DNA of 64,000 bases from Mycobacterium vicinigordonae (GTDB lineage: Bacteria; Actinomycetota; Actinomycetes; Mycobacteriales; Mycobacteriaceae), in assembly GCF_013466425.1 (NCBI RefSeq), contig NZ_CP059165.1:4464001-4528000 (forward strand), read 5' to 3'. Below, piece by piece: positions 1-64,000 of this stretch. Each line of letters starts with the position of its first letter. Position 1 is the first letter of the stretch. The notes below the pieces were generated by a model that saw only the letters and a list, made by a program, of their open reading frames with translations, was not told where the DNA came from and searched no databases. A program made the translations under genes and the position numbers.

Positions 1-1
1 C

Positions 2-1072
2 AGCGATGAGTGGACCCTCTTCGGCTACGACGACGTTTTCGCGGCCTTCCGCGACGACGGCACGTTCACCTCGGCCAAGTACGACGACACCATCGGGCTG
101 GTGATGGGACACACCATCTTGGCGATGGGCGGCAAAGAGCACCACGATCACCGCAATCTGGTCGCCAAGGCTTTCCGAGCCACCGCGCTGGAACGATGGG
201 AACCCTCGGTGATCGGACCGATCTGCGATCAACTCGTGGACGAGATCAAGCAGCGTGGCGAGGCTGACCTGGTCAAGGCGCTGACGTTCGAATTTCCTAC
301 CCGGATCATCTCTTCGCTGCTCGGGCTGCCACCGGAAGATCTCGACATGTTCCGCCGGCTGTCTCTCGACCTGATCTCGCTCCCGACCGACATCATGGCG
401 GGGCTGACGGCGGCGGGCGAATTGCACACGTACTTCCTCGATCAGGTCGAACAGCGGCGCCGCAAGCCCACCAACGACATCATTGGCGACCTGTGTGCCG
501 CGGAGATCGAGGGCGAGAAGCTGACCGACGAAGCCATCATCGCGTTTCTGCGGTTGTTGCTGCCGGCCGGTTTGGAAACCACCTACCGGTCGTCGGGAAA
601 CCTGCTGCACTCGCTGCTGACACACCCCGAGCAACTGGACCTGGTCTACCAGGACCGGTCGCTAATTCCGATGGCCACGGAAGAAGGCCTGCGCTACGAG
701 ACCCCACTGACCATGGTGATGCGGACCACCACCCGCGAAATCGAGTTCGGCGGCAAGACAATTCCGGCCGATGCCCAGATTGACATGTGCATGGGCTCGG
801 CAAATCGCGACGAATCCCGGTGGACCGACCCGAACACCTTCGATATCCGCCGGCCGCGCCAGGCTCACATCGCCTTCGCCGGCGGAATCCACATGTGCCT
901 GGGCATGCACTTGGCCCGGCTGGAGACGCGGGTGATGCTCAACAGCCTGTTCGACCGAGTCAAGGACCTCAGGCTCGTCGAAGACGACGACACCGGAGTG
1001 GAATCCAAGATCGTCGGACTGGTCTTCCGCTCACCCAACAAGCTTCCGGTCACGTTCACCCCGGTCGCATGA
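2..1072 (+). CDS. Cytochrome P450 (5' end outside window)
   Basis: Heme-thiolate monooxygenase, soluble, needing a ferredoxin/reductase for electrons; the substrate cannot be read from sequence. The frame is open from the first bases of the window, so the gene begins to the left and the GTG at 101 or ATG at 104 are internal. Visible P450 marks are the I-helix stretch PAGLETT, the K-helix EEGLR (ExxR) and the heme loop FAGGIHMCLG with the cysteine ligand near the C terminus. About 356 residues are present of the usual 400-430. It ends 13 bases before the alcohol dehydrogenase gene, so the two are probably co-transcribed and may oxidise an alcohol or its precursor in sequence. P450 assignment is certain; subfamily is not. 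Confidence 0.95.
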   Translation, partial: SDEWTLFGYDDVFAAFRDDGTFTSAKYDDTIGLVMGHTILAMGGKEHHDHRNLVAKAFRATALERWEPSVIGPICDQLVDEIKQRGEADLVKALTFEFPTRIISSLLGLPPEDLDMFRRLSLDLISLPTDIMAGLTAAGELHTYFLDQVEQRRRKPTNDIIGDLCAAEIEGEKLTDEAIIAFLRLLLPAGLETTYRSSGNLLHSLLTHPEQLDLVYQDRSLIPMATEEGLRYETPLTMVMRTTTREIEFGGKTIPADAQIDMCMGSANRDESRWTDPNTFDIRRPRQAHIAFAGGIHMCLGMHLARLETRVMLNSLFDRVKDLRLVEDDDTGVESKIVGLVFRSPNKLPVTFTPVA

Positions 1073-1085
1073 GAAGCTCGATCGC

Positions 1086-2243
1086 ATGAGGAGTCGGGGC
1101 GCGATCCTGCACGATGTCGGCGGACCCTGGTCGGTCGAAGAATTCGAGCTCGATCCGCCGCGCGCGGGCGAGGTTCTGGTAGAGGTCGCGGCCGCCGGAC
1201 TGTGCCACTCCGATGACCATATCCTCAAGGGCGACATGTCGGCGCCGAACGAGGTGCTGCAGTCGCTGGGGCTGCCGACCATGTTCCCGATGGTCGGCGG
1301 TCACGAGGGCTCCGGGGTGGTACGTGAAATCGGGCCTGGCGTAACCGAATTCGCGGTAGGCGACCACGTGGTGATGACCTTCGTCGCGGTGTGCGGGCAG
1401 TGCCGGTGGTGTGCAACCGGGATGGAGTACCTGTGCGATAAGGGAATCGGAACCATGGTGCCGGGTATGCCGACCGACGGCACATTCCGCCATCACACCA
1501 CCGCGGGTAAGCCACTGGGTCATCTGGCGAAGGTAGGTGCATTCGCTGAACACACTGTGGTGTCGGTGAATTCGCTGATCAAGCTGGAGCCGCAGCTGCC
1601 GTTGGTGCCGAGCGCACTGCTGTCGTGTGCCATTCCGACCGGGTACGGCTCGGCCGCCAATCGCGCCGGAGTGCGCGGCGGCGACGTCGTCGTGGTCATC
1701 GGGGCCGGCGGCATCGGGACCGGTGCGATCCAGGGCGCCCGAATCAACGGCGCAGCGCACATCGTTGCCGTCGACCCGGTGGAGTTTAAGCAGAAGTCGG
1801 CGTTGAGGTTCGGCGCCACGCACAGCGTCGCGTCGATCCCCGAGGCGCTGGATCTGGTGCGCGACTTAACCTACGGGGTGATGGCCGACTCGGTCGTGGT
1901 GTCCCCGTCACTGATCACTGCCGACGACGTCCGCGACGCGGTCGCGCTCACCCGTAAAGGCGGGACCTGCGTACTGACCGGTATGACCTCCCAACTGCAG
2001 CAGTCGGTCAACATCAATCTGCAGGACTTCATCCTGATGAACAAGACGCTGGCGGGCACCATCTTCGGTTCGTGCAACGCGAAGGCCGACATCGCGCGGC
2101 TGGCCCGCCTGTATCGGACCGGGCAGTTGCAGCTCGATGAGATGATCACCCGCCGCTACCGTCTGGACGACATCAACGATGCCTACGCCGACCTGCTCAA
2201 TGGCGAAATTGTCCGCGGCGTCATCGATTACGGCCTCAGCTAG
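1086..2243 (+). CDS. Zinc-dependent alcohol dehydrogenase, MDR family (NDMA-dependent type likely)
   Basis: Medium-chain alcohol dehydrogenase of 385 residues that would oxidise an alcohol to an aldehyde with a nicotinamide cofactor. Catalytic-zinc residues are visible at C40 (GLCHSDDH), H73-E74 (GGHEGSG) and C182; the structural zinc lobe has C103, C106, C109 and C117; the Rossmann loop GAGGIG is at 207-212. Length and composition resemble mycobacterial AdhD-type enzymes, some of which carry tightly bound NAD and use NDMA in vitro; that finer assignment is from memory of the family. The start ATG follows the P450 stop by 13 bases. A plausible role is oxidation of the alcohol made by the upstream P450. 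No frameshift or missing ligand was seen. Confidence 0.92.
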   Translation: MRSRGAILHDVGGPWSVEEFELDPPRAGEVLVEVAAAGLCHSDDHILKGDMSAPNEVLQSLGLPTMFPMVGGHEGSGVVREIGPGVTEFAVGDHVVMTFVAVCGQCRWCATGMEYLCDKGIGTMVPGMPTDGTFRHHTTAGKPLGHLAKVGAFAEHTVVSVNSLIKLEPQLPLVPSALLSCAIPTGYGSAANRAGVRGGDVVVVIGAGGIGTGAIQGARINGAAHIVAVDPVEFKQKSALRFGATHSVASIPEALDLVRDLTYGVMADSVVVSPSLITADDVRDAVALTRKGGTCVLTGMTSQLQQSVNINLQDFILMNKTLAGTIFGSCNAKADIARLARLYRTGQLQLDEMITRRYRLDDINDAYADLLNGEIVRGVIDYGLS

Positions 2244-2347
2244 CTGCCCACTGCTCTGCTGTCTTTGCACCCGAGCGTGAAAGCCGCGACGGGACACGCC
2301 GGCAAAGCGTCGAGAGATTCACCAGCGACGGGCTGGGCAGCGACGGG

Positions 2348-3130
2348 TTAGGAGTCGGCGGCTTTCTGCTTGGCGGCATGGAGTTCCTTGAGCCTTTTCA
2401 GCCGCATTAGCTTCTCGACCTGGCCGTAGGCGTCGATTGGGCTATGCAGCGACAGCCCACCGTCAGCATGCAGCACTTGGCCTGTCACCCAGGACATTTC
2501 GAGGACACCGACGATCGCCTCGGCGATGTCGTCGGGCTCCCCCAACCGGCGCAGGGCCGTTCGCTTGGACATACCCTCGACCCAGGCGGGCCACTTTTCG
2601 GCATCGGGCAGCATCGGGGTCCGGGTGACACCGGGCCCGACGGCGTTGATCCGGATACCGTGGATTCCCCACTCCACGGCCGCGACCTTTACCAGCATGT
2701 CTAGGCCGGCCTTCGACACGCAGTAGGCACCCATATCCCGGTCGGCGAGGGTGCCGCTGATGCTGGATACCACGACGATCGAGCCCTCCAGTTCGGCGTC
2801 GATCATGGCTTGCGCCGCGGCCCGGATCGTGTACCAGGTGCCGGTGAGATTGACTGCCAGCACCCGCTGCCACTCCGCGGGCGGCAATTGCAGCAGCAGG
2901 CCGGACGACCCGATACCAGCCGACGTCACCACCCGGGTGGGCACTCCGTGCCGCCGGATGGTCTGTTCCATCGCTGCCGACACCGAATCGAGGTCACTGA
3001 TGTCGCAGTCGATGTCGCCGCCGGCAAGGTCCCACACCACGACTTCGTGGCCGGCATCGCGCAACCGCGCGGCCGCTGCCGACCCGATGCCCGACCCGCC
3101 GCCGGTCACCAACGCGACGGACGCGTTCAT
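2348..3130 (-). CDS. SDR family oxidoreductase
   Basis: Classical short-chain dehydrogenase of 260 residues acting on a hydroxy or keto group with NAD(P)(H). The cofactor loop TGGGSGIG starts at residue 9, the acidic residue after beta-2 (VVWD) suggests NAD(H), and the catalytic set is N94, a serine in VVSSISG (near 122-125), Y136 and K140 (YCVSK). The tail LKRLKELHAAKQKAADS is basic and helical, slightly longer than usual. Its ATG overlaps the stop of the upstream glyoxalase-fold gene (TGA of one inside ATGA), so translation is probably coupled. It is the last gene of the leftward operon that starts at 6747. It converges with the alcohol dehydrogenase; the 104 bases between show only a short direct repeat, CAGCGACGGG. 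Confidence 0.92.
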   Translation of the reverse strand: MNASVALVTGGGSGIGSAAAARLRDAGHEVVVWDLAGGDIDCDISDLDSVSAAMEQTIRRHGVPTRVVTSAGIGSSGLLLQLPPAEWQRVLAVNLTGTWYTIRAAAQAMIDAELEGSIVVVSSISGTLADRDMGAYCVSKAGLDMLVKVAAVEWGIHGIRINAVGPGVTRTPMLPDAEKWPAWVEGMSKRTALRRLGEPDDIAEAIVGVLEMSWVTGQVLHADGGLSLHSPIDAYGQVEKLMRLKRLKELHAAKQKAADS

Positions 3131-3566
3131 GCCGCAGGCCCGATCAGCTCGACCAGCACACCGTCAGGCGCGGTGATAACCGCCATCACCACGGTCTTGC
3201 CGCCCGGGGCAGGCATGGTGATTCGGCGGACGCCGTCGTCAAAACCCAGCGCGGCCAATGCGGTCAGCGTCTCGTCGACGTCGCGCTGCAGCGACAGCAG
3301 GAAAAACCCGTGCCGCGGCCCCGCCGGCACAGGTAGCGCCTCGTCGGCGCCGGATAGCTGAACCAGTTCCACGATCCCCCGTCGGGTGCTTGCGGGTCTC
3401 CTAGGAAGACCGACCTCAGCCGATCCGTCTTGGCGCCGAACAATTCCGGCCAGTCGCCGGTAAAAGCGTGGTCGAACAGTTCCGTCAGGCCTAGACCGTC
3501 GCGCCAGAAGCGCAGTGAACGTTCGACGTCCGCAGTGCAGATCGCGCTGTGGTGAACACCCAGCAT
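3127..3566 (-). pseudogene. Glyoxalase/VOC-fold protein, interrupted by a one-base frameshift
   Basis: Two halves of one VOC protein lie in different frames. The first starts at ATG 3566 (MLGVHHSAICTADVERSLRF), a typical VOC opening with the metal-ligand histidine, and runs through SVFLGDPQAPDG; the second resumes as IVELVQLSGADEALP and continues through RHGFFLL to the end VLVELIGPAA at 3127. The switch is at a run of five C on the + strand, 3376-3380 (five G in the coding sense). Six bases there would give PDGGIVELV and a complete protein of about 146 residues. The start lies 3 bases from the SDR stop upstream, and the stop overlaps the next SDR's ATG, so the operon spacing of a working gene is kept. 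Either a recent mutation or a homopolymer sequencing error. Confidence 0.8.
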
Positions 3567-3568
3567 GC

Positions 3569-4396
3569 TCAGACCGTGACCTTGGCCAGGGTGCTTTCCC
3601 ATAGCTGAGCCGCCAGCCTGGGATCGTTCGCCACCCGGTTGACCCTGGCGACCTTGTGCCGCGAATAGTATTCCCCCGGGGTCCAATCCGTCCCGGGCGC
3701 GCCCGCGGCAAGCCAGATCAGCTGCTCGGCGCCCTGCTCCGATGTCGCGGTGTATCGCTCGGCCGGCAGGTATCGCTTGGAGAATGCAAGAACCTTCGAT
3801 CCCGACGCCGGCCCGAAGTTTGAGTTGACGTAGCCCGGGTGGACCGTCGCGACGCTGAGACCGCTGCTCTGATATCGGCGGTGTAATTCCTTGGTAAACA
3901 ACACGATAGCCAGCTTGGACAATGCATAGGCGGTGCTGGGCCGGCGGCGCCCGGTGTTCTCCAGGCCCGCGACCGTGGCCCGCAGTATCAGCCGATGCGA
4001 CGAACTGGTGGTGTTGACGACGCTGGCTCGGGATTCGACCAGCACATCCATCAGTTGCGTGGTCAGTAGGAACGGCGACAGGTAGTTGACCTGGTAAGTC
4101 TGCTCATAGCCGTCGGCCGTGTAGCTGATCTTCGTGCCCATCGCGCCGGCGTTGTTGACCAAGACGTCGATGCGCGGATATTGCGAACGCAACTTCTCCG
4201 CCAGCGCCCGAACCTGAGCCAGGTCGGCGAAATCGACGACGTAATGGTCAGCGTCCAACTCCGCTGCGACCGCGCGGGTCTTGGTCTGCGAACGGCCGAC
4301 GACGACGATGTCTGCGCCGCTCTGGCGCAACTTTCGCGCGGCCGCCGCACCGATGCCGTCGCTGGCACCGGTGATGATGATCGTTCTAGGGGTCAT
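3569..4396 (-). CDS. SDR family oxidoreductase (retinol dehydrogenase-like)
   Basis: Short-chain dehydrogenase, 275 residues from ATG 4396, which has GGAGGA about 10 bases upstream; a GTG at 4438 would add 14 residues with no better ribosome site. TGASDGIG at 9-16 is the nucleotide loop, NNAG at 81-84, and YALSK gives Y157 and K161. The arginine in VVVGRSQ (beta-2 end) suggests NADP(H). The long C-terminal segment with AWLAAGAPGTDWTPGEYY-like features (here IWLAAGAP and GEYYS) is typical of retinol-dehydrogenase/WW-oxidoreductase-like actinobacterial SDRs. It sits between the P450 gene (87 bases upstream) and the glyoxalase-fold gene (3 bases downstream). Substrate unknown. Confidence 0.9.
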   Translation of the reverse strand: MTPRTIIITGASDGIGAAAARKLRQSGADIVVVGRSQTKTRAVAAELDADHYVVDFADLAQVRALAEKLRSQYPRIDVLVNNAGAMGTKISYTADGYEQTYQVNYLSPFLLTTQLMDVLVESRASVVNTTSSSHRLILRATVAGLENTGRRRPSTAYALSKLAIVLFTKELHRRYQSSGLSVATVHPGYVNSNFGPASGSKVLAFSKRYLPAERYTATSEQGAEQLIWLAAGAPGTDWTPGEYYSRHKVARVNRVANDPRLAAQLWESTLAKVTV

Positions 4397-4483
4397 AAGG
4401 CTGCTGTCCTCCGGGTTGGAGTCTATGACTTGGGCCACACCCGCCGGGTGGTCGGGTGCCCAAGCAGCGCACCGCCGGGTGGC

Positions 4484-5719
4484 TCAACCAAACGCATAGC
4501 GCACCGGCAGGTGCTTGAGGCCGCCGACGAACGTGGTCGCCACGTATTCTGGATCACCGGCCAGCTCAACGGATTTCAGCCTGGCTAGCAGTTCGGTAAA
4601 GAAGCTGCTGACTTCCATGCGGGCCAGTGCCGCCCCCATGCAGAAGTGCACGCCGTAGCCGAAGGCCACCTGCTTGTTGGGCTCCCGGCCGACGTCGAAA
4701 CGGAACGGATCGTCGAAAACTTCTTCGTCACGGTTGCCCGATACGTACGACAACAGCACGGATTCGCCTGCCGCGATGGGTATTCCGCGTACCACGGTGT
4801 CCTGTGCGGCGGTGCGCATGAACTGCTTGACCGGGGTGACCCAGCGGATCATCTCCTCGGTCGCCTTGGGCATCAGGCTCAGATCGTCACGCAGCCGATG
4901 CAGCTGGTCGGGGTTCTCGGCCAACGCGTGCAGGCCACCGGAGATGGTGGCGCTGGTGGTGTCGTGGCCAGCGGTCGCCACGATCAGGTAGTAGGACACC
5001 GTCTCGATCTCGGACAACGGTTCGCCGTCGATACGCGCGTTGGCGATCGCCGACGCGAGGTCTTCGGTCGGCTGCTCGCGGCGCGCGGCGGTCACTTCGT
5101 TGAAGTAGCCGAACATGTCCAGCAGCACCGGCAATTGGTCCTCGATCGTGTTGCCGCGCCTGAACTCCGAGTCATCACTGCCGAACAGCTCTTGAGTCAG
5201 CTTGAGCATCCGCGGGAAGTCGGCCTCGGGGATCCCCAGCAGCGACATGATCACGTACAGCGGGTAATTGACCGCGACCTCCTGCACGAAGTCGCACTCG
5301 GGACCTACCTGCAACATCTTGTCGACATAGATTTTGGCGAGCTCGTCGACGCGCTGCTTCAGTGCCCGCATCGCCTTGGGCCGGAACCAGTCCGAGCCGA
5401 TCGCACGGACCACCCGGTGCTGCGGGTCGTCCAGGTGAATCAGTGTCTTGACACCGATGGCGGCCTGTTGCTCGTCGCCGGCTGCGGTGGTCAGCACGGG
5501 GCGCGGCCAGTTGGTGAACAGCGTGTTGTCCCGCTCGATGTCCATGATGTCGGTGTGTTTAGTGATCGCCCAGAACGGCCGATAGTTCTTCACATCCACC
5601 CAGGACACCGGGGCGTTGGCACGCAAGTGGGTCAGTGTCGCATGCAGTAGCGCCTCGTCGGCGTAAGTTTGCGGATCGGCGAGCAGCTTGGCGGCCTCAT
5701 CAATCACCGGGGTGCTCAT
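4484..5719 (-). CDS. Cytochrome P450
   Basis: Complete P450 of 411 residues from ATG 5719, which overlaps the stop of the luciferase-like gene (ATGA). Marks: I-helix TAGHDTTS near 250-258, K-helix EEMIR near 294, FDVGREP, and heme loop FGYGVHFCMG near 355-364. The N-terminal segment NYRPFWAITKHTDIM and the HLDDPQHR helix are of the kind found in actinobacterial CYP families encoded in lipid or terpenoid catabolic loci; I cannot name the subfamily. A longer open frame reaches upstream to 6208 but is only the shadow of the neighbour. No ferredoxin gene is adjacent, so electrons must come from elsewhere. Confidence 0.95.
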   Translation of the reverse strand: MSTPVIDEAAKLLADPQTYADEALLHATLTHLRANAPVSWVDVKNYRPFWAITKHTDIMDIERDNTLFTNWPRPVLTTAAGDEQQAAIGVKTLIHLDDPQHRVVRAIGSDWFRPKAMRALKQRVDELAKIYVDKMLQVGPECDFVQEVAVNYPLYVIMSLLGIPEADFPRMLKLTQELFGSDDSEFRRGNTIEDQLPVLLDMFGYFNEVTAARREQPTEDLASAIANARIDGEPLSEIETVSYYLIVATAGHDTTSATISGGLHALAENPDQLHRLRDDLSLMPKATEEMIRWVTPVKQFMRTAAQDTVVRGIPIAAGESVLLSYVSGNRDEEVFDDPFRFDVGREPNKQVAFGYGVHFCMGAALARMEVSSFFTELLARLKSVELAGDPEYVATTFVGGLKHLPVRYAFG

Positions 5720-6747
5720 GGCTGGAACTCCTTCAGTGCGAGGTCGATACAGTCTTGTGTGGCGGCGTAGAAAATCGGCCACACCCGGTCGGCGAGACCT
5801 TCGCAGCGGCTTCGGAGGGCTGCGGCCACCTCTTGCACTGGGCCGACCACCGCGAATGCGTTCAGAATCTCGTCGTCGACGAGCGAGGCCATCGCGTCCC
5901 ACTGACCTTCCTTGGAGAGCCGATTCAGCTCGGCGTGCAGGTCGCCCCAACCGTGCAGGTCGAGCACCCTTCGGTAGGCGGGTGTGGACCCGTAGAACGC
6001 GATCTGCTTGCGGGTAGCCGCGATCGAGGTCGCCATCTCCTCCTCGGTGCTGCCGGTGGCCACCATCACCTCCGCGGCGACCTCGAAATCCGAACGGTCC
6101 CGGCCGGACCGTTGTATGCCGCGCTGCAACACCGGCAGCGTCACCTCGGTGAGATAGCGCTGGGAGACCATCGGATGACCGAGGTGGCCGTCGGCGACTT
6201 CTCCACACATCTGGGTCATCGCCTCACCGACGGCCGCCAGGAATACCTTTGGCGGCGGATGGGGCATCGGCTCGGGGGTAAACATCGGCGTCATGATCTT
6301 GTGCGTGTAGAACTCGCCTTCGAACCGCAGCCGCTCGCCGTCTTTCCAGTTCGCCCAGATCGCGCGTAGCGCCGCGACGAATTCCCGCATCCGTCGCGCC
6401 GGGTGACTCCAGGGCATGCTGAATCGCTTCTCGATGTGCGGCTGAATCTGGGTGCCCAGACCGAGGATGAACCGGCCTCCGGAATAGGCCTGCAGATCCC
6501 AGCCCAGGTTGGCCACAATCATCGGATTGCGCGCGAACGCGACCGCGATGTTGGTGCCTAACTCGATCCGTGACGTGTGTTCGGCCGCCAGCAATAAGGG
6601 CAGAAACGGATCGTGACTGGTCTCGGCGGTCCAGCCGCCGTCCAAGCCCCGTCGCTCCAATCTGCCGGCTGCCTCGGCAGCCTCGTCGAGCCGGTTCGGG
6701 ATGCCTCCGTCGATTTTGAGGCCCCGCACTGGACCCCCACCCACCAT
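5716..6747 (-). CDS. LLM-class (luciferase-like) oxidoreductase, MSMEG_2256 family type
   Basis: TIM-barrel luciferase-like enzyme of 343 residues, expected to use F420 or flavin. The family resembles TIGR03617 (assigned from memory). Typical signatures are the opening LKIDGGIPNRL, the segment IELGTNIAVAFARNP, LGLGTQIQPHIEKRF and EFYTHKIMTPMF. It is the first gene of a leftward operon (luciferase-like, P450, SDR, glyoxalase-fold, SDR). The ATG lies 11 bases downstream of the operator-like site at 6759-6777, so the site overlaps its promoter or leader. A close paralog is encoded at 16933-17985; the two share long identical blocks. The reaction is unknown: oxidation of a hydroxy or keto intermediate is likely. 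Confidence 0.9.
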   Translation of the reverse strand: MVGGGPVRGLKIDGGIPNRLDEAAEAAGRLERRGLDGGWTAETSHDPFLPLLLAAEHTSRIELGTNIAVAFARNPMIVANLGWDLQAYSGGRFILGLGTQIQPHIEKRFSMPWSHPARRMREFVAALRAIWANWKDGERLRFEGEFYTHKIMTPMFTPEPMPHPPPKVFLAAVGEAMTQMCGEVADGHLGHPMVSQRYLTEVTLPVLQRGIQRSGRDRSDFEVAAEVMVATGSTEEEMATSIAATRKQIAFYGSTPAYRRVLDLHGWGDLHAELNRLSKEGQWDAMASLVDDEILNAFAVVGPVQEVAAALRSRCEGLADRVWPIFYAATQDCIDLALKEFQP

Positions 6748-6758
6748 GATGGAAAAGC

Positions 6759-6777
6759 TACAGTAAGCGATTCGGTA
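6759..6777 (+). promoter_or_regulatory. Operator-like site 1 of the shared 19-bp family
   Basis: TACAGTAAGCGATTCGGTA fits the pattern TAC[T/A]GT[A/T], nine bases, GT[A/T] shared by nine intergenic sites in this window. It lies between the PPOX-fold gene and the luciferase-like gene, 11 bases before the latter's start codon. An imperfect dyad (TACAGTAAG against TACCGAATC on the other strand) suits a dimeric TetR-type repressor. Confidence 0.65.
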
Positions 6778-6786
6778 GGGTCAACG

Positions 6787-7251
6787 TCAGCTCCGCTCCC
6801 GGACCCGTTGCGCGATCCGTGCGTTGTCCCACGTCAGTATCTTTCCTTCTGGCACGAAACGCAGAAACACGTTCTTGGCGTAGTACTTCTGCGTCTTTTC
6901 CGGCAGTCCGGACAGCGACGGACGGAACGCGGCGTACTTGGCGTTGACGGCGGCGTCGAGACGCCCAATGGCCGCCTCGCCGTTGACGATCTCGACCCGG
7001 CCACTGAGGTGGACTCCTATTAGGTCCACCCAGCGTTCGCCGGATTCGACCAGAAAAGATGCGCGGGGATCGTTGACCACCCGCGCAATCTTCTTGGTGC
7101 CGGCGGGTGTCATGATCACGATCGTGCGATCCTCGACCACGAACCACACCGGCAACGTGACCGGCCTTCCGTCCCGGCGCAACGTGGTCAGGATGCCAGT
7201 GTGCGCGGACTCGATCGCGTCCCACGCTTCGTCAGCTGTTAACCGGATCAT
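6787..7251 (-). CDS. PPOX-class flavin/F420-dependent protein (pyridoxamine-phosphate-oxidase fold)
   Basis: Small split-barrel protein of 154 residues from ATG 7251, which has TGGAG seven bases upstream; a GTG at 7275 would add eight residues. Family features are GILTTLRRDGRPVTLPVWFVVED at the N-terminal strands and PRASFLVE in the middle. Such proteins use FMN, F420 or heme. It ends just before operator site 1 and its start lies 60 bases from operator site 2, so it may be read from the same divergent promoter region as the carboxyltransferase gene. Precise cofactor and substrate cannot be told from sequence. Confidence 0.88.
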   Translation of the reverse strand: MIRLTADEAWDAIESAHTGILTTLRRDGRPVTLPVWFVVEDRTIVIMTPAGTKKIARVVNDPRASFLVESGERWVDLIGVHLSGRVEIVNGEAAIGRLDAAVNAKYAAFRPSLSGLPEKTQKYYAKNVFLRFVPEGKILTWDNARIAQRVRERS

Positions 7252-7310
7252 GTTGTCGCTCCAAGGGTTGTCCACCGTGCGGTCAGTGGTCGGCCACTAT
7301 TTGCACAGGC

Positions 7311-7329
7311 TACAGTAAGCAGTTCAGTA
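7311..7329 (+). promoter_or_regulatory. Operator-like site 2 of the shared 19-bp family
   Basis: TACAGTAAGCAGTTCAGTA lies in the divergent region between the PPOX-fold gene (start 7251) and the carboxyltransferase gene (start 7364). It keeps the same 7+9+3 spacing as the other eight sites and is nearly identical to site 1 in its first ten bases. Confidence 0.65.
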
Positions 7330-7363
7330 TGTACCGATCCGGCGAGTGAGGACGAGGACGACG

Positions 7364-8860
7364 ATGGGCAAGCCCGAGGACTGGGAAGAAACCCTCGCCG
7401 ACCTCGCCCGGCGCCGTCAGCATTCCCGCGCTATGGGCGGCCCGGAGCGCCTCGACAAGCACCGGGGCAATGGAAAATTGGATGCCCGCGGGCGGATCGC
7501 GCACCTGCTGGATCCCGGGACGTTCCGCGAAATCGGCACCCTGGTAGGCGGTGAGGTCGCTGCCGACGCCATCGTCACCGGCTCGGGGCTGATCAACGAC
7601 GCTCCAGTGCTGGTGGGCGCCGAAGATTTCACCACGCTGGCCGGCAGCATCGGTCCGGGCGGCAACTCCAAGCGCTACCGAATTGCCGAACTGGCGGTGC
7701 GCAATAAGGTCCCGCTGGTGATGCTGCTCGACGGCGCCGGCTTTCGTCCCACCGGTGGACACTACGGCCGCTCCCCCACCGACCTGCTCGCGCAGACCCA
7801 ATGCTCGGGCCGGGTACCCACCGTCGCCGCGGTGCTCGGCCCGTCGGCCGGACACGGCGCCCTGGTGGCCCCGGTGTGCGACTTCCGGATCATGAGCCAA
7901 AACGGCACCATCTTCACCGCGGGGCCGCCGGTCGTCAGAGAATCCACGGGCGAAGAGATTTCGAAGCACGACCTCGGTGGCCCAACAGTTGCGCTGCCCA
8001 GCGGGGTAATCCACAACGTCGCCGACGACGACGAGACCGTACTCGACGAGATCCGGCGTTATTTGTCATTTTTCCCGTCCAGCGCGTGGTCCTACCCGCC
8101 GTCGCTGGGGCCCGGCGAGACGTCGCAGCCGCGGCCGACGCCAGAGTTGCTGAGCATCGTGTCCCGCGACAACCGCCGCGTCTACGACATGCGGCAGGTG
8201 CTCGATGTGGTGTTCGACAGCCCCGACTGGTTCGAGGTCCAGCCGTCGTTCGGCAAAGCCGTTATCTGTGCCCTCGCGCATCTGGGCGGTCACCCGGTCG
8301 CGGTCGTTGCCAACCAGCCGCAGGTGTTAGCAGGCTCCATCGACGCCGATGCGGCCGACAAGGCAGCGCACTTCATCCTGGTGGCCGATTCCTTCCACTT
8401 ACCCATCGTCTTCCTGGCCGACAATCCGGGCATGCTTCCGGGCAGCCGATCCGAACGTCAGGGCGTATTGCGCAGCGGCGCAAGGATGTTCGCGGCGCAG
8501 ACGGCTGCGACCACGATCAAGCTGCATCTGACGTTGCGCAAGGCTTACGGCTTCGGGTCCATGGTCATGTCGCTGCTCAGCTTCGACCACCAGACCGCGA
8601 CGTTCGCCTACCCCGGGGCCACCATGGGGGCCATGAGCGCCGCCGCACTCAGCCGGGCCTCACACGCCGGTGAGGATCTGTCCGCACGGCTGCGCAAAGC
8701 GGAGTTGGAGGCGTCCTACCGGTCGGCCGAGGGCATGGGTTTCGACGAGCTGATCGATCCCCGCGAAACGCGTGACGCGCTGCTGGCCGCCTTGCAGCGT
8801 GGCCTTGCCGCGCGGCAGTCGGTCGCCGAACCGGTGGCGCGAACCGTCATCCTGCCCTAG
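7364..8860 (+). CDS. Acyl-CoA carboxylase carboxyltransferase (beta) subunit, AccD type
   Basis: Carboxyltransferase of 498 residues that would move CO2 from a biotin carrier to an acyl-CoA. ATG 7364 is preceded by GAGGACGAGG; a GTG at 7346 is an alternative. Crotonase-fold oxyanion features are seen in both halves: GAEDFTTLAGSIGPGG and AAVLGPSAGHGALVAPVCDF in the N-terminal half, and FLADNPGMLPGSRSE and TLRKAYGFGSMVM in the C-terminal half. No biotin carboxylase/carrier subunit is encoded in the window, so its partner must lie elsewhere. Its stop overlaps the stop of the convergent luciferase-like gene inside the four bases CTAG (8857-8860). Operator site 2 lies 34 bases upstream. Confidence 0.9.
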   Translation: MGKPEDWEETLADLARRRQHSRAMGGPERLDKHRGNGKLDARGRIAHLLDPGTFREIGTLVGGEVAADAIVTGSGLINDAPVLVGAEDFTTLAGSIGPGGNSKRYRIAELAVRNKVPLVMLLDGAGFRPTGGHYGRSPTDLLAQTQCSGRVPTVAAVLGPSAGHGALVAPVCDFRIMSQNGTIFTAGPPVVRESTGEEISKHDLGGPTVALPSGVIHNVADDDETVLDEIRRYLSFFPSSAWSYPPSLGPGETSQPRPTPELLSIVSRDNRRVYDMRQVLDVVFDSPDWFEVQPSFGKAVICALAHLGGHPVAVVANQPQVLAGSIDADAADKAAHFILVADSFHLPIVFLADNPGMLPGSRSERQGVLRSGARMFAAQTAATTIKLHLTLRKAYGFGSMVMSLLSFDHQTATFAYPGATMGAMSAAALSRASHAGEDLSARLRKAELEASYRSAEGMGFDELIDPRETRDALLAALQRGLAARQSVAEPVARTVILP

Positions 8861-9894
8861 GCGCGGTAGGCAGCTACGATCGGCTCGAGTTCGTCGGGCG
8901 TGGCCCCGTGCAGGATCACCGAGTCCGCCCCGTAGTCGAACTCGAGACGGATGCGATCCACACAGTGCTGCGCCGAGCCAGTTGCCGACGGTTCCAGCCA
9001 TTCGTCGGGAATCAGGGTCGCAATGTGCTCGATCTGCTCGGGGGTGGCCTTGTGATCGATGCCGCCCGGAATGGACGTCACCACCGAGTCCTCCCGGAAC
9101 CGTTGCAGCACAGCGGGATCCCAGCCGTTGGTGTTGACCAGCAGATCACCGTAGCCCTGCAGATAAGTGGCCAGCCGGGCCACCGTCTTCTTCAGCCGCA
9201 GCTGCTCGGGCAGGTGGTCACCGACGGTGGCGAAACACGACCACACCCGCACGCTGTCGGGATCGCGGCCCGCCTTCTCCGCCGCCGACTTCACCGTGGC
9301 CACGCAGCGCTGCAGGGTCTCCGGTGTGAAGTAGGTGTGCAGGATGACGTCGTCGAACACACGGCCGCCGAGGGCCAGCGTGTTGGGCCCGAACGCGACC
9401 AGCGCCAGCCGGATGTCCTCGTCGAAGTCGGGGTCGAGGAACAGGACGGGGTATTTCCCCAACGGTCCGGCGTGGTTGAAGATCAGCTCGCCGTGCCACA
9501 ACCGTCGCATGACGTTGGCCCAATCCTCCATCTGGGCGGTGGTCACAGCGGGGACGCCGAACGCCTGGTAAACCGCCGCAATGCCGCGGCCGATGCCCAG
9601 TGTGAAGCGGCCGCCGGAGAGCCGGTGCATGGTAGTGGCCCACGAACCTGTAATCAGTGGATGGCGGGTGTTGTGATTGGTTGCGGCGGTGGCGATCTGC
9701 ATCCGGTTGGTCACCGCGCAGGCGGCACCCACAAGGGAGGACGCCTCCTTGACGTTCCAGCGCTCGGAGATGAACGCGGTGCCGAAGCCGAGCTCTTCGC
9801 CGCGACGCGCCTCGTCCATCAGTGTGGCCGGACCTTCTCCCCCGGCGCCGGCCAGCAGGTAGTACCCCAGTTCGTCGAGGACGCGATCAGCCAA
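8857..9894 (-). CDS. LLM-class oxidoreductase, MSMEG_2249 family type
   Basis: Luciferase-like TIM-barrel enzyme of about 345 residues, resembling TIGR03857 (from memory), distinct from the two MSMEG_2256-type proteins here. Features: LDELGYYLLAGAGG near the start, FGTAFISERWNVKE, and GGRFTLGIGRGIAAVYQ. Two TTG codons (9900 and 9894) can start it; AAGGAG lies seven bases before the second, which I prefer. It ends the leftward operon formed by the Baeyer-Villiger-type monooxygenase and esterase genes. A role in oxidation of a ring or side-chain intermediate fits, with F420 the likely cofactor. Confidence 0.88.
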   Translation of the reverse strand: MADRVLDELGYYLLAGAGGEGPATLMDEARRGEELGFGTAFISERWNVKEASSLVGAACAVTNRMQIATAATNHNTRHPLITGSWATTMHRLSGGRFTLGIGRGIAAVYQAFGVPAVTTAQMEDWANVMRRLWHGELIFNHAGPLGKYPVLFLDPDFDEDIRLALVAFGPNTLALGGRVFDDVILHTYFTPETLQRCVATVKSAAEKAGRDPDSVRVWSCFATVGDHLPEQLRLKKTVARLATYLQGYGDLLVNTNGWDPAVLQRFREDSVVTSIPGGIDHKATPEQIEHIATLIPDEWLEPSATGSAQHCVDRIRLEFDYGADSVILHGATPDELEPIVAAYRA

Positions 9895-9918
9895 TTCCAA
9901 ACTCCTTGATTGTCATCA

Positions 9919-11052
9919 TCATTCGGCGACCCGAAGCACGGCGTCCTCGCTGACCTCGCGCAAGAATCGCTCCGAGACGGCCAGGACCCGGCGGGAGAAC
10001 ACGTGACTGACGTGGCCGCCGGCGTACCAGTACAGCTGGCCTCCCCACTTCTGCTGCAGGGCCAGCGTCGGCTCGAGCATGGCCATGCGGTCGTGGCGCG
10101 CGCCGATGATCAGCCGCCGGTGCGGCGGCGGTGCCGGGTCGGCCTGCAGCGGGTCGATCACCGTGGTCAGCTGCGTGACGACGTCGGACGCCAACAGCTC
10201 GCGGTAGTCGCTGCGCGCCGCGCCCGACCTGCCGAGGTGGCGCGCGATCATCGAGTTGAGTCCCAGGATCGGGGTGTACAGCGCGACGGCGTGCACCTGC
10301 CGCTCGAGGTGCGAGACCAGGGCAGCCACTGGGCTTCCCATTGAAACACCCGCTATCACAACGACGGTGCCCTGCCGGAGTGCCCAGCGGACCACCGCGC
10401 GAATCTCTGATACCGAGCGCATCATGCCGGCGACATTGCCCAGCGGGTCCATGTCCGGGTAGACCGGCCAGTACTTGCGCCGGCTGCCATGGCCCGGCTG
10501 CACCGGCATCGCGACGTTGAAGCCCAACCCGCGATGGATCCGGTCGATACGCGACATCAGCATGTCCTGCGCGCCGCCCTGACCGGCACCGTGGATCCAG
10601 ATGAGCCACGGCCGCGGACGGTCGCGGTGCCGGCAGAGGTGAACCACCGCCCGGGAAGGCCCGCCGAACCCCTCATCCATCAGCGACATCGGCAGCTGCG
10701 GGTCATGCTCGAAAGTCATGCGCTCGTACCTCAACCCGCCGATACGACGCCGTTTGATGCCGTGCACCCGCAGTGGCGCGGGGTCCACGTAGGCGCCGTC
10801 CAGACCGAGCGCTGACAACTCCTCGGCCGCCGCCACGCACCCCTCCGCTGACCGCACCGTCACCGGCCCGGCGTCGCCGAGCACCGAAAATCCGGTCAGC
10901 ACCAGCTCGTCCAGCAACACCTCACCGAACTGGCGCACCCCACACGGCCCCGGGCCGTCGGCCTGGGAACCGGCCCGGACCCCGGCCACAGTCCGCGGCA
11001 ACAGCATGCCCACTTCCCGGGTGACGCCGAGTCCGCGCGATACCAACGACAT
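9919..11052 (-). CDS. Alpha/beta-hydrolase, probable esterase or lactonase
   Basis: Serine hydrolase of 377 residues. The oxyanion motif HGAG is at 154-157 and the nucleophile elbow GVSMGS has S237; a C-terminal histidine (GGHVSH) is available as base. The first 140 residues precede the hydrolase core and look like a separate cap or lead-in domain. ATG 11052 has AGGTAGGTG just upstream. It is directly downstream of a Baeyer-Villiger-type monooxygenase gene (gap 10 bases). Such monooxygenases make esters or lactones from ketones, so hydrolysis of that product is the natural inference, not proven. The histidine and acid of the triad were placed by eye. Confidence 0.85.
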   Translation of the reverse strand: MSLVSRGLGVTREVGMLLPRTVAGVRAGSQADGPGPCGVRQFGEVLLDELVLTGFSVLGDAGPVTVRSAEGCVAAAEELSALGLDGAYVDPAPLRVHGIKRRRIGGLRYERMTFEHDPQLPMSLMDEGFGGPSRAVVHLCRHRDRPRPWLIWIHGAGQGGAQDMLMSRIDRIHRGLGFNVAMPVQPGHGSRRKYWPVYPDMDPLGNVAGMMRSVSEIRAVVRWALRQGTVVVIAGVSMGSPVAALVSHLERQVHAVALYTPILGLNSMIARHLGRSGAARSDYRELLASDVVTQLTTVIDPLQADPAPPPHRRLIIGARHDRMAMLEPTLALQQKWGGQLYWYAGGHVSHVFSRRVLAVSERFLREVSEDAVLRVAE

Positions 11053-11062
11053 AATCAATCAC

Positions 11063-12676
11063 CTACCTGAGCTTAAAACCGGTGTAGCCGGCGGCGGCGA
11101 TCTCGTCGCAGCGTCGCCGGTATTCGGGGATTCCGCCGGTATAACCCATGTACATCCGTTTCTTGCCGGGTACGTTGCCACCGTTGTACCAGGAGTTGCA
11201 GGAGGGATGAACTAGGACCGTCGCCGCCACCAGTGAAGTGGCATGATCGATCCATTCCTGTTGCGCACTGCTCAATGCCTCGATGGCGCGAATCTTATTG
11301 GCGCGCAGGTACGCAATGCAGTTGCCGATCCATTCGACATGTTGCTCGAGCGCGGCCACATAATTTGTGGCCGCGCTCGGGCTGCCGGGCCCCTGGATGG
11401 TGAAAAGGTTCGGGAATCCGGCGATCGCCAGCCCGAGGTAGGACAGCGGTCCTTCCGCGGACCAGAATTCGCCCAGCGACAACCCGTCGCGGCCGCGAAT
11501 GTCGATGCGGCTCAACGCTCCGGTCATCGCGTCGAATCCGGTGGCGTAGACGATCACGTCCAGTTCGTACTCGTTGCGCGCGGTCCGGATGCCGGTAGGT
11601 GTGACCGCGCGGATCGGGTCACCGTGCAGGTCGACCAGAATGACGTTGTCGCGGTTGAACGTTTCGTAGTAACCCTGGTCGATGATCGGGCGCTTGCAGG
11701 CGAACGGGTGCCGAGGTACCAGCGCGGCTGCTGTCGCCGGATCCTTGACGATCCGCGCGACCGCTTCACCGTACAGTGCGGCGGCCATCCGGTTGGCCTC
11801 GATGTCGAAGAAGACGTCACTCCAATTCAAGGCGCCCAGAACACCTTTATCCTCGATGGCCCGCAGTTGTTCTTCCCGGGTCGCCGACTTCAGAGCCGGG
11901 CTGGCCAGCATCTCCAGCAGCACCGAGAACGCACTGAGCCGTGCGGCACCGATCGGATGCTCGCGTTGCGCAGCGCGAATCTCGCCATAAGTTGCCTTCA
12001 TCTGGTCCAGTTCGCCCGGTTCGAAGCGCCGCACTCGCCAGGGCAGCGTATAGGGCGCTGAACGCTGAAACACATAGAGCCGCTGAGCTTCCCGAGCCAC
12101 CACCGGAATGAGTTGCACACCGGTGGAGCCGGTGCCAATCACCCCGACCCGCTTTCCGGTCAACTCGAAGCCCTCGTGTGGCCAGCGGCTGGTGGACAGC
12201 GACGTCCCGGTGAACGACGCCAGGCCGGTGATGTTAGGTTCCAGCGGCACCGACAGTATGCCCGAGGCGGCGACGACGAACGAGGCTGTGCACGTCTGCC
12301 CGGCTTCGGTTCGAACCCGCCAGACCACAGCGTCTTCGTCGAAGTCCATCGCGACCACCTTGGCGCCGAACGTGATGTCGCGGCGCAGGTCCAGTCGGTC
12401 GGCCACGAAGTTCAGATAGGCCTCGATCTCGGGCTGGGCCGGCATGGATTCGGTCCAGACCCATTCCTGCTGAATCTCTTCGGAGAAGCTGTAAGAGTAT
12501 TCGATGCTCTCGATGTCGCAGCGCGCGCCCGGGTAGCGGTTGACCAGCCAGGTGCCACCGACGTTGTCGGCCATCTCCAGCGCCCGGCTGCGCAGCCCGA
12601 GTTCGCGCAGCTGGTGCAGCATGTACAGGCCGGAGAATCCGGCGCCGATCACGATTACGTCGAAGTCAGGGTCCAC
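11063..12676 (-). CDS. Baeyer-Villiger-type flavin monooxygenase (cyclohexanone monooxygenase-like) with altered fingerprint
   Basis: FAD/NADPH enzyme of 537 residues starting at GTG 12676. FAD loop GAGFSG at 11-16, NADPH loop GTGSTG at 181-186, and conserved ARCDIES, QPEIEAYLNFV and YATGFDAMTG place it with cyclohexanone/phenylacetone monooxygenases. The family fingerprint FxGxxxHxxxW[P/D] reads F155-TGTSL-S161-TSR-W165-P166, with serine where histidine is nearly universal. Family members insert oxygen next to a ketone, giving an ester or lactone; whether this protein still does so is open. It heads a unit with the esterase and luciferase-like genes, with operator site 3 upstream and a SnoaL fragment immediately before it. 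Confidence 0.9.
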   Translation of the reverse strand: MDPDFDVIVIGAGFSGLYMLHQLRELGLRSRALEMADNVGGTWLVNRYPGARCDIESIEYSYSFSEEIQQEWVWTESMPAQPEIEAYLNFVADRLDLRRDITFGAKVVAMDFDEDAVVWRVRTEAGQTCTASFVVAASGILSVPLEPNITGLASFTGTSLSTSRWPHEGFELTGKRVGVIGTGSTGVQLIPVVAREAQRLYVFQRSAPYTLPWRVRRFEPGELDQMKATYGEIRAAQREHPIGAARLSAFSVLLEMLASPALKSATREEQLRAIEDKGVLGALNWSDVFFDIEANRMAAALYGEAVARIVKDPATAAALVPRHPFACKRPIIDQGYYETFNRDNVILVDLHGDPIRAVTPTGIRTARNEYELDVIVYATGFDAMTGALSRIDIRGRDGLSLGEFWSAEGPLSYLGLAIAGFPNLFTIQGPGSPSAATNYVAALEQHVEWIGNCIAYLRANKIRAIEALSSAQQEWIDHATSLVAATVLVHPSCNSWYNGGNVPGKKRMYMGYTGGIPEYRRRCDEIAAAGYTGFKLR

Positions 12677-12679
12677 CGG

Positions 12680-12808
12680 TCACCCGCAAGATGTTCCATC
12701 GTAGGTGAACACACGGCGCCCGGCATCGAGGACTTTTGTGTAAACGAATCGCCAGTAGCGGGCCTTGAGCTGGCGTATCGCTTCGAGTTCATCCGCGGCT
12801 GCGGTCAT
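12680..12808 (-). pseudogene. SnoaL/NTF2-like protein fragment (N-terminal ~42 residues)
   Basis: A 42-residue frame from ATG 12808 opens like a SnoaL-like protein (DELEAIRQLKARYWRFV, then TKVLDAGRRVFTYDG) and stops after SCG, three bases before the GTG of the monooxygenase gene. Intact family members are about 130-150 residues, so roughly two thirds of the protein is missing. It is probably the 5' stub of a gene shortened by a deletion that joined it to the monooxygenase. It may now serve only as a translated leader. Confidence 0.55.
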
Positions 12809-12857
12809 GTCGCTCCTCGCCTTGCCGGATGGTCTCTTGCCACTTAGCTGAAATCTA

Positions 12858-12876
12858 TACTGTAATGGATTAAGTA
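12858..12876 (+). promoter_or_regulatory. Operator-like site 3 of the shared 19-bp family
   Basis: TACTGTAATGGATTAAGTA lies between the leftward monooxygenase operon (SnoaL fragment start 12808) and the rightward Rieske oxygenase operon (start 12903). It can control both divergent promoters. Spacing matches the other sites exactly. Confidence 0.65.
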
Positions 12877-12902
12877 TCAGCCCACACGCGAAAGGCGCCG
12901 AC

Positions 12903-13937
12903 GTGAAGGTCCCTTTCACCTGGAAGGTCACCGGGTGGTTCATGGTCGGATGGTCACCTGAGTTCCCGGTCGGCGAAGTTCGGCCACTGCACTTCTTCAG
13001 TGAGGATCTGGTCGCCTACCGCGACGAGGCAGGTGAACTACACGTGCTCGAAGCCCACTGCAAACACCTCGGGGCCCACCTCGGCCACGGCGGCACCGTG
13101 CTCGGCGACTGCGTGCAGTGCCCGTTCCACGGCTGGCGCTGGGGTCCCGATGGCACCAACCGCTACATCCCCTACCAGCCGGACCGCCCCAACAAGGCGC
13201 TGACGCTTCGGGTGTATCCGGTTCGGGAACAGTACGACTGCGTGTTTGTCTGGCACCACCCCGACGGCAAGGAGCCGCAGTGGGAAATGCCCGACATATT
13301 CACGAAGTTCCCACAGTTCGAGACGAATCCAGCGGCATACTACCGGGCCTACCCAGAGTTCTCCCGGCGCGCCGAACGTGAGCCGGTGCATCCACAGATT
13401 GTCGCCGAAAACGCACCGGACAGCGCGCATTTCGAGTATGTGCACCACTCGACCGTGACGCCGCGGGTGCTGGACTGGCGCATCGTCGACCACGAGTGGC
13501 AGTTCACCGCCGGCTGGCCGGACGCACACAGCGGCGATCCCAACGATCTGGCACTGCTGTTTCACAGCCACTTGTTCGGACTCGGCGGCGCCATCAGCGT
13601 GTTCGAGGGCGCGCAGAATCACCGGCTGATCTTCACCTGCACGCCGGTCGACGACCACTGTTCGGACCTGTTCTACTCGATCTGGTGGCCGCGGCAGCCG
13701 GGCGACGACGCCCCGGTACCCGATGGCAAGCTGCGTGACGTAATCGAAAAGCAATTCCTGTCAACCGTCTTCGACGACCTGCAGATCTGGCGCTACCAGA
13801 AGTACGTGGAGCATCCGCCGTTGTCCAAGGTGGATGCCAAAGGCTATATGGCGCTGCGGAAATGGGCGACACAGTTCTACGATGTCCCGGCCGACGCTTC
13901 GCTCGAGCGGTCGGCCGGCGTCGGGACTCCGGGATGA
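12903..13937 (+). CDS. Rieske [2Fe-2S] ring-hydroxylating oxygenase, KshA-like
   Basis: Terminal oxygenase of 344 residues starting at GTG 12903. Rieske ligands are C53, H55, C73 and H76 (CKH and CPFH). The catalytic domain has the N170/D173/H176/H181 set in AENAPDSAHFEYVHH, matching the mononuclear-iron site of KshA-type steroid and related oxygenases. An acidic third ligand is probably in FDDLQIWRY near residue 290. It needs a reductase, and none is encoded in the window. It starts a four-gene operon with isochorismatase-fold, thioesterase and FadD genes linked by ATGA overlaps. Operator site 3 is 27 bases upstream. Probable role: hydroxylation of a polycyclic or terpenoid substrate. Confidence 0.92.
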   Translation: MKVPFTWKVTGWFMVGWSPEFPVGEVRPLHFFSEDLVAYRDEAGELHVLEAHCKHLGAHLGHGGTVLGDCVQCPFHGWRWGPDGTNRYIPYQPDRPNKALTLRVYPVREQYDCVFVWHHPDGKEPQWEMPDIFTKFPQFETNPAAYYRAYPEFSRRAEREPVHPQIVAENAPDSAHFEYVHHSTVTPRVLDWRIVDHEWQFTAGWPDAHSGDPNDLALLFHSHLFGLGGAISVFEGAQNHRLIFTCTPVDDHCSDLFYSIWWPRQPGDDAPVPDGKLRDVIEKQFLSTVFDDLQIWRYQKYVEHPPLSKVDAKGYMALRKWATQFYDVPADASLERSAGVGTPG

Positions 13938-14554
13938 CGAGCAGACTCGCCGGCCTCGTCGAGCCGGGACGCACCGCGGTCGTCACCCAGGAATGCCAGG
14001 GCGCCGTGATGGGCCCAGATGCCGGGCTGGGGATGCTTGCCGCGGAAGCACGCCGGGTGGCATTACCCAATATCGTCCGGCTGCTCCCCGCGGCGCGTGC
14101 CGCCGGCGTGCACGTGGTGCACTGCCTGGTACAGAAGCGACCGGACGGGCTGGGCTCCAACCACAACGCCAAGATCTTCGCCCTCGGTCAGGGTGAAGTG
14201 GACATTACCCCCGGGACGCCTGGTGCGACGTTGCTACCCGAATTAGGCCCTGAACCAACGGATCTGGTCCTGGCCCGCTGGCACGGCGTGGGGCCGATGG
14301 GCGGCACCGACCTGGACGCGGTGCTGCGCAACCTCGGCGTGTCCAACGTCGTGGTAGTCGGGGTTTCCCTCAACATCGCGATCCCCAACTTCGTGATGGA
14401 CGCGGTCAACGCCGCCTACCGCGTGGTGGTGCCACGCGATGCGGTGGCCGGTATCCCGACCGAGTACGGCGAGGCCGTGATCGCCAACACCTTGTCGCTG
14501 CTGGCCACCATCACCACCACCGACGACCTGCTGCAAACCTGGCCGCCGGCATGA
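13934..14554 (+). CDS. Isochorismatase-fold (cysteine hydrolase family) protein lacking the catalytic triad
   Basis: Protein of 206 residues from ATG 13934, which overlaps the Rieske gene stop (ATGA). The fold is recognisable from TAVVTQECQ, GVHVVHCLV, GGTDLDAVLR and VVVVGVSLNIAIPNF. In active members the first strand ends in Asp, a lysine precedes the GTDLD segment, and a Cys lies in the NxC loop. Here the Asp position is E20, no lysine is seen near 110-120 (ARWHGVG), and the Cys position is A149 (LNIAIP). It may be a non-catalytic or differently acting member. Fully conserved operon position suggests it is expressed. The alignment was done by eye. Confidence 0.82.
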   Translation: MTSRLAGLVEPGRTAVVTQECQGAVMGPDAGLGMLAAEARRVALPNIVRLLPAARAAGVHVVHCLVQKRPDGLGSNHNAKIFALGQGEVDITPGTPGATLLPELGPEPTDLVLARWHGVGPMGGTDLDAVLRNLGVSNVVVVGVSLNIAIPNFVMDAVNAAYRVVVPRDAVAGIPTEYGEAVIANTLSLLATITTTDDLLQTWPPA

Positions 14555-15171
14555 CAGAGACGGCATCGCCCAACCGCGGCGGCTTTCCCGACATCAGACC
14601 CGTCGAGGAGGCACCCCCGGAGCTGAACCGCTACGTGGCCGCGCTCCGCAGGCTGCACGATCTCACGGTCTCCACGCGCCCGGACCCCGCACTGTGGACA
14701 GCCGCCGCCGAGCACCTCGAACAGGCGTACGCACTGCTGGACGGCCACCAGGTCCCAGAGGCGGACGCCGTGGCCGGCCGGGTTCTCAGCCTGCCCGGGC
14801 TGGGTCATCCGTTGCTGCCGCCGTGGACACTCACCGATGCTGGTCCCGGCGGCGTGAGCATGGCGGGCCACTTCAGCCAGGCCCATGTCGGCGGCAATCA
14901 CGCCGTGCACGGCGGCATGATCCCGCTGCTCTACGACTGGCTATTCGGCATGGTGGTCACCTCTGCCGAGATCCGCCCAACCCGCACCGCCTATCTGCAT
15001 GTGGACTACCGCCGGATCACCCCGATCGACGAACCGCTGACCGCCCGCGGCCAAATCAGCGATATCGACGGCAGGAAGGTTTTCATTGCGGCTACCATGA
15101 CGGCGGCCGACGGCACGGTGCTGACCCAAGCCAGCGGCCTGATGGTCCGCCTGCTACCCCACCAGCCGTGA
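14551..15171 (+). CDS. PaaI-family (hotdog) acyl-CoA thioesterase
   Basis: Hotdog-fold protein of 206 residues; the C-terminal half carries the fold with the hallmark GGNHAVHGGMIPLLYDW followed by TAYLHVDYRRITPI. The asparagine/histidine-glycine segment forms the active site in PaaI-type thioesterases, which release free acids from acyl-CoA and can relieve CoA trapping. About 95 residues precede the fold, longer than simple PaaI proteins. ATG 14551 overlaps the upstream stop and the FadD gene begins eight bases later. It may act as a proofreading step for the adjacent FadD. Confidence 0.85.
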   Translation: MTETASPNRGGFPDIRPVEEAPPELNRYVAALRRLHDLTVSTRPDPALWTAAAEHLEQAYALLDGHQVPEADAVAGRVLSLPGLGHPLLPPWTLTDAGPGGVSMAGHFSQAHVGGNHAVHGGMIPLLYDWLFGMVVTSAEIRPTRTAYLHVDYRRITPIDEPLTARGQISDIDGRKVFIAATMTAADGTVLTQASGLMVRLLPHQP

Positions 15172-15178
15172 GAGAGAA

Positions 15179-16831
15179 ATGACCGACACCACAACACAAT
15201 TCACGGTTCCCAACGTCCTGGACGCGGTCGTGGCCGCGATACCGGATCGGGATCTGATCATCCAGGGCGACCGGCGGTTCAGCTACGCGCAGATCCTCGA
15301 GCGGTCCAACCGACTGGCCAATTACCTGCATTCGCGCGGGCTCGGCTGCCACACCGAACGTTGCGACATCGCCGGCCACCAGGTCGGGCAGGACCTGCTA
15401 GGCATCTACGCCTACAACGGCAACGAGTTCGTCGAGGCGTTGCTCGGCTCCTTCGCCGCCCGGGTGGCGCCATTCAACGTCAACTTCCGCTACGTCAAGA
15501 ACGAGCTTCAGTACCTGCTGGCCGACGCCGATGCCACCGCGCTTGTTTACCACGCCACCTTCGCGCCACGGGTCGCCGAAATCCTGCCCGACCTGCCCCA
15601 GCTGCGGGTGCTGATCCAGATTTCCGACGATTCCGGTAACGAATTGCTGGACGGCGCAGTCGATTACGAAGTAGCACTGGCATCCGCGGGCCCCGAAGCC
15701 CCGCCGGTGCAACATTCGCCCGACGATCTATACGTGCTCTACACCGGTGGCACCACCGGGATGCCGAAGGGCGTGCTATGGCGACAGGCCGACATTTTCA
15801 TGACCTCCTTCGGCGGCCGCGACCTGGTCACCGGCCAACCCGTACGCTCCGTCGACGACGTGGTGGCACGGGTGACCGCAGGTCCGGGCAGCAAGTTGAT
15901 GGTCCTCCCGCCATTGATGCACGGCGCCGCGCAGTGGAGTGTGATGACCGCGATCACCACCGGACAGTCGGTGGTGTTCCCGACGGTCGTGGACCGGATG
16001 GACGCCGACGACGTGGTCCGCACCATCGAGCGAGAGAAGGTGATGGTGACCACCGTGGTCGGCGATGCGATCGCGCGCCCGCTGGTCAATGCCATCGACA
16101 AGCGCATCGCCGACGTGTCGTCGTTGGCCGTGATCGCCAACGGCGGGGCGCTGCTGACGCCCTACGTCAAGCAGCGACTGATCGAGGTGCTGCCGAACGC
16201 AATCATCATCGACGGCGTCGGGTCGTCGGAGACCGGCGCCCAGATGCACCACATGTCGATGTCGGGGTCGGTATCGACCGGCACCTTCAACGCCGGGCCG
16301 GACACTTTCGTGGCCGCCGAGGACCTGTCCTCGATCCTGGCGCCGGGCCACGACGGCCTCGGCTGGCTGGCGCAACGCGGATATGTTCCGCTGGGCTACA
16401 AGGGCGATGCCACCAAGACCGCCGCGACCTTTCCGGTCATCGACGGTTTGCGCTATGCCATCCCCGGTGACCGGGCCCGGCACCGCGACGATGGCCACAT
16501 CGAACTGCTGGGCCGCGACTCGGTGACCATTAACTCCGGCGGCGAGAAGATCTTCGCCGAGGAGGTCGAGGCCGCGATCGCCTCGCATCCCGCGGTCGCC
16601 GACGTGGTGGTCGCCGGACGCCCCAGCGAGCGCTGGGGCCAGGAAGTGGTGGCCGTGGTCGCGCTCGCCGAGGGCGCCAGCGCCGAGGCCGCCGAATTGA
16701 TTGCGCATACCGCAAACTCGTTGGCGCGCTACAAGCTTCCGAAGGCGATCGTGTTCCGCGACATCATCCAGCGAAGTCCGTCGGGCAAGGCGGATTACCG
16801 CTGGGCACGGGAGCAAGCAGCCAATCCCTGA
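15179..16831 (+). CDS. Fatty-acid/steroid-acid CoA ligase, FadD family
   Basis: AMP-forming acyl-CoA synthetase of 550 residues. The ATP loop YTGGTTGMPKG lies near 183-193, GVGSSETG near 345 is the adenine-binding motif, and SPSGKADYRWA near the C terminus has the catalytic lysine. The GVLWRQADIF segment after the P-loop and the overall length resemble FadD19-type ligases, which activate steroid side chains; this is a family resemblance, not proof of substrate. AGAGAG precedes ATG 15179. It is the last gene of the Rieske operon and probably activates a carboxylate made by the oxygenases of the locus. Confidence 0.92.
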   Translation: MTDTTTQFTVPNVLDAVVAAIPDRDLIIQGDRRFSYAQILERSNRLANYLHSRGLGCHTERCDIAGHQVGQDLLGIYAYNGNEFVEALLGSFAARVAPFNVNFRYVKNELQYLLADADATALVYHATFAPRVAEILPDLPQLRVLIQISDDSGNELLDGAVDYEVALASAGPEAPPVQHSPDDLYVLYTGGTTGMPKGVLWRQADIFMTSFGGRDLVTGQPVRSVDDVVARVTAGPGSKLMVLPPLMHGAAQWSVMTAITTGQSVVFPTVVDRMDADDVVRTIEREKVMVTTVVGDAIARPLVNAIDKRIADVSSLAVIANGGALLTPYVKQRLIEVLPNAIIIDGVGSSETGAQMHHMSMSGSVSTGTFNAGPDTFVAAEDLSSILAPGHDGLGWLAQRGYVPLGYKGDATKTAATFPVIDGLRYAIPGDRARHRDDGHIELLGRDSVTINSGGEKIFAEEVEAAIASHPAVADVVVAGRPSERWGQEVVAVVALAEGASAEAAELIAHTANSLARYKLPKAIVFRDIIQRSPSGKADYRWAREQAANP

Positions 16832-16932
16832 CCTCGCCAACCAGCGCCACGCCGGCGCGACGGTCATGGTAAGGAGCCACGGGCGCGACGTTCGGCGCGC
16901 CCTCAGCTCTCGATCACGCCGAGGGCCGCACC

Positions 16933-17985
16933 TTATCCATGACCGACCTCCGCCTGGCGTATCTGTTGCAGGATCGAGACAACCGTCTCGGCGGGCAGTG
17001 ACGACGGAAGTGCCGGCATCACCCGGTCTACCGCACCTGCGCAGCGGGCACGCAGAGCAGGTGCCAGTTCGTCGGCGGGCGCGACGACAGCGAAGGCTTC
17101 TAGCACGTCGTGGTCGATCAACTCGGCCATTGTGTCCCATTCACCCTGCCGGGATAACCGATGCAACTCGGCGTGCAGGTCGCCCCAGCCGTGCAGATCG
17201 AGCACCTTCAGGTACGCCGGCGTGGACCCGTAGAAGGCGATCTGCTTGCGGACTGCGGTGGACGCGGCGACCATTTCGCCCTCGGTGCGGCCCGTTACCA
17301 CGAACACCGGACACGCCACCGCGACATCACCGCGGTCGCGTCCGGCGCGCATGGCCCCGCGCTCTAGCGCCGGCAGCGTCACCTCCCGCAGGTACCGGCG
17401 CGTGGTGAAGGCGTGGGCGATCAGACCGTCGGTGACCTCGCCGCACATCTCCGTCATTGCCGAACCGACGGCAGAAATGAAAACCTTTGGTACCGAACAG
17501 GTCAAACGCTCTGGGGTGAACATCGGCGTCATGATCTTGTGGGTGTAGAACTCTCCCTCGAAACGCAACCGGGTCCCGTACTGCCAGCAGTCCCAGATCG
17601 ACCGCACCGCCGCGACGAACTCGCGCATCCTGGCCACCGGCCGGCTCCACGGCATGCTGAACCGCTTCTCAATGTGCGGCCGAATCTGGGTGCCCAGACC
17701 CAGGATGAATCGACCACCGGAGTAGGCCTGCAGGTCCCAGGCGACGTTGGCGACGGTCATCGGGTTGCGAGCGAAAGCCACCGCAATGCTAGTGCCTATC
17801 TCGATCGTGGAGGTGTGCTCGGCCGCGAGCAGCATGGGTAGGAACGGATCGTGGTTGATCTCCCCAGTCCAGGCGCCGTCGTAGCCGCGCCGTTGCAGCT
17901 CGGCGGCCACCGCGGGCACGCGCGCCAACTCCATGGGGATGCCCCCATCGATCTTTAATTCGGCGCCGGGCTGGGCAACCATCAC
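16933..17985 (-). CDS. LLM-class oxidoreductase, MSMEG_2256 family type (paralog)
   Basis: Luciferase-like protein of 350 residues with the same landmarks as the gene at 5716-6747: LKIDGGIPMEL, IEIGTSIAVAFARNP, LGLGTQIRPHIEKRF and EFYTHKIMTPMF. Long identical stretches point to a duplication. Start is GTG 17985, with ATG 17982 next to it. The gene stands alone on the minus strand, converging with the Rieske operon. The 100 bases between (16832-16932) show no gene. Its start is 33 bases from operator site 4. Confidence 0.9.
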   Translation of the reverse strand: MMVAQPGAELKIDGGIPMELARVPAVAAELQRRGYDGAWTGEINHDPFLPMLLAAEHTSTIEIGTSIAVAFARNPMTVANVAWDLQAYSGGRFILGLGTQIRPHIEKRFSMPWSRPVARMREFVAAVRSIWDCWQYGTRLRFEGEFYTHKIMTPMFTPERLTCSVPKVFISAVGSAMTEMCGEVTDGLIAHAFTTRRYLREVTLPALERGAMRAGRDRGDVAVACPVFVVTGRTEGEMVAASTAVRKQIAFYGSTPAYLKVLDLHGWGDLHAELHRLSRQGEWDTMAELIDHDVLEAFAVVAPADELAPALRARCAGAVDRVMPALPSSLPAETVVSILQQIRQAEVGHG

Positions 17986-18017
17986 TGCGCGAGCACACCG
18001 CTCATGAACGTGGACGT

Positions 18018-18036
18018 TACTGTAATTGATTCGGTA
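18018..18036 (+). promoter_or_regulatory. Operator-like site 4 of the shared 19-bp family
   Basis: TACTGTAATTGATTCGGTA sits between divergent genes: luciferase-like (start 17985) and lipocalin-like (start 18036 or 18048). It is the cleanest dyad of the set (TACTGTAAT against TACCGAATC). Its last base is the A of the first possible ATG of the rightward gene, which favours the later GTG start. Confidence 0.65.
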
Positions 18037-18434
18037 TGGTCAACCGGGTGAACAGGTTAGCTGAAGGGCTGCTGGGCGGTTGGCGGCTGGAGTCGTTCAT
18101 ATCCCGCTCCGACGGCACCGACGAGGTGCGCTACCCGTTCGGGGAGAAGCCGTCGGGGTTGATCCTTTACACCAGCGACGGCCATATGTCGGCCCAGTTG
18201 ACGCCGGGCGACCACTCGCAATTCGTCTCCTATGGCGGCAGATTCGACGTCGACGAAGCCGCGGCAGAGGTATGTCACCGCGTTATGATCTCGACCATGC
18301 CAGAGTTGTTGCACCAGCCGCAGATTCGGCATGCCAGGATCGACGGCGACCGATTGACACTGTCGGCGACGCAGACGTCTGCGACGGGCCGCGTCACACA
18401 GAGCACTCTGGTGTGGCGCCGCGACACCGGTTAG
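18036..18434 (+). CDS. Lipocalin-like domain protein
   Basis: Small protein of 132 residues (ATG 18036) or 128 residues (GTG 18048). It opens with GLLGGWRLESFISR and has LILYTSDGHMSAQL and a closing LVWRR strand, the pattern of the lipocalin-like beta-barrel family in which members bind or act on small hydrophobic compounds. Its first ATG abuts operator site 4, so initiation at GTG 18048 is more likely, though neither start has a clear ribosome site. Its stop overlaps the stop of the convergent P450 gene in TTAG (18431-18434). Function unknown; a carrier or cyclase-like role would fit an oxygenase-rich locus. Confidence 0.8.
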   Translation: MVNRVNRLAEGLLGGWRLESFISRSDGTDEVRYPFGEKPSGLILYTSDGHMSAQLTPGDHSQFVSYGGRFDVDEAAAEVCHRVMISTMPELLHQPQIRHARIDGDRLTLSATQTSATGRVTQSTLVWRRDTG

Positions 18435-19636
18435 CGCAGCACCCGCACCGGTACGTTGCTCCACCCGGCCACGTTCTGCATGTTGACCCGCTTGCAACCG
18501 GCCCAGTCAACCTGGTAGCCCGGCATGAAATCGAGCATCCGCTCCAGCGCAATTGTGCTCTCCAAGCGAGCCAAGGCGGCACCCAGGCAGCTGTGAATCC
18601 CGTAGCCCAGCCCCAGGTTCTGCGCCTGGGTACGGTCGCGGTCCACCTCGAAGGTATCTGCGTCGGTCCAGACTTCGGGATCCCGATTCGCCGAGGCGCC
18701 CACCAAAAACACCGGTTTGCCGGCCGGGATCGTCACGCCGTGCAAGGTGACCTCGCGCATCGAACGCCGCACGTTGTACTGAGACGGAGCCTCATAGCGC
18801 AGCAGCTCCTCGACCGCCGACCCTATCTTGCTGCGGTCGTCCAGCAATTTCCGCCACTGATCTGGGTTGCACGCGAATACCACTGCGGCATTGCCCAGCA
18901 ACTTGGTGACGGTCTCGGCGCCCGCACCACCCAACAACGTTGCGAATTCTGTGATCTCGAGATTGTTCAGCGGCTCCATCTGGCCGTCGTCGCGCTCGAT
19001 CTCGGATTGGATCAGCCTGCTCAGCAGATCGTCACCCAGATCCTCACGTCGTGCTTTGATCAGCCGGTAGTAGTAGACGGACATGTCGATGGCCGACTTG
19101 ATGCCGCCCTCGCTCGCTTCGACCTGGCCAGGTTCACGGTGCAGCAAGTCGTCGATCCAGATCCTGATCTGTTGGCGATCCGGCTCGGGCACGCCCTGCA
19201 GCGCGGTCATAACGTCGACCGGAAACAGCGCCGAGAAGTCCTGGACGAAGTCGAAGCCAGCCGGGTTCAGCGCCGCGAGATGCCTGTCAACGGACTCGGT
19301 CACCAGTGGCCGAACCGCTTGAATGGCACGCGGGGTGAACACCTTGTTGAGCAAGCCGCGCATCCGGCGGTGGGCCGGCGGATCCATCGCGATGATCGAT
19401 CCGTGCTCAGCGACCTGACCGGTGCGCACCTGGGCGAGGTCGACGCCATAGGCCGACGAGTAGGTCTGGTGATCCTTGAACGCGGCCGCCACGTCCTCGT
19501 GCCGGGTCAGCGCGTAGAAGTCGTACTCCACGCTGTAATACACCGGGGCTTCCGCGCGCATCCGGCGGTAGGTCTCGTAGGGGTTGTTGAAGAACTCCTC
19601 GGAGAACGGGTCGAACATTACCGCCGTCGTGGTCAT
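18431..19636 (-). CDS. Cytochrome P450 (CYP150-like resemblance, tentative)
   Basis: Complete P450 of 401 residues from ATG 19636. Landmarks: YDFYALTRHEDV, SAYGVDLAQVR, the I-helix LGGAGAETVTK, the K-helix EELLR, and heme loop LGYGIHSCLG with the cysteine ligand. The family resemblance to mycobacterial CYP150 is from memory and uncertain. An upstream-extended frame to 19699 lacks support; instead a 32-codon reading frame with a strong ribosome site (19633-19731) ends inside the ATG, so translation is probably coupled to it. Operator site 5 lies upstream. Substrate unknown. Confidence 0.93.
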   Translation of the reverse strand: MTTTAVMFDPFSEEFFNNPYETYRRMRAEAPVYYSVEYDFYALTRHEDVAAAFKDHQTYSSAYGVDLAQVRTGQVAEHGSIIAMDPPAHRRMRGLLNKVFTPRAIQAVRPLVTESVDRHLAALNPAGFDFVQDFSALFPVDVMTALQGVPEPDRQQIRIWIDDLLHREPGQVEASEGGIKSAIDMSVYYYRLIKARREDLGDDLLSRLIQSEIERDDGQMEPLNNLEITEFATLLGGAGAETVTKLLGNAAVVFACNPDQWRKLLDDRSKIGSAVEELLRYEAPSQYNVRRSMREVTLHGVTIPAGKPVFLVGASANRDPEVWTDADTFEVDRDRTQAQNLGLGYGIHSCLGAALARLESTIALERMLDFMPGYQVDWAGCKRVNMQNVAGWSNVPVRVLR

Positions 19637-19731
19637 CGAGACGCCCCTCTCGCAGCGGCTTTCACAATGCGTCGGCGAATCTTGCCGCGCACCGGCCAAG
19701 GCTGGCCGGTGATCTCTATCAACGTGGTCAC
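19633..19731 (-). CDS. Possible 32-residue small protein upstream of the P450
   Basis: GTG at 19731 is preceded by GGGAGGAG at nine bases. The frame encodes a basic peptide (TTLIEITGQPWPVRGKIRRR, then IVKAAARGASR) and its TGA overlaps the P450 ATG as ATGA. No family recognised. It could be a translated leader that couples P450 synthesis, or simply the 5' extension of the mRNA. It is below normal gene-calling length. Confidence 0.4.
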   Translation of the reverse strand: MTTLIEITGQPWPVRGKIRRRIVKAAARGASR

Positions 19732-19773
19732 GCGGCGCGACTCCTCCCGGCCGCGGGCGCTTTCGGAACGCTC

Positions 19774-19792
19774 AACGGTAATGGTTACAGTA
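19774..19792 (-). promoter_or_regulatory. Operator-like site 5 of the shared 19-bp family
   Basis: On the minus strand this reads TACTGTAACCATTACCGTT, matching the shared pattern with GTT instead of GTA at the end. It lies between the leftward P450 unit (small frame start 19731) and the rightward thiolase-fold gene (start 19851). Confidence 0.55.
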
Positions 19793-19850
19793 GTATAGAC
19801 AGGTCTGTCCGCATAGCTTGCACCGAATCTCGGCGGGAAGGTGTCGCTCC

Positions 19851-20996
19851 GTGAACGATGTGGCCATCATCGGCGTGGGTTTGCATCCCTTCGGCCGGTT
19901 CGACGGGAAGTCCGCGATGCAGATGGGTGTCGACGCGATCGTCTCGGCCATCACCGACGCCGGCGTGCACTGGAGCGACATCCAGGCCGCCGCCGGGGGC
20001 AGTTGGACGGTGGCCAACCCGGACGCCATCGTGGGGATGGTCGGGTTGTCCGGGATACCGTTCACCAACGTCTTCAACGCCTGTGCCACCGCGGCCAGCG
20101 CCGCAAAGGCTTGCGCCGACGGAATCCGGTTGGGCGACTACGACATCGGCATTGCCGTCGGGCTTGACAAGCACCCGCGCGGCGCGTTCACCGAGGACCC
20201 GGCCTTAGTCGGGATGCCCCGCTGGTACGCCGAGAACGGCCAGTACCTCACCACCCAGTTCTTCGGCATGAAGGCCAACCGATACCTAAACGACCACGGC
20301 ATCTCCCAGCGCACCCTGGCCCGGGTGGCCGCCAAGAACTTTCGCAATGGCGCGCTGAACCCGAACGCGTTCCGGCGCAAGTCGATCGCCGAGGAAGACA
20401 TCCTCAACTCGACGATGCTGAACTACCCGCTCACCCAATACATGTTCTGCGCACCCGACGAGGGCGCGGCCGCGGTGGTGATGTGCCGCGCCGACGTCGC
20501 CCACCGGTACACCGACAAGCCGGTCTATCTCAGGGCCGTCGAGGTCCGCACCCGCAAGTACGGCGCCTACGAGGTAAACACCACCTTCGCCCCGGTCGAG
20601 GAGGACGTGGCTCCCACCGTATACGCGGCGCGCGCCGCGTTCGAGAAGGCCGGCATCGGCCCCGACGACGTCAATGTGATCCAGTTGCAGGACACCGACG
20701 CCGGTGCCGAGATCATCCACATGGCAGAGTGTGGCTTCTGCGCGCACGGCGACCAGGAGAAGTTGTTGGCCGACGGCGCAACCGAGATCGGCGGCCCGAT
20801 TCCGGTCAACACCGACGGCGGTTTGATCGCCAACGGCGAGCCGATCGGCGCGTCAGGTCTGCGCCAGATTCACGAGATAGTCCGCCAGCTGCGCGGCCAG
20901 GCCGGCGACCGTCAGGTCCCCGGCGAGCCGAGAGTCGGCTTCACCCAGTTGTACGGCGCACCGGGCACGGCAGCCGCGTGCGTGCTCACCACCTGA
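19851..20996 (+). CDS. Thiolase-fold lipid-transfer-type protein (Ltp-like)
   Basis: Thiolase-superfamily protein of 381 residues from GTG 19851, preceded by GGGAAGG; an in-frame upstream ATG at 19818 is less likely. The reactive-cysteine loop NACATAASA is present near residue 75. The second thiolase motif, usually GHPxG, reads NGEPIGASG with glutamate in place of histidine, a change typical of non-thiolytic Ltp-type members, some of which act as retro-aldolases with a DUF35 partner in steroid side-chain degradation. No DUF35 gene is present here. Operator site 5 is 58 bases upstream. A carbon-carbon cleaving or carrier role in the pathway is the inference. Confidence 0.85.
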   Translation: MNDVAIIGVGLHPFGRFDGKSAMQMGVDAIVSAITDAGVHWSDIQAAAGGSWTVANPDAIVGMVGLSGIPFTNVFNACATAASAAKACADGIRLGDYDIGIAVGLDKHPRGAFTEDPALVGMPRWYAENGQYLTTQFFGMKANRYLNDHGISQRTLARVAAKNFRNGALNPNAFRRKSIAEEDILNSTMLNYPLTQYMFCAPDEGAAAVVMCRADVAHRYTDKPVYLRAVEVRTRKYGAYEVNTTFAPVEEDVAPTVYAARAAFEKAGIGPDDVNVIQLQDTDAGAEIIHMAECGFCAHGDQEKLLADGATEIGGPIPVNTDGGLIANGEPIGASGLRQIHEIVRQLRGQAGDRQVPGEPRVGFTQLYGAPGTAAACVLTT

Positions 20997-21004
20997 GCCG
21001 CGAC

Positions 21005-21054
21005 CAGACGCAAAAGCCCCTAGATCTGCGCGTTTTGGGGTGCTTTTGCGTCTG
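21005..21054. terminator. Bidirectional hairpin terminator candidate
   Basis: CAGACGCAAAAGCCCC at 21005-21020 pairs with GGGGTGCTTTTGCGTCTG at 21037-21054 with one bulged base. It lies between the convergent thiolase-fold and YoaK genes and runs into the last codons and stop of the YoaK gene. The AAAAG/CTTTT part sits inside the stem rather than as a T-tract, so it is not a textbook intrinsic terminator, but the position suits one for both strands. Confidence 0.5.
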
Positions 21055-21796
21055 CTCGCGAGGGGAAGGCAAGGTGTCCGCGGTTGTGCAGCACATTCGC
21101 GGCGGCCACCGCCACGCAGATCGCGGCAGGAACCAGCAGCGCATTTCCGCCCAGCCAGGTGCCGGCGAGGATCCCCGCCGCTGCGCCGGCGAGGAACAGC
21201 AGCAGCGTCACCGAGAGCACCGCGACCTTCCACTTGTCGATCCCGTGCCGACGGCTGCGACCGAGGATCAGGCCGAGGTCGGTGACGGTACCGGTGAAGT
21301 GGGTGGTGCGGATCGCCATTCCGCGGAAGCTCGACGTCAGTCCGTTCTGAAGACCGAGTGCGGCCGCGGCCAACAACGCTTGAACTGCGGTCTGCTCGAT
21401 GCCAAGTCTGTCGATTTGTGCCTGCACCGCACCCAGTTGGGCGCCTCCGGCCGCAATCAGCAAAAGCACGGCCTCGACCATCAGGACGCGGGCATGACGC
21501 GCACGCTGTGCGGCCTGGGTGTGCGCGAGCAGCGCTCCTGCACCGGCGGCCCCCATCAGAAATCCCAGCAGGATCGCGATGAGTACGTGACTCTCGTAGA
21601 GCCACGGGTGGGCGGTGTCCATCCCGATCTGGGTGGTCAAACCGGTGAGATTGCCGACCGGAACGGCAAAGACAAGCAGCGCAACGGCATTCACAAAACC
21701 CGCGGTCAATGCGAGTGCCGCGCAATAACCGATTGTGCGTCCTTGGGACGAGTGCCGGAATTCGGCGACCGAAGTAGCGTTGGCGGCGACGGTCAA
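21020..21796 (-). CDS. YoaK/DUF1275 family integral membrane protein
   Basis: Membrane protein of about 258 residues with six or so hydrophobic segments (for example YCAALALTAGFVNAVALLVF, VLIAILLGFLMGAAGAGALL and VAVLSVTLLLFLAGAAAG). GFVNA and the TTHFTGTVTDLG segment are typical of DUF1275. The best start is TTG 21796, directly after AGGGAGGGACGAA; the open frame extends upstream to 21922 without a better site. Function of the family is unknown. It stands alone between the catabolic genes and the GGDEF/EAL gene, and shares no operon with either. Confidence 0.85.
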   Translation of the reverse strand: MTVAANATSVAEFRHSSQGRTIGYCAALALTAGFVNAVALLVFAVPVGNLTGLTTQIGMDTAHPWLYESHVLIAILLGFLMGAAGAGALLAHTQAAQRARHARVLMVEAVLLLIAAGGAQLGAVQAQIDRLGIEQTAVQALLAAAALGLQNGLTSSFRGMAIRTTHFTGTVTDLGLILGRSRRHGIDKWKVAVLSVTLLLFLAGAAAGILAGTWLGGNALLVPAAICVAVAAANVLHNRGHLAFPSRADAKAPQNAQI

Positions 21797-21933
21797 TTCG
21801 TCCCTCCCTGTTTGGTCGGCAGTGTGCCTCAGCGCGACCGGTTGCCGCGATCTGACCGCAATGCTGCCGCCGCAGACTTGGAAAGTTCTCAAAGGCTTCT
21901 TGACGCGCCGGTCCCCGACCACGCAGCGGTGTT

Positions 21934-23676
21934 CTAACGGTTGAAGAACTCCGAGGGCATCGGCCTGGCGAAGTGCCAGCCCTGCGCGGCGTCGCAGCCC
22001 AGGGTCCGCAACCGAGCAGCTTGGCTGGCTGTCTCGACCTGCTCCGCGGTCACGGTGAGGCCGAGCGTATGCGCCAGATCGATCATCGCTCGGGTGATCT
22101 GTTCGTCGGCCAGCCGGCCTTGGATGTTGCCACCGAGATTCTTGGTGAACTCGCCGGCCAGTTTGACCACGTCGACGGGCAGCTCACGCAAGTAAGCCAG
22201 GCTGGAAAAACCGGTGCCGAAATCGTCGATCGCGATCGATACACCCAAGGCAGACAGTTGCTGCAGCCGTCGCAACGATGTCTCGTCCTTGCCGAGGACC
22301 GCGTTCTCGGTCAGCTCCAGCTGCAACGCGTGCGGCGGCAGATTGGCGCTTACCAGTGCATTCTTGACCACCGAGATGAACCCCGGGTCGCATACGTTGC
22401 GGACGGCAACGTTGACGCTGACGAATAGTTGGGAGTCGACACTCTGATCTTTGCGCCAGTCATGCAAGTGGCGGCAGGCTTGCTCGACCACAAACGTCGT
22501 GAGCGGAACGATCATGCCGTCGCGTTCGGCGAGGTTGATGAATCGATCCGGCAGTAGGGTCCCCAGCGTGGGGTGCTCCCACCGCAGCAGCGCCTCGGCG
22601 CCCACGACGCAGTTGTCGGCAAGTCGCACGATCGGCTGGTAGACGAGCCGGAATTCGCCGCGATCCAACGCCCAGTGCATCGGCGTGTTTTCCTGATGTC
22701 GATCGTGGACCGCCCACCGGTTGCCGCCGGATTGCTTTGCGCGCGCTAGCGTTACGTCGGCCCCTTTCATCAGGTCGGCTTCGGAGATGATGGAAACTTC
22801 CTGTTCCATCACGCCCACGCTGGCAGAAACCGTGATCGGATTTCCGTCGATATCGAAGGGTGCCTCGAGGACCCGCAGTACAGAGTCAGCCAGGTCGGTG
22901 ACTTCGTGCGATGCCGGTTCCGGCAACAGGAAGACAAACTCGTCGCCGCCCAGCCGCGCGACAAGCTGGTGGGGTCGTTGCAGGCACAGCGCCAGCCGCT
23001 CGGCAACGCTGACCAGCAGCTTGTCGCCGATGTCATGACCGAGGGTGTCGTTGACGTCCTTGAAGCCATCCAGATCGACGTAGCAGACGCCGACCCGAGA
23101 ATGCGGGTCCTCGAAGGCAGAGCTGAGTCGATCGAAGAACTGTCGGCGATTGGGCAACCCGGTCAAGGGGTCGTGCAGAGTTTGATGACGCAGTTGCTGT
23201 TCTAGCTGATGACGGTCGGTCACGTCGCTAAACACCGCCAGGGTGTAAATCGGCACGCCGCTGGCGTCCCGGATCAGCGACACGTTGACGATGTTCCAGA
23301 TGGTGTGCCCGTCGCGGTGCAGATGCGGTTTTTCGAGGCTGACCATCTCTACGTCGCCCCGCATCAACGCCCCGTACTGCTCCCACACTTCGGCGGTGTC
23401 GTCGGGATGGGTGAGGTCGGTGACCTTGAACGTATTGACGAATTCTTCCGTGTCGTAACCGAACATCTCCGCGAAGGCGGTGTTGACCACTAGAATCCTG
23501 CCGGTGATGTCGGAGATCCCGACCCCAACCCCGGCCTGTGCGAACACCGCACGGAGCAACGCCGCGTCGCGACCACTCGCACCCCCGGCGAGCATCGAAT
23601 CGATCGCTTCCTGTGCGACCGTGTTATTGCGGCTCGCTGCGGTGCGCACGCTGCCCACCTCGCCCGCACCATTCAT
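21934..23676 (-). CDS. PAS-GGDEF-EAL cyclic-di-GMP enzyme
   Basis: Soluble 580-residue signalling protein: PAS domain (about 40-155), GGDEF domain (about 165-325, GGDEF at 243-247) and EAL domain (about 335-575, EAL at 361-363, DDFGTG at 484-489). The GGDEF motif is intact, so diguanylate cyclase activity is possible. The inhibitory RxxD site five residues before it reads RPHQ (234-237), so product inhibition is probably lost. In the EAL domain the metal-binding glutamates and aspartates and K505 are present, but KID reads KLA and AEGVE reads AEQVE. No transmembrane segment or signal peptide was seen. The gene is alone on its strand; the PAS ligand is unknown. Confidence 0.93.
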   Translation of the reverse strand: MNGAGEVGSVRTAASRNNTVAQEAIDSMLAGGASGRDAALLRAVFAQAGVGVGISDITGRILVVNTAFAEMFGYDTEEFVNTFKVTDLTHPDDTAEVWEQYGALMRGDVEMVSLEKPHLHRDGHTIWNIVNVSLIRDASGVPIYTLAVFSDVTDRHQLEQQLRHQTLHDPLTGLPNRRQFFDRLSSAFEDPHSRVGVCYVDLDGFKDVNDTLGHDIGDKLLVSVAERLALCLQRPHQLVARLGGDEFVFLLPEPASHEVTDLADSVLRVLEAPFDIDGNPITVSASVGVMEQEVSIISEADLMKGADVTLARAKQSGGNRWAVHDRHQENTPMHWALDRGEFRLVYQPIVRLADNCVVGAEALLRWEHPTLGTLLPDRFINLAERDGMIVPLTTFVVEQACRHLHDWRKDQSVDSQLFVSVNVAVRNVCDPGFISVVKNALVSANLPPHALQLELTENAVLGKDETSLRRLQQLSALGVSIAIDDFGTGFSSLAYLRELPVDVVKLAGEFTKNLGGNIQGRLADEQITRAMIDLAHTLGLTVTAEQVETASQAARLRTLGCDAAQGWHFARPMPSEFFNR

Positions 23677-23811
23677 CTCGTCGAGATCCTCCGTCCCCGA
23701 GACGACTCAGGTCATATTTCAAACCGGCACCCGACCCGCTGGTCGCCCCCGCAAGAAGCCCCCGCGACCCCAAGTATGGCCGACATGCGGCTCAATCCTA
23801 CTGGACGGGAG

Positions 23812-23817
23812 TATAAT
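23812..23817 (+). promoter_or_regulatory. Perfect TATAAT -10-like element
   Basis: The 248 bases between the GGDEF/EAL gene and the 503-residue gene (23677-23924) hold no gene. A TATAAT lies about 108 bases before the ATG at 23925. There is no good -35 TTGACA at 16-18 bases, so the promoter call is tentative. The leader also has a short direct repeat, GAAGTTTGC, at about 23879-23897. Confidence 0.35.
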
Positions 23818-23924
23818 TAGCACACCTTCGAAAAGCCTGTGGACAATCCGCTGCTCGGCGATTTTCGTGGGGGTGTGTCGAAGTTTGCGAAGTTTGCCGG
23901 GCCCACTCCAAGAAAGACCTTGCG

Positions 23925-25436
23925 ATGAAACATGTGATGCAACTGCGGGATGCGAAACAACAGGCGGTGCGCGAACACGCCTTTTTCGAGTGGTTGGCCA
24001 ACGACCGTGTGCCGGCCCAAGACCGGCTGGCCATCGGACCGGCCGGAGCGCTTTTCATCATGCAATTCCGGGACATGAACCGCTGGGTGCTGCGATTTCC
24101 TGAACCGCACGACGAGTTCGAGTGGGTGATCAACCTTGGCACGCTCGAAGACGAGAAGCACTCGAAGATGTTCTTGGAGGACTGGCGAAAGCTCGATTTG
24201 GATGCGCAGCTGGGGTGGCGCACCGGTGACATGCTCTGGTGGCTGTTCCTGTCTGCGGATCAGGAACCATTCCGGCGCAGCGGAATCGAGTTCATCCGGC
24301 TTGTCGTCGACGACGGCGACGATGCGCTGATCCGTTTCGGCCACTCCGAGGCCGGCGAGGCTACCGGACATGTCCTGCTCAGCCACACCGCCCGAGTCGC
24401 GGCCGTGTTGTCGCGCCGCACCGGACTCGAGTATCGCTACTTCGGTCCCTACCATCTGGACCTGGAAACCGGGCACGTCGGGAACACCGAGGGCGTGTTC
24501 GAGACGGTGGTGCTCGACCCCGCGCGCCGTGAGCTGGCCAGCGAGGCATGCCAACGGATGTTCGGCATCTTCGATAACATCTTTGACGGATTCTTGCACT
24601 ACGCAACGACTTACCTGGACGCCGGGACGGTGCCCCAGCGCCCGAGCTTACCCCTGCTGGCCCGCGCCGATTGGACCGCGCCGGCGCTGGTGATCAATCC
24701 GCGCGACGAGCACGACACCGAGTTGCTGCGTCACATCGAGCAGCACAAGGACAGGCTGCGCGCACACCCGTTCTACGAGTGGTTGCGCAGCGACCAACAG
24801 GGCGCTGCGGAAAAGCTTCGCCAGTTCATCCCGATGTGGGTGATGGATATCCTGGGGTACCGCGATCTGACCAAGTACGCCTTGACTTTCGCCCAGCCGG
24901 CATCCGCCGAGGAACGTGCGGTCAATGCTTGGGCGTCGCGGTTGTCTCGGCACAGCCAGCTGTTTCTCTCGGACTGGGATGCGCTCGGCCTCGATCAGCT
25001 GCTCAACCACACGGCCAGCCAAGCACTGGAGTGGCTGTTCTTCGACGCCGACATGGATCTGCATCGGCAGAACATGATGGAGTTCGCCAAAATTGCGTTG
25101 CGACACAAGGATCCGGTCCTGCGTTGGTGGATGCTGGTTGCCCTGGAATCCACCGGCGAGGAGTTTTTCGCCCAGACGCAACCGCTTGCGCTCGCCGCGG
25201 AGGCTGAAACCGGGGGCAGGCTGGATTATCTCGCCGGTCGGCACGACCCGCCGGACGACGGCGGCAGCACTACTGGCTCTATCGAGATGGCGGCGCCGGC
25301 ATCAATGACCGGAACGCAACTCGAGCTGGCCAAAAGCATCACCGACCACGTATTCGACTCGATGCAACGACAGCTTTGGCGCTCGTATGCGATTGTCCGC
25401 GCGGGGAAGTACGCCGACCTGGCACTGCGCGGCTGA
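23925..25436 (+). CDS. Unrecognised 503-residue protein with two tandem repeats, possibly heme-oxygenase-like di-iron fold
   Basis: I do not recognise this gene with confidence. The protein contains two related halves. H18-AFFEWL matches H281-PFYEWL; 76-87 (DEKHSKMFLEDW) matches 341-351 (SRHSQLFLSDW); 102-128 (MLWWLFLSADQEPFRRSGIEF) matches 366-390 (ALEWLFFDADMDLHRQNMMEF). Each half is predicted helical and rich in His, Glu and Asp, including HLDLETGH at 177-184. The pattern recalls the heme-oxygenase/TENA-like superfamily, some members of which bind two irons and oxidise small substrates. The first half keeps more potential metal ligands, so the second may be structural. No signal peptide or membrane segment is seen. 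It converges with the acyl-CoA dehydrogenase operon 11 bases away. Confidence 0.7.
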   Translation: MKHVMQLRDAKQQAVREHAFFEWLANDRVPAQDRLAIGPAGALFIMQFRDMNRWVLRFPEPHDEFEWVINLGTLEDEKHSKMFLEDWRKLDLDAQLGWRTGDMLWWLFLSADQEPFRRSGIEFIRLVVDDGDDALIRFGHSEAGEATGHVLLSHTARVAAVLSRRTGLEYRYFGPYHLDLETGHVGNTEGVFETVVLDPARRELASEACQRMFGIFDNIFDGFLHYATTYLDAGTVPQRPSLPLLARADWTAPALVINPRDEHDTELLRHIEQHKDRLRAHPFYEWLRSDQQGAAEKLRQFIPMWVMDILGYRDLTKYALTFAQPASAEERAVNAWASRLSRHSQLFLSDWDALGLDQLLNHTASQALEWLFFDADMDLHRQNMMEFAKIALRHKDPVLRWWMLVALESTGEEFFAQTQPLALAAEAETGGRLDYLAGRHDPPDDGGSTTGSIEMAAPASMTGTQLELAKSITDHVFDSMQRQLWRSYAIVRAGKYADLALRG

Positions 25437-25447
25437 CCCGCGGACGG

Positions 25448-26647
25448 TCAGGAAACTTTCTGCGCCGGCGGCGCATAGCTTGCTTTGCCCAGTCCCAGCA
25501 CATGTTGGGCGATCATGTTGCGGAACACTTCCAGGGTTCCGCCGTAAATTCCGGCCAGCGGGGCGAATCGGTAGAGATATTCCGATGTTCCATTATCGGC
25601 CGCGCCCTCGGCCTCGATTGGCAGCGCCGACGCCGGTCCGGCGATATCCATCAGATCGGGTCCGATATCGCGCATGGTCTGCGCCTGCGCTACCCGCCCA
25701 AAGATGCCTGGAGTCGACAGGGCCGCTTCCAGCCGGGCCGCGCTGCGACCTAGCCGGTAGGCCACCGATCCGTCGTCGATGCCCCGTGAATCGTCCGGCC
25801 CGCGCTGTCCCGCCTTGGCAGCGACAGCGTCCACGGCCGCCGACATGAACCCGGTCTGGTGTTGCATGATCGCGACGTCCTGCAAACCGTCCGGTGCGGC
25901 GGCTACCGCGCCGTGTTCGGCGTCCAACGGTCCGCGCAGCACCGTCCAGCCCCCGTTGACCTCGCCGAGCCGATACTTGTCGTCAACCCGGACGTCGCTG
26001 TAGTAGACGATGTTGGTCCGGTCGCCGTCGACCGTGCGGATGCCGCGGATCTCGATGCCGGGCAAATTGAGCGGAACCAGAAACATGGTTAGACTCTTGT
26101 GTTTCCGCGCGCCTGGGTCGGTGTTGGTGATCAGGAAGACGTACTGACAGTTGTGTGCGCCGGTGGTGAACATCTTGGCGCCGTTGATGATCCAGCTCGA
26201 CCCGTCCGCCTCCGGTACCGCCCGGGTCTTGCAGGTCGCGACGTCAGAGCCGCCCTCGGGCTCGGTGTAGCCTAGGCACATCCGGACTTCACCGGTGAAG
26301 ACTTTGGGCATCACCTCGTCGACGAGCTCGGGCTTGCCGAACGCGGCCACAGCGCGTGCCACCATCGCGGTGGTCCCCCAGGTGACCCACGGTGTGTGCA
26401 CCCGGCGCTTCTCCAGCTCCCAGATCCGTCGCCGCACCCGGGTGAATCCCCCCTCGGCCAACGGCTTCCACTCTTTCTCTAGGTATCCGGCGCCGCCGAT
26501 TGCCAGGTGGACACCCTCATCGAAGTTGTCTCCGGTCTCGCGGTCACGGCGACGCACCTCGTCTGTGACGTGGTCGGCGAGAAACGCGCGGACTTCGGCC
26601 AGGAAAGCCTGGTCGCCTTCGTCAAGTTCTACTCGTGCGAAATCCAT
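25448..26647 (-). CDS. Acyl-CoA dehydrogenase, large subunit type (FadE17-like)
   Basis: FAD enzyme of 399 residues that would introduce a 2,3-double bond in an acyl-CoA. Family landmarks: LGYTEPEGGSDVA, GAKMFTTGAHNCQY, and the C-terminal YGGTLEVFRNMIAQ. Mycobacteria often encode such proteins in pairs that form alpha2-beta2 complexes in steroid degradation. This gene follows its smaller partner by three bases, so the pair is likely one enzyme. It is last in the six-gene leftward operon that starts at 32266. Resemblance to the FadE17/FadE18 pair is from memory. Confidence 0.9.
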   Translation of the reverse strand: MDFARVELDEGDQAFLAEVRAFLADHVTDEVRRRDRETGDNFDEGVHLAIGGAGYLEKEWKPLAEGGFTRVRRRIWELEKRRVHTPWVTWGTTAMVARAVAAFGKPELVDEVMPKVFTGEVRMCLGYTEPEGGSDVATCKTRAVPEADGSSWIINGAKMFTTGAHNCQYVFLITNTDPGARKHKSLTMFLVPLNLPGIEIRGIRTVDGDRTNIVYYSDVRVDDKYRLGEVNGGWTVLRGPLDAEHGAVAAAPDGLQDVAIMQHQTGFMSAAVDAVAAKAGQRGPDDSRGIDDGSVAYRLGRSAARLEAALSTPGIFGRVAQAQTMRDIGPDLMDIAGPASALPIEAEGAADNGTSEYLYRFAPLAGIYGGTLEVFRNMIAQHVLGLGKASYAPPAQKVS

Positions 26648-26650
26648 TGC

Positions 26651-27697
26651 TTATGCGCTTTCCCGCTCGGCGACGAGCCGCCCGAGCTGTTTGGCCGTCA
26701 CACCCGGATCACCACCGGCCAATGCCCAGCCGCGGGCCCGCACCAGATACGCCGTCGCGGCGGCCTCGACGGATACCCCGAGACCGCCCTGGATATGCAC
26801 CGCCATGGTCGCCGCCTTCGGCGCCTCCTCGGCCATGAAAACAAAAGCACAGCCGGGAAGTTCGGGCCGCTCGCCGGGTTCGTTGTCTAAGAACCACGCT
26901 GCCCGCCGGGCCAGGTTGCGGCCGCCCTGCACAACGATCGCCATATTGGCCAGCGGGTGCGAGATCGCCTGCAGCGTCGAGATCGGGACGCCAAGGGTAT
27001 AGCGGGTCTTGGCGAACTCGGCAGCGATCGTCATCGTCTGCTCAACCAGTCCGGCTAGCGCGGCAGCGGTCAGCACACGCCATTCGTCGACCGCGCGACG
27101 GTAGGCTGCAACCGCTTCCGGCCCGGCGCCCAGGACGGTGCGCGAATCCGCCGCACCAGGGTCCACCCAGGCCATTGGCAGTTGCCCAAGGTTGGGCACC
27201 CGCGCCGGCCTGGTGGCGAATGTCAGCTGCACCACCTCGTCGCCGTCGGTGACAACGAGGCCGTCGGCTATCGCCGCCGACGCGATCAGCCGTGATCCGG
27301 CAGCGGGCTCCGGCGAGGCGTCGAGTCCCAGGATCCGGCTGCCTTGGACCGCGTCGGCCAAATCCGCTCTGGCGACCCCGAGACGTTCGGCCAGCCGCGC
27401 TGCGCAGACATGCTCGATCCACGGCACCGGCGCCAGTACCCGGCCCAGCTCCTCTGCCACCAACGCAAGGTCGACCAGCGTCGCGCCGTCACCACCGGCG
27501 CACTCCCCCACCGCCATCGACGTCGCGCCGGTCGCGCACAGCCGCTCCCACAGGCTCTTATCAAACCCGGTTTCCTGTGCAGCCCAGACTGTTTCGATCG
27601 GACAATGGGTTTCCAGCAGCTGCCGGTAAGCGGACTGCAGGGCCTTGTGGTCGTCGGTCAGGCTGTAGTCGACCCGGCGCAATTCATAGCGATCCAT
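26651..27697 (-). CDS. Acyl-CoA dehydrogenase, small subunit type (FadE18-like)
   Basis: Acyl-CoA dehydrogenase-like protein of 348 residues, short for the family. It opens with DYSLTDDHKALQSAYRQLL and retains the C-terminal QGGLGVSVEAAATAYLVR segment. The middle domain is weakly conserved, as in the partner subunits of heteromeric steroid-type dehydrogenases, which may lack the catalytic base and part of the FAD site. ATG 27697 lies three bases after the amidohydrolase stop. Together with the 25448-26647 product it probably forms one dehydrogenase acting on a branched or ring-bearing side-chain acyl-CoA. Confidence 0.88.
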   Translation of the reverse strand: MDRYELRRVDYSLTDDHKALQSAYRQLLETHCPIETVWAAQETGFDKSLWERLCATGATSMAVGECAGGDGATLVDLALVAEELGRVLAPVPWIEHVCAARLAERLGVARADLADAVQGSRILGLDASPEPAAGSRLIASAAIADGLVVTDGDEVVQLTFATRPARVPNLGQLPMAWVDPGAADSRTVLGAGPEAVAAYRRAVDEWRVLTAAALAGLVEQTMTIAAEFAKTRYTLGVPISTLQAISHPLANMAIVVQGGRNLARRAAWFLDNEPGERPELPGCAFVFMAEEAPKAATMAVHIQGGLGVSVEAAATAYLVRARGWALAGGDPGVTAKQLGRLVAERESA

Positions 27698-27700
27698 TAT

Positions 27701-28555
27701 TCAGGGCTCCTGGTCCTCGTCAGTGCTGAAGAAAAACTTGTCGGCGTTGTTGTGGAGGTAGTTGTCCAGAGCCTGCGCGGGCAGATCCAGCGCGTTGGCC
27801 TCGGGCACCACCCGATGCTGGCGCAGCACCGGCCAGTCCGAAGCAAAGATGACCTTGCCGGAGCCACGGGTGCGCATGTAGTGGATGAGGCTGTCCGGCA
27901 ACCGCTTCGGAGACCACGCCGAGGTCATCAGGCGCAGGTTGCGGTATTTGATCAGCATTCGGATCGCGGTGTCCCACCATGGGTCCGCGCCGTGGATCAT
28001 GCACAACTTGAGTTCCGGGAAACGCACGCATACCCGGTCCAGATAAATCGGGTTCTGCACCTCGCCCGGGATCGGCGGACCCGGGATGCCGGTGTTGACG
28101 CAGAGCGGCAGCTGCAGTTCGGCGCACTTGGCATACAGCGGGTAGTAGACGGCATCGCTCGGCGGGTATTGCCCGTCCCCCCAGAAGCTCGGTCCCACAA
28201 CGGCATAGGCAACCGGCAGGTCCGCGGCCGCGGCCGTCAGCTCGCGCAGCGAGGCCACTGGACGCAACAGATTCACACCACCCATGGCGAGTGCGAAGCG
28301 GTCCGCGCGGGCCTCGACGAACTTGCGGGCGGTGACAGACGGCTTAGCCAGGTTGTCCATCAGAATGGCCTTGCGGACGCCGTGTTGGTCCATCTCGTCG
28401 AGCAACTCGGGGAGCTCCACCGGGTCGAACATCGACTGGGGGCCCTTGAAGTAATCGTCGCGGACCCGCCTCATGAATTCGGGTTGTGTCTCGGTCTCGC
28501 CGAAATGGACGTTGACCAAGCAATCGATGACGTTTCGGGGGGCGGGCTGCGTCAT
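27701..28555 (-). CDS. Amidohydrolase-2 family TIM-barrel protein (first of two)
   Basis: Metal-dependent hydrolase or decarboxylase-like protein of 284 residues. ATG 28555 overlaps the FadD stop (ATGA). The CxVNVHFG start stands where many members have a metal-binding HxH. LCVNTGIPG, CMIHGADPWWD and FASDWPV mark the inner strands and the C-terminal aspartate. The first motif NVHFG has only one histidine, so metal binding may differ from the norm. Relatives include ACMSD-type decarboxylases and ring-cleavage hydrolases. It lies between FadD and the dehydrogenase pair, which suggests action on a CoA-pathway intermediate. Confidence 0.85.
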   Translation of the reverse strand: MTQPAPRNVIDCLVNVHFGETETQPEFMRRVRDDYFKGPQSMFDPVELPELLDEMDQHGVRKAILMDNLAKPSVTARKFVEARADRFALAMGGVNLLRPVASLRELTAAAADLPVAYAVVGPSFWGDGQYPPSDAVYYPLYAKCAELQLPLCVNTGIPGPPIPGEVQNPIYLDRVCVRFPELKLCMIHGADPWWDTAIRMLIKYRNLRLMTSAWSPKRLPDSLIHYMRTRGSGKVIFASDWPVLRQHRVVPEANALDLPAQALDNYLHNNADKFFFSTDEDQEP

Positions 28556-30174
28556 CGGTGAATCCTTGCCGTGTTCATGGCCTGTTCTCTGGCCCACCGG
28601 TAGTCCGCCTTGCCGTTACCTAGCCGGCGCACCTTGTCCACCACGATATAGGCCTTCGGCGTCTTGAACCGAGCCAATTGGGCGTTGCAGTGCTCCCGCA
28701 GCGAATCGCCGGCTGTGTCGGCTCCATCGCGCACTTCGACGAGCGCCACCACCTCTTGCCCCCACCGCTCGCTATCGCGGCCGACCACCAACGCGTCGGC
28801 AATGGCCGGGTGGGCGCGCAACACCTCCTCGACCTCCTCGACGAACACCTTCTCGCCGCCGGTGTTGACCACCAGCGAATCCCGACCGTACAGTCGCAAC
28901 GCGCCATCGGCGTCGACGGCGGCCCGGTCACCGGAGATCACCACCCGCTGTCCCTCTACCACCGGAAACGTCTTGATGGTCGCGGCCTCGTCGTCGAAGT
29001 AGCCCAACGGAATTCGGCCCGTGCGGGCCACCCAGCCGACCTGCGGGTCGCCAGGTGCCAAGAATCGGGCGTAGTCCTCCGACAACACCAGCCCGCCGGA
29101 CCGGATCGTGAAGGTGTCGGTCTGGGTGTCCTGCTTGCTGTGCCCGAAGCCCATGTTCCCGGTCTCCGAGGAGCCGTAGCCGTTGATCACGGTGATGTGC
29201 GGTAAGTATTCCAGCAGGGCCCGTTGGTGTTTGACATTGGTGGCCGCGCCACCGGTACCGATGGCGAACAGGCTAGACAGGTCGTAGTCGCGTCGCCCGA
29301 GTTCCTCGACGATCGGTGCAGCATAGGCGTCACCCACCATCGTCATCAGTCCCACTTTCTCGCGTTCGGCAATCGCCAGCACCGTGGCTGGGTCGAACCT
29401 CTGCCGGGTGTCGTAGAGAACGACGGTCTGCCCGTTCAGGATCGCCGAGAAGGCGGTCCACATGCCGGCGGCGTGCATCAGCGGAGACACCGCGAACCAG
29501 GGTGCTCCGGCGTTCTGCACGCGCTGATGGATCTCGGCGACTTCAGAGTGGTCGGCGCCGTTCATCGACGATACATAGATGTCGGCCTGCCGCCACAGCA
29601 CCCCCTTCGGGCGCCCGGTCGTGCCGCCGGTGCAGATCATCAGCAAATCATCCGGTGACGGCGTGTGGGTATGATCGGAATTGCCTTGCGCCAAAGCATC
29701 TTCGAGTGTTACAGCGTCAGGTAGCTCAGGGAGGTCGCTACCGTCGTCGATCGAGATCAGCAGTCCGCTGCCCTCGCCGGGCAGCACGTCGGCGAACTTG
29801 GCGCCCAACGCACGATGGTAGATAACGCCGCGTGGCTTGACGTAGGCCAGCAGATCAGCGACCTCACGCGGGGTGTAGTAATGGTTGACGTTGACGGGTA
29901 CTACCCGCGCCTTGAGGCAGGCGATCACCATGTCGGGATACAGGTCGTTGTGCATTATCAGCGCGACCCGGTCCTGTCCACACTCCCAGTTGGCCAACTG
30001 CTCGCGCTCGGTGTGAGCACCGAATCCCTTGGCCGCCAGGAAGTTCGCCAGTCGGCGGGTCCGGTCCGTGGACTGTGCGAAGGTGCTGCGCCGGGTACCG
30101 CAGACCGACATCAGCCGATCTGGCACCGCGTTAGCGACCGCGTCGAGGACCGCCCCGATCGTCCATTCGCCCAT
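28552..30174 (-). CDS. Acyl-CoA ligase, FadD family
   Basis: AMP-forming ligase of 540 residues. Motifs: CTGGTTGRPKGVLWRQADI near 178-196, GYGSSETG near 336, and RLGNGKADYRWA near 520 with the catalytic lysine. It shares the WRQADI and KADYRWAREQA blocks with the FadD at 15179-16831, so the two are in the same subfamily. It probably activates a bulky carboxylic acid. The start follows the amidohydrolase stop at 30178 by three bases. Its stop overlaps the second amidohydrolase's ATG. Confidence 0.92.
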   Translation of the reverse strand: MGEWTIGAVLDAVANAVPDRLMSVCGTRRSTFAQSTDRTRRLANFLAAKGFGAHTEREQLANWECGQDRVALIMHNDLYPDMVIACLKARVVPVNVNHYYTPREVADLLAYVKPRGVIYHRALGAKFADVLPGEGSGLLISIDDGSDLPELPDAVTLEDALAQGNSDHTHTPSPDDLLMICTGGTTGRPKGVLWRQADIYVSSMNGADHSEVAEIHQRVQNAGAPWFAVSPLMHAAGMWTAFSAILNGQTVVLYDTRQRFDPATVLAIAEREKVGLMTMVGDAYAAPIVEELGRRDYDLSSLFAIGTGGAATNVKHQRALLEYLPHITVINGYGSSETGNMGFGHSKQDTQTDTFTIRSGGLVLSEDYARFLAPGDPQVGWVARTGRIPLGYFDDEAATIKTFPVVEGQRVVISGDRAAVDADGALRLYGRDSLVVNTGGEKVFVEEVEEVLRAHPAIADALVVGRDSERWGQEVVALVEVRDGADTAGDSLREHCNAQLARFKTPKAYIVVDKVRRLGNGKADYRWAREQAMNTARIHR

Positions 30175-30177
30175 CGA

Positions 30178-31389
30178 CTAAGCCGATACCGGCACGTTCA
30201 CCCCGAGGAGATCAAGAGCGTTGTCGCGCATGACTTTATGAGTGTCTTCGGCACTGAACTCGGGGAATTGCGGGATGTCTGCCGTGAACGCCATCGGGTC
30301 GGCCAGCCCCTCCCCGTGCGGCCAGTCCGAGCCGAAGAGGATCTTGTCCACCCCGATCGTCTCGGCGAGTAGCTTCACATCGTCCTCGTAATACGGTGCG
30401 ATCCAGACGTTGTTGCGTAACTGCGCGACCGGGTCCTCTTTGAAGTGGTAAGGCGCGGTGTTGGCGGCCTTCTTCAGCCGCTTGATCAACCGGTAGACAA
30501 AGTAAGAGCCGTTCTCGATGCTGGCGACCTTCAACTTCGGATGCCGGCTGAAGACCTGGTGCACGATCATCGATGCCATCGTGTCGTGGATCGCGCGGTC
30601 GTCGAGGAGTACCTGGTCCAATGGATCCTTCTTGCCGAACCCCTCGAAGGTGGCCTTGCCGCCCCACAGCGCGTTGATCGCCAGATATCCGCTGTCGCTG
30701 AGGTGGAAGCCCACCGGTACACCGGCTTCAGCTAGTCGCGCCCATACTGGGTCGTGCAGCGGGTCGCCCAGCGAGCGCGGTTTGACCACCCCGGGTACCG
30801 GGGCAGGTCGCACCAGCACAATTTTGGCGCCCCTACCGAGCACGAATTCGACTTCCTCAACTGCCTTTTCGGGATCAGCCAGCGAAATGATGGGCGCGGA
30901 GATGACCCGGTGGTCGGGGCGGTCGAAACCCCAGTCGTCGTCCAGCCATTCGTTGAAGGCGTGCACCGACGCCATCGTCGCGGGAATGTCGTGCTTGAGG
31001 GCCTCCTCCACACCGCAGGCGAAGGTGGGCAGCATGAACACCGTCTCGAGGTTCTGGGTGTCCATCACCTTCACCCGGGCATCCCGGTTCTGGTATTCGG
31101 GATGGTTCTCCAGGCGGTCCACCTTCATCAGTGAGGCCGGGTCGACGCCCTCGGGAATCTCGCCGCGGAACAACAGATCCAGGCATCCAGGCTCGATGAT
31201 GGGATCGAAGGTCGGGTTTGGGATGAATTGGTTGATTCGTTCGCCGATGACCGCCCAGGTGCGTTTGCCATCGCGCAGCATCTGCACACCACGGCGCTTG
31301 AACTCTTTGGGCAGGTACCGGGTGAACGAGTCGATCGGTTCGTAGTAGTGGTTGTCGACGTCAATCGCTCGGTATTCCAACGTCGTCAT
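30178..31389 (-). CDS. Amidohydrolase-2 family TIM-barrel protein (second of two)
   Basis: Protein of 403 residues with DVDNHYYEP at the start, VGFHLSDSGY in the middle and FGSDWPHGEG near the C terminus, the last giving the conserved aspartate. This DxDNHYYE variant of the first motif is common in a mycobacterial branch of the amidohydrolase-2 family, whose reactions are largely unknown. It is longer than the second copy in the same operon (284 residues) and only distantly similar to it. Its ATG lies 28 bases inside the end of the crotonase gene, a long overlap that implies coupled translation. Confidence 0.87.
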   Translation of the reverse strand: MTTLEYRAIDVDNHYYEPIDSFTRYLPKEFKRRGVQMLRDGKRTWAVIGERINQFIPNPTFDPIIEPGCLDLLFRGEIPEGVDPASLMKVDRLENHPEYQNRDARVKVMDTQNLETVFMLPTFACGVEEALKHDIPATMASVHAFNEWLDDDWGFDRPDHRVISAPIISLADPEKAVEEVEFVLGRGAKIVLVRPAPVPGVVKPRSLGDPLHDPVWARLAEAGVPVGFHLSDSGYLAINALWGGKATFEGFGKKDPLDQVLLDDRAIHDTMASMIVHQVFSRHPKLKVASIENGSYFVYRLIKRLKKAANTAPYHFKEDPVAQLRNNVWIAPYYEDDVKLLAETIGVDKILFGSDWPHGEGLADPMAFTADIPQFPEFSAEDTHKVMRDNALDLLGVNVPVSA

Positions 31390-32266
31390 GACGGACCTCC
31401 TCGCAATCTTGTGTCTCCGGGGCTGTCAAGGGCGGAAAATTCGGCGGCCGCTTCTGAAAGAATGCGGTGATGCCCTCGATGAAGTCGGGACGAGTCATCG
31501 ATTCGTGCATCAGCTGCTCGGCCCTGACGCTGGTCTCCACGATGGGCAGACCGGCGTCGGCGTACAGCTGCTGCTTCATCACGGCTAGTGAGTTGGGCGC
31601 GCAGTTGCGGGCCACGTCGTCGGCGTAGGCCAGGGTGCGGTCCAGCAACTGCGCGCGTGGCACGACTTGTTTGACCAGACCCAGCGCGAGCGCCTCCTCG
31701 GCCAAAAAGGTGCGGCCGGATAGCAGCAGATCGGTGGCGGCGCCCCAACCAACCAGCCGCGGCAGGATCCAGGAGATGCCGTACTCGGCGACCAGTCCCC
31801 GCCGCGCGAACGAGGTGGTGAACTTGGCGCCGGCCGCCGCGAACCGGACATCGGACATCAACGCCAACGACAGGCCGATGCCGGCGACCGAGCCGTTGAT
31901 CGCTGTGATCACCGGTTTGCGCAGCTGGGTCAGGAAGTATGGGTGTTTCTCGGCAACCAGGGAACGGACATCCGTCTCGCGGGCGGACTCGACGGTGGTA
32001 GACGAGATCGAACCCAGATCGCCCATGTCCGCGCCGACGCAGAAGGCGTCCCCATTGCCGGTCATCACGATAACGCGGACGTGTTTGTCGGCTTCGGCGG
32101 TTTCGACGTAGCGAAAGAAGCGATCCGTCATCCCCCCGCCCCAGGCGTTGCGGCGCTCCGGGCGGTTGAGGGTGATCACCGCCACGCCGGTGTCTGAGAC
32201 GTCATAGAGCACCGGCTCGCTCGACGCGATCGGCCGCTCGGCGACCGCGCTGCCGTCGGTGGTCAT
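31361..32266 (-). CDS. Enoyl-CoA hydratase/isomerase (crotonase) family protein
   Basis: Crotonase of 301 residues. ATG 32266 has AAGGGA upstream; the 18-residue upstream extension to 32320 would start inside operator site 6 and is unlikely. Features: VITLNRPERRNAW, FCVGADMG (first oxyanion loop), NGSVAGIGLSLAL (second) and a C-terminal MTRPDFIEGITAFFQKRPP. The glutamate usually near GLVAEYG is present (AEYGISW), as in EchA13-like proteins. It is the first gene of a six-gene operon ending with the dehydrogenase pair and would hydrate the enoyl-CoA they make. Confidence 0.92.
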   Translation of the reverse strand: MTTDGSAVAERPIASSEPVLYDVSDTGVAVITLNRPERRNAWGGGMTDRFFRYVETAEADKHVRVIVMTGNGDAFCVGADMGDLGSISSTTVESARETDVRSLVAEKHPYFLTQLRKPVITAINGSVAGIGLSLALMSDVRFAAAGAKFTTSFARRGLVAEYGISWILPRLVGWGAATDLLLSGRTFLAEEALALGLVKQVVPRAQLLDRTLAYADDVARNCAPNSLAVMKQQLYADAGLPIVETSVRAEQLMHESMTRPDFIEGITAFFQKRPPNFPPLTAPETQDCEEVRHDDVGIPSD

Positions 32267-32319
32267 CGGGGCTGTCCCTTCGTAATACGGCAACCATCGA
32301 AGGATGACCGGGTAGTACA

Positions 32320-32338
32320 TACTGTATACCTATCGGTA
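32320..32338 (+). promoter_or_regulatory. Operator-like site 6 of the shared 19-bp family
   Basis: TACTGTATACCTATCGGTA lies 54 bases before the start of the crotonase-amidohydrolase-FadD-FadE operon and 51 bases after the stop of the hydrolase gene upstream. Only the leftward operon can be served by it. Confidence 0.65.
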
Positions 32339-32389
32339 CTGCTTTCTGCAATGTGGCCCTCCGGTGTCGATGACCCCCCTGATGCCTTC

Positions 32390-33301
32390 TCAGACCGGCA
32401 GTCGTGTCGGCTCCAATACTCTTTCCAGAAAGGCGATCTGGTCGTTGGACGCTTGCCCGAACCAGTCGTGCCCGGGCCACACGTCGAAGTGATCGCACGG
32501 GTAGTGATGCACCTGCGCTCGCCCGTGTACGGCAGTCTTGGCTATCGACCATGCCGGCACGAACCGGTCGAAGTCGGCGATCTGGATCAACAGTGCAGCC
32601 CGCAGATTCTTCGCGGCCGCTTTGGTCTTGATCTTGGCGAGTTCAAGTCCGACCGCGGAATCCACTTCGTTGCGCCACGACGGACCGGCGATTGACAAGT
32701 AGTTTTCATAGGCCCCGTCCAGTGACAGCGCGCCATGTTCACCGGGGCGGGAGGCAAGTTTCATCAACACTGGTTTACGTCCGCGCGACACCGCCCAGCG
32801 GCTGCGTACGCCGTCGACGGTCGTGCGCAGGGCCAAACCCAGCTTGTACTGCTTGAGCACGGCGGCGCCAGTGGCCAGCGAATCCGTCAAAGGAGTCATG
32901 GCGATCAGCGCGACGATGTCGTCTCGTCCCGCGGCCACCCGCAAAACGTGCCCACCGGACATCGAGACACCCCAGAGCACAATGCGGTCTGGATCCACCC
33001 CGGGCAGCGTCTTGGCGAAGGCGACGGCCGCCTGGTAGTCCTGCTCCTGTCGTGCGATCGAAATAGACTGCCGCGGTTCACCTTCGGAGGTGCCGAAGCC
33101 GCGGTAATCGAACGCCAACACGTCGAACCCGGCGGCACTGAACTTCTCCGCGAACGGTTGCAGACCGGAGTCCTTGGTTCCACCGAAACCGTGCGCCATG
33201 ATCACGACGGGGCATACCTGTGAACCGTCGCCCCGGCCGCGAAAGTGCCACGCACTGCACGTGACGCCCTGTGATCGGAATGTTAATTCCCGGTACGGCA
33301 T
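32390..33301 (-). CDS. Alpha/beta-hydrolase (dienelactone hydrolase-like)
   Basis: Hydrolase of 303 residues from ATG 33301, which has GAGGAG just upstream; a longer frame to 33370 overlaps the TetR gene. Landmarks are MAHGFGGTKDSGL (oxyanion region), FDYRGFGTSEG, and the elbow GVSMSGG with the nucleophile serine. DFDRFVPA and the YPCDHFDVWPG segment supply a likely Asp and His. Family members hydrolyse esters or lactones. It follows the TetR gene by ten bases and may process the ester made by the adjacent flavin monooxygenase. Confidence 0.87.
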   Translation of the reverse strand: MPYRELTFRSQGVTCSAWHFRGRGDGSQVCPVVIMAHGFGGTKDSGLQPFAEKFSAAGFDVLAFDYRGFGTSEGEPRQSISIARQEQDYQAAVAFAKTLPGVDPDRIVLWGVSMSGGHVLRVAAGRDDIVALIAMTPLTDSLATGAAVLKQYKLGLALRTTVDGVRSRWAVSRGRKPVLMKLASRPGEHGALSLDGAYENYLSIAGPSWRNEVDSAVGLELAKIKTKAAAKNLRAALLIQIADFDRFVPAWSIAKTAVHGRAQVHHYPCDHFDVWPGHDWFGQASNDQIAFLERVLEPTRLPV

Positions 33302-33311
33302 GTTGCGCTCC

Positions 33312-33938
33312 TCATCGGGTCGGTCCTGCCACGATTCCGTACACCGCACCCAGCCATATCGCCGCGGCACCGTCGAGCAATTCGGCCCGCGTCAGCGGGC
33401 CTCCCAAAGTCATCCGTTCCAACAAGCGGTCGTTAACTTCCAGCAGTACGGTGGCCAACACCGTCGCGTCGATTCCGTCCGGAGCGATGCCCGATGCGCG
33501 TTCGGCGCGGATCATGCCGGCCACCGACTCGACGAACATGGCGCGGCCGTCGTCCCACCTCCGGCGCCCGGCCGCACTGCGCCCATGTGCCTGCAGGGCT
33601 GCCTTGAACATCGACCGGTGCCGCTCCCAGGTGTCGAACAACCCGTCCAGCATGCCGCGTACCCGCTCTCGCGGCGCGCAGTCGGTCATCGTGAATATGT
33701 CGTTGACGAACATCGTGTCGTCGACCATGCGTTCCATCAACGCTGCGACGGCCGCCGCCTTGCTCTCGAAGTAAAAGTAGAAAGCGGGGCGGGTCACCCC
33801 GGCGCGGGCGGCCACCTCGGCGATGTTGACATCATCGAAATCATGCTCCTGCAAGGTGCTTTCGAGCGCGTCGAGGATCGCCTCGCGGCGCTGGTCACCG
33901 CGCTGCGGGGGGCGGCGGTCGGTGCGCGCCCGGGTCAC
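33312..33938 (-). CDS. TetR-family regulator, EthR-like
   Basis: Repressor-type protein of 208 residues from GTG 33938, which overlaps the FMO stop (GTGA); a longer open frame to 34154 is spurious. The N-terminal helix-turn-helix covers about 20-65: AEVAARAGVTRPAFYFYFESK resembles that of EthR. The helical C-terminal part would hold the ligand pocket. Pairing with a flavin monooxygenase recalls ethR/ethA, but here the genes are co-directional. It is a candidate to read operator site 7 at 35340-35358, which lies before its operon. Ligand unknown. Confidence 0.88.
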   Translation of the reverse strand: MTRARTDRRPPQRGDQRREAILDALESTLQEHDFDDVNIAEVAARAGVTRPAFYFYFESKAAAVAALMERMVDDTMFVNDIFTMTDCAPRERVRGMLDGLFDTWERHRSMFKAALQAHGRSAAGRRRWDDGRAMFVESVAGMIRAERASGIAPDGIDATVLATVLLEVNDRLLERMTLGGPLTRAELLDGAAAIWLGAVYGIVAGPTR

Positions 33939-35257
33939 AGCGCGGCCCCGGCACGCCGGCGGCCGGCCGGGATCTCGCGGGCCCGCAGGTCGTGCTCGTA
34001 ATAGAAGTAGTCGACCTGCTGGGTATGCCGCGGCCGGTCGACGCAATGGCCGGTGTAGAGGCGCTGGTCGGCGTCGATCACCCGCTCCATCTCGTCGACC
34101 GGCGGCAGCGCATAGCGACCGACAGCGTAGGCGGCGAGCAGTCGCGACTGGCACTCGACGAACGGAAACAGGGTTGGAATGGCCTGAGCGAACCCGATGA
34201 AAACGAGGTTGTCCACGCCGGGCTTGAACATCCGCTTGTAGAGCCGGATCTGATTGTCGGGGGCGTCGACGAAGTCCGGGTCGAAGAACGGAAAGGTGAT
34301 GTTGTAGCCCGTCGCGTAGACGATCGCGTCGAAGACTCCGCTGCTGCCGTCGTCGAAATACGCTGTGGCACCGTCGAGCCGGGCCACGTTGGGCTTGGGC
34401 GTGATATCACCGGACCCGAGCCGCAGCGGCAGTTCGACCGATTGGGTGGGATGTGCCTCGAACAGCTTGTGGTTGGCCGGCGGCAGGCCGTACAGAGTCG
34501 GGTCGATACCCAGCATCGGGGCCATCAACTGCGCCACTTTGCGTTGCCAGGACAGCGGGAGGTAGGGCGTGGTGCGAAAGAAGCGGTCCCCGGGTTGGCC
34601 GGCGAGGTACTTCGGCACGATCCACGCACTGGAGCGGGTGGACAGAGTGACCGTGTTCTGCAGTGCGCGGGAAGACAATTCGACAGCGATGTCCGCGGCG
34701 CTGTTCCCGATACCCACCACCAGAATGCGCTTGCCGGTCAGCTCCAGCGGGGTGTGCGGGTCGATGTAGTGGTGCGAATGGATCGCCTCGCCGGTGAAGG
34801 TGCCAGGAAAATCGGCCAGGCGCGGATCCCAGTGGTGCCCATTGCCCACCACCAGCAAGTCGAACTCGCGTGTTGCACCGCGTTGATCGCGGATCTCCCA
34901 TCCGGTACCGACTTTGCGGGCGCGCAGAACGCCGTTGTTGAACTCGATGTGCTCGAGCAGTCCGAAAGCCTGCGCGTAGGAGTCCAGGTAGGCCTTGATG
35001 TCGGAGTGATGCGGGAACGACGGGAAGTCGTCCGGGATGGGAAAGTCTTTGAACGACAACCGATGTTTTGAGGTGTCGATGTGCAGCGAGCGGTATGCGC
35101 TGCTGTGCCCGTTGGGATTGCCGAACGCCCAGTTACCGCCGATTCGGTCAGACAGCTCGAAGGTGGTGTAGGGCACCCCGTAGTCCTTGAGCATCTTGCC
35201 GGCGGTCAGGCCGCTGATCCCGGCGCCGATGATGGCGGTGCGCGGACGCAACATCAC
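33935..35257 (-). CDS. Flavin-containing monooxygenase
   Basis: FAD/NADPH monooxygenase of 440 residues; GTG 35257 or ATG 35254 starts it. FAD loop GAGISGL near 10-16, fingerprint FTGEAIHSHHY near 155-165 (FxGxxxHxxxY, histidine intact), and NADPH loop GIGNSAAD near 180. ATGYNITFP near 313 is the C-terminal signature. Members oxygenate nitrogen, sulfur or ketones, and some perform Baeyer-Villiger reactions. It starts the leftward FMO-TetR-hydrolase operon and is divergent from the CoA-transferase gene, with operator site 7 between. Confidence 0.92.
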   Translation of the reverse strand: MMLRPRTAIIGAGISGLTAGKMLKDYGVPYTTFELSDRIGGNWAFGNPNGHSSAYRSLHIDTSKHRLSFKDFPIPDDFPSFPHHSDIKAYLDSYAQAFGLLEHIEFNNGVLRARKVGTGWEIRDQRGATREFDLLVVGNGHHWDPRLADFPGTFTGEAIHSHHYIDPHTPLELTGKRILVVGIGNSAADIAVELSSRALQNTVTLSTRSSAWIVPKYLAGQPGDRFFRTTPYLPLSWQRKVAQLMAPMLGIDPTLYGLPPANHKLFEAHPTQSVELPLRLGSGDITPKPNVARLDGATAYFDDGSSGVFDAIVYATGYNITFPFFDPDFVDAPDNQIRLYKRMFKPGVDNLVFIGFAQAIPTLFPFVECQSRLLAAYAVGRYALPPVDEMERVIDADQRLYTGHCVDRPRHTQQVDYFYYEHDLRAREIPAGRRRAGAAL

Positions 35258-35339
35258 CGGAGGCTAACACCGGCTTTTGACGCTGGTCAATGATTTCTGA
35301 CAGATGTCAAAATACGATTTGCCAACGTCTGGACTCAAT

Positions 35340-35358
35340 TACTGTTGCATCAACTGTA
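35340..35358 (+). promoter_or_regulatory. Operator-like site 7 of the shared 19-bp family
   Basis: TACTGTTGCATCAACTGTA lies between divergent genes for the flavin monooxygenase (start 35257) and the CoA-transferase (start 35436). It has TGTT rather than TGTA in the first half but is a good dyad (TACTGTTG against TACAGTTG). The surrounding 178 bases contain no gene. Confidence 0.6.
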
Positions 35359-35435
35359 CTGGGTTCAGATGATGTGCAGTACGCTGCCTAGGTGACGAGC
35401 GCCGCGCTGCCGGTCACCTTCGACAGAGGTTACGA

Positions 35436-36662
35436 ATGATCAAAGTAATGCAGGGCTTTCGGGTCCTGGAGGTCGCACAGTTCACGTTCGTCCCGGCGGC
35501 TGGCGCCATCCTGGCCGACTGGGGCGCCGACGTCATCAAGGTTGAGCACCCGTTGCGCGGCGACACCCAGCGCGGCTTCGTCAACATGGGCGGCATCCAG
35601 GTCGACCCGCAGCGGCATCCCCTGATGGAGCATCCCAACCGCGGCAAGCGCAGCGTCGGGATCGACATCTCCACGCCGGGGGGCCAGCAGGTGATCTACG
35701 AACTCGCCAAGACCGCCGATGTGTTCCTTACTAACTACATGCCCAGGGTGCGGCAGAAGAACAAGTTCGACATCGAACACATTCGCGCGGTAAACCCAAA
35801 CATCGTCTACGCGCGCGGCACGGCGTACGGCGACAAGGGCGAGGAGCGTGACGTCGGCGGGTTCGACGGCACGGTGTTCTGGACTCGCAGCGGAATAGGG
35901 CACGCATGCACCCCCGAGGAGCTGGGCGCTCCCTTGTCGCAGGGGATTCCCGCCTTCGGCGATTCCATCGGCGGCATGTTCATCGCAGGTGGCATCTCGG
36001 CTGCGCTGCTGCATCGCGAACGGACCGGCGAGGCGCTAGAACTCGACGTGTCGCTACTCAGCACTGCCTGGTGGGCCGCCGGCGCGAGTGTCACCCAAGG
36101 CATGGAGACCGGCGAGGTCATGCGCGCTCCGATGCCGGGAACCACTGGTCCACTGGTGAATCCGTTCATGGGCAACTACCAGACTGCCGACGGCGGCACC
36201 ATCAACCTGTGCATCATCAGTCCGACCGGGCTGATCCGCGACACCTTCGAGCATCTCGGCATTCCCGAGGCCGCCGACGATCCCCGCTTCTCAGAGGTGC
36301 TGCCACTGATCCAAAATGCCAGTGCGGCAGCAGAATTGATTGCGAAGGCGGTCGCTGGCAAGCCTTTCGACTACTGGCGACAGCACCTAAAAACGATGCG
36401 GGGCCAGTGGGCTCCGTTCCAGAGCCTCGTCGAGCTGGCCACCGACGAGCAGGCTCTGGCCAACGACATGATCGCCGAGGTCGAGCTTGCCAGCGGCGGT
36501 TCGCCTTTCAAAGTGGTTCGCGGACCGGTTCAGTTCAACCACGAACCCCTGGTGACCACCAGGGCCCCGCAGGCTTCCGAGCACACTGAGATCGTGCTGA
36601 TGGAAATCGGCATGGACTGGGACCGCATCGTCGAGCTCAAAGACGCGGGCGCTATCGCCTGA
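35436..36662 (+). CDS. CaiB/BaiF family III CoA-transferase
   Basis: CoA-transferase of 408 residues that would exchange CoA between carboxylic acids without ATP. It opens with [30 protein letters not shown], the family signature, and has [18 protein letters not shown] context near 150 (seen as GGFDGTVFW) with the catalytic aspartate. RPNKRS-like [12 protein letters not shown] is near 70. It is a single rightward gene read from the site 7 region. Its 3' end meets the crotonase pseudogene on the other strand. Alpha-methylacyl-CoA racemase is an alternative activity in this family. Confidence 0.9.
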
Positions 36663-37037
36663 CGCGCCTGACTCAGGGGCAGAAACCGAGGTGGGCGCTT
36701 CTCCGGAAAACTCACGATGCCTTCGCGGACGTCGGGCCGCGACAGCGCCTACCACATCAGCGCTTCGGCGTCGGTGGTGGCAGTCACGTCTCCCACGGCG
36801 GGAGCCGAACCCGACGAACCCAGGTGAGCGCCGGCAGAGAATGCCCGGCCCGGCCCGTCACGACGATGACCCGGATGTCCGGTTCCTGCTCGGCAGGATC
36901 TACCGCGGCATGGAGCGGCGACGCCATATCCGGGCCCATGCGTTGAGGCGCTCGCGACGGTTGAGCGTGACGACGGCAACGCCCGCCGAAGTGGTCTCAT
37001 AGAGCACCGCATCAGAGTCACCAGCCGGCTCAGGCAT
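36663..37037 (-). pseudogene. Decayed crotonase (enoyl-CoA hydratase) gene
   Basis: Three pieces of a crotonase lie in order but out of frame. From ATG 37037: AGVAVVTLNRRERLNAW, a perfect crotonase opening. A missing G near 36935-36937 then shifts to AEQEPDIRVIVVTG, and a further shift gives AFSAGAHLGSSG, the first oxyanion loop. After that most of the core is deleted; an in-frame TAG precedes ALSRPDVREGIVSFPEKR, the normal C-terminal end. An intact gene would span about 800 bases; 375 remain. Its ATG overlaps the stop of the DapA-like gene, so it was once the second gene of that operon. Confidence 0.8.
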
Positions 37038-38037
37038 CGACGAGGCCGAGCTTCCGATACGCAGCCCGCATCTGAGTCTTGGCCCCATCCGGCAGCTCGG
37101 CCTGCGGCGGTCGGGAATGCGGGTAAGCACCAATCGGTAGGCCCAGCAACGAGGCTGCAGCCTTGAAGGCCCCGCCCCAATGCGTGAAGTATTCGGGCCG
37201 CCCCGGGTAGCAGGTGAACCACGACGCCATGTCGAGTTCGAACTGGTCCAGACCCGAATCACGGCCATAGTCCATGGCTTCCAGCAGTTTGTCGCTCCTG
37301 ATCAGGTCCCAGTACTCGGAAAAAATCGGGCGCGCTGGGGTCTCGTAGAGGTAGCCGGCGGTGCCCAGTTGCGCAGCACACACGATTCCGTCGCGCAGCC
37401 AGCCAGCCCGGTAGACCGTCTTGTCGCATTCCCACAGCACCAGGCCGGGCGCCAGCTCGTGTAGTCGCCGGCTGGCTGCGGGCCGGAACGCACCCTCCTT
37501 GGTGGCGCATACCGCCGGCACCTCGTGGTAGATCCGCGCGCTTTCTTGCGGCGTAAGCACATAGCCGGAGGAAGGCGAATTGAACATGCCCAGCGCGATG
37601 TCGGTGCGGGCGGCGATGTACTTGAAGAAGCGCAACACGCCGTCGCCGCCGTGCGTTTCCATCATCGGCGTTTGGATGTAGACGATATCGGCTCCCGCTC
37701 GCTGGGCATGCAGCGTGAGTTCAAGGCAGTCCTTGGCGCTGATCGCCGCCGTGCAGGCTTGCACGACGACATCGGGGTTGATCGCGCGCGCCTGGTCGAC
37801 GGCCACCTCGAGCAGCCGCTTGCGCTCTTCGATGGTCAGTGCCCAGAATTCGGCGATCCCGCTGGTGCACCACAACATCGGGTGTCCCAGATCACCGACG
37901 CAGTAACGTATCAACGCGCGGTACGCGTCCCAATCGATATCGTCGCCGTCCTTGCCGCAGAACGGCGTGTACAGGGAGTTGCCGATCCCGCGTAACGCAC
38001 CGCGCGCCCAACTGCGCGCCTCAGCTGCCATGGCCAT
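37030..38037 (-). CDS. Dihydrodipicolinate synthase/N-acetylneuraminate lyase family protein
   Basis: Class I aldolase-fold lyase of 335 residues from ATG 38037, which has AGGGAG upstream (TTG 38058 is an alternative). The Schiff-base lysine is in VCATKEGAFR near 185, and the GxxGE-like loop reads LWCTSGIAEF. The tyrosine that normally precedes the NxP loop is phenylalanine here (GMFNSPSSGY). Members split or join pyruvate with aldehydes, and some in catabolic clusters act as hydratase-aldolases on aromatic ring-fission products. The gene is divergent from a TetR gene with operator site 8 between. A retro-aldol step is a reasonable inference. Confidence 0.88.
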   Translation of the reverse strand: MAMAAEARSWARGALRGIGNSLYTPFCGKDGDDIDWDAYRALIRYCVGDLGHPMLWCTSGIAEFWALTIEERKRLLEVAVDQARAINPDVVVQACTAAISAKDCLELTLHAQRAGADIVYIQTPMMETHGGDGVLRFFKYIAARTDIALGMFNSPSSGYVLTPQESARIYHEVPAVCATKEGAFRPAASRRLHELAPGLVLWECDKTVYRAGWLRDGIVCAAQLGTAGYLYETPARPIFSEYWDLIRSDKLLEAMDYGRDSGLDQFELDMASWFTCYPGRPEYFTHWGGAFKAAASLLGLPIGAYPHSRPPQAELPDGAKTQMRAAYRKLGLVDA

Positions 38038-38220
38038 GATCCACTCCCTGTCGGACAACTATTTTCGCGGAGTATTCCGAGGTACCCGGGCCAACGCCGC
38101 CGGACAGCTCTCCGGGTCGTCACTGCCGCTCGGTACCCTCACCGGGCAACGGGGCGCACCGGCTGCTCCGATGCTGCCACTGCCGCCGCAAGGCCGCCGG
38201 AGACGAGTTACCAAAATGCG

Positions 38221-38239
38221 TACGATAGGGATTACAGTA
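38221..38239 (-). promoter_or_regulatory. Operator-like site 8 of the shared 19-bp family
   Basis: On the minus strand this reads TACTGTAATCCCTATCGTA. It lies in the 310-base region between the DapA-like gene (start 38037) and the TetR gene (start 38348). The rest of that region shows no gene that I can support. Position next to a TetR gene makes autoregulation likely. Confidence 0.6.
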
Positions 38240-38347
38240 GCAGAGGTAACACCGTTCGGAGCATGCATCACCAGGGGCTACCGGTAAGCTGGTCGGTCAA
38301 CGAAACACTTAGGATACGCAGCACGGATCGTCATGGAGGTGCCCGTA

Positions 38348-39130
38348 GTGGCAAAGCAGGCAACCGCCGAGAAGCGTCAGCGACGTGAACGCGGTTCCAT
38401 CAATCCCGACGACATCATCAGCGGCGCATTTGAACTCGCCGAGCAGGTGTCGGTCGACAACTTGAGCATGCCGTTGCTCGGCAAACATCTTGGCGTCGGT
38501 GTGACCAGCATCTACTGGTACTTCCGCAAGAAGGACGACCTGCTCAACGCCATGACCGACCGTGCGCTGGGCAAATATGTCTTCGCCACCCCCTACGTCG
38601 AAGCCAGCAACTGGCGCGATACATTGCGCAACCACGCGCGCTCCATGCGTAAGACATTCATGGGCAACCCGATTCTGTGCGACCTGATTCTGATCCGCGC
38701 AGCTCTGAGCCCAAAGGCCGCGCGGATGGGCGCTCAGGAGATGGAGCGTGCCATCTCCAACCTGGTTCAGGCGGGACTGTCGCCCGAGGACGCGTTCGAC
38801 ACCTATTCAGCGGTTTCCCTGCACGTGCGCGGATCAGTGGTGCTTCAGCGACTGTTCGAGAAGAATCAGTCCGCCGACAGTGGGCCGCGCTCGATCGAGG
38901 ACGCGGTGGGTATCGACCCGCAGACCACTCCGCTGATCGCTCAGGTCACCGGCAAGGGTCACCGTATCGGCGCCCCCGACGAGACCAATTTCGAATACGG
39001 CCTGGATTGCATCCTCGACCACGCCGAACGACTCATCGAAGAGGGCGCCAAGTCCGCCAAGGCGAACTCGCGACCACGCAAGGCGACCAAGTCCGCCACG
39101 ACGCGCACCAGGTCCGCGACCAACCGTTAG
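38348..39130 (+). CDS. TetR-family regulator with basic C-terminal tail
   Basis: Repressor-type protein of 260 residues. GTG 38348 follows GGAGGT at seven bases and is preferred over ATG 38333, which overlaps that ribosome site. The HTH is about 35-70: LSMPLLGKHLGVGVTSIYWYFRKK. The C-terminal 30 residues are rich in Lys, Arg, Ser and Thr (KATKSATTRTR), a tail seen in some mycobacterial nucleic-acid-binding proteins. It is a single gene, preceded by operator site 8 and followed by a convergent crotonase operon. It is the better placed of two candidates in the locus to control the nine-site regulon. Confidence 0.9.
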   Translation: MAKQATAEKRQRRERGSINPDDIISGAFELAEQVSVDNLSMPLLGKHLGVGVTSIYWYFRKKDDLLNAMTDRALGKYVFATPYVEASNWRDTLRNHARSMRKTFMGNPILCDLILIRAALSPKAARMGAQEMERAISNLVQAGLSPEDAFDTYSAVSLHVRGSVVLQRLFEKNQSADSGPRSIEDAVGIDPQTTPLIAQVTGKGHRIGAPDETNFEYGLDCILDHAERLIEEGAKSAKANSRPRKATKSATTRTRSATNR

Positions 39131-39139
39131 GAGCGTCGG

Positions 39140-40033
39140 TCAGGACCCGTCGGGCTCGGGTACGTGAAAGTGCTCGTCGCGCAACCGGAAAGCCTCCTTG
39201 GTGCCGTGCTCGGCACGGGTCTTGACGAAGTTAAATTCGCCGGGGCCGAACTGCAGGTTGGTGCCATAGGCGTGGAAGAGATAACTCGCGACTTCCTCGC
39301 CGTTGTAGGCCTGGGTCTGTTCGACGAGCCGGAACGCCTCCTTGGCGATCACGATGCCGTCCGCAGGCATCTTGGCGACCTTCTCGGCCCAGTACCGTGC
39401 ACGCGCCCTGACTGAGCCGGAATCGCATGTGTCGGTGAAGATTCCGAGGTGCTCGAGCTGGCCCGCCTCGACGATGTCACCCGTCAGCAGCAACCGGCGC
39501 GCCAGCACCGGGCCGAGCCGATGGAAGAACATGTGCAGACTGCCCAATGCGGGACCGAGGAATCGCGTCGCCGGCATCCCAATCTTAGTGTCACGGGCGA
39601 TGACCGAGATATCGGTCATCAGCGCCATCTCGAAACCACCGCCAAGCGCATATCCAGAGATCTCGCCGACCGTCACCTTTGGAAAGCCCATCAGGTTGTG
39701 GTAAAAGCCGAATGACTTGCGATCTACGGTGAGTCGCCGACGCTGACTGGGTCGGCTCTTCTGCGCCCGCTGCTCCTTGTCGGCTGCTCCGTACCAGCCG
39801 TAGGCGTTGTTCATGTCGGCGCCGGTGCTGAAGACTCCGTCGGCGCCACGCAGGATGACCACGGTGATGTCGTCGTCGTCGGCCACGTCGTCGAGGTGGC
39901 CCGCGACGGCGTTTCGCATCGCGGCGTCATAGGAATTGCGCTGCTGTGGGTTGTTCAGGGTGATCGTGGCGATGCGCCGGTCCGGGTCGACGTCGTAGCG
40001 CACGCGATCGTCGGTTGCGCCGGTTTTTGTCAT
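39140..40033 (-). CDS. Enoyl-CoA hydratase/isomerase (crotonase) family protein
   Basis: Crotonase of 297 residues from ATG 40033, which overlaps the thioesterase stop (ATGA). Landmarks: IATITLNNPQQRNSYD, FSTGADMNNAYG and EISGYALGGGFEMAL. An Asn-rich, long insertion follows the first oxyanion loop (WYGAADKEQRAQKSR), and the C-terminal region has FHAYGTNLQFGPGEFNF, unusual for hydratases. Catalytic residue positions (a glutamate in most hydratases) read ATRFLGPALGS, so the activity may not be hydration. Second gene of a two-gene leftward operon with the thioesterase. Confidence 0.88.
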   Translation of the reverse strand: MTKTGATDDRVRYDVDPDRRIATITLNNPQQRNSYDAAMRNAVAGHLDDVADDDDITVVILRGADGVFSTGADMNNAYGWYGAADKEQRAQKSRPSQRRRLTVDRKSFGFYHNLMGFPKVTVGEISGYALGGGFEMALMTDISVIARDTKIGMPATRFLGPALGSLHMFFHRLGPVLARRLLLTGDIVEAGQLEHLGIFTDTCDSGSVRARARYWAEKVAKMPADGIVIAKEAFRLVEQTQAYNGEEVASYLFHAYGTNLQFGPGEFNFVKTRAEHGTKEAFRLRDEHFHVPEPDGS

Positions 40034-40722
40034 GCTTCGGTCTCCGTTCTGCGCCGGCTGAACCGGGTGGTGGACAGCTGATCCGGCCGCGACGCCAAAG
40101 TGTTGACCTCGCCGGTGCACAGCACCTCGCCGTCGAGCAGTAACCGTGCCGTCGACGTGATGCCTCGTTCCACCTGCGACCGGACGATGTCGAAGCTTAG
40201 GTCTGTCAGCAGCGGTGCCGGACGACGGAACGTGACGTTCAGCGACCGCGTCTTACCCGATCGGCCCGTAAGGCAATTGTGGTGCTGTATAACGCAATCG
40301 AAGAAGACTCCGAGAAGACCACCGTGTACTAAACCAGGTGGGCCTTCGTAGAGCAAGGGGAAGGAAACCCACCCGGCGGCGGTCTCGGGGCCGAGTTGCC
40401 CGAATCGGTATTCGGGAAAGCACGGGTTGTAGGCGCCGATGTCGGTGGCGTGGTTGAGATAGACCCGGCGGGCGTCGTTCTCCCGCTCGCCGATGCGTGG
40501 CGTGTTGTCGGGGGGCGCGGTAGCCGCCAGTTCGGCTTCCCACTCGACGAACTTCGCCACCATCGCATCCACCGCCGGGTGCGGGGTTTCCTGCGACAAC
40601 AGCAGCGAACTCAGCCGGCGCATCGCCGCCGCCGCGGCGACGGTCTGAGCAAGCGGTGCCTCACCGAATCTGGCAGTCGAGGCTTCGGACGGATTGTCGG
40701 ACGGGCTGGTGCCCTCGGCCAT
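40030..40722 (-). CDS. PaaI-like hotdog thioesterase
   Basis: Protein of 230 residues with the hotdog fold in the C-terminal part: GPPGLVHGGLLGVFFDCVIQHH is the active-site helix with the histidine-glycine pair, followed by TRSLNVTFRRPAPL. The N-terminal 90 residues form a helical lead-in, as in the thioesterase at 14551-15171. Expected activity is hydrolysis of an acyl-CoA thioester. First gene of a leftward pair with a crotonase, divergent from the long crotonase/AMP-ligase operon. Operator site 9 is 88 bases upstream. Confidence 0.85.
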   Translation of the reverse strand: MAEGTSPSDNPSEASTARFGEAPLAQTVAAAAAMRRLSSLLLSQETPHPAVDAMVAKFVEWEAELAATAPPDNTPRIGERENDARRVYLNHATDIGAYNPCFPEYRFGQLGPETAAGWVSFPLLYEGPPGLVHGGLLGVFFDCVIQHHNCLTGRSGKTRSLNVTFRRPAPLLTDLSFDIVRSQVERGITSTARLLLDGEVLCTGEVNTLASRPDQLSTTRFSRRRTETEA

Positions 40723-40809
40723 TTCTCCTCTTTGTCGCCTGTTCCACCGGCCCCATATCCGCCGGTAGGGTTTCTTGCTAACTTAATACACATTATCAAT
40801 CGTATTGCA

Positions 40810-40828
40810 TACTGTATGGGTAACCGTA
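40810..40828 (+). promoter_or_regulatory. Operator-like site 9 of the shared 19-bp family
   Basis: TACTGTATGGGTAACCGTA lies between the thioesterase gene (start 40722, leftward) and the first crotonase gene (start 40854, rightward), where both promoters must be. The dyad is TACTGTAT against TACGGTTA. Confidence 0.65.
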
Positions 40829-40853
40829 TCGATGGGAAAGGTCGGAGTCCAGG

Positions 40854-41675
40854 GTGAGTCACGAGGCAGAGACCGCCACGGCCGACGGTTCGGTGACGGT
40901 GACCCGCGCCGGTGCCGTGCTGGAGATAACGCTGGATCGCCCTTCTCGGCGTAACTCGTTGACACCGTTGATGATCGAGAGCTTGATCGACACACTGACC
41001 GACGCCGCCAGGGACGACTCGCTACGCGCGATCCACATCCGCGGCGCCGGGAACGACTTCTGCTCCGGTTCCGACTGGGTGGCCGCCAACCGCACGGGCA
41101 CAGGACGCCCGCGAACCGGCGATCTGGTACGACGGGTGCCGCACGGGGCGCACCGCGTCATCGAACTCATCCACACCATCCAGCTGCCGGTAGTCTGCAG
41201 CGTGCGCGGCTGGGCGGTGGGGCTGGGCTGCAACCTGGCGCTGGCGGCTGACTTCACCGTGGCCACCGCCGACGCCACGTTCTGGGAGCCGTTCGTGGAC
41301 CGTGGGTTCAGCCCGGACTCCGGATCGACCTGGCTGGTGCCCCGGCTGGTCGGCCTCGCGCGCGCCCGGCGGATGTTGCTGCTCGCCGAGAAGATCAGCG
41401 GCAGCGAGGCGGCTGACTGGGGCTTGATCCACCACGCGGTGGCGCCGGCCGAGCTCGATGACACCGCTGAACGACTGCTCGCCCTGCTGGCCGGCGGGGC
41501 GACAGTGGCGATCGGACTAGCTAAGCAGGCATTGCAGTACGGGCAGCGCGCAACCCTTGCCGAATCGCTGAACCAGGAGCTCTTAAACCTCGAATTAACC
41601 TGCCGCACAAATGATTTCAAGGAGGGGTTGGCCGCCTTTCGAGAACGCCGCGCCCCGAACTTTGACGGGCGCTGA
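40854..41675 (+). CDS. Enoyl-CoA hydratase/isomerase (crotonase) family protein
   Basis: Crotonase of 273 residues starting at GTG 40854. LEITLDRPSRRNSLT, FCSGSDW (first oxyanion loop with SD in place of AD) and VRGWAVGLGCNLALAAD are visible, then FVDRGFSPDSGSTW with the region that carries catalytic residues. The C terminus FKEGLAAFRERRAPNF is typical. It is the first gene of the six-gene rightward operon that also holds two crotonases and three AMP-ligases. Operator site 9 is 26 bases upstream. Confidence 0.9.
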   Translation: MSHEAETATADGSVTVTRAGAVLEITLDRPSRRNSLTPLMIESLIDTLTDAARDDSLRAIHIRGAGNDFCSGSDWVAANRTGTGRPRTGDLVRRVPHGAHRVIELIHTIQLPVVCSVRGWAVGLGCNLALAADFTVATADATFWEPFVDRGFSPDSGSTWLVPRLVGLARARRMLLLAEKISGSEAADWGLIHHAVAPAELDDTAERLLALLAGGATVAIGLAKQALQYGQRATLAESLNQELLNLELTCRTNDFKEGLAAFRERRAPNFDGR

Positions 41676-41704
41676 GCGGTGGCACAGCCATGAAGGGAAC
41701 ACCG

Positions 41705-42511
41705 ATGCCCGCGTTCGAAACCATCCGCTATGAGGTCGAGGGGCATACCGCCACCATCACCTTGAATCGTCCCGAGGCTCTCAACGCCCTGAGCCCGCAC
41801 ATGATCAGCGAGCTACGAGCCGCCTACGACGAGGCAGAGAACGACGAACAGGTGTGGCTGACGATCGTTACCGGAACCGGTCGCGCGTTCTGCACGGGCG
41901 CCGACGTCAAGGAAATTCCCGAAGACGGCAAGGTGATCTACGAGCGGCCGTACCTATCGACCTACGACCAGTGGGAAGCGCCCCAAGAGGGCACCCCGCC
42001 GTTTCGCACCACTGCCAAACCGGTGATCACCGCCGTCAATGGATTGTGTTGCGGTGCGGGCATGGACTGGGTCACCACGACCGATATCGTCATCGCCTCC
42101 GAGCGGGCCACCTTCTTCGACCCGCACGTCAGCATCGGGCTGGTAGCCGGCCGCGAGATGGTACGGGTGTCCCGGGTACTCCCCCGCTCGATCGCGCTGC
42201 GAATGGCACTGATGGGCAAGCACGAACGGATGAGCGCACAGCGTGCCTACGAATTGGGGTTAATCAGCGAGGTCGTCGAGCATGAGCGGCTGCTGGGCCG
42301 AGCCCGCGAAATCGCGGACATCGTCAATTCCAATGCCCCGCTGGCGGTTCGCGGCACCCGGCTGGCGATTATGAAGGGTCTCAATGTGAACCTGCATGAG
42401 GCCGAGATCCTCGCCGAGACATTCCGCGAACGGGTGTTACGCACCGAGGATGCGCATGAGGGGCCAAAAGCGTTCGTGGAGAAGCGCAAACCGGATTGGC
42501 AGTGCCGCTGA
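41705..42511 (+). CDS. Enoyl-CoA hydratase/isomerase (crotonase) family protein
   Basis: Crotonase of 268 residues; ATG 41705 has GAAGGGA upstream, and the ATG at 41690 that would add five residues lacks one. Landmarks: HTATITLNRPEALNALS, FCTGADVKEIP and VNGLCCGAGMDWV. The segment FFDPHVSIGLVAG follows. It differs clearly from its two neighbours in sequence, so the three are old paralogs. Its TGA overlaps the next ATG (TGATG). Confidence 0.9.
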   Translation: MPAFETIRYEVEGHTATITLNRPEALNALSPHMISELRAAYDEAENDEQVWLTIVTGTGRAFCTGADVKEIPEDGKVIYERPYLSTYDQWEAPQEGTPPFRTTAKPVITAVNGLCCGAGMDWVTTTDIVIASERATFFDPHVSIGLVAGREMVRVSRVLPRSIALRMALMGKHERMSAQRAYELGLISEVVEHERLLGRAREIADIVNSNAPLAVRGTRLAIMKGLNVNLHEAEILAETFRERVLRTEDAHEGPKAFVEKRKPDWQCR

Positions 42512-43296
42512 TGAACACCGGGTATGAAACTCTGCTGCTTGACGTCGACGCCGCCGACCACGTCGCGACTATTACCTTGAACCGGCCCGCACAGCTAAAC
42601 GCGTTCAACCGCACCATGTGTGAGGAAATGGCCAAGGTTTGGCGTCAAGTCAAGCGCGACGATACGGTGCACGCAGTGGTGTTGCGTGCCGCGGGCGAAC
42701 GCGCCTTCAGCGCAGGGCTGGACATCACGACGTCCTACGGACAGCCCGATAACATTTGGAACCACGAGGATCCGGGGGAACTGCTCAGCCCCAAATGGCA
42801 GAAGATGTGGAAGCCGGTGGTGTGCGCGGTGCAGGGCATGTGTACCGCGGGTGCGTACTATTTCCTGAACGAAGCCGACGTGGTGATCTGCTCTGATGAC
42901 GCGACATTTTTCGACTCCCACGTTTCGGCCGGTCTGGTCTGCGCATTGGAGCCGATCGGACTGATGCGCAGGGTCGGTCTCGGCGAAACGTTGCGGATCG
43001 CATTGATGGGCAACGACGAGCGGGTCAGCGCCGACACCGCACTGCGGATCGGCTTGGTGTCCGAAGTGGTTGCACCGCAGAGCCTGTGGGCGCGTGCCCA
43101 CGAGATCGCCGCGACCATTGCGGCCAAGCCGCCGTCAGCCACCCAGGGCACGGTGAAGGCGATCTGGGAATCTCTCGATAAACCCTACCGTGCAGCGATG
43201 GAGCAGGGACTGATCTACACCAGGCTGGGCAACCCCCTGGGCAAAGCGGAGCTGGCCAACCAACCCAAGTCAACCCGTCGGCCAAAGCTGCGGTGA
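42511..43296 (+). CDS. Enoyl-CoA hydratase/isomerase (crotonase) family protein
   Basis: Crotonase of 261 residues starting at ATG 42511, which overlaps the stop of the preceding gene. HVATITLNRPAQLNAFN, FSAGLDITTSYG (GLD instead of GAD) and VQGMCTAGAYYFL are seen, then FFDSHVSAGLV. It shares the FFDxHVSxGLV block with the 41705-42511 protein. Third of three consecutive crotonase genes; the reason for three is not evident, but different enoyl or retro-Claisen steps of one pathway are the likely explanation. Confidence 0.9.
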   Translation: MNTGYETLLLDVDAADHVATITLNRPAQLNAFNRTMCEEMAKVWRQVKRDDTVHAVVLRAAGERAFSAGLDITTSYGQPDNIWNHEDPGELLSPKWQKMWKPVVCAVQGMCTAGAYYFLNEADVVICSDDATFFDSHVSAGLVCALEPIGLMRRVGLGETLRIALMGNDERVSADTALRIGLVSEVVAPQSLWARAHEIAATIAAKPPSATQGTVKAIWESLDKPYRAAMEQGLIYTRLGNPLGKAELANQPKSTRRPKLR

Positions 43297-44753
43297 TGAG
43301 CCCGCACCCACTCAGTCGGCGAATCGGACACGTTCTCGATCTTCAGCCCGAGGCGCACGCTATCGAGTACAGCGGCGGTTGGTACGCGTGGGCGCAGATC
43401 GGCGAAAGTGCCAGACGCATAAGTTCTTTGACCACACAGCAACCCGAAGTCGGCATCCTGCTGCGCAATCGACCCGGGCACGTCGCCGCATTCCTCGGCG
43501 TGCTGGCGGGCGGCGGAACCGTGGTCACCATCAACCCGTCCCGTGGCGACGATCGCACCCGCGCCGACATCGCCGAGTTGCGACTGCCGTTGGTGATCGG
43601 TGAGCCCGACGATCTGGCCAGGTTCGTCGCGGCGGATGCTCCCACGGTGGCAATATCGGGGAATTTGACCGAGTCTGGTGAAATCAGCGTGCCCGGCCCA
43701 GACCGGCCCGATTCGGCCGTCGCGGTACGCATGCTGACCAGCGGGACCACCGGGCCGCCCAAACGCATCGACCTCAGCTACGACATGCTGGCGCACAGCG
43801 TCATGGGCGAGGGGTACGCCGACGCAGACCCGCCCACCGAGTTGCGGCGTGGGGTCGCGATCGTGAACTCTCCGCTGGTGCACATCGGCGGTGTTTTCCG
43901 GGTCCTGCAGTGTGTCGCCGAGCCGCGGCCGTTTGTGCTGTTGGAACGATTCGAGTTGACGGCTTGGGTCGACGCGGTGCGGCGGCATCGGCCCCGCGCG
44001 GTGTCGCTGGTGCCCGCCGCGTTGCGCGCGGTGTTGCATTCGGATCTGACCCGGACCGACCTGGCCGGCATTCGCGTGGTCACCTGTGGCACCGCACCGC
44101 TGTCGGCGGACGACGCCGACGCGTTCACCGAAAAATTCGGCATACCTGTGTTGACCTCCTATGCTGCAACGGAATTCGGCGGTGGTGTGGCCGGCTGGAC
44201 CCTGTCCGATTATGAGCGGTATTGGCGGGAAAAGCGCGGCAGCGTCGGGCGGATCAACCGCGGAGCCCAGCTGCGCGTGGTCGGCGAGGACGGCAAACCG
44301 CTCGCATCCGGCCAGCCGGGGTGCCTCGAGGTCAAACCGGCCCAGCTTGGTCGCGCCACCGACTGGATGCAGACCAACGACATGGCGCGCATCGACGAAG
44401 ATGGGTTCGTCTGGATCCTGGGCCGAGCCGATCAAGCGATCATTCGCGGCGGATTCAAGATCATGCCTGACGACGTGCGCGCCGCCCTGGAGGCCCACCC
44501 TTGCGTGGCCGGTGCGGCGGTGGTGGGCCGGGTCGACGAACGTCTCGGCGAAACCCCGGTCGCCATGGTGGAATTACGTGGCAGCGCCGACTCCGACGAG
44601 CTGGTGTCATTCCTGCGAACACGCTTGGCCCGATACGAGATTCCCACCGACATTGCGATCGTCGATGCCATCCCGCGGACCGCCTCCGGCAAGGCAGATC
44701 TGAGCGCGGTGCGTGCGCATTTCAGACCGGCACCCGCTGAACATGCCCAGTGA
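43293..44753 (+). CDS. AMP-dependent CoA ligase (first of three)
   Basis: AMP-forming enzyme of 486 residues, start GTG 43293 (ATG 43296 is next). The P-loop reads LTSGTTGPPKRI near 150, TSYAATEFGGG near 290, TNDMARIDEDGFV near 365 and RTASGKADLS near 465 with the catalytic lysine. The substrate-pocket region is shorter than in standard FadD proteins. It begins a set of three adjacent ligase genes that follow three crotonase genes. Any of them may activate a different acid; alternatives are acyl-AMP transfer to a carrier. Confidence 0.9.
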   Translation: MMSPHPLSRRIGHVLDLQPEAHAIEYSGGWYAWAQIGESARRISSLTTQQPEVGILLRNRPGHVAAFLGVLAGGGTVVTINPSRGDDRTRADIAELRLPLVIGEPDDLARFVAADAPTVAISGNLTESGEISVPGPDRPDSAVAVRMLTSGTTGPPKRIDLSYDMLAHSVMGEGYADADPPTELRRGVAIVNSPLVHIGGVFRVLQCVAEPRPFVLLERFELTAWVDAVRRHRPRAVSLVPAALRAVLHSDLTRTDLAGIRVVTCGTAPLSADDADAFTEKFGIPVLTSYAATEFGGGVAGWTLSDYERYWREKRGSVGRINRGAQLRVVGEDGKPLASGQPGCLEVKPAQLGRATDWMQTNDMARIDEDGFVWILGRADQAIIRGGFKIMPDDVRAALEAHPCVAGAAVVGRVDERLGETPVAMVELRGSADSDELVSFLRTRLARYEIPTDIAIVDAIPRTASGKADLSAVRAHFRPAPAEHAQ

Positions 44754-46230
44754 ACCCGGCACCGTCGCCACGACACTGCGACAACAGGCTCGGTTGCGAG
44801 CCGAGCACACCCTGCTGGTATGCGACCACGAACGCATCTCGTACGCCGAGGCCGACCGGCGCTCCGCAGAACTCGCCTGCAGGCTGATCGGCCTCGGTGC
44901 GGGCAAGGGGACCCACGTCGGCCTGCTCTATCCCAACGGCACCGAGTTTGTGGTCGCCATGCTGGCCGCGGCGCGCATCGGTGCGGTGGTTGTCCCGTTC
45001 TCCACCTTCGCCACCGCCCGCGAGATACGCGAGCAACTGGTGCACAGTGACACCGCGATCCTGTTGGCTGCTCGGTCGTTCCGTTCACATGACTACGTCG
45101 AGCGGCTGCGGGACGTGACTGAGGCCGCGCCGCTGCTGCGCCACGTGATATTCGATTGGAGCCAGTTGCGCCATGATGTCGACTCCGCACTGCTGACCGC
45201 TATGGAAAACGACGTCGACGGCGGCGATGTACTGGCCATCGTCTACACCTCCGGATCCACCAGCGCTCCGAAGGGCGTCGTGCACACCCACGCCGGGTTA
45301 CTGGGAAATCAGCTTGGCCTCAACATGATTCGCGGCCTGAACGCAGCGGACAAGCTATTCTGCAATTCGCCGTTCTTCTGGATCGGCGGGCTCGCCTTCG
45401 GGCTGCTGGCTACCTTGACTGCCGGTTCGACGCTGGTGTGCTCCAACGCCACCGATGCCGGTGCGACACTTGATCTGATTGAGGCCGAAAAGCCGACCAT
45501 GACAAATGGGTACGTTGCGGGTATCGGCCAGTTGTGCGAGCACCCCAGCTATCCCGGGCGGGATTTCTCCTCATTGCGGCGAGGCAATCTCTACCCGATC
45601 ATGGCACCGGAGGCACGGCCGGCCGATCCGGAGCTGCGCCACAACATGCTGGGCATGACCGAGGCTGGGTCGGTGGTGCTGATCAGCGAGGACGAGTCCG
45701 ATCAACCCGAACATCGACGAGTGTCCTACGGGCGCCCTGCGCCGGGGTTCCAGACCAAGGTCCTCGACTCAGGCGAGCTATGCATCCGCGGGCCATACGT
45801 GATGCAGGGATACTACAAACGTAGTCGCGAAGAGTGTTTCGACGCCGACGGATGGTTCCACACTGGCGATCTGGTACGTGTCGACAGCGACGGATACGTG
45901 TACTTCCTCGGCCGGCTGTCCGGCATGATCAAGACCGCCGGTACCAACGTATCCGCTGCGGAGGTCGAAAAGGCCATTGCCCGAGCGGGTTTCACGGCCC
46001 ACGTCGTGGGCCTGCCCGATGTCGTTCGGAGCCAGCTGGTGGCTGCCGTGATCGTGCTTGGCGACGGAATTCGTCATTTCGACGAAGCAGCACTGCGTGA
46101 ACGGCTCAGATCCGAACTGTCGTCGTATAAGATCCCGCGCCGATTCGTGGCCGTCCCGCGCGCATGCGTGCGGCTGCTGGCCAGCGGGAAAGTCGATGTA
46201 CAACATCTGAAGACGCTGTTCGATGCCTGA
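44743..46230 (+). CDS. AMP-dependent CoA ligase (second of three)
   Basis: AMP-forming enzyme of 495 residues from ATG 44743, which lies 11 bases inside the previous gene. VYTSGSTSAPKGVVHTH near 170 is the P-loop, LGMTEAGS near 310, TGDLVRVDSDGYVYFLGR near 385, and ASGKVDVQHL at the C terminus contains the catalytic lysine. More similar in the SAPKGVVHxH region to the third ligase than to the first. Overlap spacing points to coupled translation. Confidence 0.9.
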   Translation: MPSEPGTVATTLRQQARLRAEHTLLVCDHERISYAEADRRSAELACRLIGLGAGKGTHVGLLYPNGTEFVVAMLAAARIGAVVVPFSTFATAREIREQLVHSDTAILLAARSFRSHDYVERLRDVTEAAPLLRHVIFDWSQLRHDVDSALLTAMENDVDGGDVLAIVYTSGSTSAPKGVVHTHAGLLGNQLGLNMIRGLNAADKLFCNSPFFWIGGLAFGLLATLTAGSTLVCSNATDAGATLDLIEAEKPTMTNGYVAGIGQLCEHPSYPGRDFSSLRRGNLYPIMAPEARPADPELRHNMLGMTEAGSVVLISEDESDQPEHRRVSYGRPAPGFQTKVLDSGELCIRGPYVMQGYYKRSREECFDADGWFHTGDLVRVDSDGYVYFLGRLSGMIKTAGTNVSAAEVEKAIARAGFTAHVVGLPDVVRSQLVAAVIVLGDGIRHFDEAALRERLRSELSSYKIPRRFVAVPRACVRLLASGKVDVQHLKTLFDA

Positions 46231-47737
46231 CACCATCGACCGGCTGCTCCGGCGACGCGTTGCCGGTGAAGGCACAAAGCCCGCGGTGATCGACCCGACC
46301 TCGCGGCTCAGCTATGCCGAACTCGACTCGACCACGGCCAAATTGGCGACAGCACTGGTCTCCATGGGGGTGACCAAAGGCACCCGGGTCGGGCTGATCA
46401 TGCCTAACAGCGTTCGCTGGGTGCAGATGGCGCTGACGATCACCCGCATCGGTGCGGTGCTGGTACCGCTGAGCACGCTGCTGCGGCCCGCCGAACTTCA
46501 GGCGCAGCTCCACATGGCGGCCGTTCAGGTGTTGGTGAGCGTCGAGGAGTTCCGCGGTCATCGCTATATCGACGACGTCTGTGCCGTGCCAAGACTGGAG
46601 CTACCCGCGCTGCAACGCGTTTGGCTGGCAGACGAGATCTTTTGGGCGCCAGCCGGTGATGATGCGGCCATGGAAGCGATCGCCGCCAGCGTCACGCCCG
46701 CCGACCCATTGGTGATCATCTTCACCTCGGGCAGCAGCGGCGCGCCCAAGGGGGTCGTGCACTCCCACGGCAGCGCGCTGGGCGCGGTGCGCGCCGGGCT
46801 CGCGGCGCGCTGCATCGACACCAACAGCCGGCTGTACCTGCCGATGCCATTCTTCTGGGTAGGCGGGTTCGGCAGCGGCATCCTGTCGTCGCTGCTGGCC
46901 GGCGCCACGCTGGTGACCGAGGAAGCGCCGAAGCCCGATACCACGCTTCGGCTACTGGAAAGGGAACGGGTCACGCTGTTCCGCGGTTGGCCCGACCAGG
47001 CGCAGGCGCTGGCCCGCCACCCCCGACGGTCCGAGACCGACCTGTCCGCGCTGCGGCCAGGGAGCCTGGAGGCGCTGCTACCACCCGAGCAACGCGCGCA
47101 ACCGGGTGCGCGCGCGACGCTGTTTGGCATGACGGAATCATTCGGGCCCTACTGCGGCTTTCCAGCCGACACCGACCTACCCAAGTCGGCCTGGGGTAGT
47201 TGCGGAAAGCCGTTTCCCGGCATGGAAGTTCGAATCGTTGACACCGGTACCGGCGAGCCGGTGGGGCCGGGCACCCTCGGGATGATTCAACTGCGCGGTC
47301 CGCACACGCTGCGCGGCATCTGCCGCCGCAGCCGCGAGGGTGTGTTCACCGTCGACGGCTTCTACCCCACCGGCGACCTCGGCCGCCTCGACGAGGAGGG
47401 TTTTCTGTTTTATCACGGTCGCTGCGACGACATGTTCAAGGTCAGCGGCGCCACCGTGTATCCCAGCGAGGTCGAAAGCGCGCTGCGGGCCATCGAGGGG
47501 GTCGAAGCCGCCGTCGTCACCGACCTGCCCGGCGGCGCCACTCAACGCGTGGGGGCGGCGGTGGTGTGTCGTGACGTCGACGTTGACCAAGTGCGTCGTG
47601 CTGCGCGCGAATTGCTAAGCGCCTTCAAGGTGCCGACGGTATGGCTGCTGCTGGACTCCGTCGACGATCTGCCCCGCGGCGGCACGGGCAAAGTCGACGT
47701 TCGGGTGTTGCGCGAGATGCTGGAACGTGTCACTTGA
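46223..47737 (+). CDS. AMP-dependent CoA ligase (third of three)
   Basis: AMP-forming enzyme of 504 residues whose ATG lies eight bases inside the previous gene. FTSGSSGAPKGVVHSH near 170, FGMTESFG near 300, TGDLGRLDEEGFLFYHGR near 385 and GGTGKVDVRVL near the C terminus are visible. LPMPFFWVGGFGSGILSSLL near 210 matches NSPFFWIGGLAFG in the second ligase, supporting a shared origin. Its stop overlaps the convergent TetR gene by eight bases. Last gene of the operon that starts at 40854. Confidence 0.9.
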   Translation: MPDTIDRLLRRRVAGEGTKPAVIDPTSRLSYAELDSTTAKLATALVSMGVTKGTRVGLIMPNSVRWVQMALTITRIGAVLVPLSTLLRPAELQAQLHMAAVQVLVSVEEFRGHRYIDDVCAVPRLELPALQRVWLADEIFWAPAGDDAAMEAIAASVTPADPLVIIFTSGSSGAPKGVVHSHGSALGAVRAGLAARCIDTNSRLYLPMPFFWVGGFGSGILSSLLAGATLVTEEAPKPDTTLRLLERERVTLFRGWPDQAQALARHPRRSETDLSALRPGSLEALLPPEQRAQPGARATLFGMTESFGPYCGFPADTDLPKSAWGSCGKPFPGMEVRIVDTGTGEPVGPGTLGMIQLRGPHTLRGICRRSREGVFTVDGFYPTGDLGRLDEEGFLFYHGRCDDMFKVSGATVYPSEVESALRAIEGVEAAVVTDLPGGATQRVGAAVVCRDVDVDQVRRAARELLSAFKVPTVWLLLDSVDDLPRGGTGKVDVRVLREMLERVT

Positions 47738-48470
47738 TCCTCGGCAGCGGAACCCGCTCACCCACTTCGCCGTTGCTGTCGCGCAGGGCCGCAGTCGCCA
47801 GACCCTCGCGCAGCAGCCAACGTGCCAACTCGAGAGTCTCGACGATCTCGGACTCCGACAGCAGAAGGCCTTCAGGCTGCAACCGCAGCGAGATCACACC
47901 GTTCCACGCGCCCCAAAGGAACTGAGTAAGTCGCATCGAGTCAACCGACCGAGCCTCGCCCGCCTCGATCGCGTCATCGATCAGAGCAGCGAAGCGGCGC
48001 AACAACTCTCCGACCCGATCGCGGATCTTGGCCTCTGGTCCGTCCTGGCCGGACGGCGGCGACGCGCCTGGATTGCGGTTGGCCAGGAAGTGGAACGCGC
48101 CCGGATGCTCCAGATGAAATCGAAGATAGGCGTCCCCGCCCGCCAGTACGCGCTGCAATGGCGTCAGCGTCGAATCCTCGCCGCGCTTCATGTATTCCGC
48201 GAACAACTCCAGCGACCGATCGACCAGATGCAAGTAGACGCCGCGCTTACCGTCGAAGTGGGTGTAGATGGACCCGACCGAGACGTCGGCGGCTTCGGCG
48301 ATCTCCTCGATCCGGGCGCCGTCATAGCCCTCGCGGCTGAACACCAGCTCGGCCGCGTCTAGGATCGCGGCCCTGGTGCGGGCGCGCCGGCGTTCACCTC
48401 GCGCCGCCGCCCCGCTGGTCTGCAAGGGGAGGCCGCCAACGGACACGCGCCAAGGATAAGCCTCCCACAT
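47730..48470 (-). CDS. TetR-family regulator
   Basis: Repressor-type protein of 246 residues from ATG 48470, or about 238 from GTG 48446. HTH: ARIEEIAEAADVSVGSIYTHFDGK near 52-75. The ATG sits one base from the inverted repeat at 48472-48508, so the later start is worth considering. It is divergent from a FAD monooxygenase gene and probably regulates that gene and itself. Its operator differs from the nine-site family, so it is unlikely to control that regulon. Confidence 0.88.
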   Translation of the reverse strand: MWEAYPWRVSVGGLPLQTSGAAARGERRRARTRAAILDAAELVFSREGYDGARIEEIAEAADVSVGSIYTHFDGKRGVYLHLVDRSLELFAEYMKRGEDSTLTPLQRVLAGGDAYLRFHLEHPGAFHFLANRNPGASPPSGQDGPEAKIRDRVGELLRRFAALIDDAIEAGEARSVDSMRLTQFLWGAWNGVISLRLQPEGLLLSESEIVETLELARWLLREGLATAALRDSNGEVGERVPLPRIK

Positions 48471-48471
48471 G

Positions 48472-48508
48472 TTTACAAGTCAATTCATATTTTGAACTCT
48501 CTTGTAAA
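48472..48508. promoter_or_regulatory. Inverted repeat between TetR and FAD monooxygenase genes
   Basis: TTTACAAG (48472-48479) and CTTGTAAA (48501-48508) are perfect inverted copies separated by 21 AT-rich bases. The position between divergent TetR and monooxygenase genes makes it the likely operator of the local TetR protein. Confidence 0.6.
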
Positions 48509-48537
48509 TAGCCCCGCACGCTGGCATTCTCACCCTC

Positions 48538-49932
48538 ATGCACGAGCACACGGACGTCGTCATCGCCGGAAGCCGATGCGCAGGCACCGCGGCCGCGATC
48601 GCGTTGGCGCGACGTGGTCGCAATGTCATTGCTCTGGACAGCGCGTCCTTCCCGTCGGACACCCTCTCGACACACCTGTTCTTCCCGCACCACTGGGCCG
48701 AGTTGGAACTGCTGGGCGCGCACGATCGGGTGCTCGAACTCGGCGCGCCCCTGCACACCCGCGCCGGGCTCGCTGGCCCGGGAGTGGAGGTCGTCGGCGA
48801 ATTCGGGCCCGCCGACGGGTTCACCGCCGGCGCCTGCGTCCGCCGTCCTGGGCTCGACCTCGCACTGGTGCAGACCGCCCGTGCCAACGGCGCCGAGATC
48901 CGCGAACGCACCCGGGTCACCGATCTCCTGCGTGGTGACGACGGCCGCGTCAATGGTGTGCACTACCGTGGGCGCGACGGAGCCGAAGGCACCATCTCCG
49001 CCAAGCTGGTTGTGGGCGCGGACGGCCGGCGATCTACGATCGCCCGGCTGGTCGGCGCGAACGAACACCACCACTGGGACAACCAGCGCCTGATGGCCTT
49101 CGCCTACTACGAGGACGCCCACGAGTCGGCGCGCCACGTCGCCATGCAGTGGCGCTACGGTTCCGACTTGGTCACCGTATTTCCCTGTGACGGTGGGCAA
49201 CTGGTGGCGCTATTGATGCCACCGGTCATACGCTCCGACGAGTTCCGCGCCGACAGCGAGCAGGCGTTCTCCGACACGATAAGTCGCGTTCCGCCGTTCG
49301 CTGAGCGACTGCGCGATTGCACCCGGGTCAGCGGGATCCGCGTCTCGTATCGGCACCCGTCCTACTTTCGCCACTCACAGGGCCCGGGCTGGGCACTGGC
49401 GGGAGATGCGGGCCACTTCAAAGACCCGGTTACTGCACAGGGCATCCGGGACGCACTACGCTTCGGGCGGCTGTTGGGCGAACAGACCGCAGCACACCTC
49501 GATGAACCGCAGCGTTTGGCCGCCGCGCTGGTCGCCTGGGAGCTGGACCGCGACGAACAATGCCTGCCGATGTACCAGTGGGCGAATCTGCTCGGCCGCG
49601 ACGACGCGGTGTCACCAATCGAGGACGCGGCCTACCGGTGGTTCGCCCGTCAACCCGACGGAGCGATGCAGTTGCTGGATGTGTTCTCCCGAAATCGGTT
49701 ACCCTCGGACGTTTTCACCCCTGGCCGACTGGTCCGTTGGATCGCTGCCGCGGCACGCAATCCGGAGGCCGACCGCAGGCTGCTGTGGCGCACCGTGCGC
49801 CGTGACGTCCGCCGGGAAGTCGAGCGCATGATCGAGCAGCGCATGTTCGACCGTCGGCGCGCAGCATCGGCGGCTACGACTGCGGCGCCGAAGCACCCGA
49901 CGCCGGCTGCGCAACCACTCCCCGCTCGATGA
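48538..49932 (+). CDS. FAD-dependent aromatic/phenol-type monooxygenase
   Basis: Class A flavoprotein monooxygenase-like protein of 464 residues. The dinucleotide loop is IAGSRCAGTAAAIALARRG, the DG motif is GADGRRS near 165, and the GD motif GDAGHFKDPVTAQGI near 285 closes the FAD site. The GxGxxG loop reads GSRCAG, as in a branch that includes geranylgeranyl-reductase-like enzymes, so hydroxylation and reduction are both possible. An Arg/Ala/Pro-rich tail follows residue 430. Its last 59 bases overlap the convergent GntR gene. Confidence 0.87.
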   Translation: MHEHTDVVIAGSRCAGTAAAIALARRGRNVIALDSASFPSDTLSTHLFFPHHWAELELLGAHDRVLELGAPLHTRAGLAGPGVEVVGEFGPADGFTAGACVRRPGLDLALVQTARANGAEIRERTRVTDLLRGDDGRVNGVHYRGRDGAEGTISAKLVVGADGRRSTIARLVGANEHHHWDNQRLMAFAYYEDAHESARHVAMQWRYGSDLVTVFPCDGGQLVALLMPPVIRSDEFRADSEQAFSDTISRVPPFAERLRDCTRVSGIRVSYRHPSYFRHSQGPGWALAGDAGHFKDPVTAQGIRDALRFGRLLGEQTAAHLDEPQRLAAALVAWELDRDEQCLPMYQWANLLGRDDAVSPIEDAAYRWFARQPDGAMQLLDVFSRNRLPSDVFTPGRLVRWIAAAARNPEADRRLLWRTVRRDVRREVERMIEQRMFDRRRAASAATTAAPKHPTPAAQPLPAR

Positions 49933-50575
49933 GGTGATCAATCAGCGGAACCGCGCTGGCGGCAAGGTGTTCCGACATCGCCCGGCGAGCCGACTCCTCG
50001 TCGCGCTCGGCCAGCGCGGAAAGCACCCGGCGGTGGTCCTTGACAGCCTGATCGGGCCAGTGCTCGATCATCGGGAACACCGATTCGGGGGCGTACCGGG
50101 TGATCTGTGACATCATCTGTGCCAACTTCGGCGAGTCCGCGGCGATGTTGATGGCGCGGTGGAACTCGTGGTTGAGCCGGATGGTGAGCTCGTCATCGTC
50201 GTCGGCATAGGCCTTCTCCAGCTGCGACTGAATCTCTTTCATTTCTCGCAGCTGGGCGTCGGTGATGTGCAGCGCCGCGCGCGCCGCCAACTCGCCACCG
50301 ACATGTGCCTGCACATTGGCGACGTCGACAAGATCCCGCTGCGTCAGCGGCAGCACCTGGAATCCACGCCGGGGCTGTTGTGCGACAAGGCCTTCACCGC
50401 GTAGCGCGAACAACGCCTCGCGCACCGGCGTGACGCTGATACCCAGTTCGGCCGCCAGCTGGTCCAGCCGCACGTACTGGCCGGCAGCATAGGTGCCCTC
50501 GAAGATCCGCTTTCGGACAAAAGCCGCGACGTCCTCGGAAAGCTGAGGGCGCGCACCGAAATCCGGAACTGTCAT
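49874..50575 (-). CDS. GntR-family regulator with FCD domain
   Basis: Regulator of 233 residues from ATG 50575. N-terminal winged helix: YVRLDQLAAELGISVTPVREALFALRGEGLV near 38-68, then an all-helical FCD domain with FHRAINIAA near 135 and metal-ligand-type histidines (H137, and a HxxxL later: EHLAAS). FadR/VanR-type proteins bind acyl or organic-acid ligands. It is the last gene of a five-gene beta-oxidation operon, four bases from the acyl-CoA dehydrogenase gene. The palindrome at 54975-54990 is a natural target. Confidence 0.9.
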   Translation of the reverse strand: MTVPDFGARPQLSEDVAAFVRKRIFEGTYAAGQYVRLDQLAAELGISVTPVREALFALRGEGLVAQQPRRGFQVLPLTQRDLVDVANVQAHVGGELAARAALHITDAQLREMKEIQSQLEKAYADDDDELTIRLNHEFHRAINIAADSPKLAQMMSQITRYAPESVFPMIEHWPDQAVKDHRRVLSALAERDEESARRAMSEHLAASAVPLIDHLIERGVVAQPASGASAPQS

Positions 50576-50579
50576 CGCC

Positions 50580-51773
50580 TCACATCCGATACTCGTCGAG
50601 CAGGCGTTTGCTGATGATCTGCTTCTGGATTTCGCTGGTGCCCTCACCGATCAACAGGAACGGGGAGTCGCGCATAAGCCGCTCGATCTCGTACTCCTTG
50701 GAATAGCCGTAGCCGCCATGAATCCGGAAGCTCTGCTGCGTGACCTCCGAACAAAATTCGCTGGCAAGGTATTTGGCCATACCGGCCGCCACATCGTTGC
50801 GTTCGCCGGAGTCCTTCAGTCGCGCCGCGTTGACCATCATCAGATGGGCGGCCTCGACTTTGGTGGCCATCTCGGCCAGCTGAAACGCGATGGCCTGGTG
50901 CTCGGCGATTGGCTTGCCGAAGGTCTGGCGTTGTTGGGCATAACGAACCGCCAACTCGAAGGCGCGGATACCAACCCCGCAGGCCCGCGCCGAAACGTTG
51001 ACCCGGCCGACTTCGATGCCGTCCATCATCTGGAAGAAGCCCTGGCCCGGCGCGCCGCCAAGTATGTCGTCGGAGCTGGCCCCGTAACCGTCGAAGATGA
51101 GTTCGGTGGTGTCGACACCCTTATAGCCGAGCTTGTCTATCTTGCCCGGAATGATCAGCCCGGGAAGAACTTCGCCGAAACCGACCGGCTTTTCGACGAG
51201 GAATGCGGTCAGGTTGCGGTGAGGCTTCTCGGCGCCCTCGTCGGTGCGCACCAGTACGGCGACCAGTGTTGAGCTGCCGCCGTTGGTCAGCCACATCTTC
51301 TGTCCGTCGATGGTGTAGGTGCCGTCGGAGTTGCGGGTTGCCCGGGTTCGGATCGCGGCCACGTCGGAGCCCAGTTCCGGTTCGGACATCGAGAAGGCAC
51401 CGCGGGTCTCACCGACCGCCATCCGAGGCAGGAAGCGTTGCTTCTGCTCCTCGGTACCGTGCTGGCGCAGCATGTAGGCCACGATGAAGTGGGTGTTGAG
51501 CACACCGGACACGCTCATCCAGCCACGCGCCAGTTCCTCCACGCAGAGCGCATAGGTCAGCAGGGACTCCCCCAGACCGCCATACTCCTCCGGAATCATC
51601 AATCCGAACAGGCCCATCTCGCGCAGCCCGTCGACGATCGCCTGCGGGTAGGTGTCGCTGCGCTCAAGTTCGGGTGCGTTGGGGATGATCTCCTTGTCGA
51701 CGAATTGCCGCACCGTCGTGACGATCTCGGTCTGGATATCGGTCAGTCCGAGGGTCTGGGCGAGTCTTGTCAT
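50580..51773 (-). CDS. Acyl-CoA dehydrogenase, FadE25-like
   Basis: FAD enzyme of 397 residues. Signatures: GAFSMSEPELGSDVAA near 126, KMWLTNGGSS near 160, and IGEGTSEIQKQII near 375 with the segment that provides the catalytic base in short/medium-chain enzymes. All motifs are intact, so activity is expected. It overlaps the CoA-transferase stop by four bases (ATGA). With the SDR, thiolase and CoA-transferase it forms a compact degradation cassette for a carboxylic acid. Confidence 0.93.
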   Translation of the reverse strand: MTRLAQTLGLTDIQTEIVTTVRQFVDKEIIPNAPELERSDTYPQAIVDGLREMGLFGLMIPEEYGGLGESLLTYALCVEELARGWMSVSGVLNTHFIVAYMLRQHGTEEQKQRFLPRMAVGETRGAFSMSEPELGSDVAAIRTRATRNSDGTYTIDGQKMWLTNGGSSTLVAVLVRTDEGAEKPHRNLTAFLVEKPVGFGEVLPGLIIPGKIDKLGYKGVDTTELIFDGYGASSDDILGGAPGQGFFQMMDGIEVGRVNVSARACGVGIRAFELAVRYAQQRQTFGKPIAEHQAIAFQLAEMATKVEAAHLMMVNAARLKDSGERNDVAAGMAKYLASEFCSEVTQQSFRIHGGYGYSKEYEIERLMRDSPFLLIGEGTSEIQKQIISKRLLDEYRM

Positions 51774-52975
51774 TGGCGTTGCGCCCCTATCGTATTCGCG
51801 GCCGCCAGGCGCGCGATGTCCGCGGCTGTCAGACCCAGTTCGCTGAGCAGGTCGGCGGTGTCGGCCCCCAATCCCGGCGCGACGGCGCTGGCCGGATGTT
51901 TCCCGTCGAACGCCACCGGCATGGCGGGGGCGAGATATTCACCAATGCCAGGCTGGTGTAGCCGAGAAAACAGCGGATTGGCCGTGACTTTCGGGTCCGC
52001 GGCGACCTCAGCAAAGGTCCGGTAGCGTTCAAAAAGCACGGTGGTGCCCGCCAGTGCCGCCTCGATCTCTGCGGCGGCGTGGTCGGCGAACCAGGTGCCG
52101 AACAGTCCGGAGATCACGTTGCGGTAGCGGTATCGATCGCCTTCGGCGCCGAAGTCCGCACCCAGCGCGTCGGCCAATGCGGTCATCGCCGCTCCGGTGC
52201 CGGTCACGTGGACCAGATCGCGAAAGTGCCTGTGCGTCAACAGCACCACCATGAATCTGGCCTCATCTCGGCTGACAAAGTCCTGTCCGTACTGGCCGAA
52301 GATGGCGTTGCCGATCCGGGGCCGCTGGGTGCCGAGTATCTGGGGCTCGGTGAGCAGCCCGAGGTTACCCGCCGTGGCCAGTGCGACGTCTTCGAGTGCC
52401 AGCGTGATGCGGGCGCCTGCACCGGACTGGTCGCGGAGGTGCACGGCGGCGAGCACGGCCAGCGCCGCATATAGCCCACAGCTGACGTCCCACGCCGGCA
52501 GCACGTGGTTGATCGGACCCCTATGGTCGGCCGGACCGGTGACCAGTGGGAATCCGATCGCCGCATTTACGGTGTAGTCCACCCCGGTGGATCCGTCTCC
52601 ACGGCCAAGCAACTGGACGTGGATGACGTCGGATCGCTTGGCCGCCAACGCCTCATGACTCAGCCAGGACAGTCCTGCCGAGTTGGTGACGACGATGCCG
52701 TCGCCCTCCACTATCAGACGCTGTACCAGATCCTGCCCTTCGGGGGACCGTAGATCGATGGTGGCCGAACGCTTTCCCTTGTTCAGGCCGGTCCAGTAGA
52801 TCGAGGTGCCGTCTTCGGCAAGCGGCCAACGTTGTGTGTCCGAGGCACCCCCGATCGGATCGACACGGATCACTTGCGCGCCAAGTTGACTCAGCGTCAT
52901 CCCGCACAGCGGCGCGGCGACGAAACTGGACACCTCGACGATGCGAACACCGGTCAGGGGCAACGTCACGGTCAC
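51770..52975 (-). CDS. CaiB/BaiF family CoA-transferase or racemase
   Basis: Protein of 401 residues from GTG 52975, overlapping the thiolase stop (GTGA); the longer open frame to 53023 is not supported. VRIVEVSSFVAAPLCGMTLSQLGAQVIRVD opens it, and LNKGKRSATIDL is the next motif. The family catalytic Asp segment is expected near 150-170 (DYTVNAAIG); it is less typical than in the 35436-36662 protein. Could transfer CoA or epimerise a 2-methylacyl-CoA before dehydrogenation. Confidence 0.88.
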   Translation of the reverse strand: MTVTLPLTGVRIVEVSSFVAAPLCGMTLSQLGAQVIRVDPIGGASDTQRWPLAEDGTSIYWTGLNKGKRSATIDLRSPEGQDLVQRLIVEGDGIVVTNSAGLSWLSHEALAAKRSDVIHVQLLGRGDGSTGVDYTVNAAIGFPLVTGPADHRGPINHVLPAWDVSCGLYAALAVLAAVHLRDQSGAGARITLALEDVALATAGNLGLLTEPQILGTQRPRIGNAIFGQYGQDFVSRDEARFMVVLLTHRHFRDLVHVTGTGAAMTALADALGADFGAEGDRYRYRNVISGLFGTWFADHAAAEIEAALAGTTVLFERYRTFAEVAADPKVTANPLFSRLHQPGIGEYLAPAMPVAFDGKHPASAVAPGLGADTADLLSELGLTAADIARLAAANTIGAQRQ

Positions 52976-54186
52976 CCGACCCGCTCGAAAACCGCGGCCA
53001 GACCCTGACCGCCACCAATGCACATCGTCTCCAGTCCGTAGCGTTCCTGACGGCGATCGAGTTCACGCGCCAGACTGGCCAGCATCCGGCCGCCGGTCGC
53101 CCCGACCGGGTGGCCCAGCGAGATGCCGGAGCCCAGCACATTGGTCCGGTCATGATCGGCACCACCGAAGTTCCACTCGCGCATCACCGCAAGAGCCTGG
53201 GCGGCGAACGCCTCGTTGAGCTCGATGAGATCGATGTCACTTAGCTTCAGGCCGGCTTTGGCTAATGCGGCTTGGCTGGCGGGCACCGGCCCGATGCCCA
53301 TGACGTTCGGCGCCACCCCGGCCTGCGCCCACGACACCAGCCGGACCAACGGCGTCAGGCCGAGTTCGGCGGCTTTCTCCGGCGTAGTCACCACGCACAT
53401 CGACGCCGCGTCGTTCTGACCGCTGGCATTGCCCGCGGTGACAGTCGCTTCCGGATCATCCTTGCCAAGAACGGGTTTGAGCCTATTCAAAGACTCGACG
53501 CTGGTGTCGGCGCGGGGGTGTTCGTCGGTGTCGATCCGCTCCTCGCCTTGGCGTGTATAGACCGTTACCGGGATGATCTCGTCAGCCAACAGGCCGTCCT
53601 TTTGCGCGGCGACCGCCCGCTGGTGTGAGCGCACCGCAAGTTCGTCCTGTTCCTGCCGGGAGATGCCGTACTGACGACGCAGATTCTCGGCGGTCTCCAG
53701 CATGCCACCTGGCACCGGGTAGTTGCGGCCGCCGGCGGTGCTGCGGCCACGGGCCAAAGCGTCGTGCACGCGAATCCCAGATCGTGCTCCGCCCCAACGC
53801 ATGTCGGTGGAATAGAAGGTGACGTTGCTCATACTCTCGCAGCCACCGGCGATCACCAGCTCGTCGTTGCCGGTGCTCACCTGCAGGCACGCCTGGATCA
53901 CCGCCTGCAATCCCGAACCGCAGCGACGGTCCACCTGCATACCGGGCACGGTGACCGGCAGCCCGGCGTCCAGCGCTACCACCCGACCGATCGCCGGGGC
54001 CTCAGCGCTGGGATAGCAGTGTCCGAGGATGACGTCCTGCACCGCGTCCGGGGCGATTCCGGTGCGATCCAGCAGACCTTTCAGGGCGGCGACGCCGAGT
54101 TCAACAGCGCTGAGCGACTTGAACATTCCGCCATATCGGCCGATCGGGGTTCGGACCGGTTCGCAGATCACAGCCTCGCGAGTCAC
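52972..54186 (-). CDS. Acetyl-CoA C-acyltransferase (thiolase)
   Basis: Thiolase of 404 residues from GTG 54186. All catalytic motifs are present: reactive cysteine in [10 protein letters not shown] near 89, NEAFAAQ near 330, GHPVGATG near 362 and CIGGGQG near 392. It should cleave a 3-ketoacyl-CoA to acetyl- or propionyl-CoA plus a shortened acyl-CoA. Contrast with the thiolase-fold protein at 19851, which lacks the second histidine. Stop and start overlap both neighbours. Confidence 0.94.
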
Positions 54187-54923
54187 AGGTGCCGTCCTCC
54201 GGTGATCTCCATGACGGTTCCGGTCATGTAGGACGACAGGTCAGAGGCCAGGAACAGAGCGACACTGGCTACTTCGCCGGGCTCACCGGCCCGGCCCATC
54301 GGCACCTCGGCGACCTTGGAGTCCCAGATGCGTTGCGGCATGGCTTCGGTCATGGCGGAGCGGATCAGGCCGGGCTGGATCGCGTTCACCCGAACACCGA
54401 GGTAGGCAAGCTCTTTGGCAGCGGCCTTGGTCATACCGACAATGCCTGCCTTTGCCGCCGAGTAGTTGGTCTGGCCGATCATGCCAACCTTGCCGGAGAT
54501 CGAGGACATATTGATGATCACGCCGCGCTTTGCCTCGCGCATGACGGCCGCCGCCAACCGTGTCCCATTCCAGGTGCCCTTCAGGTGCACGTTGATCACC
54601 TGGTCGAACTGCTCTTCGGTCATCTTGCGCATGGTCGCGTCACGGGTGATACCCGCGTTGTTGACCATGATGTCGAGCGCACCGAAGCGATCGATCGCGG
54701 TCTGGATTAGGTTTTGCACCTCATCGGCTGAAGTGACGTCGCAGCGGACCGCGACGGCCGCCCGATCGCCGCCCAACTTTTCGGCTGCCGCCTGCGTCGC
54801 CTCGAGATTGACGTCACCAAGCACCACCCGCGCGCCCTCGGCAATAAACCGCTCGGCAATGGCGAAACCAAGCCCCTGCGCGCCGCCCGTGACCACCGCG
54901 GCCTGACCCTCCAGCAACGACAT
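54183..54923 (-). CDS. 3-hydroxyacyl-CoA dehydrogenase-type SDR (FabG-like)
   Basis: Short-chain dehydrogenase of 246 residues; ATG 54923 is preceded by AAAGGGATGCGGA, better than the longer frame to 54956. VTGGAQGLG near 11-19, NNAG near 87, a serine in MSSISG near 138, and YSAAKAG (Tyr/Lys) near 151-155. VLGDVN after beta-2 suggests NAD(H). In this operon it most likely oxidises a 3-hydroxyacyl-CoA, giving the thiolase substrate. First gene of the leftward operon, divergent from the acyl-CoA dehydrogenase at 55029. Confidence 0.9.
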
Positions 54924-54974
54924 TCCGCATCCCTTTCCTGACCCACACCTGGGCATCTAAACTTTCGACATTAT

Positions 54975-54990
54975 ATTTCATATATGATAT
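54975..54990. promoter_or_regulatory. Palindrome between divergent beta-oxidation genes
   Basis: ATTTCATATATGATAT contains the perfect 10-base palindrome TCATATATGA (54978-54987) extended by AT/AT with one mismatch on each side. It lies in the 105 bases between divergent SDR (54923) and acyl-CoA dehydrogenase (55029) genes. The GntR protein at the end of the operon is the likely binder, as GntR/FadR proteins use AT-rich palindromes. Confidence 0.5.
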
Positions 54991-55028
54991 TGGCACATCT
55001 ATCAAGACGGTCAAAGGAGTACCGAACG

Positions 55029-56192
55029 ATGTCTGCTGCCGAGGTCTCTGACGAGGACTTCCGCGAGATCCTGGCGCAGACGCGCCACTTCGTCCGCACC
55101 ACGGTCGTGCCGCGCGAGCAGGAGATCCTCGACGGGGATCGGGTGCCCGACGAACTGCGCGATCAGGCCAAGAAGATGGGCCTCTTCGGCTACGCGATTC
55201 CGCAGGAATGGGGCGGGCTGGGCTTGAACCTGATGCAGGATGTCGAGTTGGCGATGGAGTTGGGCTACACCTCGTTGGCGCTGCGGTCGATGTTCGGCAC
55301 CAACAACGGCATTGCCGGGCAGGTGCTCGTGGGCTTCGGTACCGACGAGCAGAAGTCCCGTTGGTTGGAGTCCATCGCATCGGGTGAGACCGTCGCCTCT
55401 TTCGCCCTCACCGAATCGGGTGCCGGATCCAATCCGGCCGGACTGAAGACGAAAGCGGTTCGAGACGAACAAGTCTGGGTGATCGACGGGCAGAAGCGGT
55501 TCATCACCAACGCCCCCGTCGCCAACCTGTTCGTCGTCTTCGCCCGCACCCGGCCCGCGGACAACGAAGGTCCGGGCATCGCCGTCTTCCTGGTGCCCGC
55601 CGACACGCCGGGAGTCGAGGTCGGCGTTAAGGACGCGAAGATGGGCCAGGAAGGCGCCTGGACGGCCGATGTCACCTTCACCGACGTTCGCGTCGACGAC
55701 AGCGCGTTGATCGGCGGCGCCGAAGACATCGGTTACCGGGCGGCGATGACCTCGTTAGCGCGGGGCCGGGTGCACATTGCCGCGCTCGCCGTCGGCGCGG
55801 CGCAGCGCGCGCTGGACGAATCGGTGGCCTACGCCGCGACGGCGACGCAGGGCGGCACGCCAATCGGCACCTTCCAGCTGGTGCAGGCAATGCTCGCCGA
55901 GCAGCAGACCGGGGTGCTGGCCGGACGCGCGCTGGTGCGTGACACCGCACGAGCGTGGGTCGCCGAGGAGGATCGTCGCATCGCGCCGTCGGCGGCCAAA
56001 CTGTTCTGCACCGAAATGGCGGGCAGGGTGGCCGACCTGGCGGTGCAGGTGCATGGCGGCACCGGCTACATGCGTGGCGTTCCTGTCGAACGCATCTACC
56101 GCGACGTCCGGCTGCTTCGACTCTACGAGGGAACCAGCGAGATTCAGCAGTTGATCATCGGCTCGAACCTGGTCAAGTCGGCGCAAAGATAG
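55029..56192 (+). CDS. Acyl-CoA dehydrogenase
   Basis: FAD enzyme of 387 residues from ATG 55029, with AAAGGAG ten bases upstream. SFALTESGAGSNPAGL near 122, KRFITNAPVANLFVVF near 157 and YEGTSEIQQLIIG near 370 are intact, including the glutamate of the last motif. It differs from the 50580-51773 enzyme, so the cassette has two dehydrogenases with different chain preferences. Single rightward gene sharing the promoter region with the SDR operon. Confidence 0.93.
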   Translation: MSAAEVSDEDFREILAQTRHFVRTTVVPREQEILDGDRVPDELRDQAKKMGLFGYAIPQEWGGLGLNLMQDVELAMELGYTSLALRSMFGTNNGIAGQVLVGFGTDEQKSRWLESIASGETVASFALTESGAGSNPAGLKTKAVRDEQVWVIDGQKRFITNAPVANLFVVFARTRPADNEGPGIAVFLVPADTPGVEVGVKDAKMGQEGAWTADVTFTDVRVDDSALIGGAEDIGYRAAMTSLARGRVHIAALAVGAAQRALDESVAYAATATQGGTPIGTFQLVQAMLAEQQTGVLAGRALVRDTARAWVAEEDRRIAPSAAKLFCTEMAGRVADLAVQVHGGTGYMRGVPVERIYRDVRLLRLYEGTSEIQQLIIGSNLVKSAQR

Positions 56193-56250
56193 CCAATCGG
56201 CGCGCCGCGATCCGGGTGACTGGCGCCGGACGGAGTGCCAATTGCCGGAT

Positions 56251-56330
56251 TCAATCTTCCTCGGAAAAGCGCTCCCACGCAGACTGGCGGGTGATGCCGA
56301 GGCGGCTCGCCGTAATTGACTGCTGACTCA
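56251..56330 (-). pseudogene. Helix-turn-helix fragment of a small regulator
   Basis: In the 135 bases between the dehydrogenase and phosphotransferase genes, the minus strand encodes TASRLGITRQSAWERFSEED followed by a stop. This is the C-terminal half of an HTH common in actinobacterial small DNA-binding proteins. No start codon or N-terminal half is present, because the frame runs into the end of the phosphotransferase gene. A remnant of a deleted gene is the simplest reading. Confidence 0.4.
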
Positions 56331-57401
56331 GCTGATCAATTCCAGTGTGCCCAGGTCGCGGATAGCCTGACATCCCCGGGAAAGCATGGTCAGCACCATG
56401 TCGTCACCGCGCTCGGTGGAGCTGGCAAAGGCGAAACCGAACGCGGAGATCAACGGCGCCTGTATCACCCCAATGCGGTAGTCTTGCCAACATCTTTCTT
56501 GGTCGTAATCGGTCACGCCGTAACGCATTAGCGTGCGGTGGTAATCGGCTACGAGGGCTCCTTCCAAGTCCACCCGCAGCTGCGGACTCAGACTGGTGGC
56601 GGTGAAGTAGGCCAGGTCCCGCGTCGGCAGACCCACGCCGAGCGTCTGCCAGTCGACGATGCTGATCCGCGTGCACTCAGGATCGAAAAGCATATTGTCC
56701 AGCCGGTAGTCGCCATGCAGCAGTGCGAATCGTTCGTATTCGGTCATCAACCACGGCGCAATCAAACCCATTGTCGCACTGAAGGTATCGCGATCCTGGG
56801 TACTCATCCGATCGCCGAGCTTTTCCAGCGTGATGTCGGCGCTCATTTTCGCTACCTCACCCATGCCCGCTGCGCCGGCTTCGTCGGGCCGAGCGAATGC
56901 TATGCCCGGGAAATCCAGCCATATCGGATCGCACCAACTCGGCGCGTGCAGGCCGGCCAACGCGGTCACCGCCAACCGCGCCTCCTGTTCGCCGCATCCG
57001 GCGAGCTGATCGCCCTGCACCGCCGGTGCCTGGTCGGCCAGCAACAGAGCGAAATCTGCAGCGTCCTCGCTGATTTCGACACAAAAGCATTCCGGCGTCG
57101 GCACCCGAACCCGGTCGGCCACCGACGCATAGAAAGCGCACTCGCTGCGATAGCCGAACACAACCCGCTCACGCACCGCGTCGTCCTGAGCCGGCAGCTT
57201 GATCACGAATGTCGAGGGCAGATCACCGGGATCCGAACCATAGGTGGCACTCACGCGGTAGGTAGCCCCGGTCTGCCCGGTCCCGATCGCTTCGACGACG
57301 GCCGCGGTGACCTCGACGGGGGTGCCCCGTTGGCTCAGCACCGCCGAAAGCCACTCGCCCGTCACATCTGTGGGATGTCGCGGAATCGACCTGACACTCA
57401 T
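56328..57401 (-). CDS. Aminoglycoside phosphotransferase/kinase-fold protein
   Basis: Protein of 357 residues with a eukaryote-like kinase fold. The ATP-lysine is probably in VIKLP (K68), the catalytic loop LHGDYRLDN is at 228-236 (D231, N236), and the metal aspartate is in IVDWQT (D250). Family members phosphorylate small molecules; in mycobacteria close relatives are usually uncharacterised, and acyl or steroid kinases are among known relatives. It is 80 bases from irtB, on the same strand, with its own leader, so not clearly part of the iron operon. Confidence 0.85.
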   Translation of the reverse strand: MSVRSIPRHPTDVTGEWLSAVLSQRGTPVEVTAAVVEAIGTGQTGATYRVSATYGSDPGDLPSTFVIKLPAQDDAVRERVVFGYRSECAFYASVADRVRVPTPECFCVEISEDAADFALLLADQAPAVQGDQLAGCGEQEARLAVTALAGLHAPSWCDPIWLDFPGIAFARPDEAGAAGMGEVAKMSADITLEKLGDRMSTQDRDTFSATMGLIAPWLMTEYERFALLHGDYRLDNMLFDPECTRISIVDWQTLGVGLPTRDLAYFTATSLSPQLRVDLEGALVADYHRTLMRYGVTDYDQERCWQDYRIGVIQAPLISAFGFAFASSTERGDDMVLTMLSRGCQAIRDLGTLELIS

Positions 57402-57481
57402 CGCAATGCCTCTCAGCCAGGTTTACAACCAATCTAGGAACTGTAAGGCATACGGCATGTACTTCTGGACGGCCCCTATAT

Positions 57482-59224
57482 TCAGTCCTGGTCTGCGGCG
57501 ATCCTCCAGTCGGCGGCTTCGTGTTGCTGGCGCCAAAACTCGCTGAACCGTCCACCCGCCGCCAGCAGCTCGTCGACCGGTCCGTCTTCGACCACCCGGC
57601 CGTTCTCGACGAACAGCACCCGGTCGGCATGTCGGATGCTGGCCAGCCGGTGCGCCACGATCACCCTGGTGTGCGACTGCGGCTCGGCGGTCAGCGCATC
57701 GACCACCGCGACCTCGTTCTCGTTGTCCAGAGCGCTGGTCGCCTCGTCAACCAGCAAGATCGGCGCCCCCTTGAGCAGGGCCCGGGCGATGCTGACCCGT
57801 TGACGTTCCCCTCCGGACAGCGCCGAGCCCGCCTCGCCGACGACCGTGTCGACTCCGTCAGGCAGCCTGCCGGCGAGTTCGTCGACTCGCGCCAGCCGGA
57901 TTGCCCGGGTGAAACGGTCTTCGTCGGCTCCCGGGTCGCCGGCGAGCACGTTCTCGCGGATCGTCCCGTGGAACAGGTAGGGATGCTGGAACACCACGCT
58001 GCTCGCGTCGCGGCGGGCGCCGGCGTTCAGCGCGACCGTGTCGACGCCGGCTATCAGAACCCGTCCCCGGACCGGCTGATGCAGCCCGGCGATCAGCGCC
58101 AGCACCGTGCTCTTTCCGGATCCCGAGGGCCCGACGATCGCGGTGGCAGTTCCGGGCTCCAGCGCGAAGCTGACGCCGTCGAGCGCCGGATGGCTTCCTC
58201 CGTCGTAACTGAAAGTGACACCGTCGAACTCGATGCGTGGCGCGGCCCCTGATGCCAGTACGTCGGTACCGGCTCCAATTGCCGGCGCGGTCAGCACCGA
58301 CCGGATGTGGTCGAGTGTGGCCCGGGTGCTTTCTAACGCCGGCGCCAACTCGCTGACGGTATTGAAGGGCTCCAGGTAGCGGGCAATCACCACGATCAGC
58401 GCGATGGCCTCCGGCACGCTAAGCGTCCCGCCCACAGTCAACGCCGTAGTGGCACCGGCGAGCAGAATCAGCGCCACCTGACTGGCGATGCTGAACAACA
58501 ACTGCCCCGGAATCTGCATACCCAGCAACCGCATCGTCGCGCTGTGCTGCGCGCTGAGCGCGTCGCCCACCATGCTGCGCGCCGGCTCGACGCGCCGCGC
58601 GGCGCGCAACGCCTGCTGGGTGCGAGCGAATTCGATGATTCGCTCGGTCAGTGCGCTGTTCGCCGCACCGGCCGCAGCATCGGCCTTGCGTGACAGCCGC
58701 ACCGAGGCCCATAGTGCGCCCAACATCAGCGGCACCCCGGCCAGCGCCGCCGCGCCGAGTTGCAGGGAGATCGGCAACAACGCCAGCGCGATCACGGCGG
58801 GCAGCAGTACCGCGCTGATCAGTGGCGTCAGCAGGTTGACCACCAGCCCGACCAGTTCGGGGCCCGTCGAGGCGATTGCTTGCCGTGCGGTCGCGGTGTT
58901 TTCGGCGGTGAACCAGTCCAACCGAACATCGGGCAGTCGGTCGGCCACGTCGTGCTGGGTGTGATCCAGCACCGCAAAACCCAGGTCGAATCCGATGCGC
59001 GCGGTAGTTGTGTCGATCAGCCAACCGATCACGGTCGCCGCGGTCAGCCAGCCCAACCACACCAGCGCGTGTTGCGGTGTATCACCGAACAACGCCCCAA
59101 CTAGCGGGACCAGCAACACGGTGCCCACCGCTCGTATCACCACTGAGACGAAAGTCATTGTGGCGTAGGCGATCACCTTGCCACGGCGGTCGGCCGGGAC
59201 CAGACGCAGCCAGGTACGGATCAT
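57482..59224 (-). CDS. irtB: Mycobactin/carboxymycobactin ABC importer subunit IrtB
   Basis: Half-transporter of 580 residues: six-helix type IV transmembrane domain in about 1-310 and an ATPase domain with Walker [10 protein letters not shown] near 370, signature LSGGERQR near 475 and Walker [12 protein letters not shown] near 495. It pairs with IrtA to import iron-loaded (carboxy)mycobactin across the inner membrane and is about the size of Mycobacterium tuberculosis IrtB. Its ATG overlaps the irtA stop (ATGA). Iron-dependent control through the upstream IdeR-like box is expected. Confidence 0.95.
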
Positions 59225-61815
59225 CGGGCAACCTCCCGCCCGGTGCTGAGGGCCGCCCGGGGCCGACCGGTATCCCAGAGCCGGCGGTAGCGGCCGTCAG
59301 CGGCCAACAGTACCTCGTGGGTACCTCGTTCGACGATGCGGCCGTCGTCTAGCACGACAATCTGATCCGCTCCGGTTACGGTGTGCAGCCGGTGAGCAAT
59401 CACCAGCACGGTGCGGTCTCGGGTCAACCGGTTGAGTGCCTGCTGCACAAGGTATTCCGATTCTGGGTCGGCGTAGGCGGTGGCTTCGTCGAGAATCAGG
59501 ATGGGGGTGTCCGCCAGGATCGCCCGAGCGATGGTCAACCGTTGCCGTTCCCCACCGGACAATGCGGCGCCCGCGCCCAGCACGGTGTCGTAGCCCAGCG
59601 GCAGACGCAGAATGCGGTCGTGGATCTGGGCCTGCGTGGCCGCGGCCTGGATCTGCTCAAGGGTGGCGTCGGGTACGGCCAGCGCGATGTTCTCGGCGAC
59701 GGTGCCGTGCACCAATTGAGTCTCTTGCAGCACGAACCCGACCCGGGTGTAGAGCTCGTCGGCGGTCAGTGACCGGATGTCTTGTCCACCAATGCGTATG
59801 GACCCGCTCTGGATGTCGTGGAATCTCGCCAGCAGCGCAGCCAGCGTGGACTTTCCGGATCCCGACGGCCCAACCAGCGCGGTCACGGTGCCGGGCCGCA
59901 GCTCCAGCGACACGTCGCGGATCACCGGCACGTCCGGTCGGTAACCGAAGCTGACTGCGTCGAACACCACACCCGGTACGGTGCCGGAAACCGGCAGCTG
60001 CTGGACCGTGAGTTCCGGTTCGGCGAGCGCGATCTGCAGGCGCCGGGCGGCCAGCATGCCGCCCCGGATACCACCAAGGCCATAGCCGATGCCAAGTAAG
60101 CGGGCCCCAAAGGTGGTGCCCAGCAACAAGAACGGCAGCAGATCCACCGGATCCATCTGGTGGGTAACCACCAGCAGCGTGCCGGTAGTCGCGATCAACC
60201 ACAGGAATGTGGCCGGCCGGGTCGCCAGATCCATCAACGTCTTCTTGCCGGTAAACGGCCGCTGCCACGCGACGAGGAAACCAACGTACTGGTCCAGCAG
60301 CCGCCGAAAGCTGGACGCGGCGGCGCCGCCGAAGACCCGGATCACCGGCTGGCCTTCCAAGTAGGCGCCGGCTTCGGTGTTCATCCGCTCGGCCCATCGC
60401 TGCGCCTGCGCGATACGTGGCCCGGATTGGACCAGCATCACCGACATTGTCACCAGGTAGACAAGGACGGGTACGAACAGCACCAACCCCACCCGCCAGT
60501 CGACGGCAAACAGGTAGACCAATACGGCCACCGGGGCCACCACGGCGTTTACCGCGTCCGGAATGGCGTGAGTGACCAGATAGTGCAGCGACAGCGTGTC
60601 GTCGGTCACCAGCTGCTTGATCGACCCCGATCCGCGCGCGGTGAACCAGCCCAGCGGCAGCCGGGACAACTTGGCGAGCAGCCGAGATCGGAGCTCGGTG
60701 GCAAACCGCGCGTCGACGACGTGCAGCCACAGTGTCAGGGCGGAACCGAGCAACACACCCAACCCCAGCAGGGACACCGCCCACAGCCCGAGGTTCCATA
60801 ATCGCGATTCGTCGGCGCCGGCGATCAGCAACCGGGCCAGCTCGACCAGCAGCACGAACGGCGCCAGTTGCACCAGCGTGACGATCGCCTGCAGCACGCC
60901 GGAGACGATCAGCGCCGAACGCAACGGCGCGAGTAACTGGCCGGCGGCCTGCGCGCGCCAACTGCCCCTAGTGACCGGTGCGATTGACACCTCAGCAGAT
61001 TCCTCTTGCGCTGCAACAATTTCCGGCACAGTGGCCGACTTGGCCTCAAGCGCTTGATCCGGCTCGTCACCGCGTCGGGTGCCCATCTCCTTCCCGGCGC
61101 TCCAATACGCCTGCGCGTGAATCTCGGACTTGGGGAATCCAAACTCGTCACGCAGCCGTTTGCGAACGTTCTTAAGGGCGTTGGCTTCCGGGGTCGCCCA
61201 GCAGTACCAGTTCGACCAGTCCCGGTTCTCAATCGCGTTGGCTAGTGCCTTCTCGTCGCGGCGCGGCACCCAGTGGACCCGCAGCCGCGGATGCGGCGTG
61301 ATCGGAATCAGCGGGTCGTTGTCGTCGTGCTGCTCGAGATACATCTCGATCGCGATGTCGTCCGGAATGGTTCCGATGATCCCGTTCATCCCGGGAATGG
61401 ACGCCGAGTCACCGATAAGCAGGTACCCCGCCGGTTGTTCCTCGGGAGGGTCGAAGCGTGAGGAGCCCATTAGCACCATGACGGCGATACTCGCGCCCGG
61501 CGCGACGTTACGGGCCCAGGTCGAGGCAGGGCCGGCCGGCTCGTGCAGGACGACGTCGACGGCGAACCGGCCGCTGGCCGGGTCCGCTTCCGAAAGCGTG
61601 TAGCCGCGCTGGAATTCGGTCTTGGACCCCTTGGGATCTGGGAACCAGAACCGCAGCCACGCCGCTGGCTCGGGCTCGATTTCGTCGAACAGCGTCGTCG
61701 ACTCCATCCGAATCCGCACCAGATGCGGTGCGACCATAAAGGTTTCGAGCACTGTCGCCATGTGGTCACGCGCCCCGTAACTGCGCATCACCACGCCCGA
61801 AAAACCGCGTGCCAT
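59221..61815 (-). CDS. irtA: Mycobactin/carboxymycobactin ABC importer subunit IrtA with siderophore-reductase domain
   Basis: Fusion protein of 864 residues, close to the size of known IrtA. The N-terminal ~270 residues are an FAD-binding siderophore-interaction domain (R70-GYT motif, [11 protein letters not shown] near 130, [12 protein letters not shown] near 220) that reduces and releases iron from mycobactin on the inner face. A six-helix membrane domain follows, then the ATPase with Walker A 649-657, LSGGE 752-756 and LDEAT near 775. ATG 61815 overlaps the TetR stop; the open frame extends to 62256 but that part is the TetR shadow. Confidence 0.95.
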
Positions 61816-62528
61816 CAACGGTCCTCTCCCGTGACGGCGCGAGCCGCCACGACTTCCATGATCGGACGGTCGGGCGGTATCTCCCCTACCAGTCCCCGAA
61901 TCGACGCGGCCAACAGCAGCCGCACATACTCCGCACTCGCCAACTCCGGCAACACCCCGTGTGCGGTGCCCAGCCGCGGGTGCCCAGCCAGCCGTTGCGC
62001 CACGGCCTCGCGTTCCATCGCGAACCGGTCGGCCTGGTCCCCGCCGGTACTGCTGGTATTGCTTTCTTCCCGAGCGGCCAAGCTGATCGCTAGCGTCGCG
62101 ACGGCGCTGCTTAACACGATCGCCGCTTCTTCGACGTAACCGCGCCGGCTCAGCGCATCCACCTCGGTGACCAGCAACTGCACCCCGGCATCGCCCCGCG
62201 GAAAGAGAACCTGCAAGTATGACGCCAATCCAGGGTGCTCGACGCTGTAGTGCCACAGCTGCAGCCCGAACGCGAGCAAGTGCTGCTCGATGCCGTCGTC
62301 CGGGTCGTCGCGCAGCTCAAGCTCGGCCAGCAGACTCTCGCCTACGAGGCGCTCCAACTCCCAGCGGCTCTCCACATGCCGGTACAGCGCGGTCGCCGAG
62401 ACCCCAAGTCGCGCCGCGACGGCGTTGACGCTCAGCCGGCGCATACCCAGCTCACGACCGACGCGGACAACATCCTCCAGCGCGATCAGTGCAGGCCGAC
62501 CGCCCATACGCGACGCCACGGTACTCAT
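61815..62528 (-). CDS. TetR-family regulator leading the irtAB operon
   Basis: TetR-type protein of 237 residues. HTH near 35-60: [24 protein letters not shown]. The C-terminal region is helical (for example [17 protein letters not shown]), with a TetR_C-like ligand domain. Its stop overlaps irtA's ATG, so it is translated with the importer. A TetR gene in this position is not something I recall from the Mycobacterium tuberculosis irt locus. It might sense mycobactin or a related lipid, or repress its own operon; this is inference. Confidence 0.88.
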
Positions 62529-62567
62529 TGCAGAACCACCCGGAGCTAGTAAGTTACCCCCACAAAC

Positions 62568-62586
62568 TAAGGGTTGCCTTACCGTA
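62568..62586 (-). promoter_or_regulatory. IdeR (iron-dependent repressor) box candidate
   Basis: The minus strand reads TACGGTAAGGCAACCCTTA, which agrees with the IdeR consensus TWAGGTWAGSCTWACCTWA at 16 of 19 positions by my hand comparison. It lies 40 bases upstream of the TetR-irtA-irtB operon, where an iron repressor would act. The spacing and operon content strongly support it. Confidence 0.7.
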
Positions 62587-62611
62587 GGTCAACCTCAGGT
62601 GCGCTACCGCA

Positions 62612-63232
62612 CTACAGACCCTTGGGCGCGTCCTGCACGGCTTGCACGGCGGATGGTTCACCCTCGAGGTCGACTCGCGCGGTCCGCCCGACGGCGAACA
62701 GCAGTAATTCCTCGGGATCGCCGGTCACCGTGACCGCCGGGCCGTGGCCGGCAATCAAAATCGTCTTGCCGTCAGTGGTACGCAGTGCCACCCGGCCGGG
62801 CACCTTCGCCAGCGTCAGCCGGCCCATCAGCGGTACGGTTCGCCGTAACCGTTCGACCAGCTTTGGTTCGAGTTCACGCGGCTCCCAGCCGGGCTGGGCG
62901 CGTCGCACGTCTTCGTTGTGGATGAACATCTCCGCGACATTGGCCACCGCGTCAAGCAGTTTGAACGGGGAATAGGCGGGCGGCCCAGACGCGACCTTGT
63001 CCACCAGCGTCCCCCAGTCCGTTTCCTGGGCGACCTTGTTCTGCAGCTTCTGGGTGTGGCCGGCGAAATACGGGATCAGGATGCCCGGCCCGGCGTCCGG
63101 CCGGTACTCCCGGATCACCAGATGGGCCGCCAGATCTCGCGTGTCCCAGCCCTCGCAGAGGGTGGGCGCGTCTGGACCGGTGCCGCGGATGGTCTCAACC
63201 AGAGCGGCACGTTCGCGTCGTGCGACTGACAC
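62612..63232 (-). CDS. TIGR03085-type (maleylpyruvate isomerase/DinB-like) metal-binding protein
   Basis: Protein of 206 residues from GTG 63232, preceded by GGGAGGG. Four-helix DinB-like N-terminal part with DLAAHLVIRE near 33 and EMFIHNEDVRR near 100, whose histidines are typical of thiol-dependent S-transferase/isomerase folds. TIGR03085 is my assignment from memory. The C-terminal part (LRTTDGKTILIAG) is beta-rich, as in the SCP2-like tails of such proteins. Mycothiol-linked chemistry is a family suggestion only. It sits between the iron operon and the desaturase with no clear operon link. Confidence 0.8.
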   Translation of the reverse strand: MSVARRERAALVETIRGTGPDAPTLCEGWDTRDLAAHLVIREYRPDAGPGILIPYFAGHTQKLQNKVAQETDWGTLVDKVASGPPAYSPFKLLDAVANVAEMFIHNEDVRRAQPGWEPRELEPKLVERLRRTVPLMGRLTLAKVPGRVALRTTDGKTILIAGHGPAVTVTGDPEELLLFAVGRTARVDLEGEPSAVQAVQDAPKGL

Positions 63233-63292
63233 GTTGACCCTCCCTTCACTGCTCGGGGCGTTCCTGGATCGTATCCCGGCCGGCCCGGCGGA

Positions 63293-64000
63293 TCACGCGG
63301 CGCGCAGCTCCCGCAACGCGGTGCGCAGCCCGCGCCGCTTGCCGGTCTCTGGGTCGACAAAACTTTCCCGGACTCCCTTGCGATTTTGGAACTTCCGTTC
63401 GGAACGCGTCTCGGGCGCGTCGTCGGAGGACGCCTTAAGGTACTTGTCCGGCAGCGCCAGTTTTAGGATCGTCCAGAACGACTGGAAGTACTGTCGCCCA
63501 AGCGATCCCGTGGTGTACGGCAAATCGTACTTCTCGCATAGTTCGCGGACCCGGACGGCGATTTCTGCGTACCGGTTGCTGGGCAGGTCCGGGAAGAGGT
63601 GGTGCTCGATCTGGTAGCACAGGTTCCCGCTGACGAACGCCATGATCGGTCCGGCGTTGAAGTTCGCCGATCCGAGCATCTGGCGCAGGTACCACTCCCC
63701 CTTGGTCTCGTTCTCGAACTCCTCGACAGTGAATTTCTCTGCGCCGTCCGGGAAGTGGCCGCAAAAGATCACCATATAGGCCCAGTAGTTGCGGATCAGG
63801 TTGGCCGTCATGTTGGCCTTGAGGGTGTGCTTCCAGTTGCGTCCGGTCAGCGCCGGGAACACCAGATAGTCCTTACCGGCCTGCTTGGCCACCTTCTTGC
63901 CGATGATCCGCAGATCCTTGCGCGCCTCCGCCCAGGTCTTCTCTTTCTTGCGGAGCTTCTTCGACTCGATGTGGTGCAGCGCAACGCCCCACTCGAACAG
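63293..64000 (-). CDS. Acyl-CoA/fatty-acid desaturase, DesA3-like (start outside window)
   Basis: The last 235 codons of a membrane-bound desaturase; the frame is open to the right edge. The third histidine box QIEHHLFPDLPSNR is intact, with CGHFPDGAEKF and LRQMLGSANFNAGP before it and PYTTGSLGRQY after, all closely matching DesA3 (stearoyl-CoA delta-9 desaturase). The first two histidine boxes lie beyond the window. DesA3-type enzymes usually need an adjacent ferredoxin reductase-like oxidoreductase, which would be expected just outside the right edge. A basic tail RKGVRESFVDPETGKRRGLR ends the protein. Confidence 0.92.
   Translation of the reverse strand: MFEWGVALHHIESKKLRKKEKTWAEARKDLRIIGKKVAKQAGKDYLVFPALTGRNWKHTLKANMTANLIRNYWAYMVIFCGHFPDGAEKFTVEEFENETKGEWYLRQMLGSANFNAGPIMAFVSGNLCYQIEHHLFPDLPSNRYAEIAVRVRELCEKYDLPYTTGSLGRQYFQSFWTILKLALPDKYLKASSDDAPETRSERKFQNRKGVRESFVDPETGKRRGLRTALRELRAA

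Follow-up and report, generated by a model that had tools for sequence, protein, structure and literature searches.

Ten 19-bp dyads at promoters of a mycobacterial catabolic cluster: candidate operators of one TetR-type regulon

Introduction

Large steroid-catabolism clusters are under the control of the TetR-family proteins KstR and KstR2, and the kinds of enzymes found there are comparable to those of the locus studied here. The half-site letters of the LexA (SOS) box of E. coli are similar to those of the motif described below.

Other systems are described as follows. BkaR (Rv2506/MSMEG_4718) is an autoregulated mycobacterial TetR-family repressor, and its palindromic operator precedes neighbouring catabolic operons (PMC3920632). 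Mce3R, the regulator of the mce3 operon, is a double-TetR chain whose operator sites are 25 bp long, asymmetric and non-palindromic (PMC11667970). Motif X (Rv0767c) of Mycobacterium sp. VKM Ac-1817D is a palindrome located before phytosterol-induced genes, including P450s, and TetR autoregulation was proposed for it (PMC6593523); the Rv0767c sites are described as rich in GAC/GTC and poor in TAA/TTA (PMC10312376). The palindrome TAC-N6-GTA of McGuire et al. 2012 lies upstream of fas and desaturase genes and forms clusters of 2-3 closely, once evenly, spaced sites before lipid genes (PMC3388012).

The present locus is contained in a 64-kb stretch of DNA (hereafter the window) belonging to a genome of 6.27 Mb. 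A sequence-only reading had reported nine intergenic sites of the form TACWGTW-N9-GTW. They were regarded as the operators of one TetR-type regulon, possibly undescribed or related to that of Mce3R.

Distribution and symmetry of the motif

The pattern scan of the window gives 11 matches at 10 places (operator 7 is matched on both strands). The nine sites already reported are all found, with identical coordinates and strands, and a tenth is added (operator 10, Table 1). By chance, a mean of 0.08 matches and a maximum of 1 are expected (100 dinucleotide shuffles of the window). The whole genome contains 17 matches, i.e., 16 places, of which ten are inside the window (binomial P ~9e-17, calculated post hoc, for ten or more of the 16 places falling within 64 kb). 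It must be noted that the motif is not over-represented in number, the genome-wide count being 17 matches vs. 36 for the control pattern (the motif read backwards). The signal of the motif is its clustering, its position and its conservation, not its genome-wide abundance.

All ten sites of the window are intergenic, in a stretch of which 5.1% is non-coding. According to our gene calls none of them overlaps a gene, save for one base of operator 6, i.e., the outermost base of the predicted start codon. An equal frequency inside and between genes, named beforehand as the result that would speak against a regulon, is thus not observed in the window. Out of the window, four of the six places are inside predicted genes, one (L001) is where the predicted starts of two divergent genes overlap and one (L016) is between genes. 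Seven of the nine initial sites are located between divergent genes while operators 1 and 6 precede single leftward runs, as had been described. Eight of the ten sites are 0-32 bp from a start codon; operators 7 and 8 are at 77-162 bp from the start codon on either side. The co-directional runs behind the nine sites contain 37 genes by our gene calls (38 with the tenth site), which exceeds the figure of about 30 catabolic genes given at first.

The dyad extends beyond the letters that were searched. Upon 73 sites, the free positions mirror the fixed half, with C at position 15 in 59 sites and T at position 13 in 51; position 14 is A in 36 sites and T in 32. In eight cluster sequences, 90 matches are found at 19 bp, and every other spacing between 10 and 33 bp gives 0-11, this count covering both strands so that perfect dyads are counted twice. 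A third 7-bp unit at the 12-bp phase is present on the left of 13 and on the right of 14 of 68 sites. In this tally the offsets −5 and +17 are also high since two core letters are shared there, and offsets overlapping the core were omitted from the comparison. A sigma-70 scan of 37900-41000 gave no match (0.6 expected).

Table 1. Putative operators, proposed regulator and gene runs of the window. Genes are designated by their first coordinate.
Feature	Position	Strand	Context or content
Run behind operator 1	2348..6747	-	luciferase-like monooxygenase (5716-6747), P450terp-like P450 (4484 to ~5728), two SDRs (3569-4438 and 2348-3130)
Operator 1	6759..6777	+	11 bp upstream of leftward run starting 6747; same position before the ortholog in relative G108
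Gene pair	6787..8860	-/+	PNPOx-like (-), carboxyltransferase (+)
Operator 2	7311..7329	+	between PNPOx-like 6787-7275 (-) and carboxyltransferase 7346-8860 (+); retained before carboxyltransferase in G108, G020, G028
Run	8857..12676	-	F420-family luciferase-like, esterase-like, BVMO-like flavoprotein
Operator 3	12858..12876	+	between FMO/BVMO-like run (-) and Rieske run (+); additional 7-mer 12 bp to the left, at 12846
Run	12903..16831	+	KshA_C-type Rieske oxygenase, isochorismatase-like, thioesterase, AMP ligase
Segment	16933..20996	-/+	luciferase-like (-), lipocalin-like (+), P450 (-), thiolase-like (+)
Operator 4	18018..18036	+	between luciferase-like 16933 (-) and lipocalin-like gene (+); also in G108
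Operator 5	19774..19792	-	between P450 18431 (-) and thiolase 19818 (+); also in G108
Run	25448..32320	-	split acyl-CoA dehydrogenase pair, two amidohydrolase_2, AMP ligase, crotonase
Operator 6	32320..32338	+	before leftward run ECH-amidohydrolase-AMP ligase-amidohydrolase-ACAD-ACAD
Segment	32390..36662	-/+	alpha/beta hydrolase, EthR_C-type TetR, FMO (-); CoA-transferase III (+)
Operator 7	35340..35358	both	between FMO 33935 (-) and CoA-transferase III 35436 (+)
Gene	37030..38058	-	DHDPS-like protein
Operator 8	38221..38239	-	between DHDPS-like gene (-) and TetR gene (+); 38209..38239 with third 7-bp unit at 12-bp phase
TetR-family regulator	38333..39130	+	TetR_N + TetR_C_1; proposed reader of all ten operators
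Run	39140..40722	-	crotonase, protein without Pfam match (thioesterase-like by eye)
Operator 9	40810..40828	+	between x40030/ECH run (-) and run of three ECH and three AMP ligases (+); 40798..40828 with third unit 12 bp to the left
Run	40854..47737	+	three crotonases, three AMP ligases
Gene behind operator 10	56328..57401	-	EcKL/APH-type kinase
Operator 10	57427..57445	-	before EcKL/APH-type kinase gene (-); third unit reaches 57457

The P450 at 18431 has CYP130 as its best match among solved structures (203 bits). The 38333 protein passes the cut-offs of PF00440 (E 4.5e-12) and PF02909 (E 4.4e-10). The family names F420_MSMEG_2249 and F420_MSMEG_2256, obtained for window proteins, suggest the presence of cluster genes in M. 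smegmatis mc2 155.

Conservation in relatives

Each of the 80 relatives' loci contains at least one strict site. In all there are 215 such places, against 13 matches of the control pattern. Upstream of the TetR gene, 77 of these loci retain the site. The rows compared at this promoter were extracted by regular expressions in which most letters of the core are fixed, and the high conservation of the core in those rows is largely obtained by construction; only the 77/80 count and the lower conservation of the flanks are independent of these expressions.

In G108, eight of the ten sites precede the same orthologs in unchanged order. Within the 80 loci, operator 6 has 59 occurrences immediately adjoining the ECH ortholog, and operator 9 has 65 occurrences, the ECH gene being present in 70 loci. 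Operator 7 has the lowest matrix score among the nine initial sites: its dyad is kept in G045 and it is spelled differently in 5 of the 10 relatives' loci whose upstream DNA was covered. The segment 32390..36662 varies between species. In G086 one site is flanked by an EcKL-type gene and a carboxyltransferase. Sites are also present in the loci of distant homologs of the TetR, in other genera (G137, L148) and in another family (L149).

The proposed regulator and its alternatives

It is probable, on the basis of these sequence comparisons, that the 38333 protein reads the ten sites as the operators of a single local catabolic regulon. The proposal of a single TetR-type regulon, made in the sequence-only reading, is supported by the clustering, by the conservation and by the co-occurrence of the motif with this TetR gene. 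An ortholog (best E value 2.4e-111 or lower) is present in 88 of 118 genomes, where the median number of motif matches is 12 (2-22), with a ratio of 0.34 to the backwards control. In the 26 genomes that lack any match at E <= 1e-30 the median is 2.5 (0-16; ratio 0.117), and in the four genomes with only weak homologs it is 3.5 (3-7; ratio 0.076). Motif abundance differs between the 88 ortholog genomes and the other 30 (Mann-Whitney P 6.6e-12). Among the TetR-less genomes, two of 3.3 Mb, G075 and G115, have 16 and 9 motif matches vs. 59 and 60 control matches, and G089 has 9 vs. 10.

At E <= 1e-30 the only match of this TetR in the source genome is itself. A site is found at most 400 bp upstream of 25 of 27 orthologs and of 2 of 10 more distant homologs or second copies (L148, L152); L139 and L133 have none at this distance. 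L150 has the same helix end, WYFRKK, as the 38333 protein, yet no site is present in its 20 kb.

Real operators could have another reader, i.e., the EthR_C-type TetR 33312, the TetR 47730, the GntR-FCD protein 49874 or an unlinked regulator; this is improbable. Over the 118 genomes motif abundance tracks the 38333 gene and not the three other regulators of the window. Two TetR proteins had been put forward initially. The one placed near 38348 corresponds to the ORF 38333-39130 and is retained. The other, 33312, sits in the run behind operator 7, but it is absent from all of the 80 relatives' loci (at least 55% identity, flanks up to 10 kb) and has matches in only 24 of the 118 genomes (E <= 1e-30); moreover, the median number of motif matches is 11 in the 65 genomes with a 38333 ortholog and without a 33312 match. 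TetR 47730 is present in 10 of the 118 genomes (E <= 1e-60), and both proteins are missing from most genomes that retain the sites. GntR 49874 is nearby and widespread (103 of the 118 genomes at E <= 1e-60), but no strict site adjoins its gene in the window scan, and the 15 genomes having it at this threshold without a 38333 ortholog contain 0-6 motif matches. An unlinked regulator lost together with the cluster may fit, since the presence of the TetR also means the presence of the cluster.

It is likewise unlikely that the 38333 protein binds these sites as an activator, or as activator and repressor both. The distances at operators 7 and 8 leave room for activation. However, the eight other sites are so placed that binding there would obstruct the promoter, and BkaR, a characterised mycobacterial relative in kind, is a repressor (PMC3920632). 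The motif might instead belong to a repeat family, be a promoter element or arise by chance, and the genome-wide count, no higher than that of the control, goes in this direction; the symmetry past the searched letters, the single preferred spacing, the intergenic location of the ten sites and their retention at orthologous promoters in many species make it very improbable.

Proposed mechanism

The 38333 protein would bind as a dimer to the 19-bp dyad TACTGTAA-NNN-TTACAGTA, i.e., two 7-bp TACNGTA units whose centres are 12 bp apart. The bound protein would most likely block the transcription of the flanking runs, repression being the likely mode because of the short distance between most sites and a start codon. 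Its own gene would be blocked in the same manner from operator 8, a putative autoregulation site as judged from its location. The signal for release may be an intermediate of the pathway, probably a CoA thioester, or the substrate itself. About 38 genes, most of them catabolic, would then be switched on together to degrade an oxygenated and probably alicyclic compound, for which our guess is an alicyclic molecule resembling a terpenoid or a steroid. At the minority of sites with a further 7-bp unit at the 12-bp phase, a second dimer could bind side by side. A broader reading, i.e., an undescribed Mycobacterium-wide regulon for the breakdown of alicyclic isoprenoids, in which a TetR-type repressor binds as side-by-side dimers to shared self-palindromic 7-bp units at 12-bp phase and repression is graded by the number of units, is speculative and rather doubtful.

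A cluster common to many mycobacteria gains one testable candidate operator and one candidate regulator gene. The operator may help to list the pathway genes in other mycobacterial genomes, off-cluster P450 genes included, and it offers a direct way of finding the inducer and, through it, the substrate.

Comparison with known systems

The LexA-like pattern TACTGTA-N6-TACAGTA has no match in the window, the present spacing being one base shorter than that of the LexA box. The gap of TAC-N6-GTA is 6 bp, whereas the units 12 bp apart give here TAC-N13-GTA; as a shared motif TAC-N6-GTA was rejected, since the window has it at two places only, 1972 and, within operator 6, 32327. The trimer content of the Rv0767c sites, taken from its description in the text of PMC10312376, points away from the present motif, which is built on GTAA...TTAC. 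In the source genome, no strict site outside the window is within 10 kb of a P450-like match, and a search for the Rv0767c ortholog through adjacent P450 genes gave no clear pair among 58 P450-like matches.

The present regulator resembles Mce3R by its TetR-type domains and its lipid-related targets. The relation to Mce3R suggested earlier is not retained: its published operator is asymmetric (PMC11667970), and the Pfam scan of the 56 window proteins found neither a mce/yrbE domain nor a double-TetR protein. The TetR-family proteins of the window (33312, 38333 and 47730) have one TetR_N match each. A Mce3R-like double TetR at 35436 (408 aa) was rejected, this protein being a CoA-transferase III, as was a mce operon at 40854, where the run consists of crotonases and AMP ligases. 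No description of the present operator, by its motif letters or by locus tags, was found in the open-access papers searched; the suggestion that the regulon is possibly undescribed is consistent with that literature.

The sites are not of the KstR type, as had been stated: the KstR operator TnnAACnnGTTnnA, as spelled in the sequence-only reading, has no match in the window, nor has the KstR2 operator AnCAAGnnCTTGnT. The window also lacks the core of the BkaR operator, GTTA(N)T(N4)A(N)TAAC, and BkaR is reported to control 10 genes directly in M. smegmatis (PMC3920632), vs. about 38 here. As for BkaR, the putative operator is located at the promoter of the proposed regulator itself and before neighbouring catabolic runs; here it is conserved between species. 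By analogy, the regulon may work like those of KstR and BkaR.

Operator sites in the window and in the genome

The operator set is real and conserved. The sequence-only reading had listed nine sites, and the pattern TACWGTW-N9-GTW (strict site) matches at exactly those nine places; the scan of the window adds a tenth, which precedes a gene for an EcKL/APH-type kinase. Sites are named by the start coordinate of the 19-bp match. Ten sites are thus observed vs. 0.08 expected by shuffles. The genome (6,266,765 bases, one contig) contains 17 matches at 16 places, 10 of which are in the window (post-hoc P ~9e-17 for the clustering). The same pattern read in reverse (backwards control) gives 36 matches genome-wide vs. 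17 for the motif, i.e., the total number is not raised, and the signal therefore consists of clustering and position.

All ten window sites are intergenic (32320 touches a predicted start codon by one base), and the non-coding share of the window is 5.1% according to our gene calls. A pattern as common inside genes as between them, envisaged beforehand, was thus not found in the window. Among the six off-window places, four are within predicted genes (L002, L003, L004, L015), one (L001) is where the predicted starts of a TetR gene and a divergent periplasmic-binding-protein gene overlap, and one (L016) precedes an RDD-family gene, as does a similar site in G108 (L157). In other species, off-cluster sites precede P450 genes (L155, L158, L160).

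Positions of features in the window
Feature	Position	Strand
Third unit	12846	
Third unit	38209	
Third unit	40798	
Third unit	57439	
Tenth strict site	57427-57445	-
Tenth site region with third unit	57427-57457	
TetR-family gene 38333	38333-39130	+
P450 ORF 4484, longest reading	4484-6208	
Luciferase-like gene	5716-6747	
Genes without strict site	21020-25436	
PAS-GGDEF-EAL protein	21934-23676	
GntR-FCD gene	49874-50647	
ABC transporter pair	57482-62256	

Operator architecture

The 19-bp majority consensus is TACTGTAA-NNN-TTACAGTA (73 sites, 55 distinct, from nine cluster sequences). The unfixed positions mirror the fixed half, and position 14 is mixed (A 36, T 32; n=73 sites). When the spacing was varied from 10 to 33 bp over the window and seven relatives, both strands counted, 90 matches were obtained at 19 bp vs. 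0-11 at every other spacing.

The unit TACNGTA is self-palindromic and occurs twice per operator, 12 bp apart. Outside the 19-mer, 13 of 68 sites have an extra unit (at least 4/6 letters) at offset -12, and 14 of 68 have one at +24; any other outer offset (-36 to -6, +19 to +49) gives 0-5. The off-cluster site of L155 also has a 12-bp-phased third unit. An operator of such repeated 12-bp-phased units is the most unusual detail of the system.

For eight of the ten sites, the distance to the closest start codon is 0-32 bp; it is 77 bp for 35340 and 93 bp for 38221. With a TetR-type dimer at these positions the promoter would be blocked, and dimers may assemble cooperatively on the operator. A pathway ligand would then release the dimer, ligand-triggered release being the usual scheme of the TetR family.

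Conservation in relatives

The loci compared are from Mycobacterium (one is titled Mycolicibacterium) and are the best 80 of 292 stretches encoding a relative of the TetR 38333. All of these best 80 contain a strict site, with 215 places in 1.55 Mb vs. 13 backwards-control matches. With a slightly relaxed pattern, 77 of the best 80 have a site upstream of the TetR gene. In the same 80 and with a relaxed pattern, a site precedes the 40854 crotonase in 65 occurrences (the gene itself was found in 70 loci) and directly adjoins the 31361 crotonase in 59. The CoA-transferase gene was detected in 15 of the best 80; at its promoter, a site with other letters and the same dyad is found in 5 of the 10 loci with upstream DNA covered.

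Whole clusters of relatives have the same sites in front of the same orthologs: eight of ten in G108, order kept, and with rearrangements in G020 and G028. The cluster of G137, another genus, retains sites.

Candidate regulators of the sites

Four regulators are encoded in the window, and their distribution was compared in 118 genomes, a genus sample drawn evenly from a larger group. An ortholog of 38333 is present in 88 (some match at E <= 1e-30 in 92, 4 of these weak), a match to the EthR_C-type TetR 33312 in 24 (E <= 1e-30), to TetR47730 in 10 and to GntR49874 in 103 of the Mycobacterium genomes sampled (both E <= 1e-60). Median motif matches per genome are 12 (2-22) with a 38333 ortholog, 2.5 (0-16) without 38333 and 3.5 (3-7) with the weak homologs; the motif-to-control ratio differs between the 88 genomes and the other 30 (P 6.6e-12). 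Three exceptions lack the TetR: two 3.3-Mb genomes, in which 16 and 9 matches stand against 59 and 60 for the control, and G089 with 9 vs. 10.

The sequence-only reading had proposed two TetR proteins. Its candidate 33312 is disfavored, since the motif median is still 11 in the 65 genomes with 38333 but without a 33312 match. GntR49874 fares no better: the 15 genomes with it and without a 38333 ortholog have 0-6 matches, and no strict operator of this kind lies near its gene. The latter precedes a run of acyl-CoA dehydrogenase, CoA-transferase, thiolase and SDR genes. The other proposed TetR, near 38348 (ORF 38333), is the one whose presence the motif counts track, and its assignment as predicted regulator is well supported by these sequence comparisons.

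Of the 27 orthologs with an identity of 66% or more, 25 have a site <=400 bp upstream (L133 and L139 do not); among ten remoter homologs or second copies, only L148 and L152 do. Numbers are small for the recognition helix: ends in WYF go with sites at L148, L149, both G137 genes and the second G020 copy, yet L150 (WYF) has no site in its locus; the end WHF (L152) goes with sites, and the end WHV (L151, L153, L154) with none in the 20-kb loci. In several relatives, e.g., G020 (L112), G096 and G049, a further TetR of this kind, with ~50-58% identity to the query, is encoded 16-22 kb from the first. The ortholog at G281:C1:1961785-1962240 matches over residues 1-152 only (84% identity) and is possibly a truncated gene.

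Genes downstream of the sites

Counted in co-directional runs, 37 genes are fronted by nine sites and one more by the tenth. Their oxygenase-type products include three luciferase-like monooxygenases (both of the two compared fall in F420 families), two P450s, two FMO/BVMO-like flavoproteins and a Rieske oxygenase of the KshA_C type, which scores 104 bits to KshA. The solved structure closest to P450 4484 is P450terp (336 bits). The genes also encode crotonases, AMP ligases, amidohydrolases, a split pair of acyl-CoA dehydrogenases and a thiolase-like protein, among others. This content is that of an oxygenase-plus-CoA pathway; from the enzyme families, its substrate would be alicyclic, terpenoid- or steroid-like.

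The longest reading of P450 4484 is ~160 residues too long upstream; its start is likely near 5728, which gives a slight overlap with the luciferase-like gene at that gene's end. No strict site serves the genes at 21020-25436 (DUF1275, GGDEF-EAL, one without match); the PAS-GGDEF-EAL protein is inside the catabolic cluster. The ABC transporter pair, presumably IrtAB-like, adjoins the cluster, one half being fused to a siderophore-interacting FAD domain.

Comparison with known regulators

No description of the operator or cluster was found in the open-access literature searched, where the regulon is apparently undescribed. For 30 conserved TetR genes in divergent orientation, Balhana et al. present the motifs in the form of logos (PMC4482099). 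Mce3R is a double-TetR chain with asymmetric, non-palindromic 25-bp sites (PMC11667970), and the BkaR operator is GTTA(N)T(N4)A(N)TAAC (PMC3920632). McGuire et al. reported TAC-N6-GTA at the promoters of fas and desaturase genes (PMC3388012). The window has this form twice, with one copy within the sixth operator. By description, the sites of Rv0767c contain many GAC/GTC and few TAA/TTA trimers (PMC10312376), unlike the window motif; this trimer content points away from identity with Motif X/Rv0767c (PMC6593523). The system is ordinary in kind, i.e., a TetR-type local catabolic regulon.
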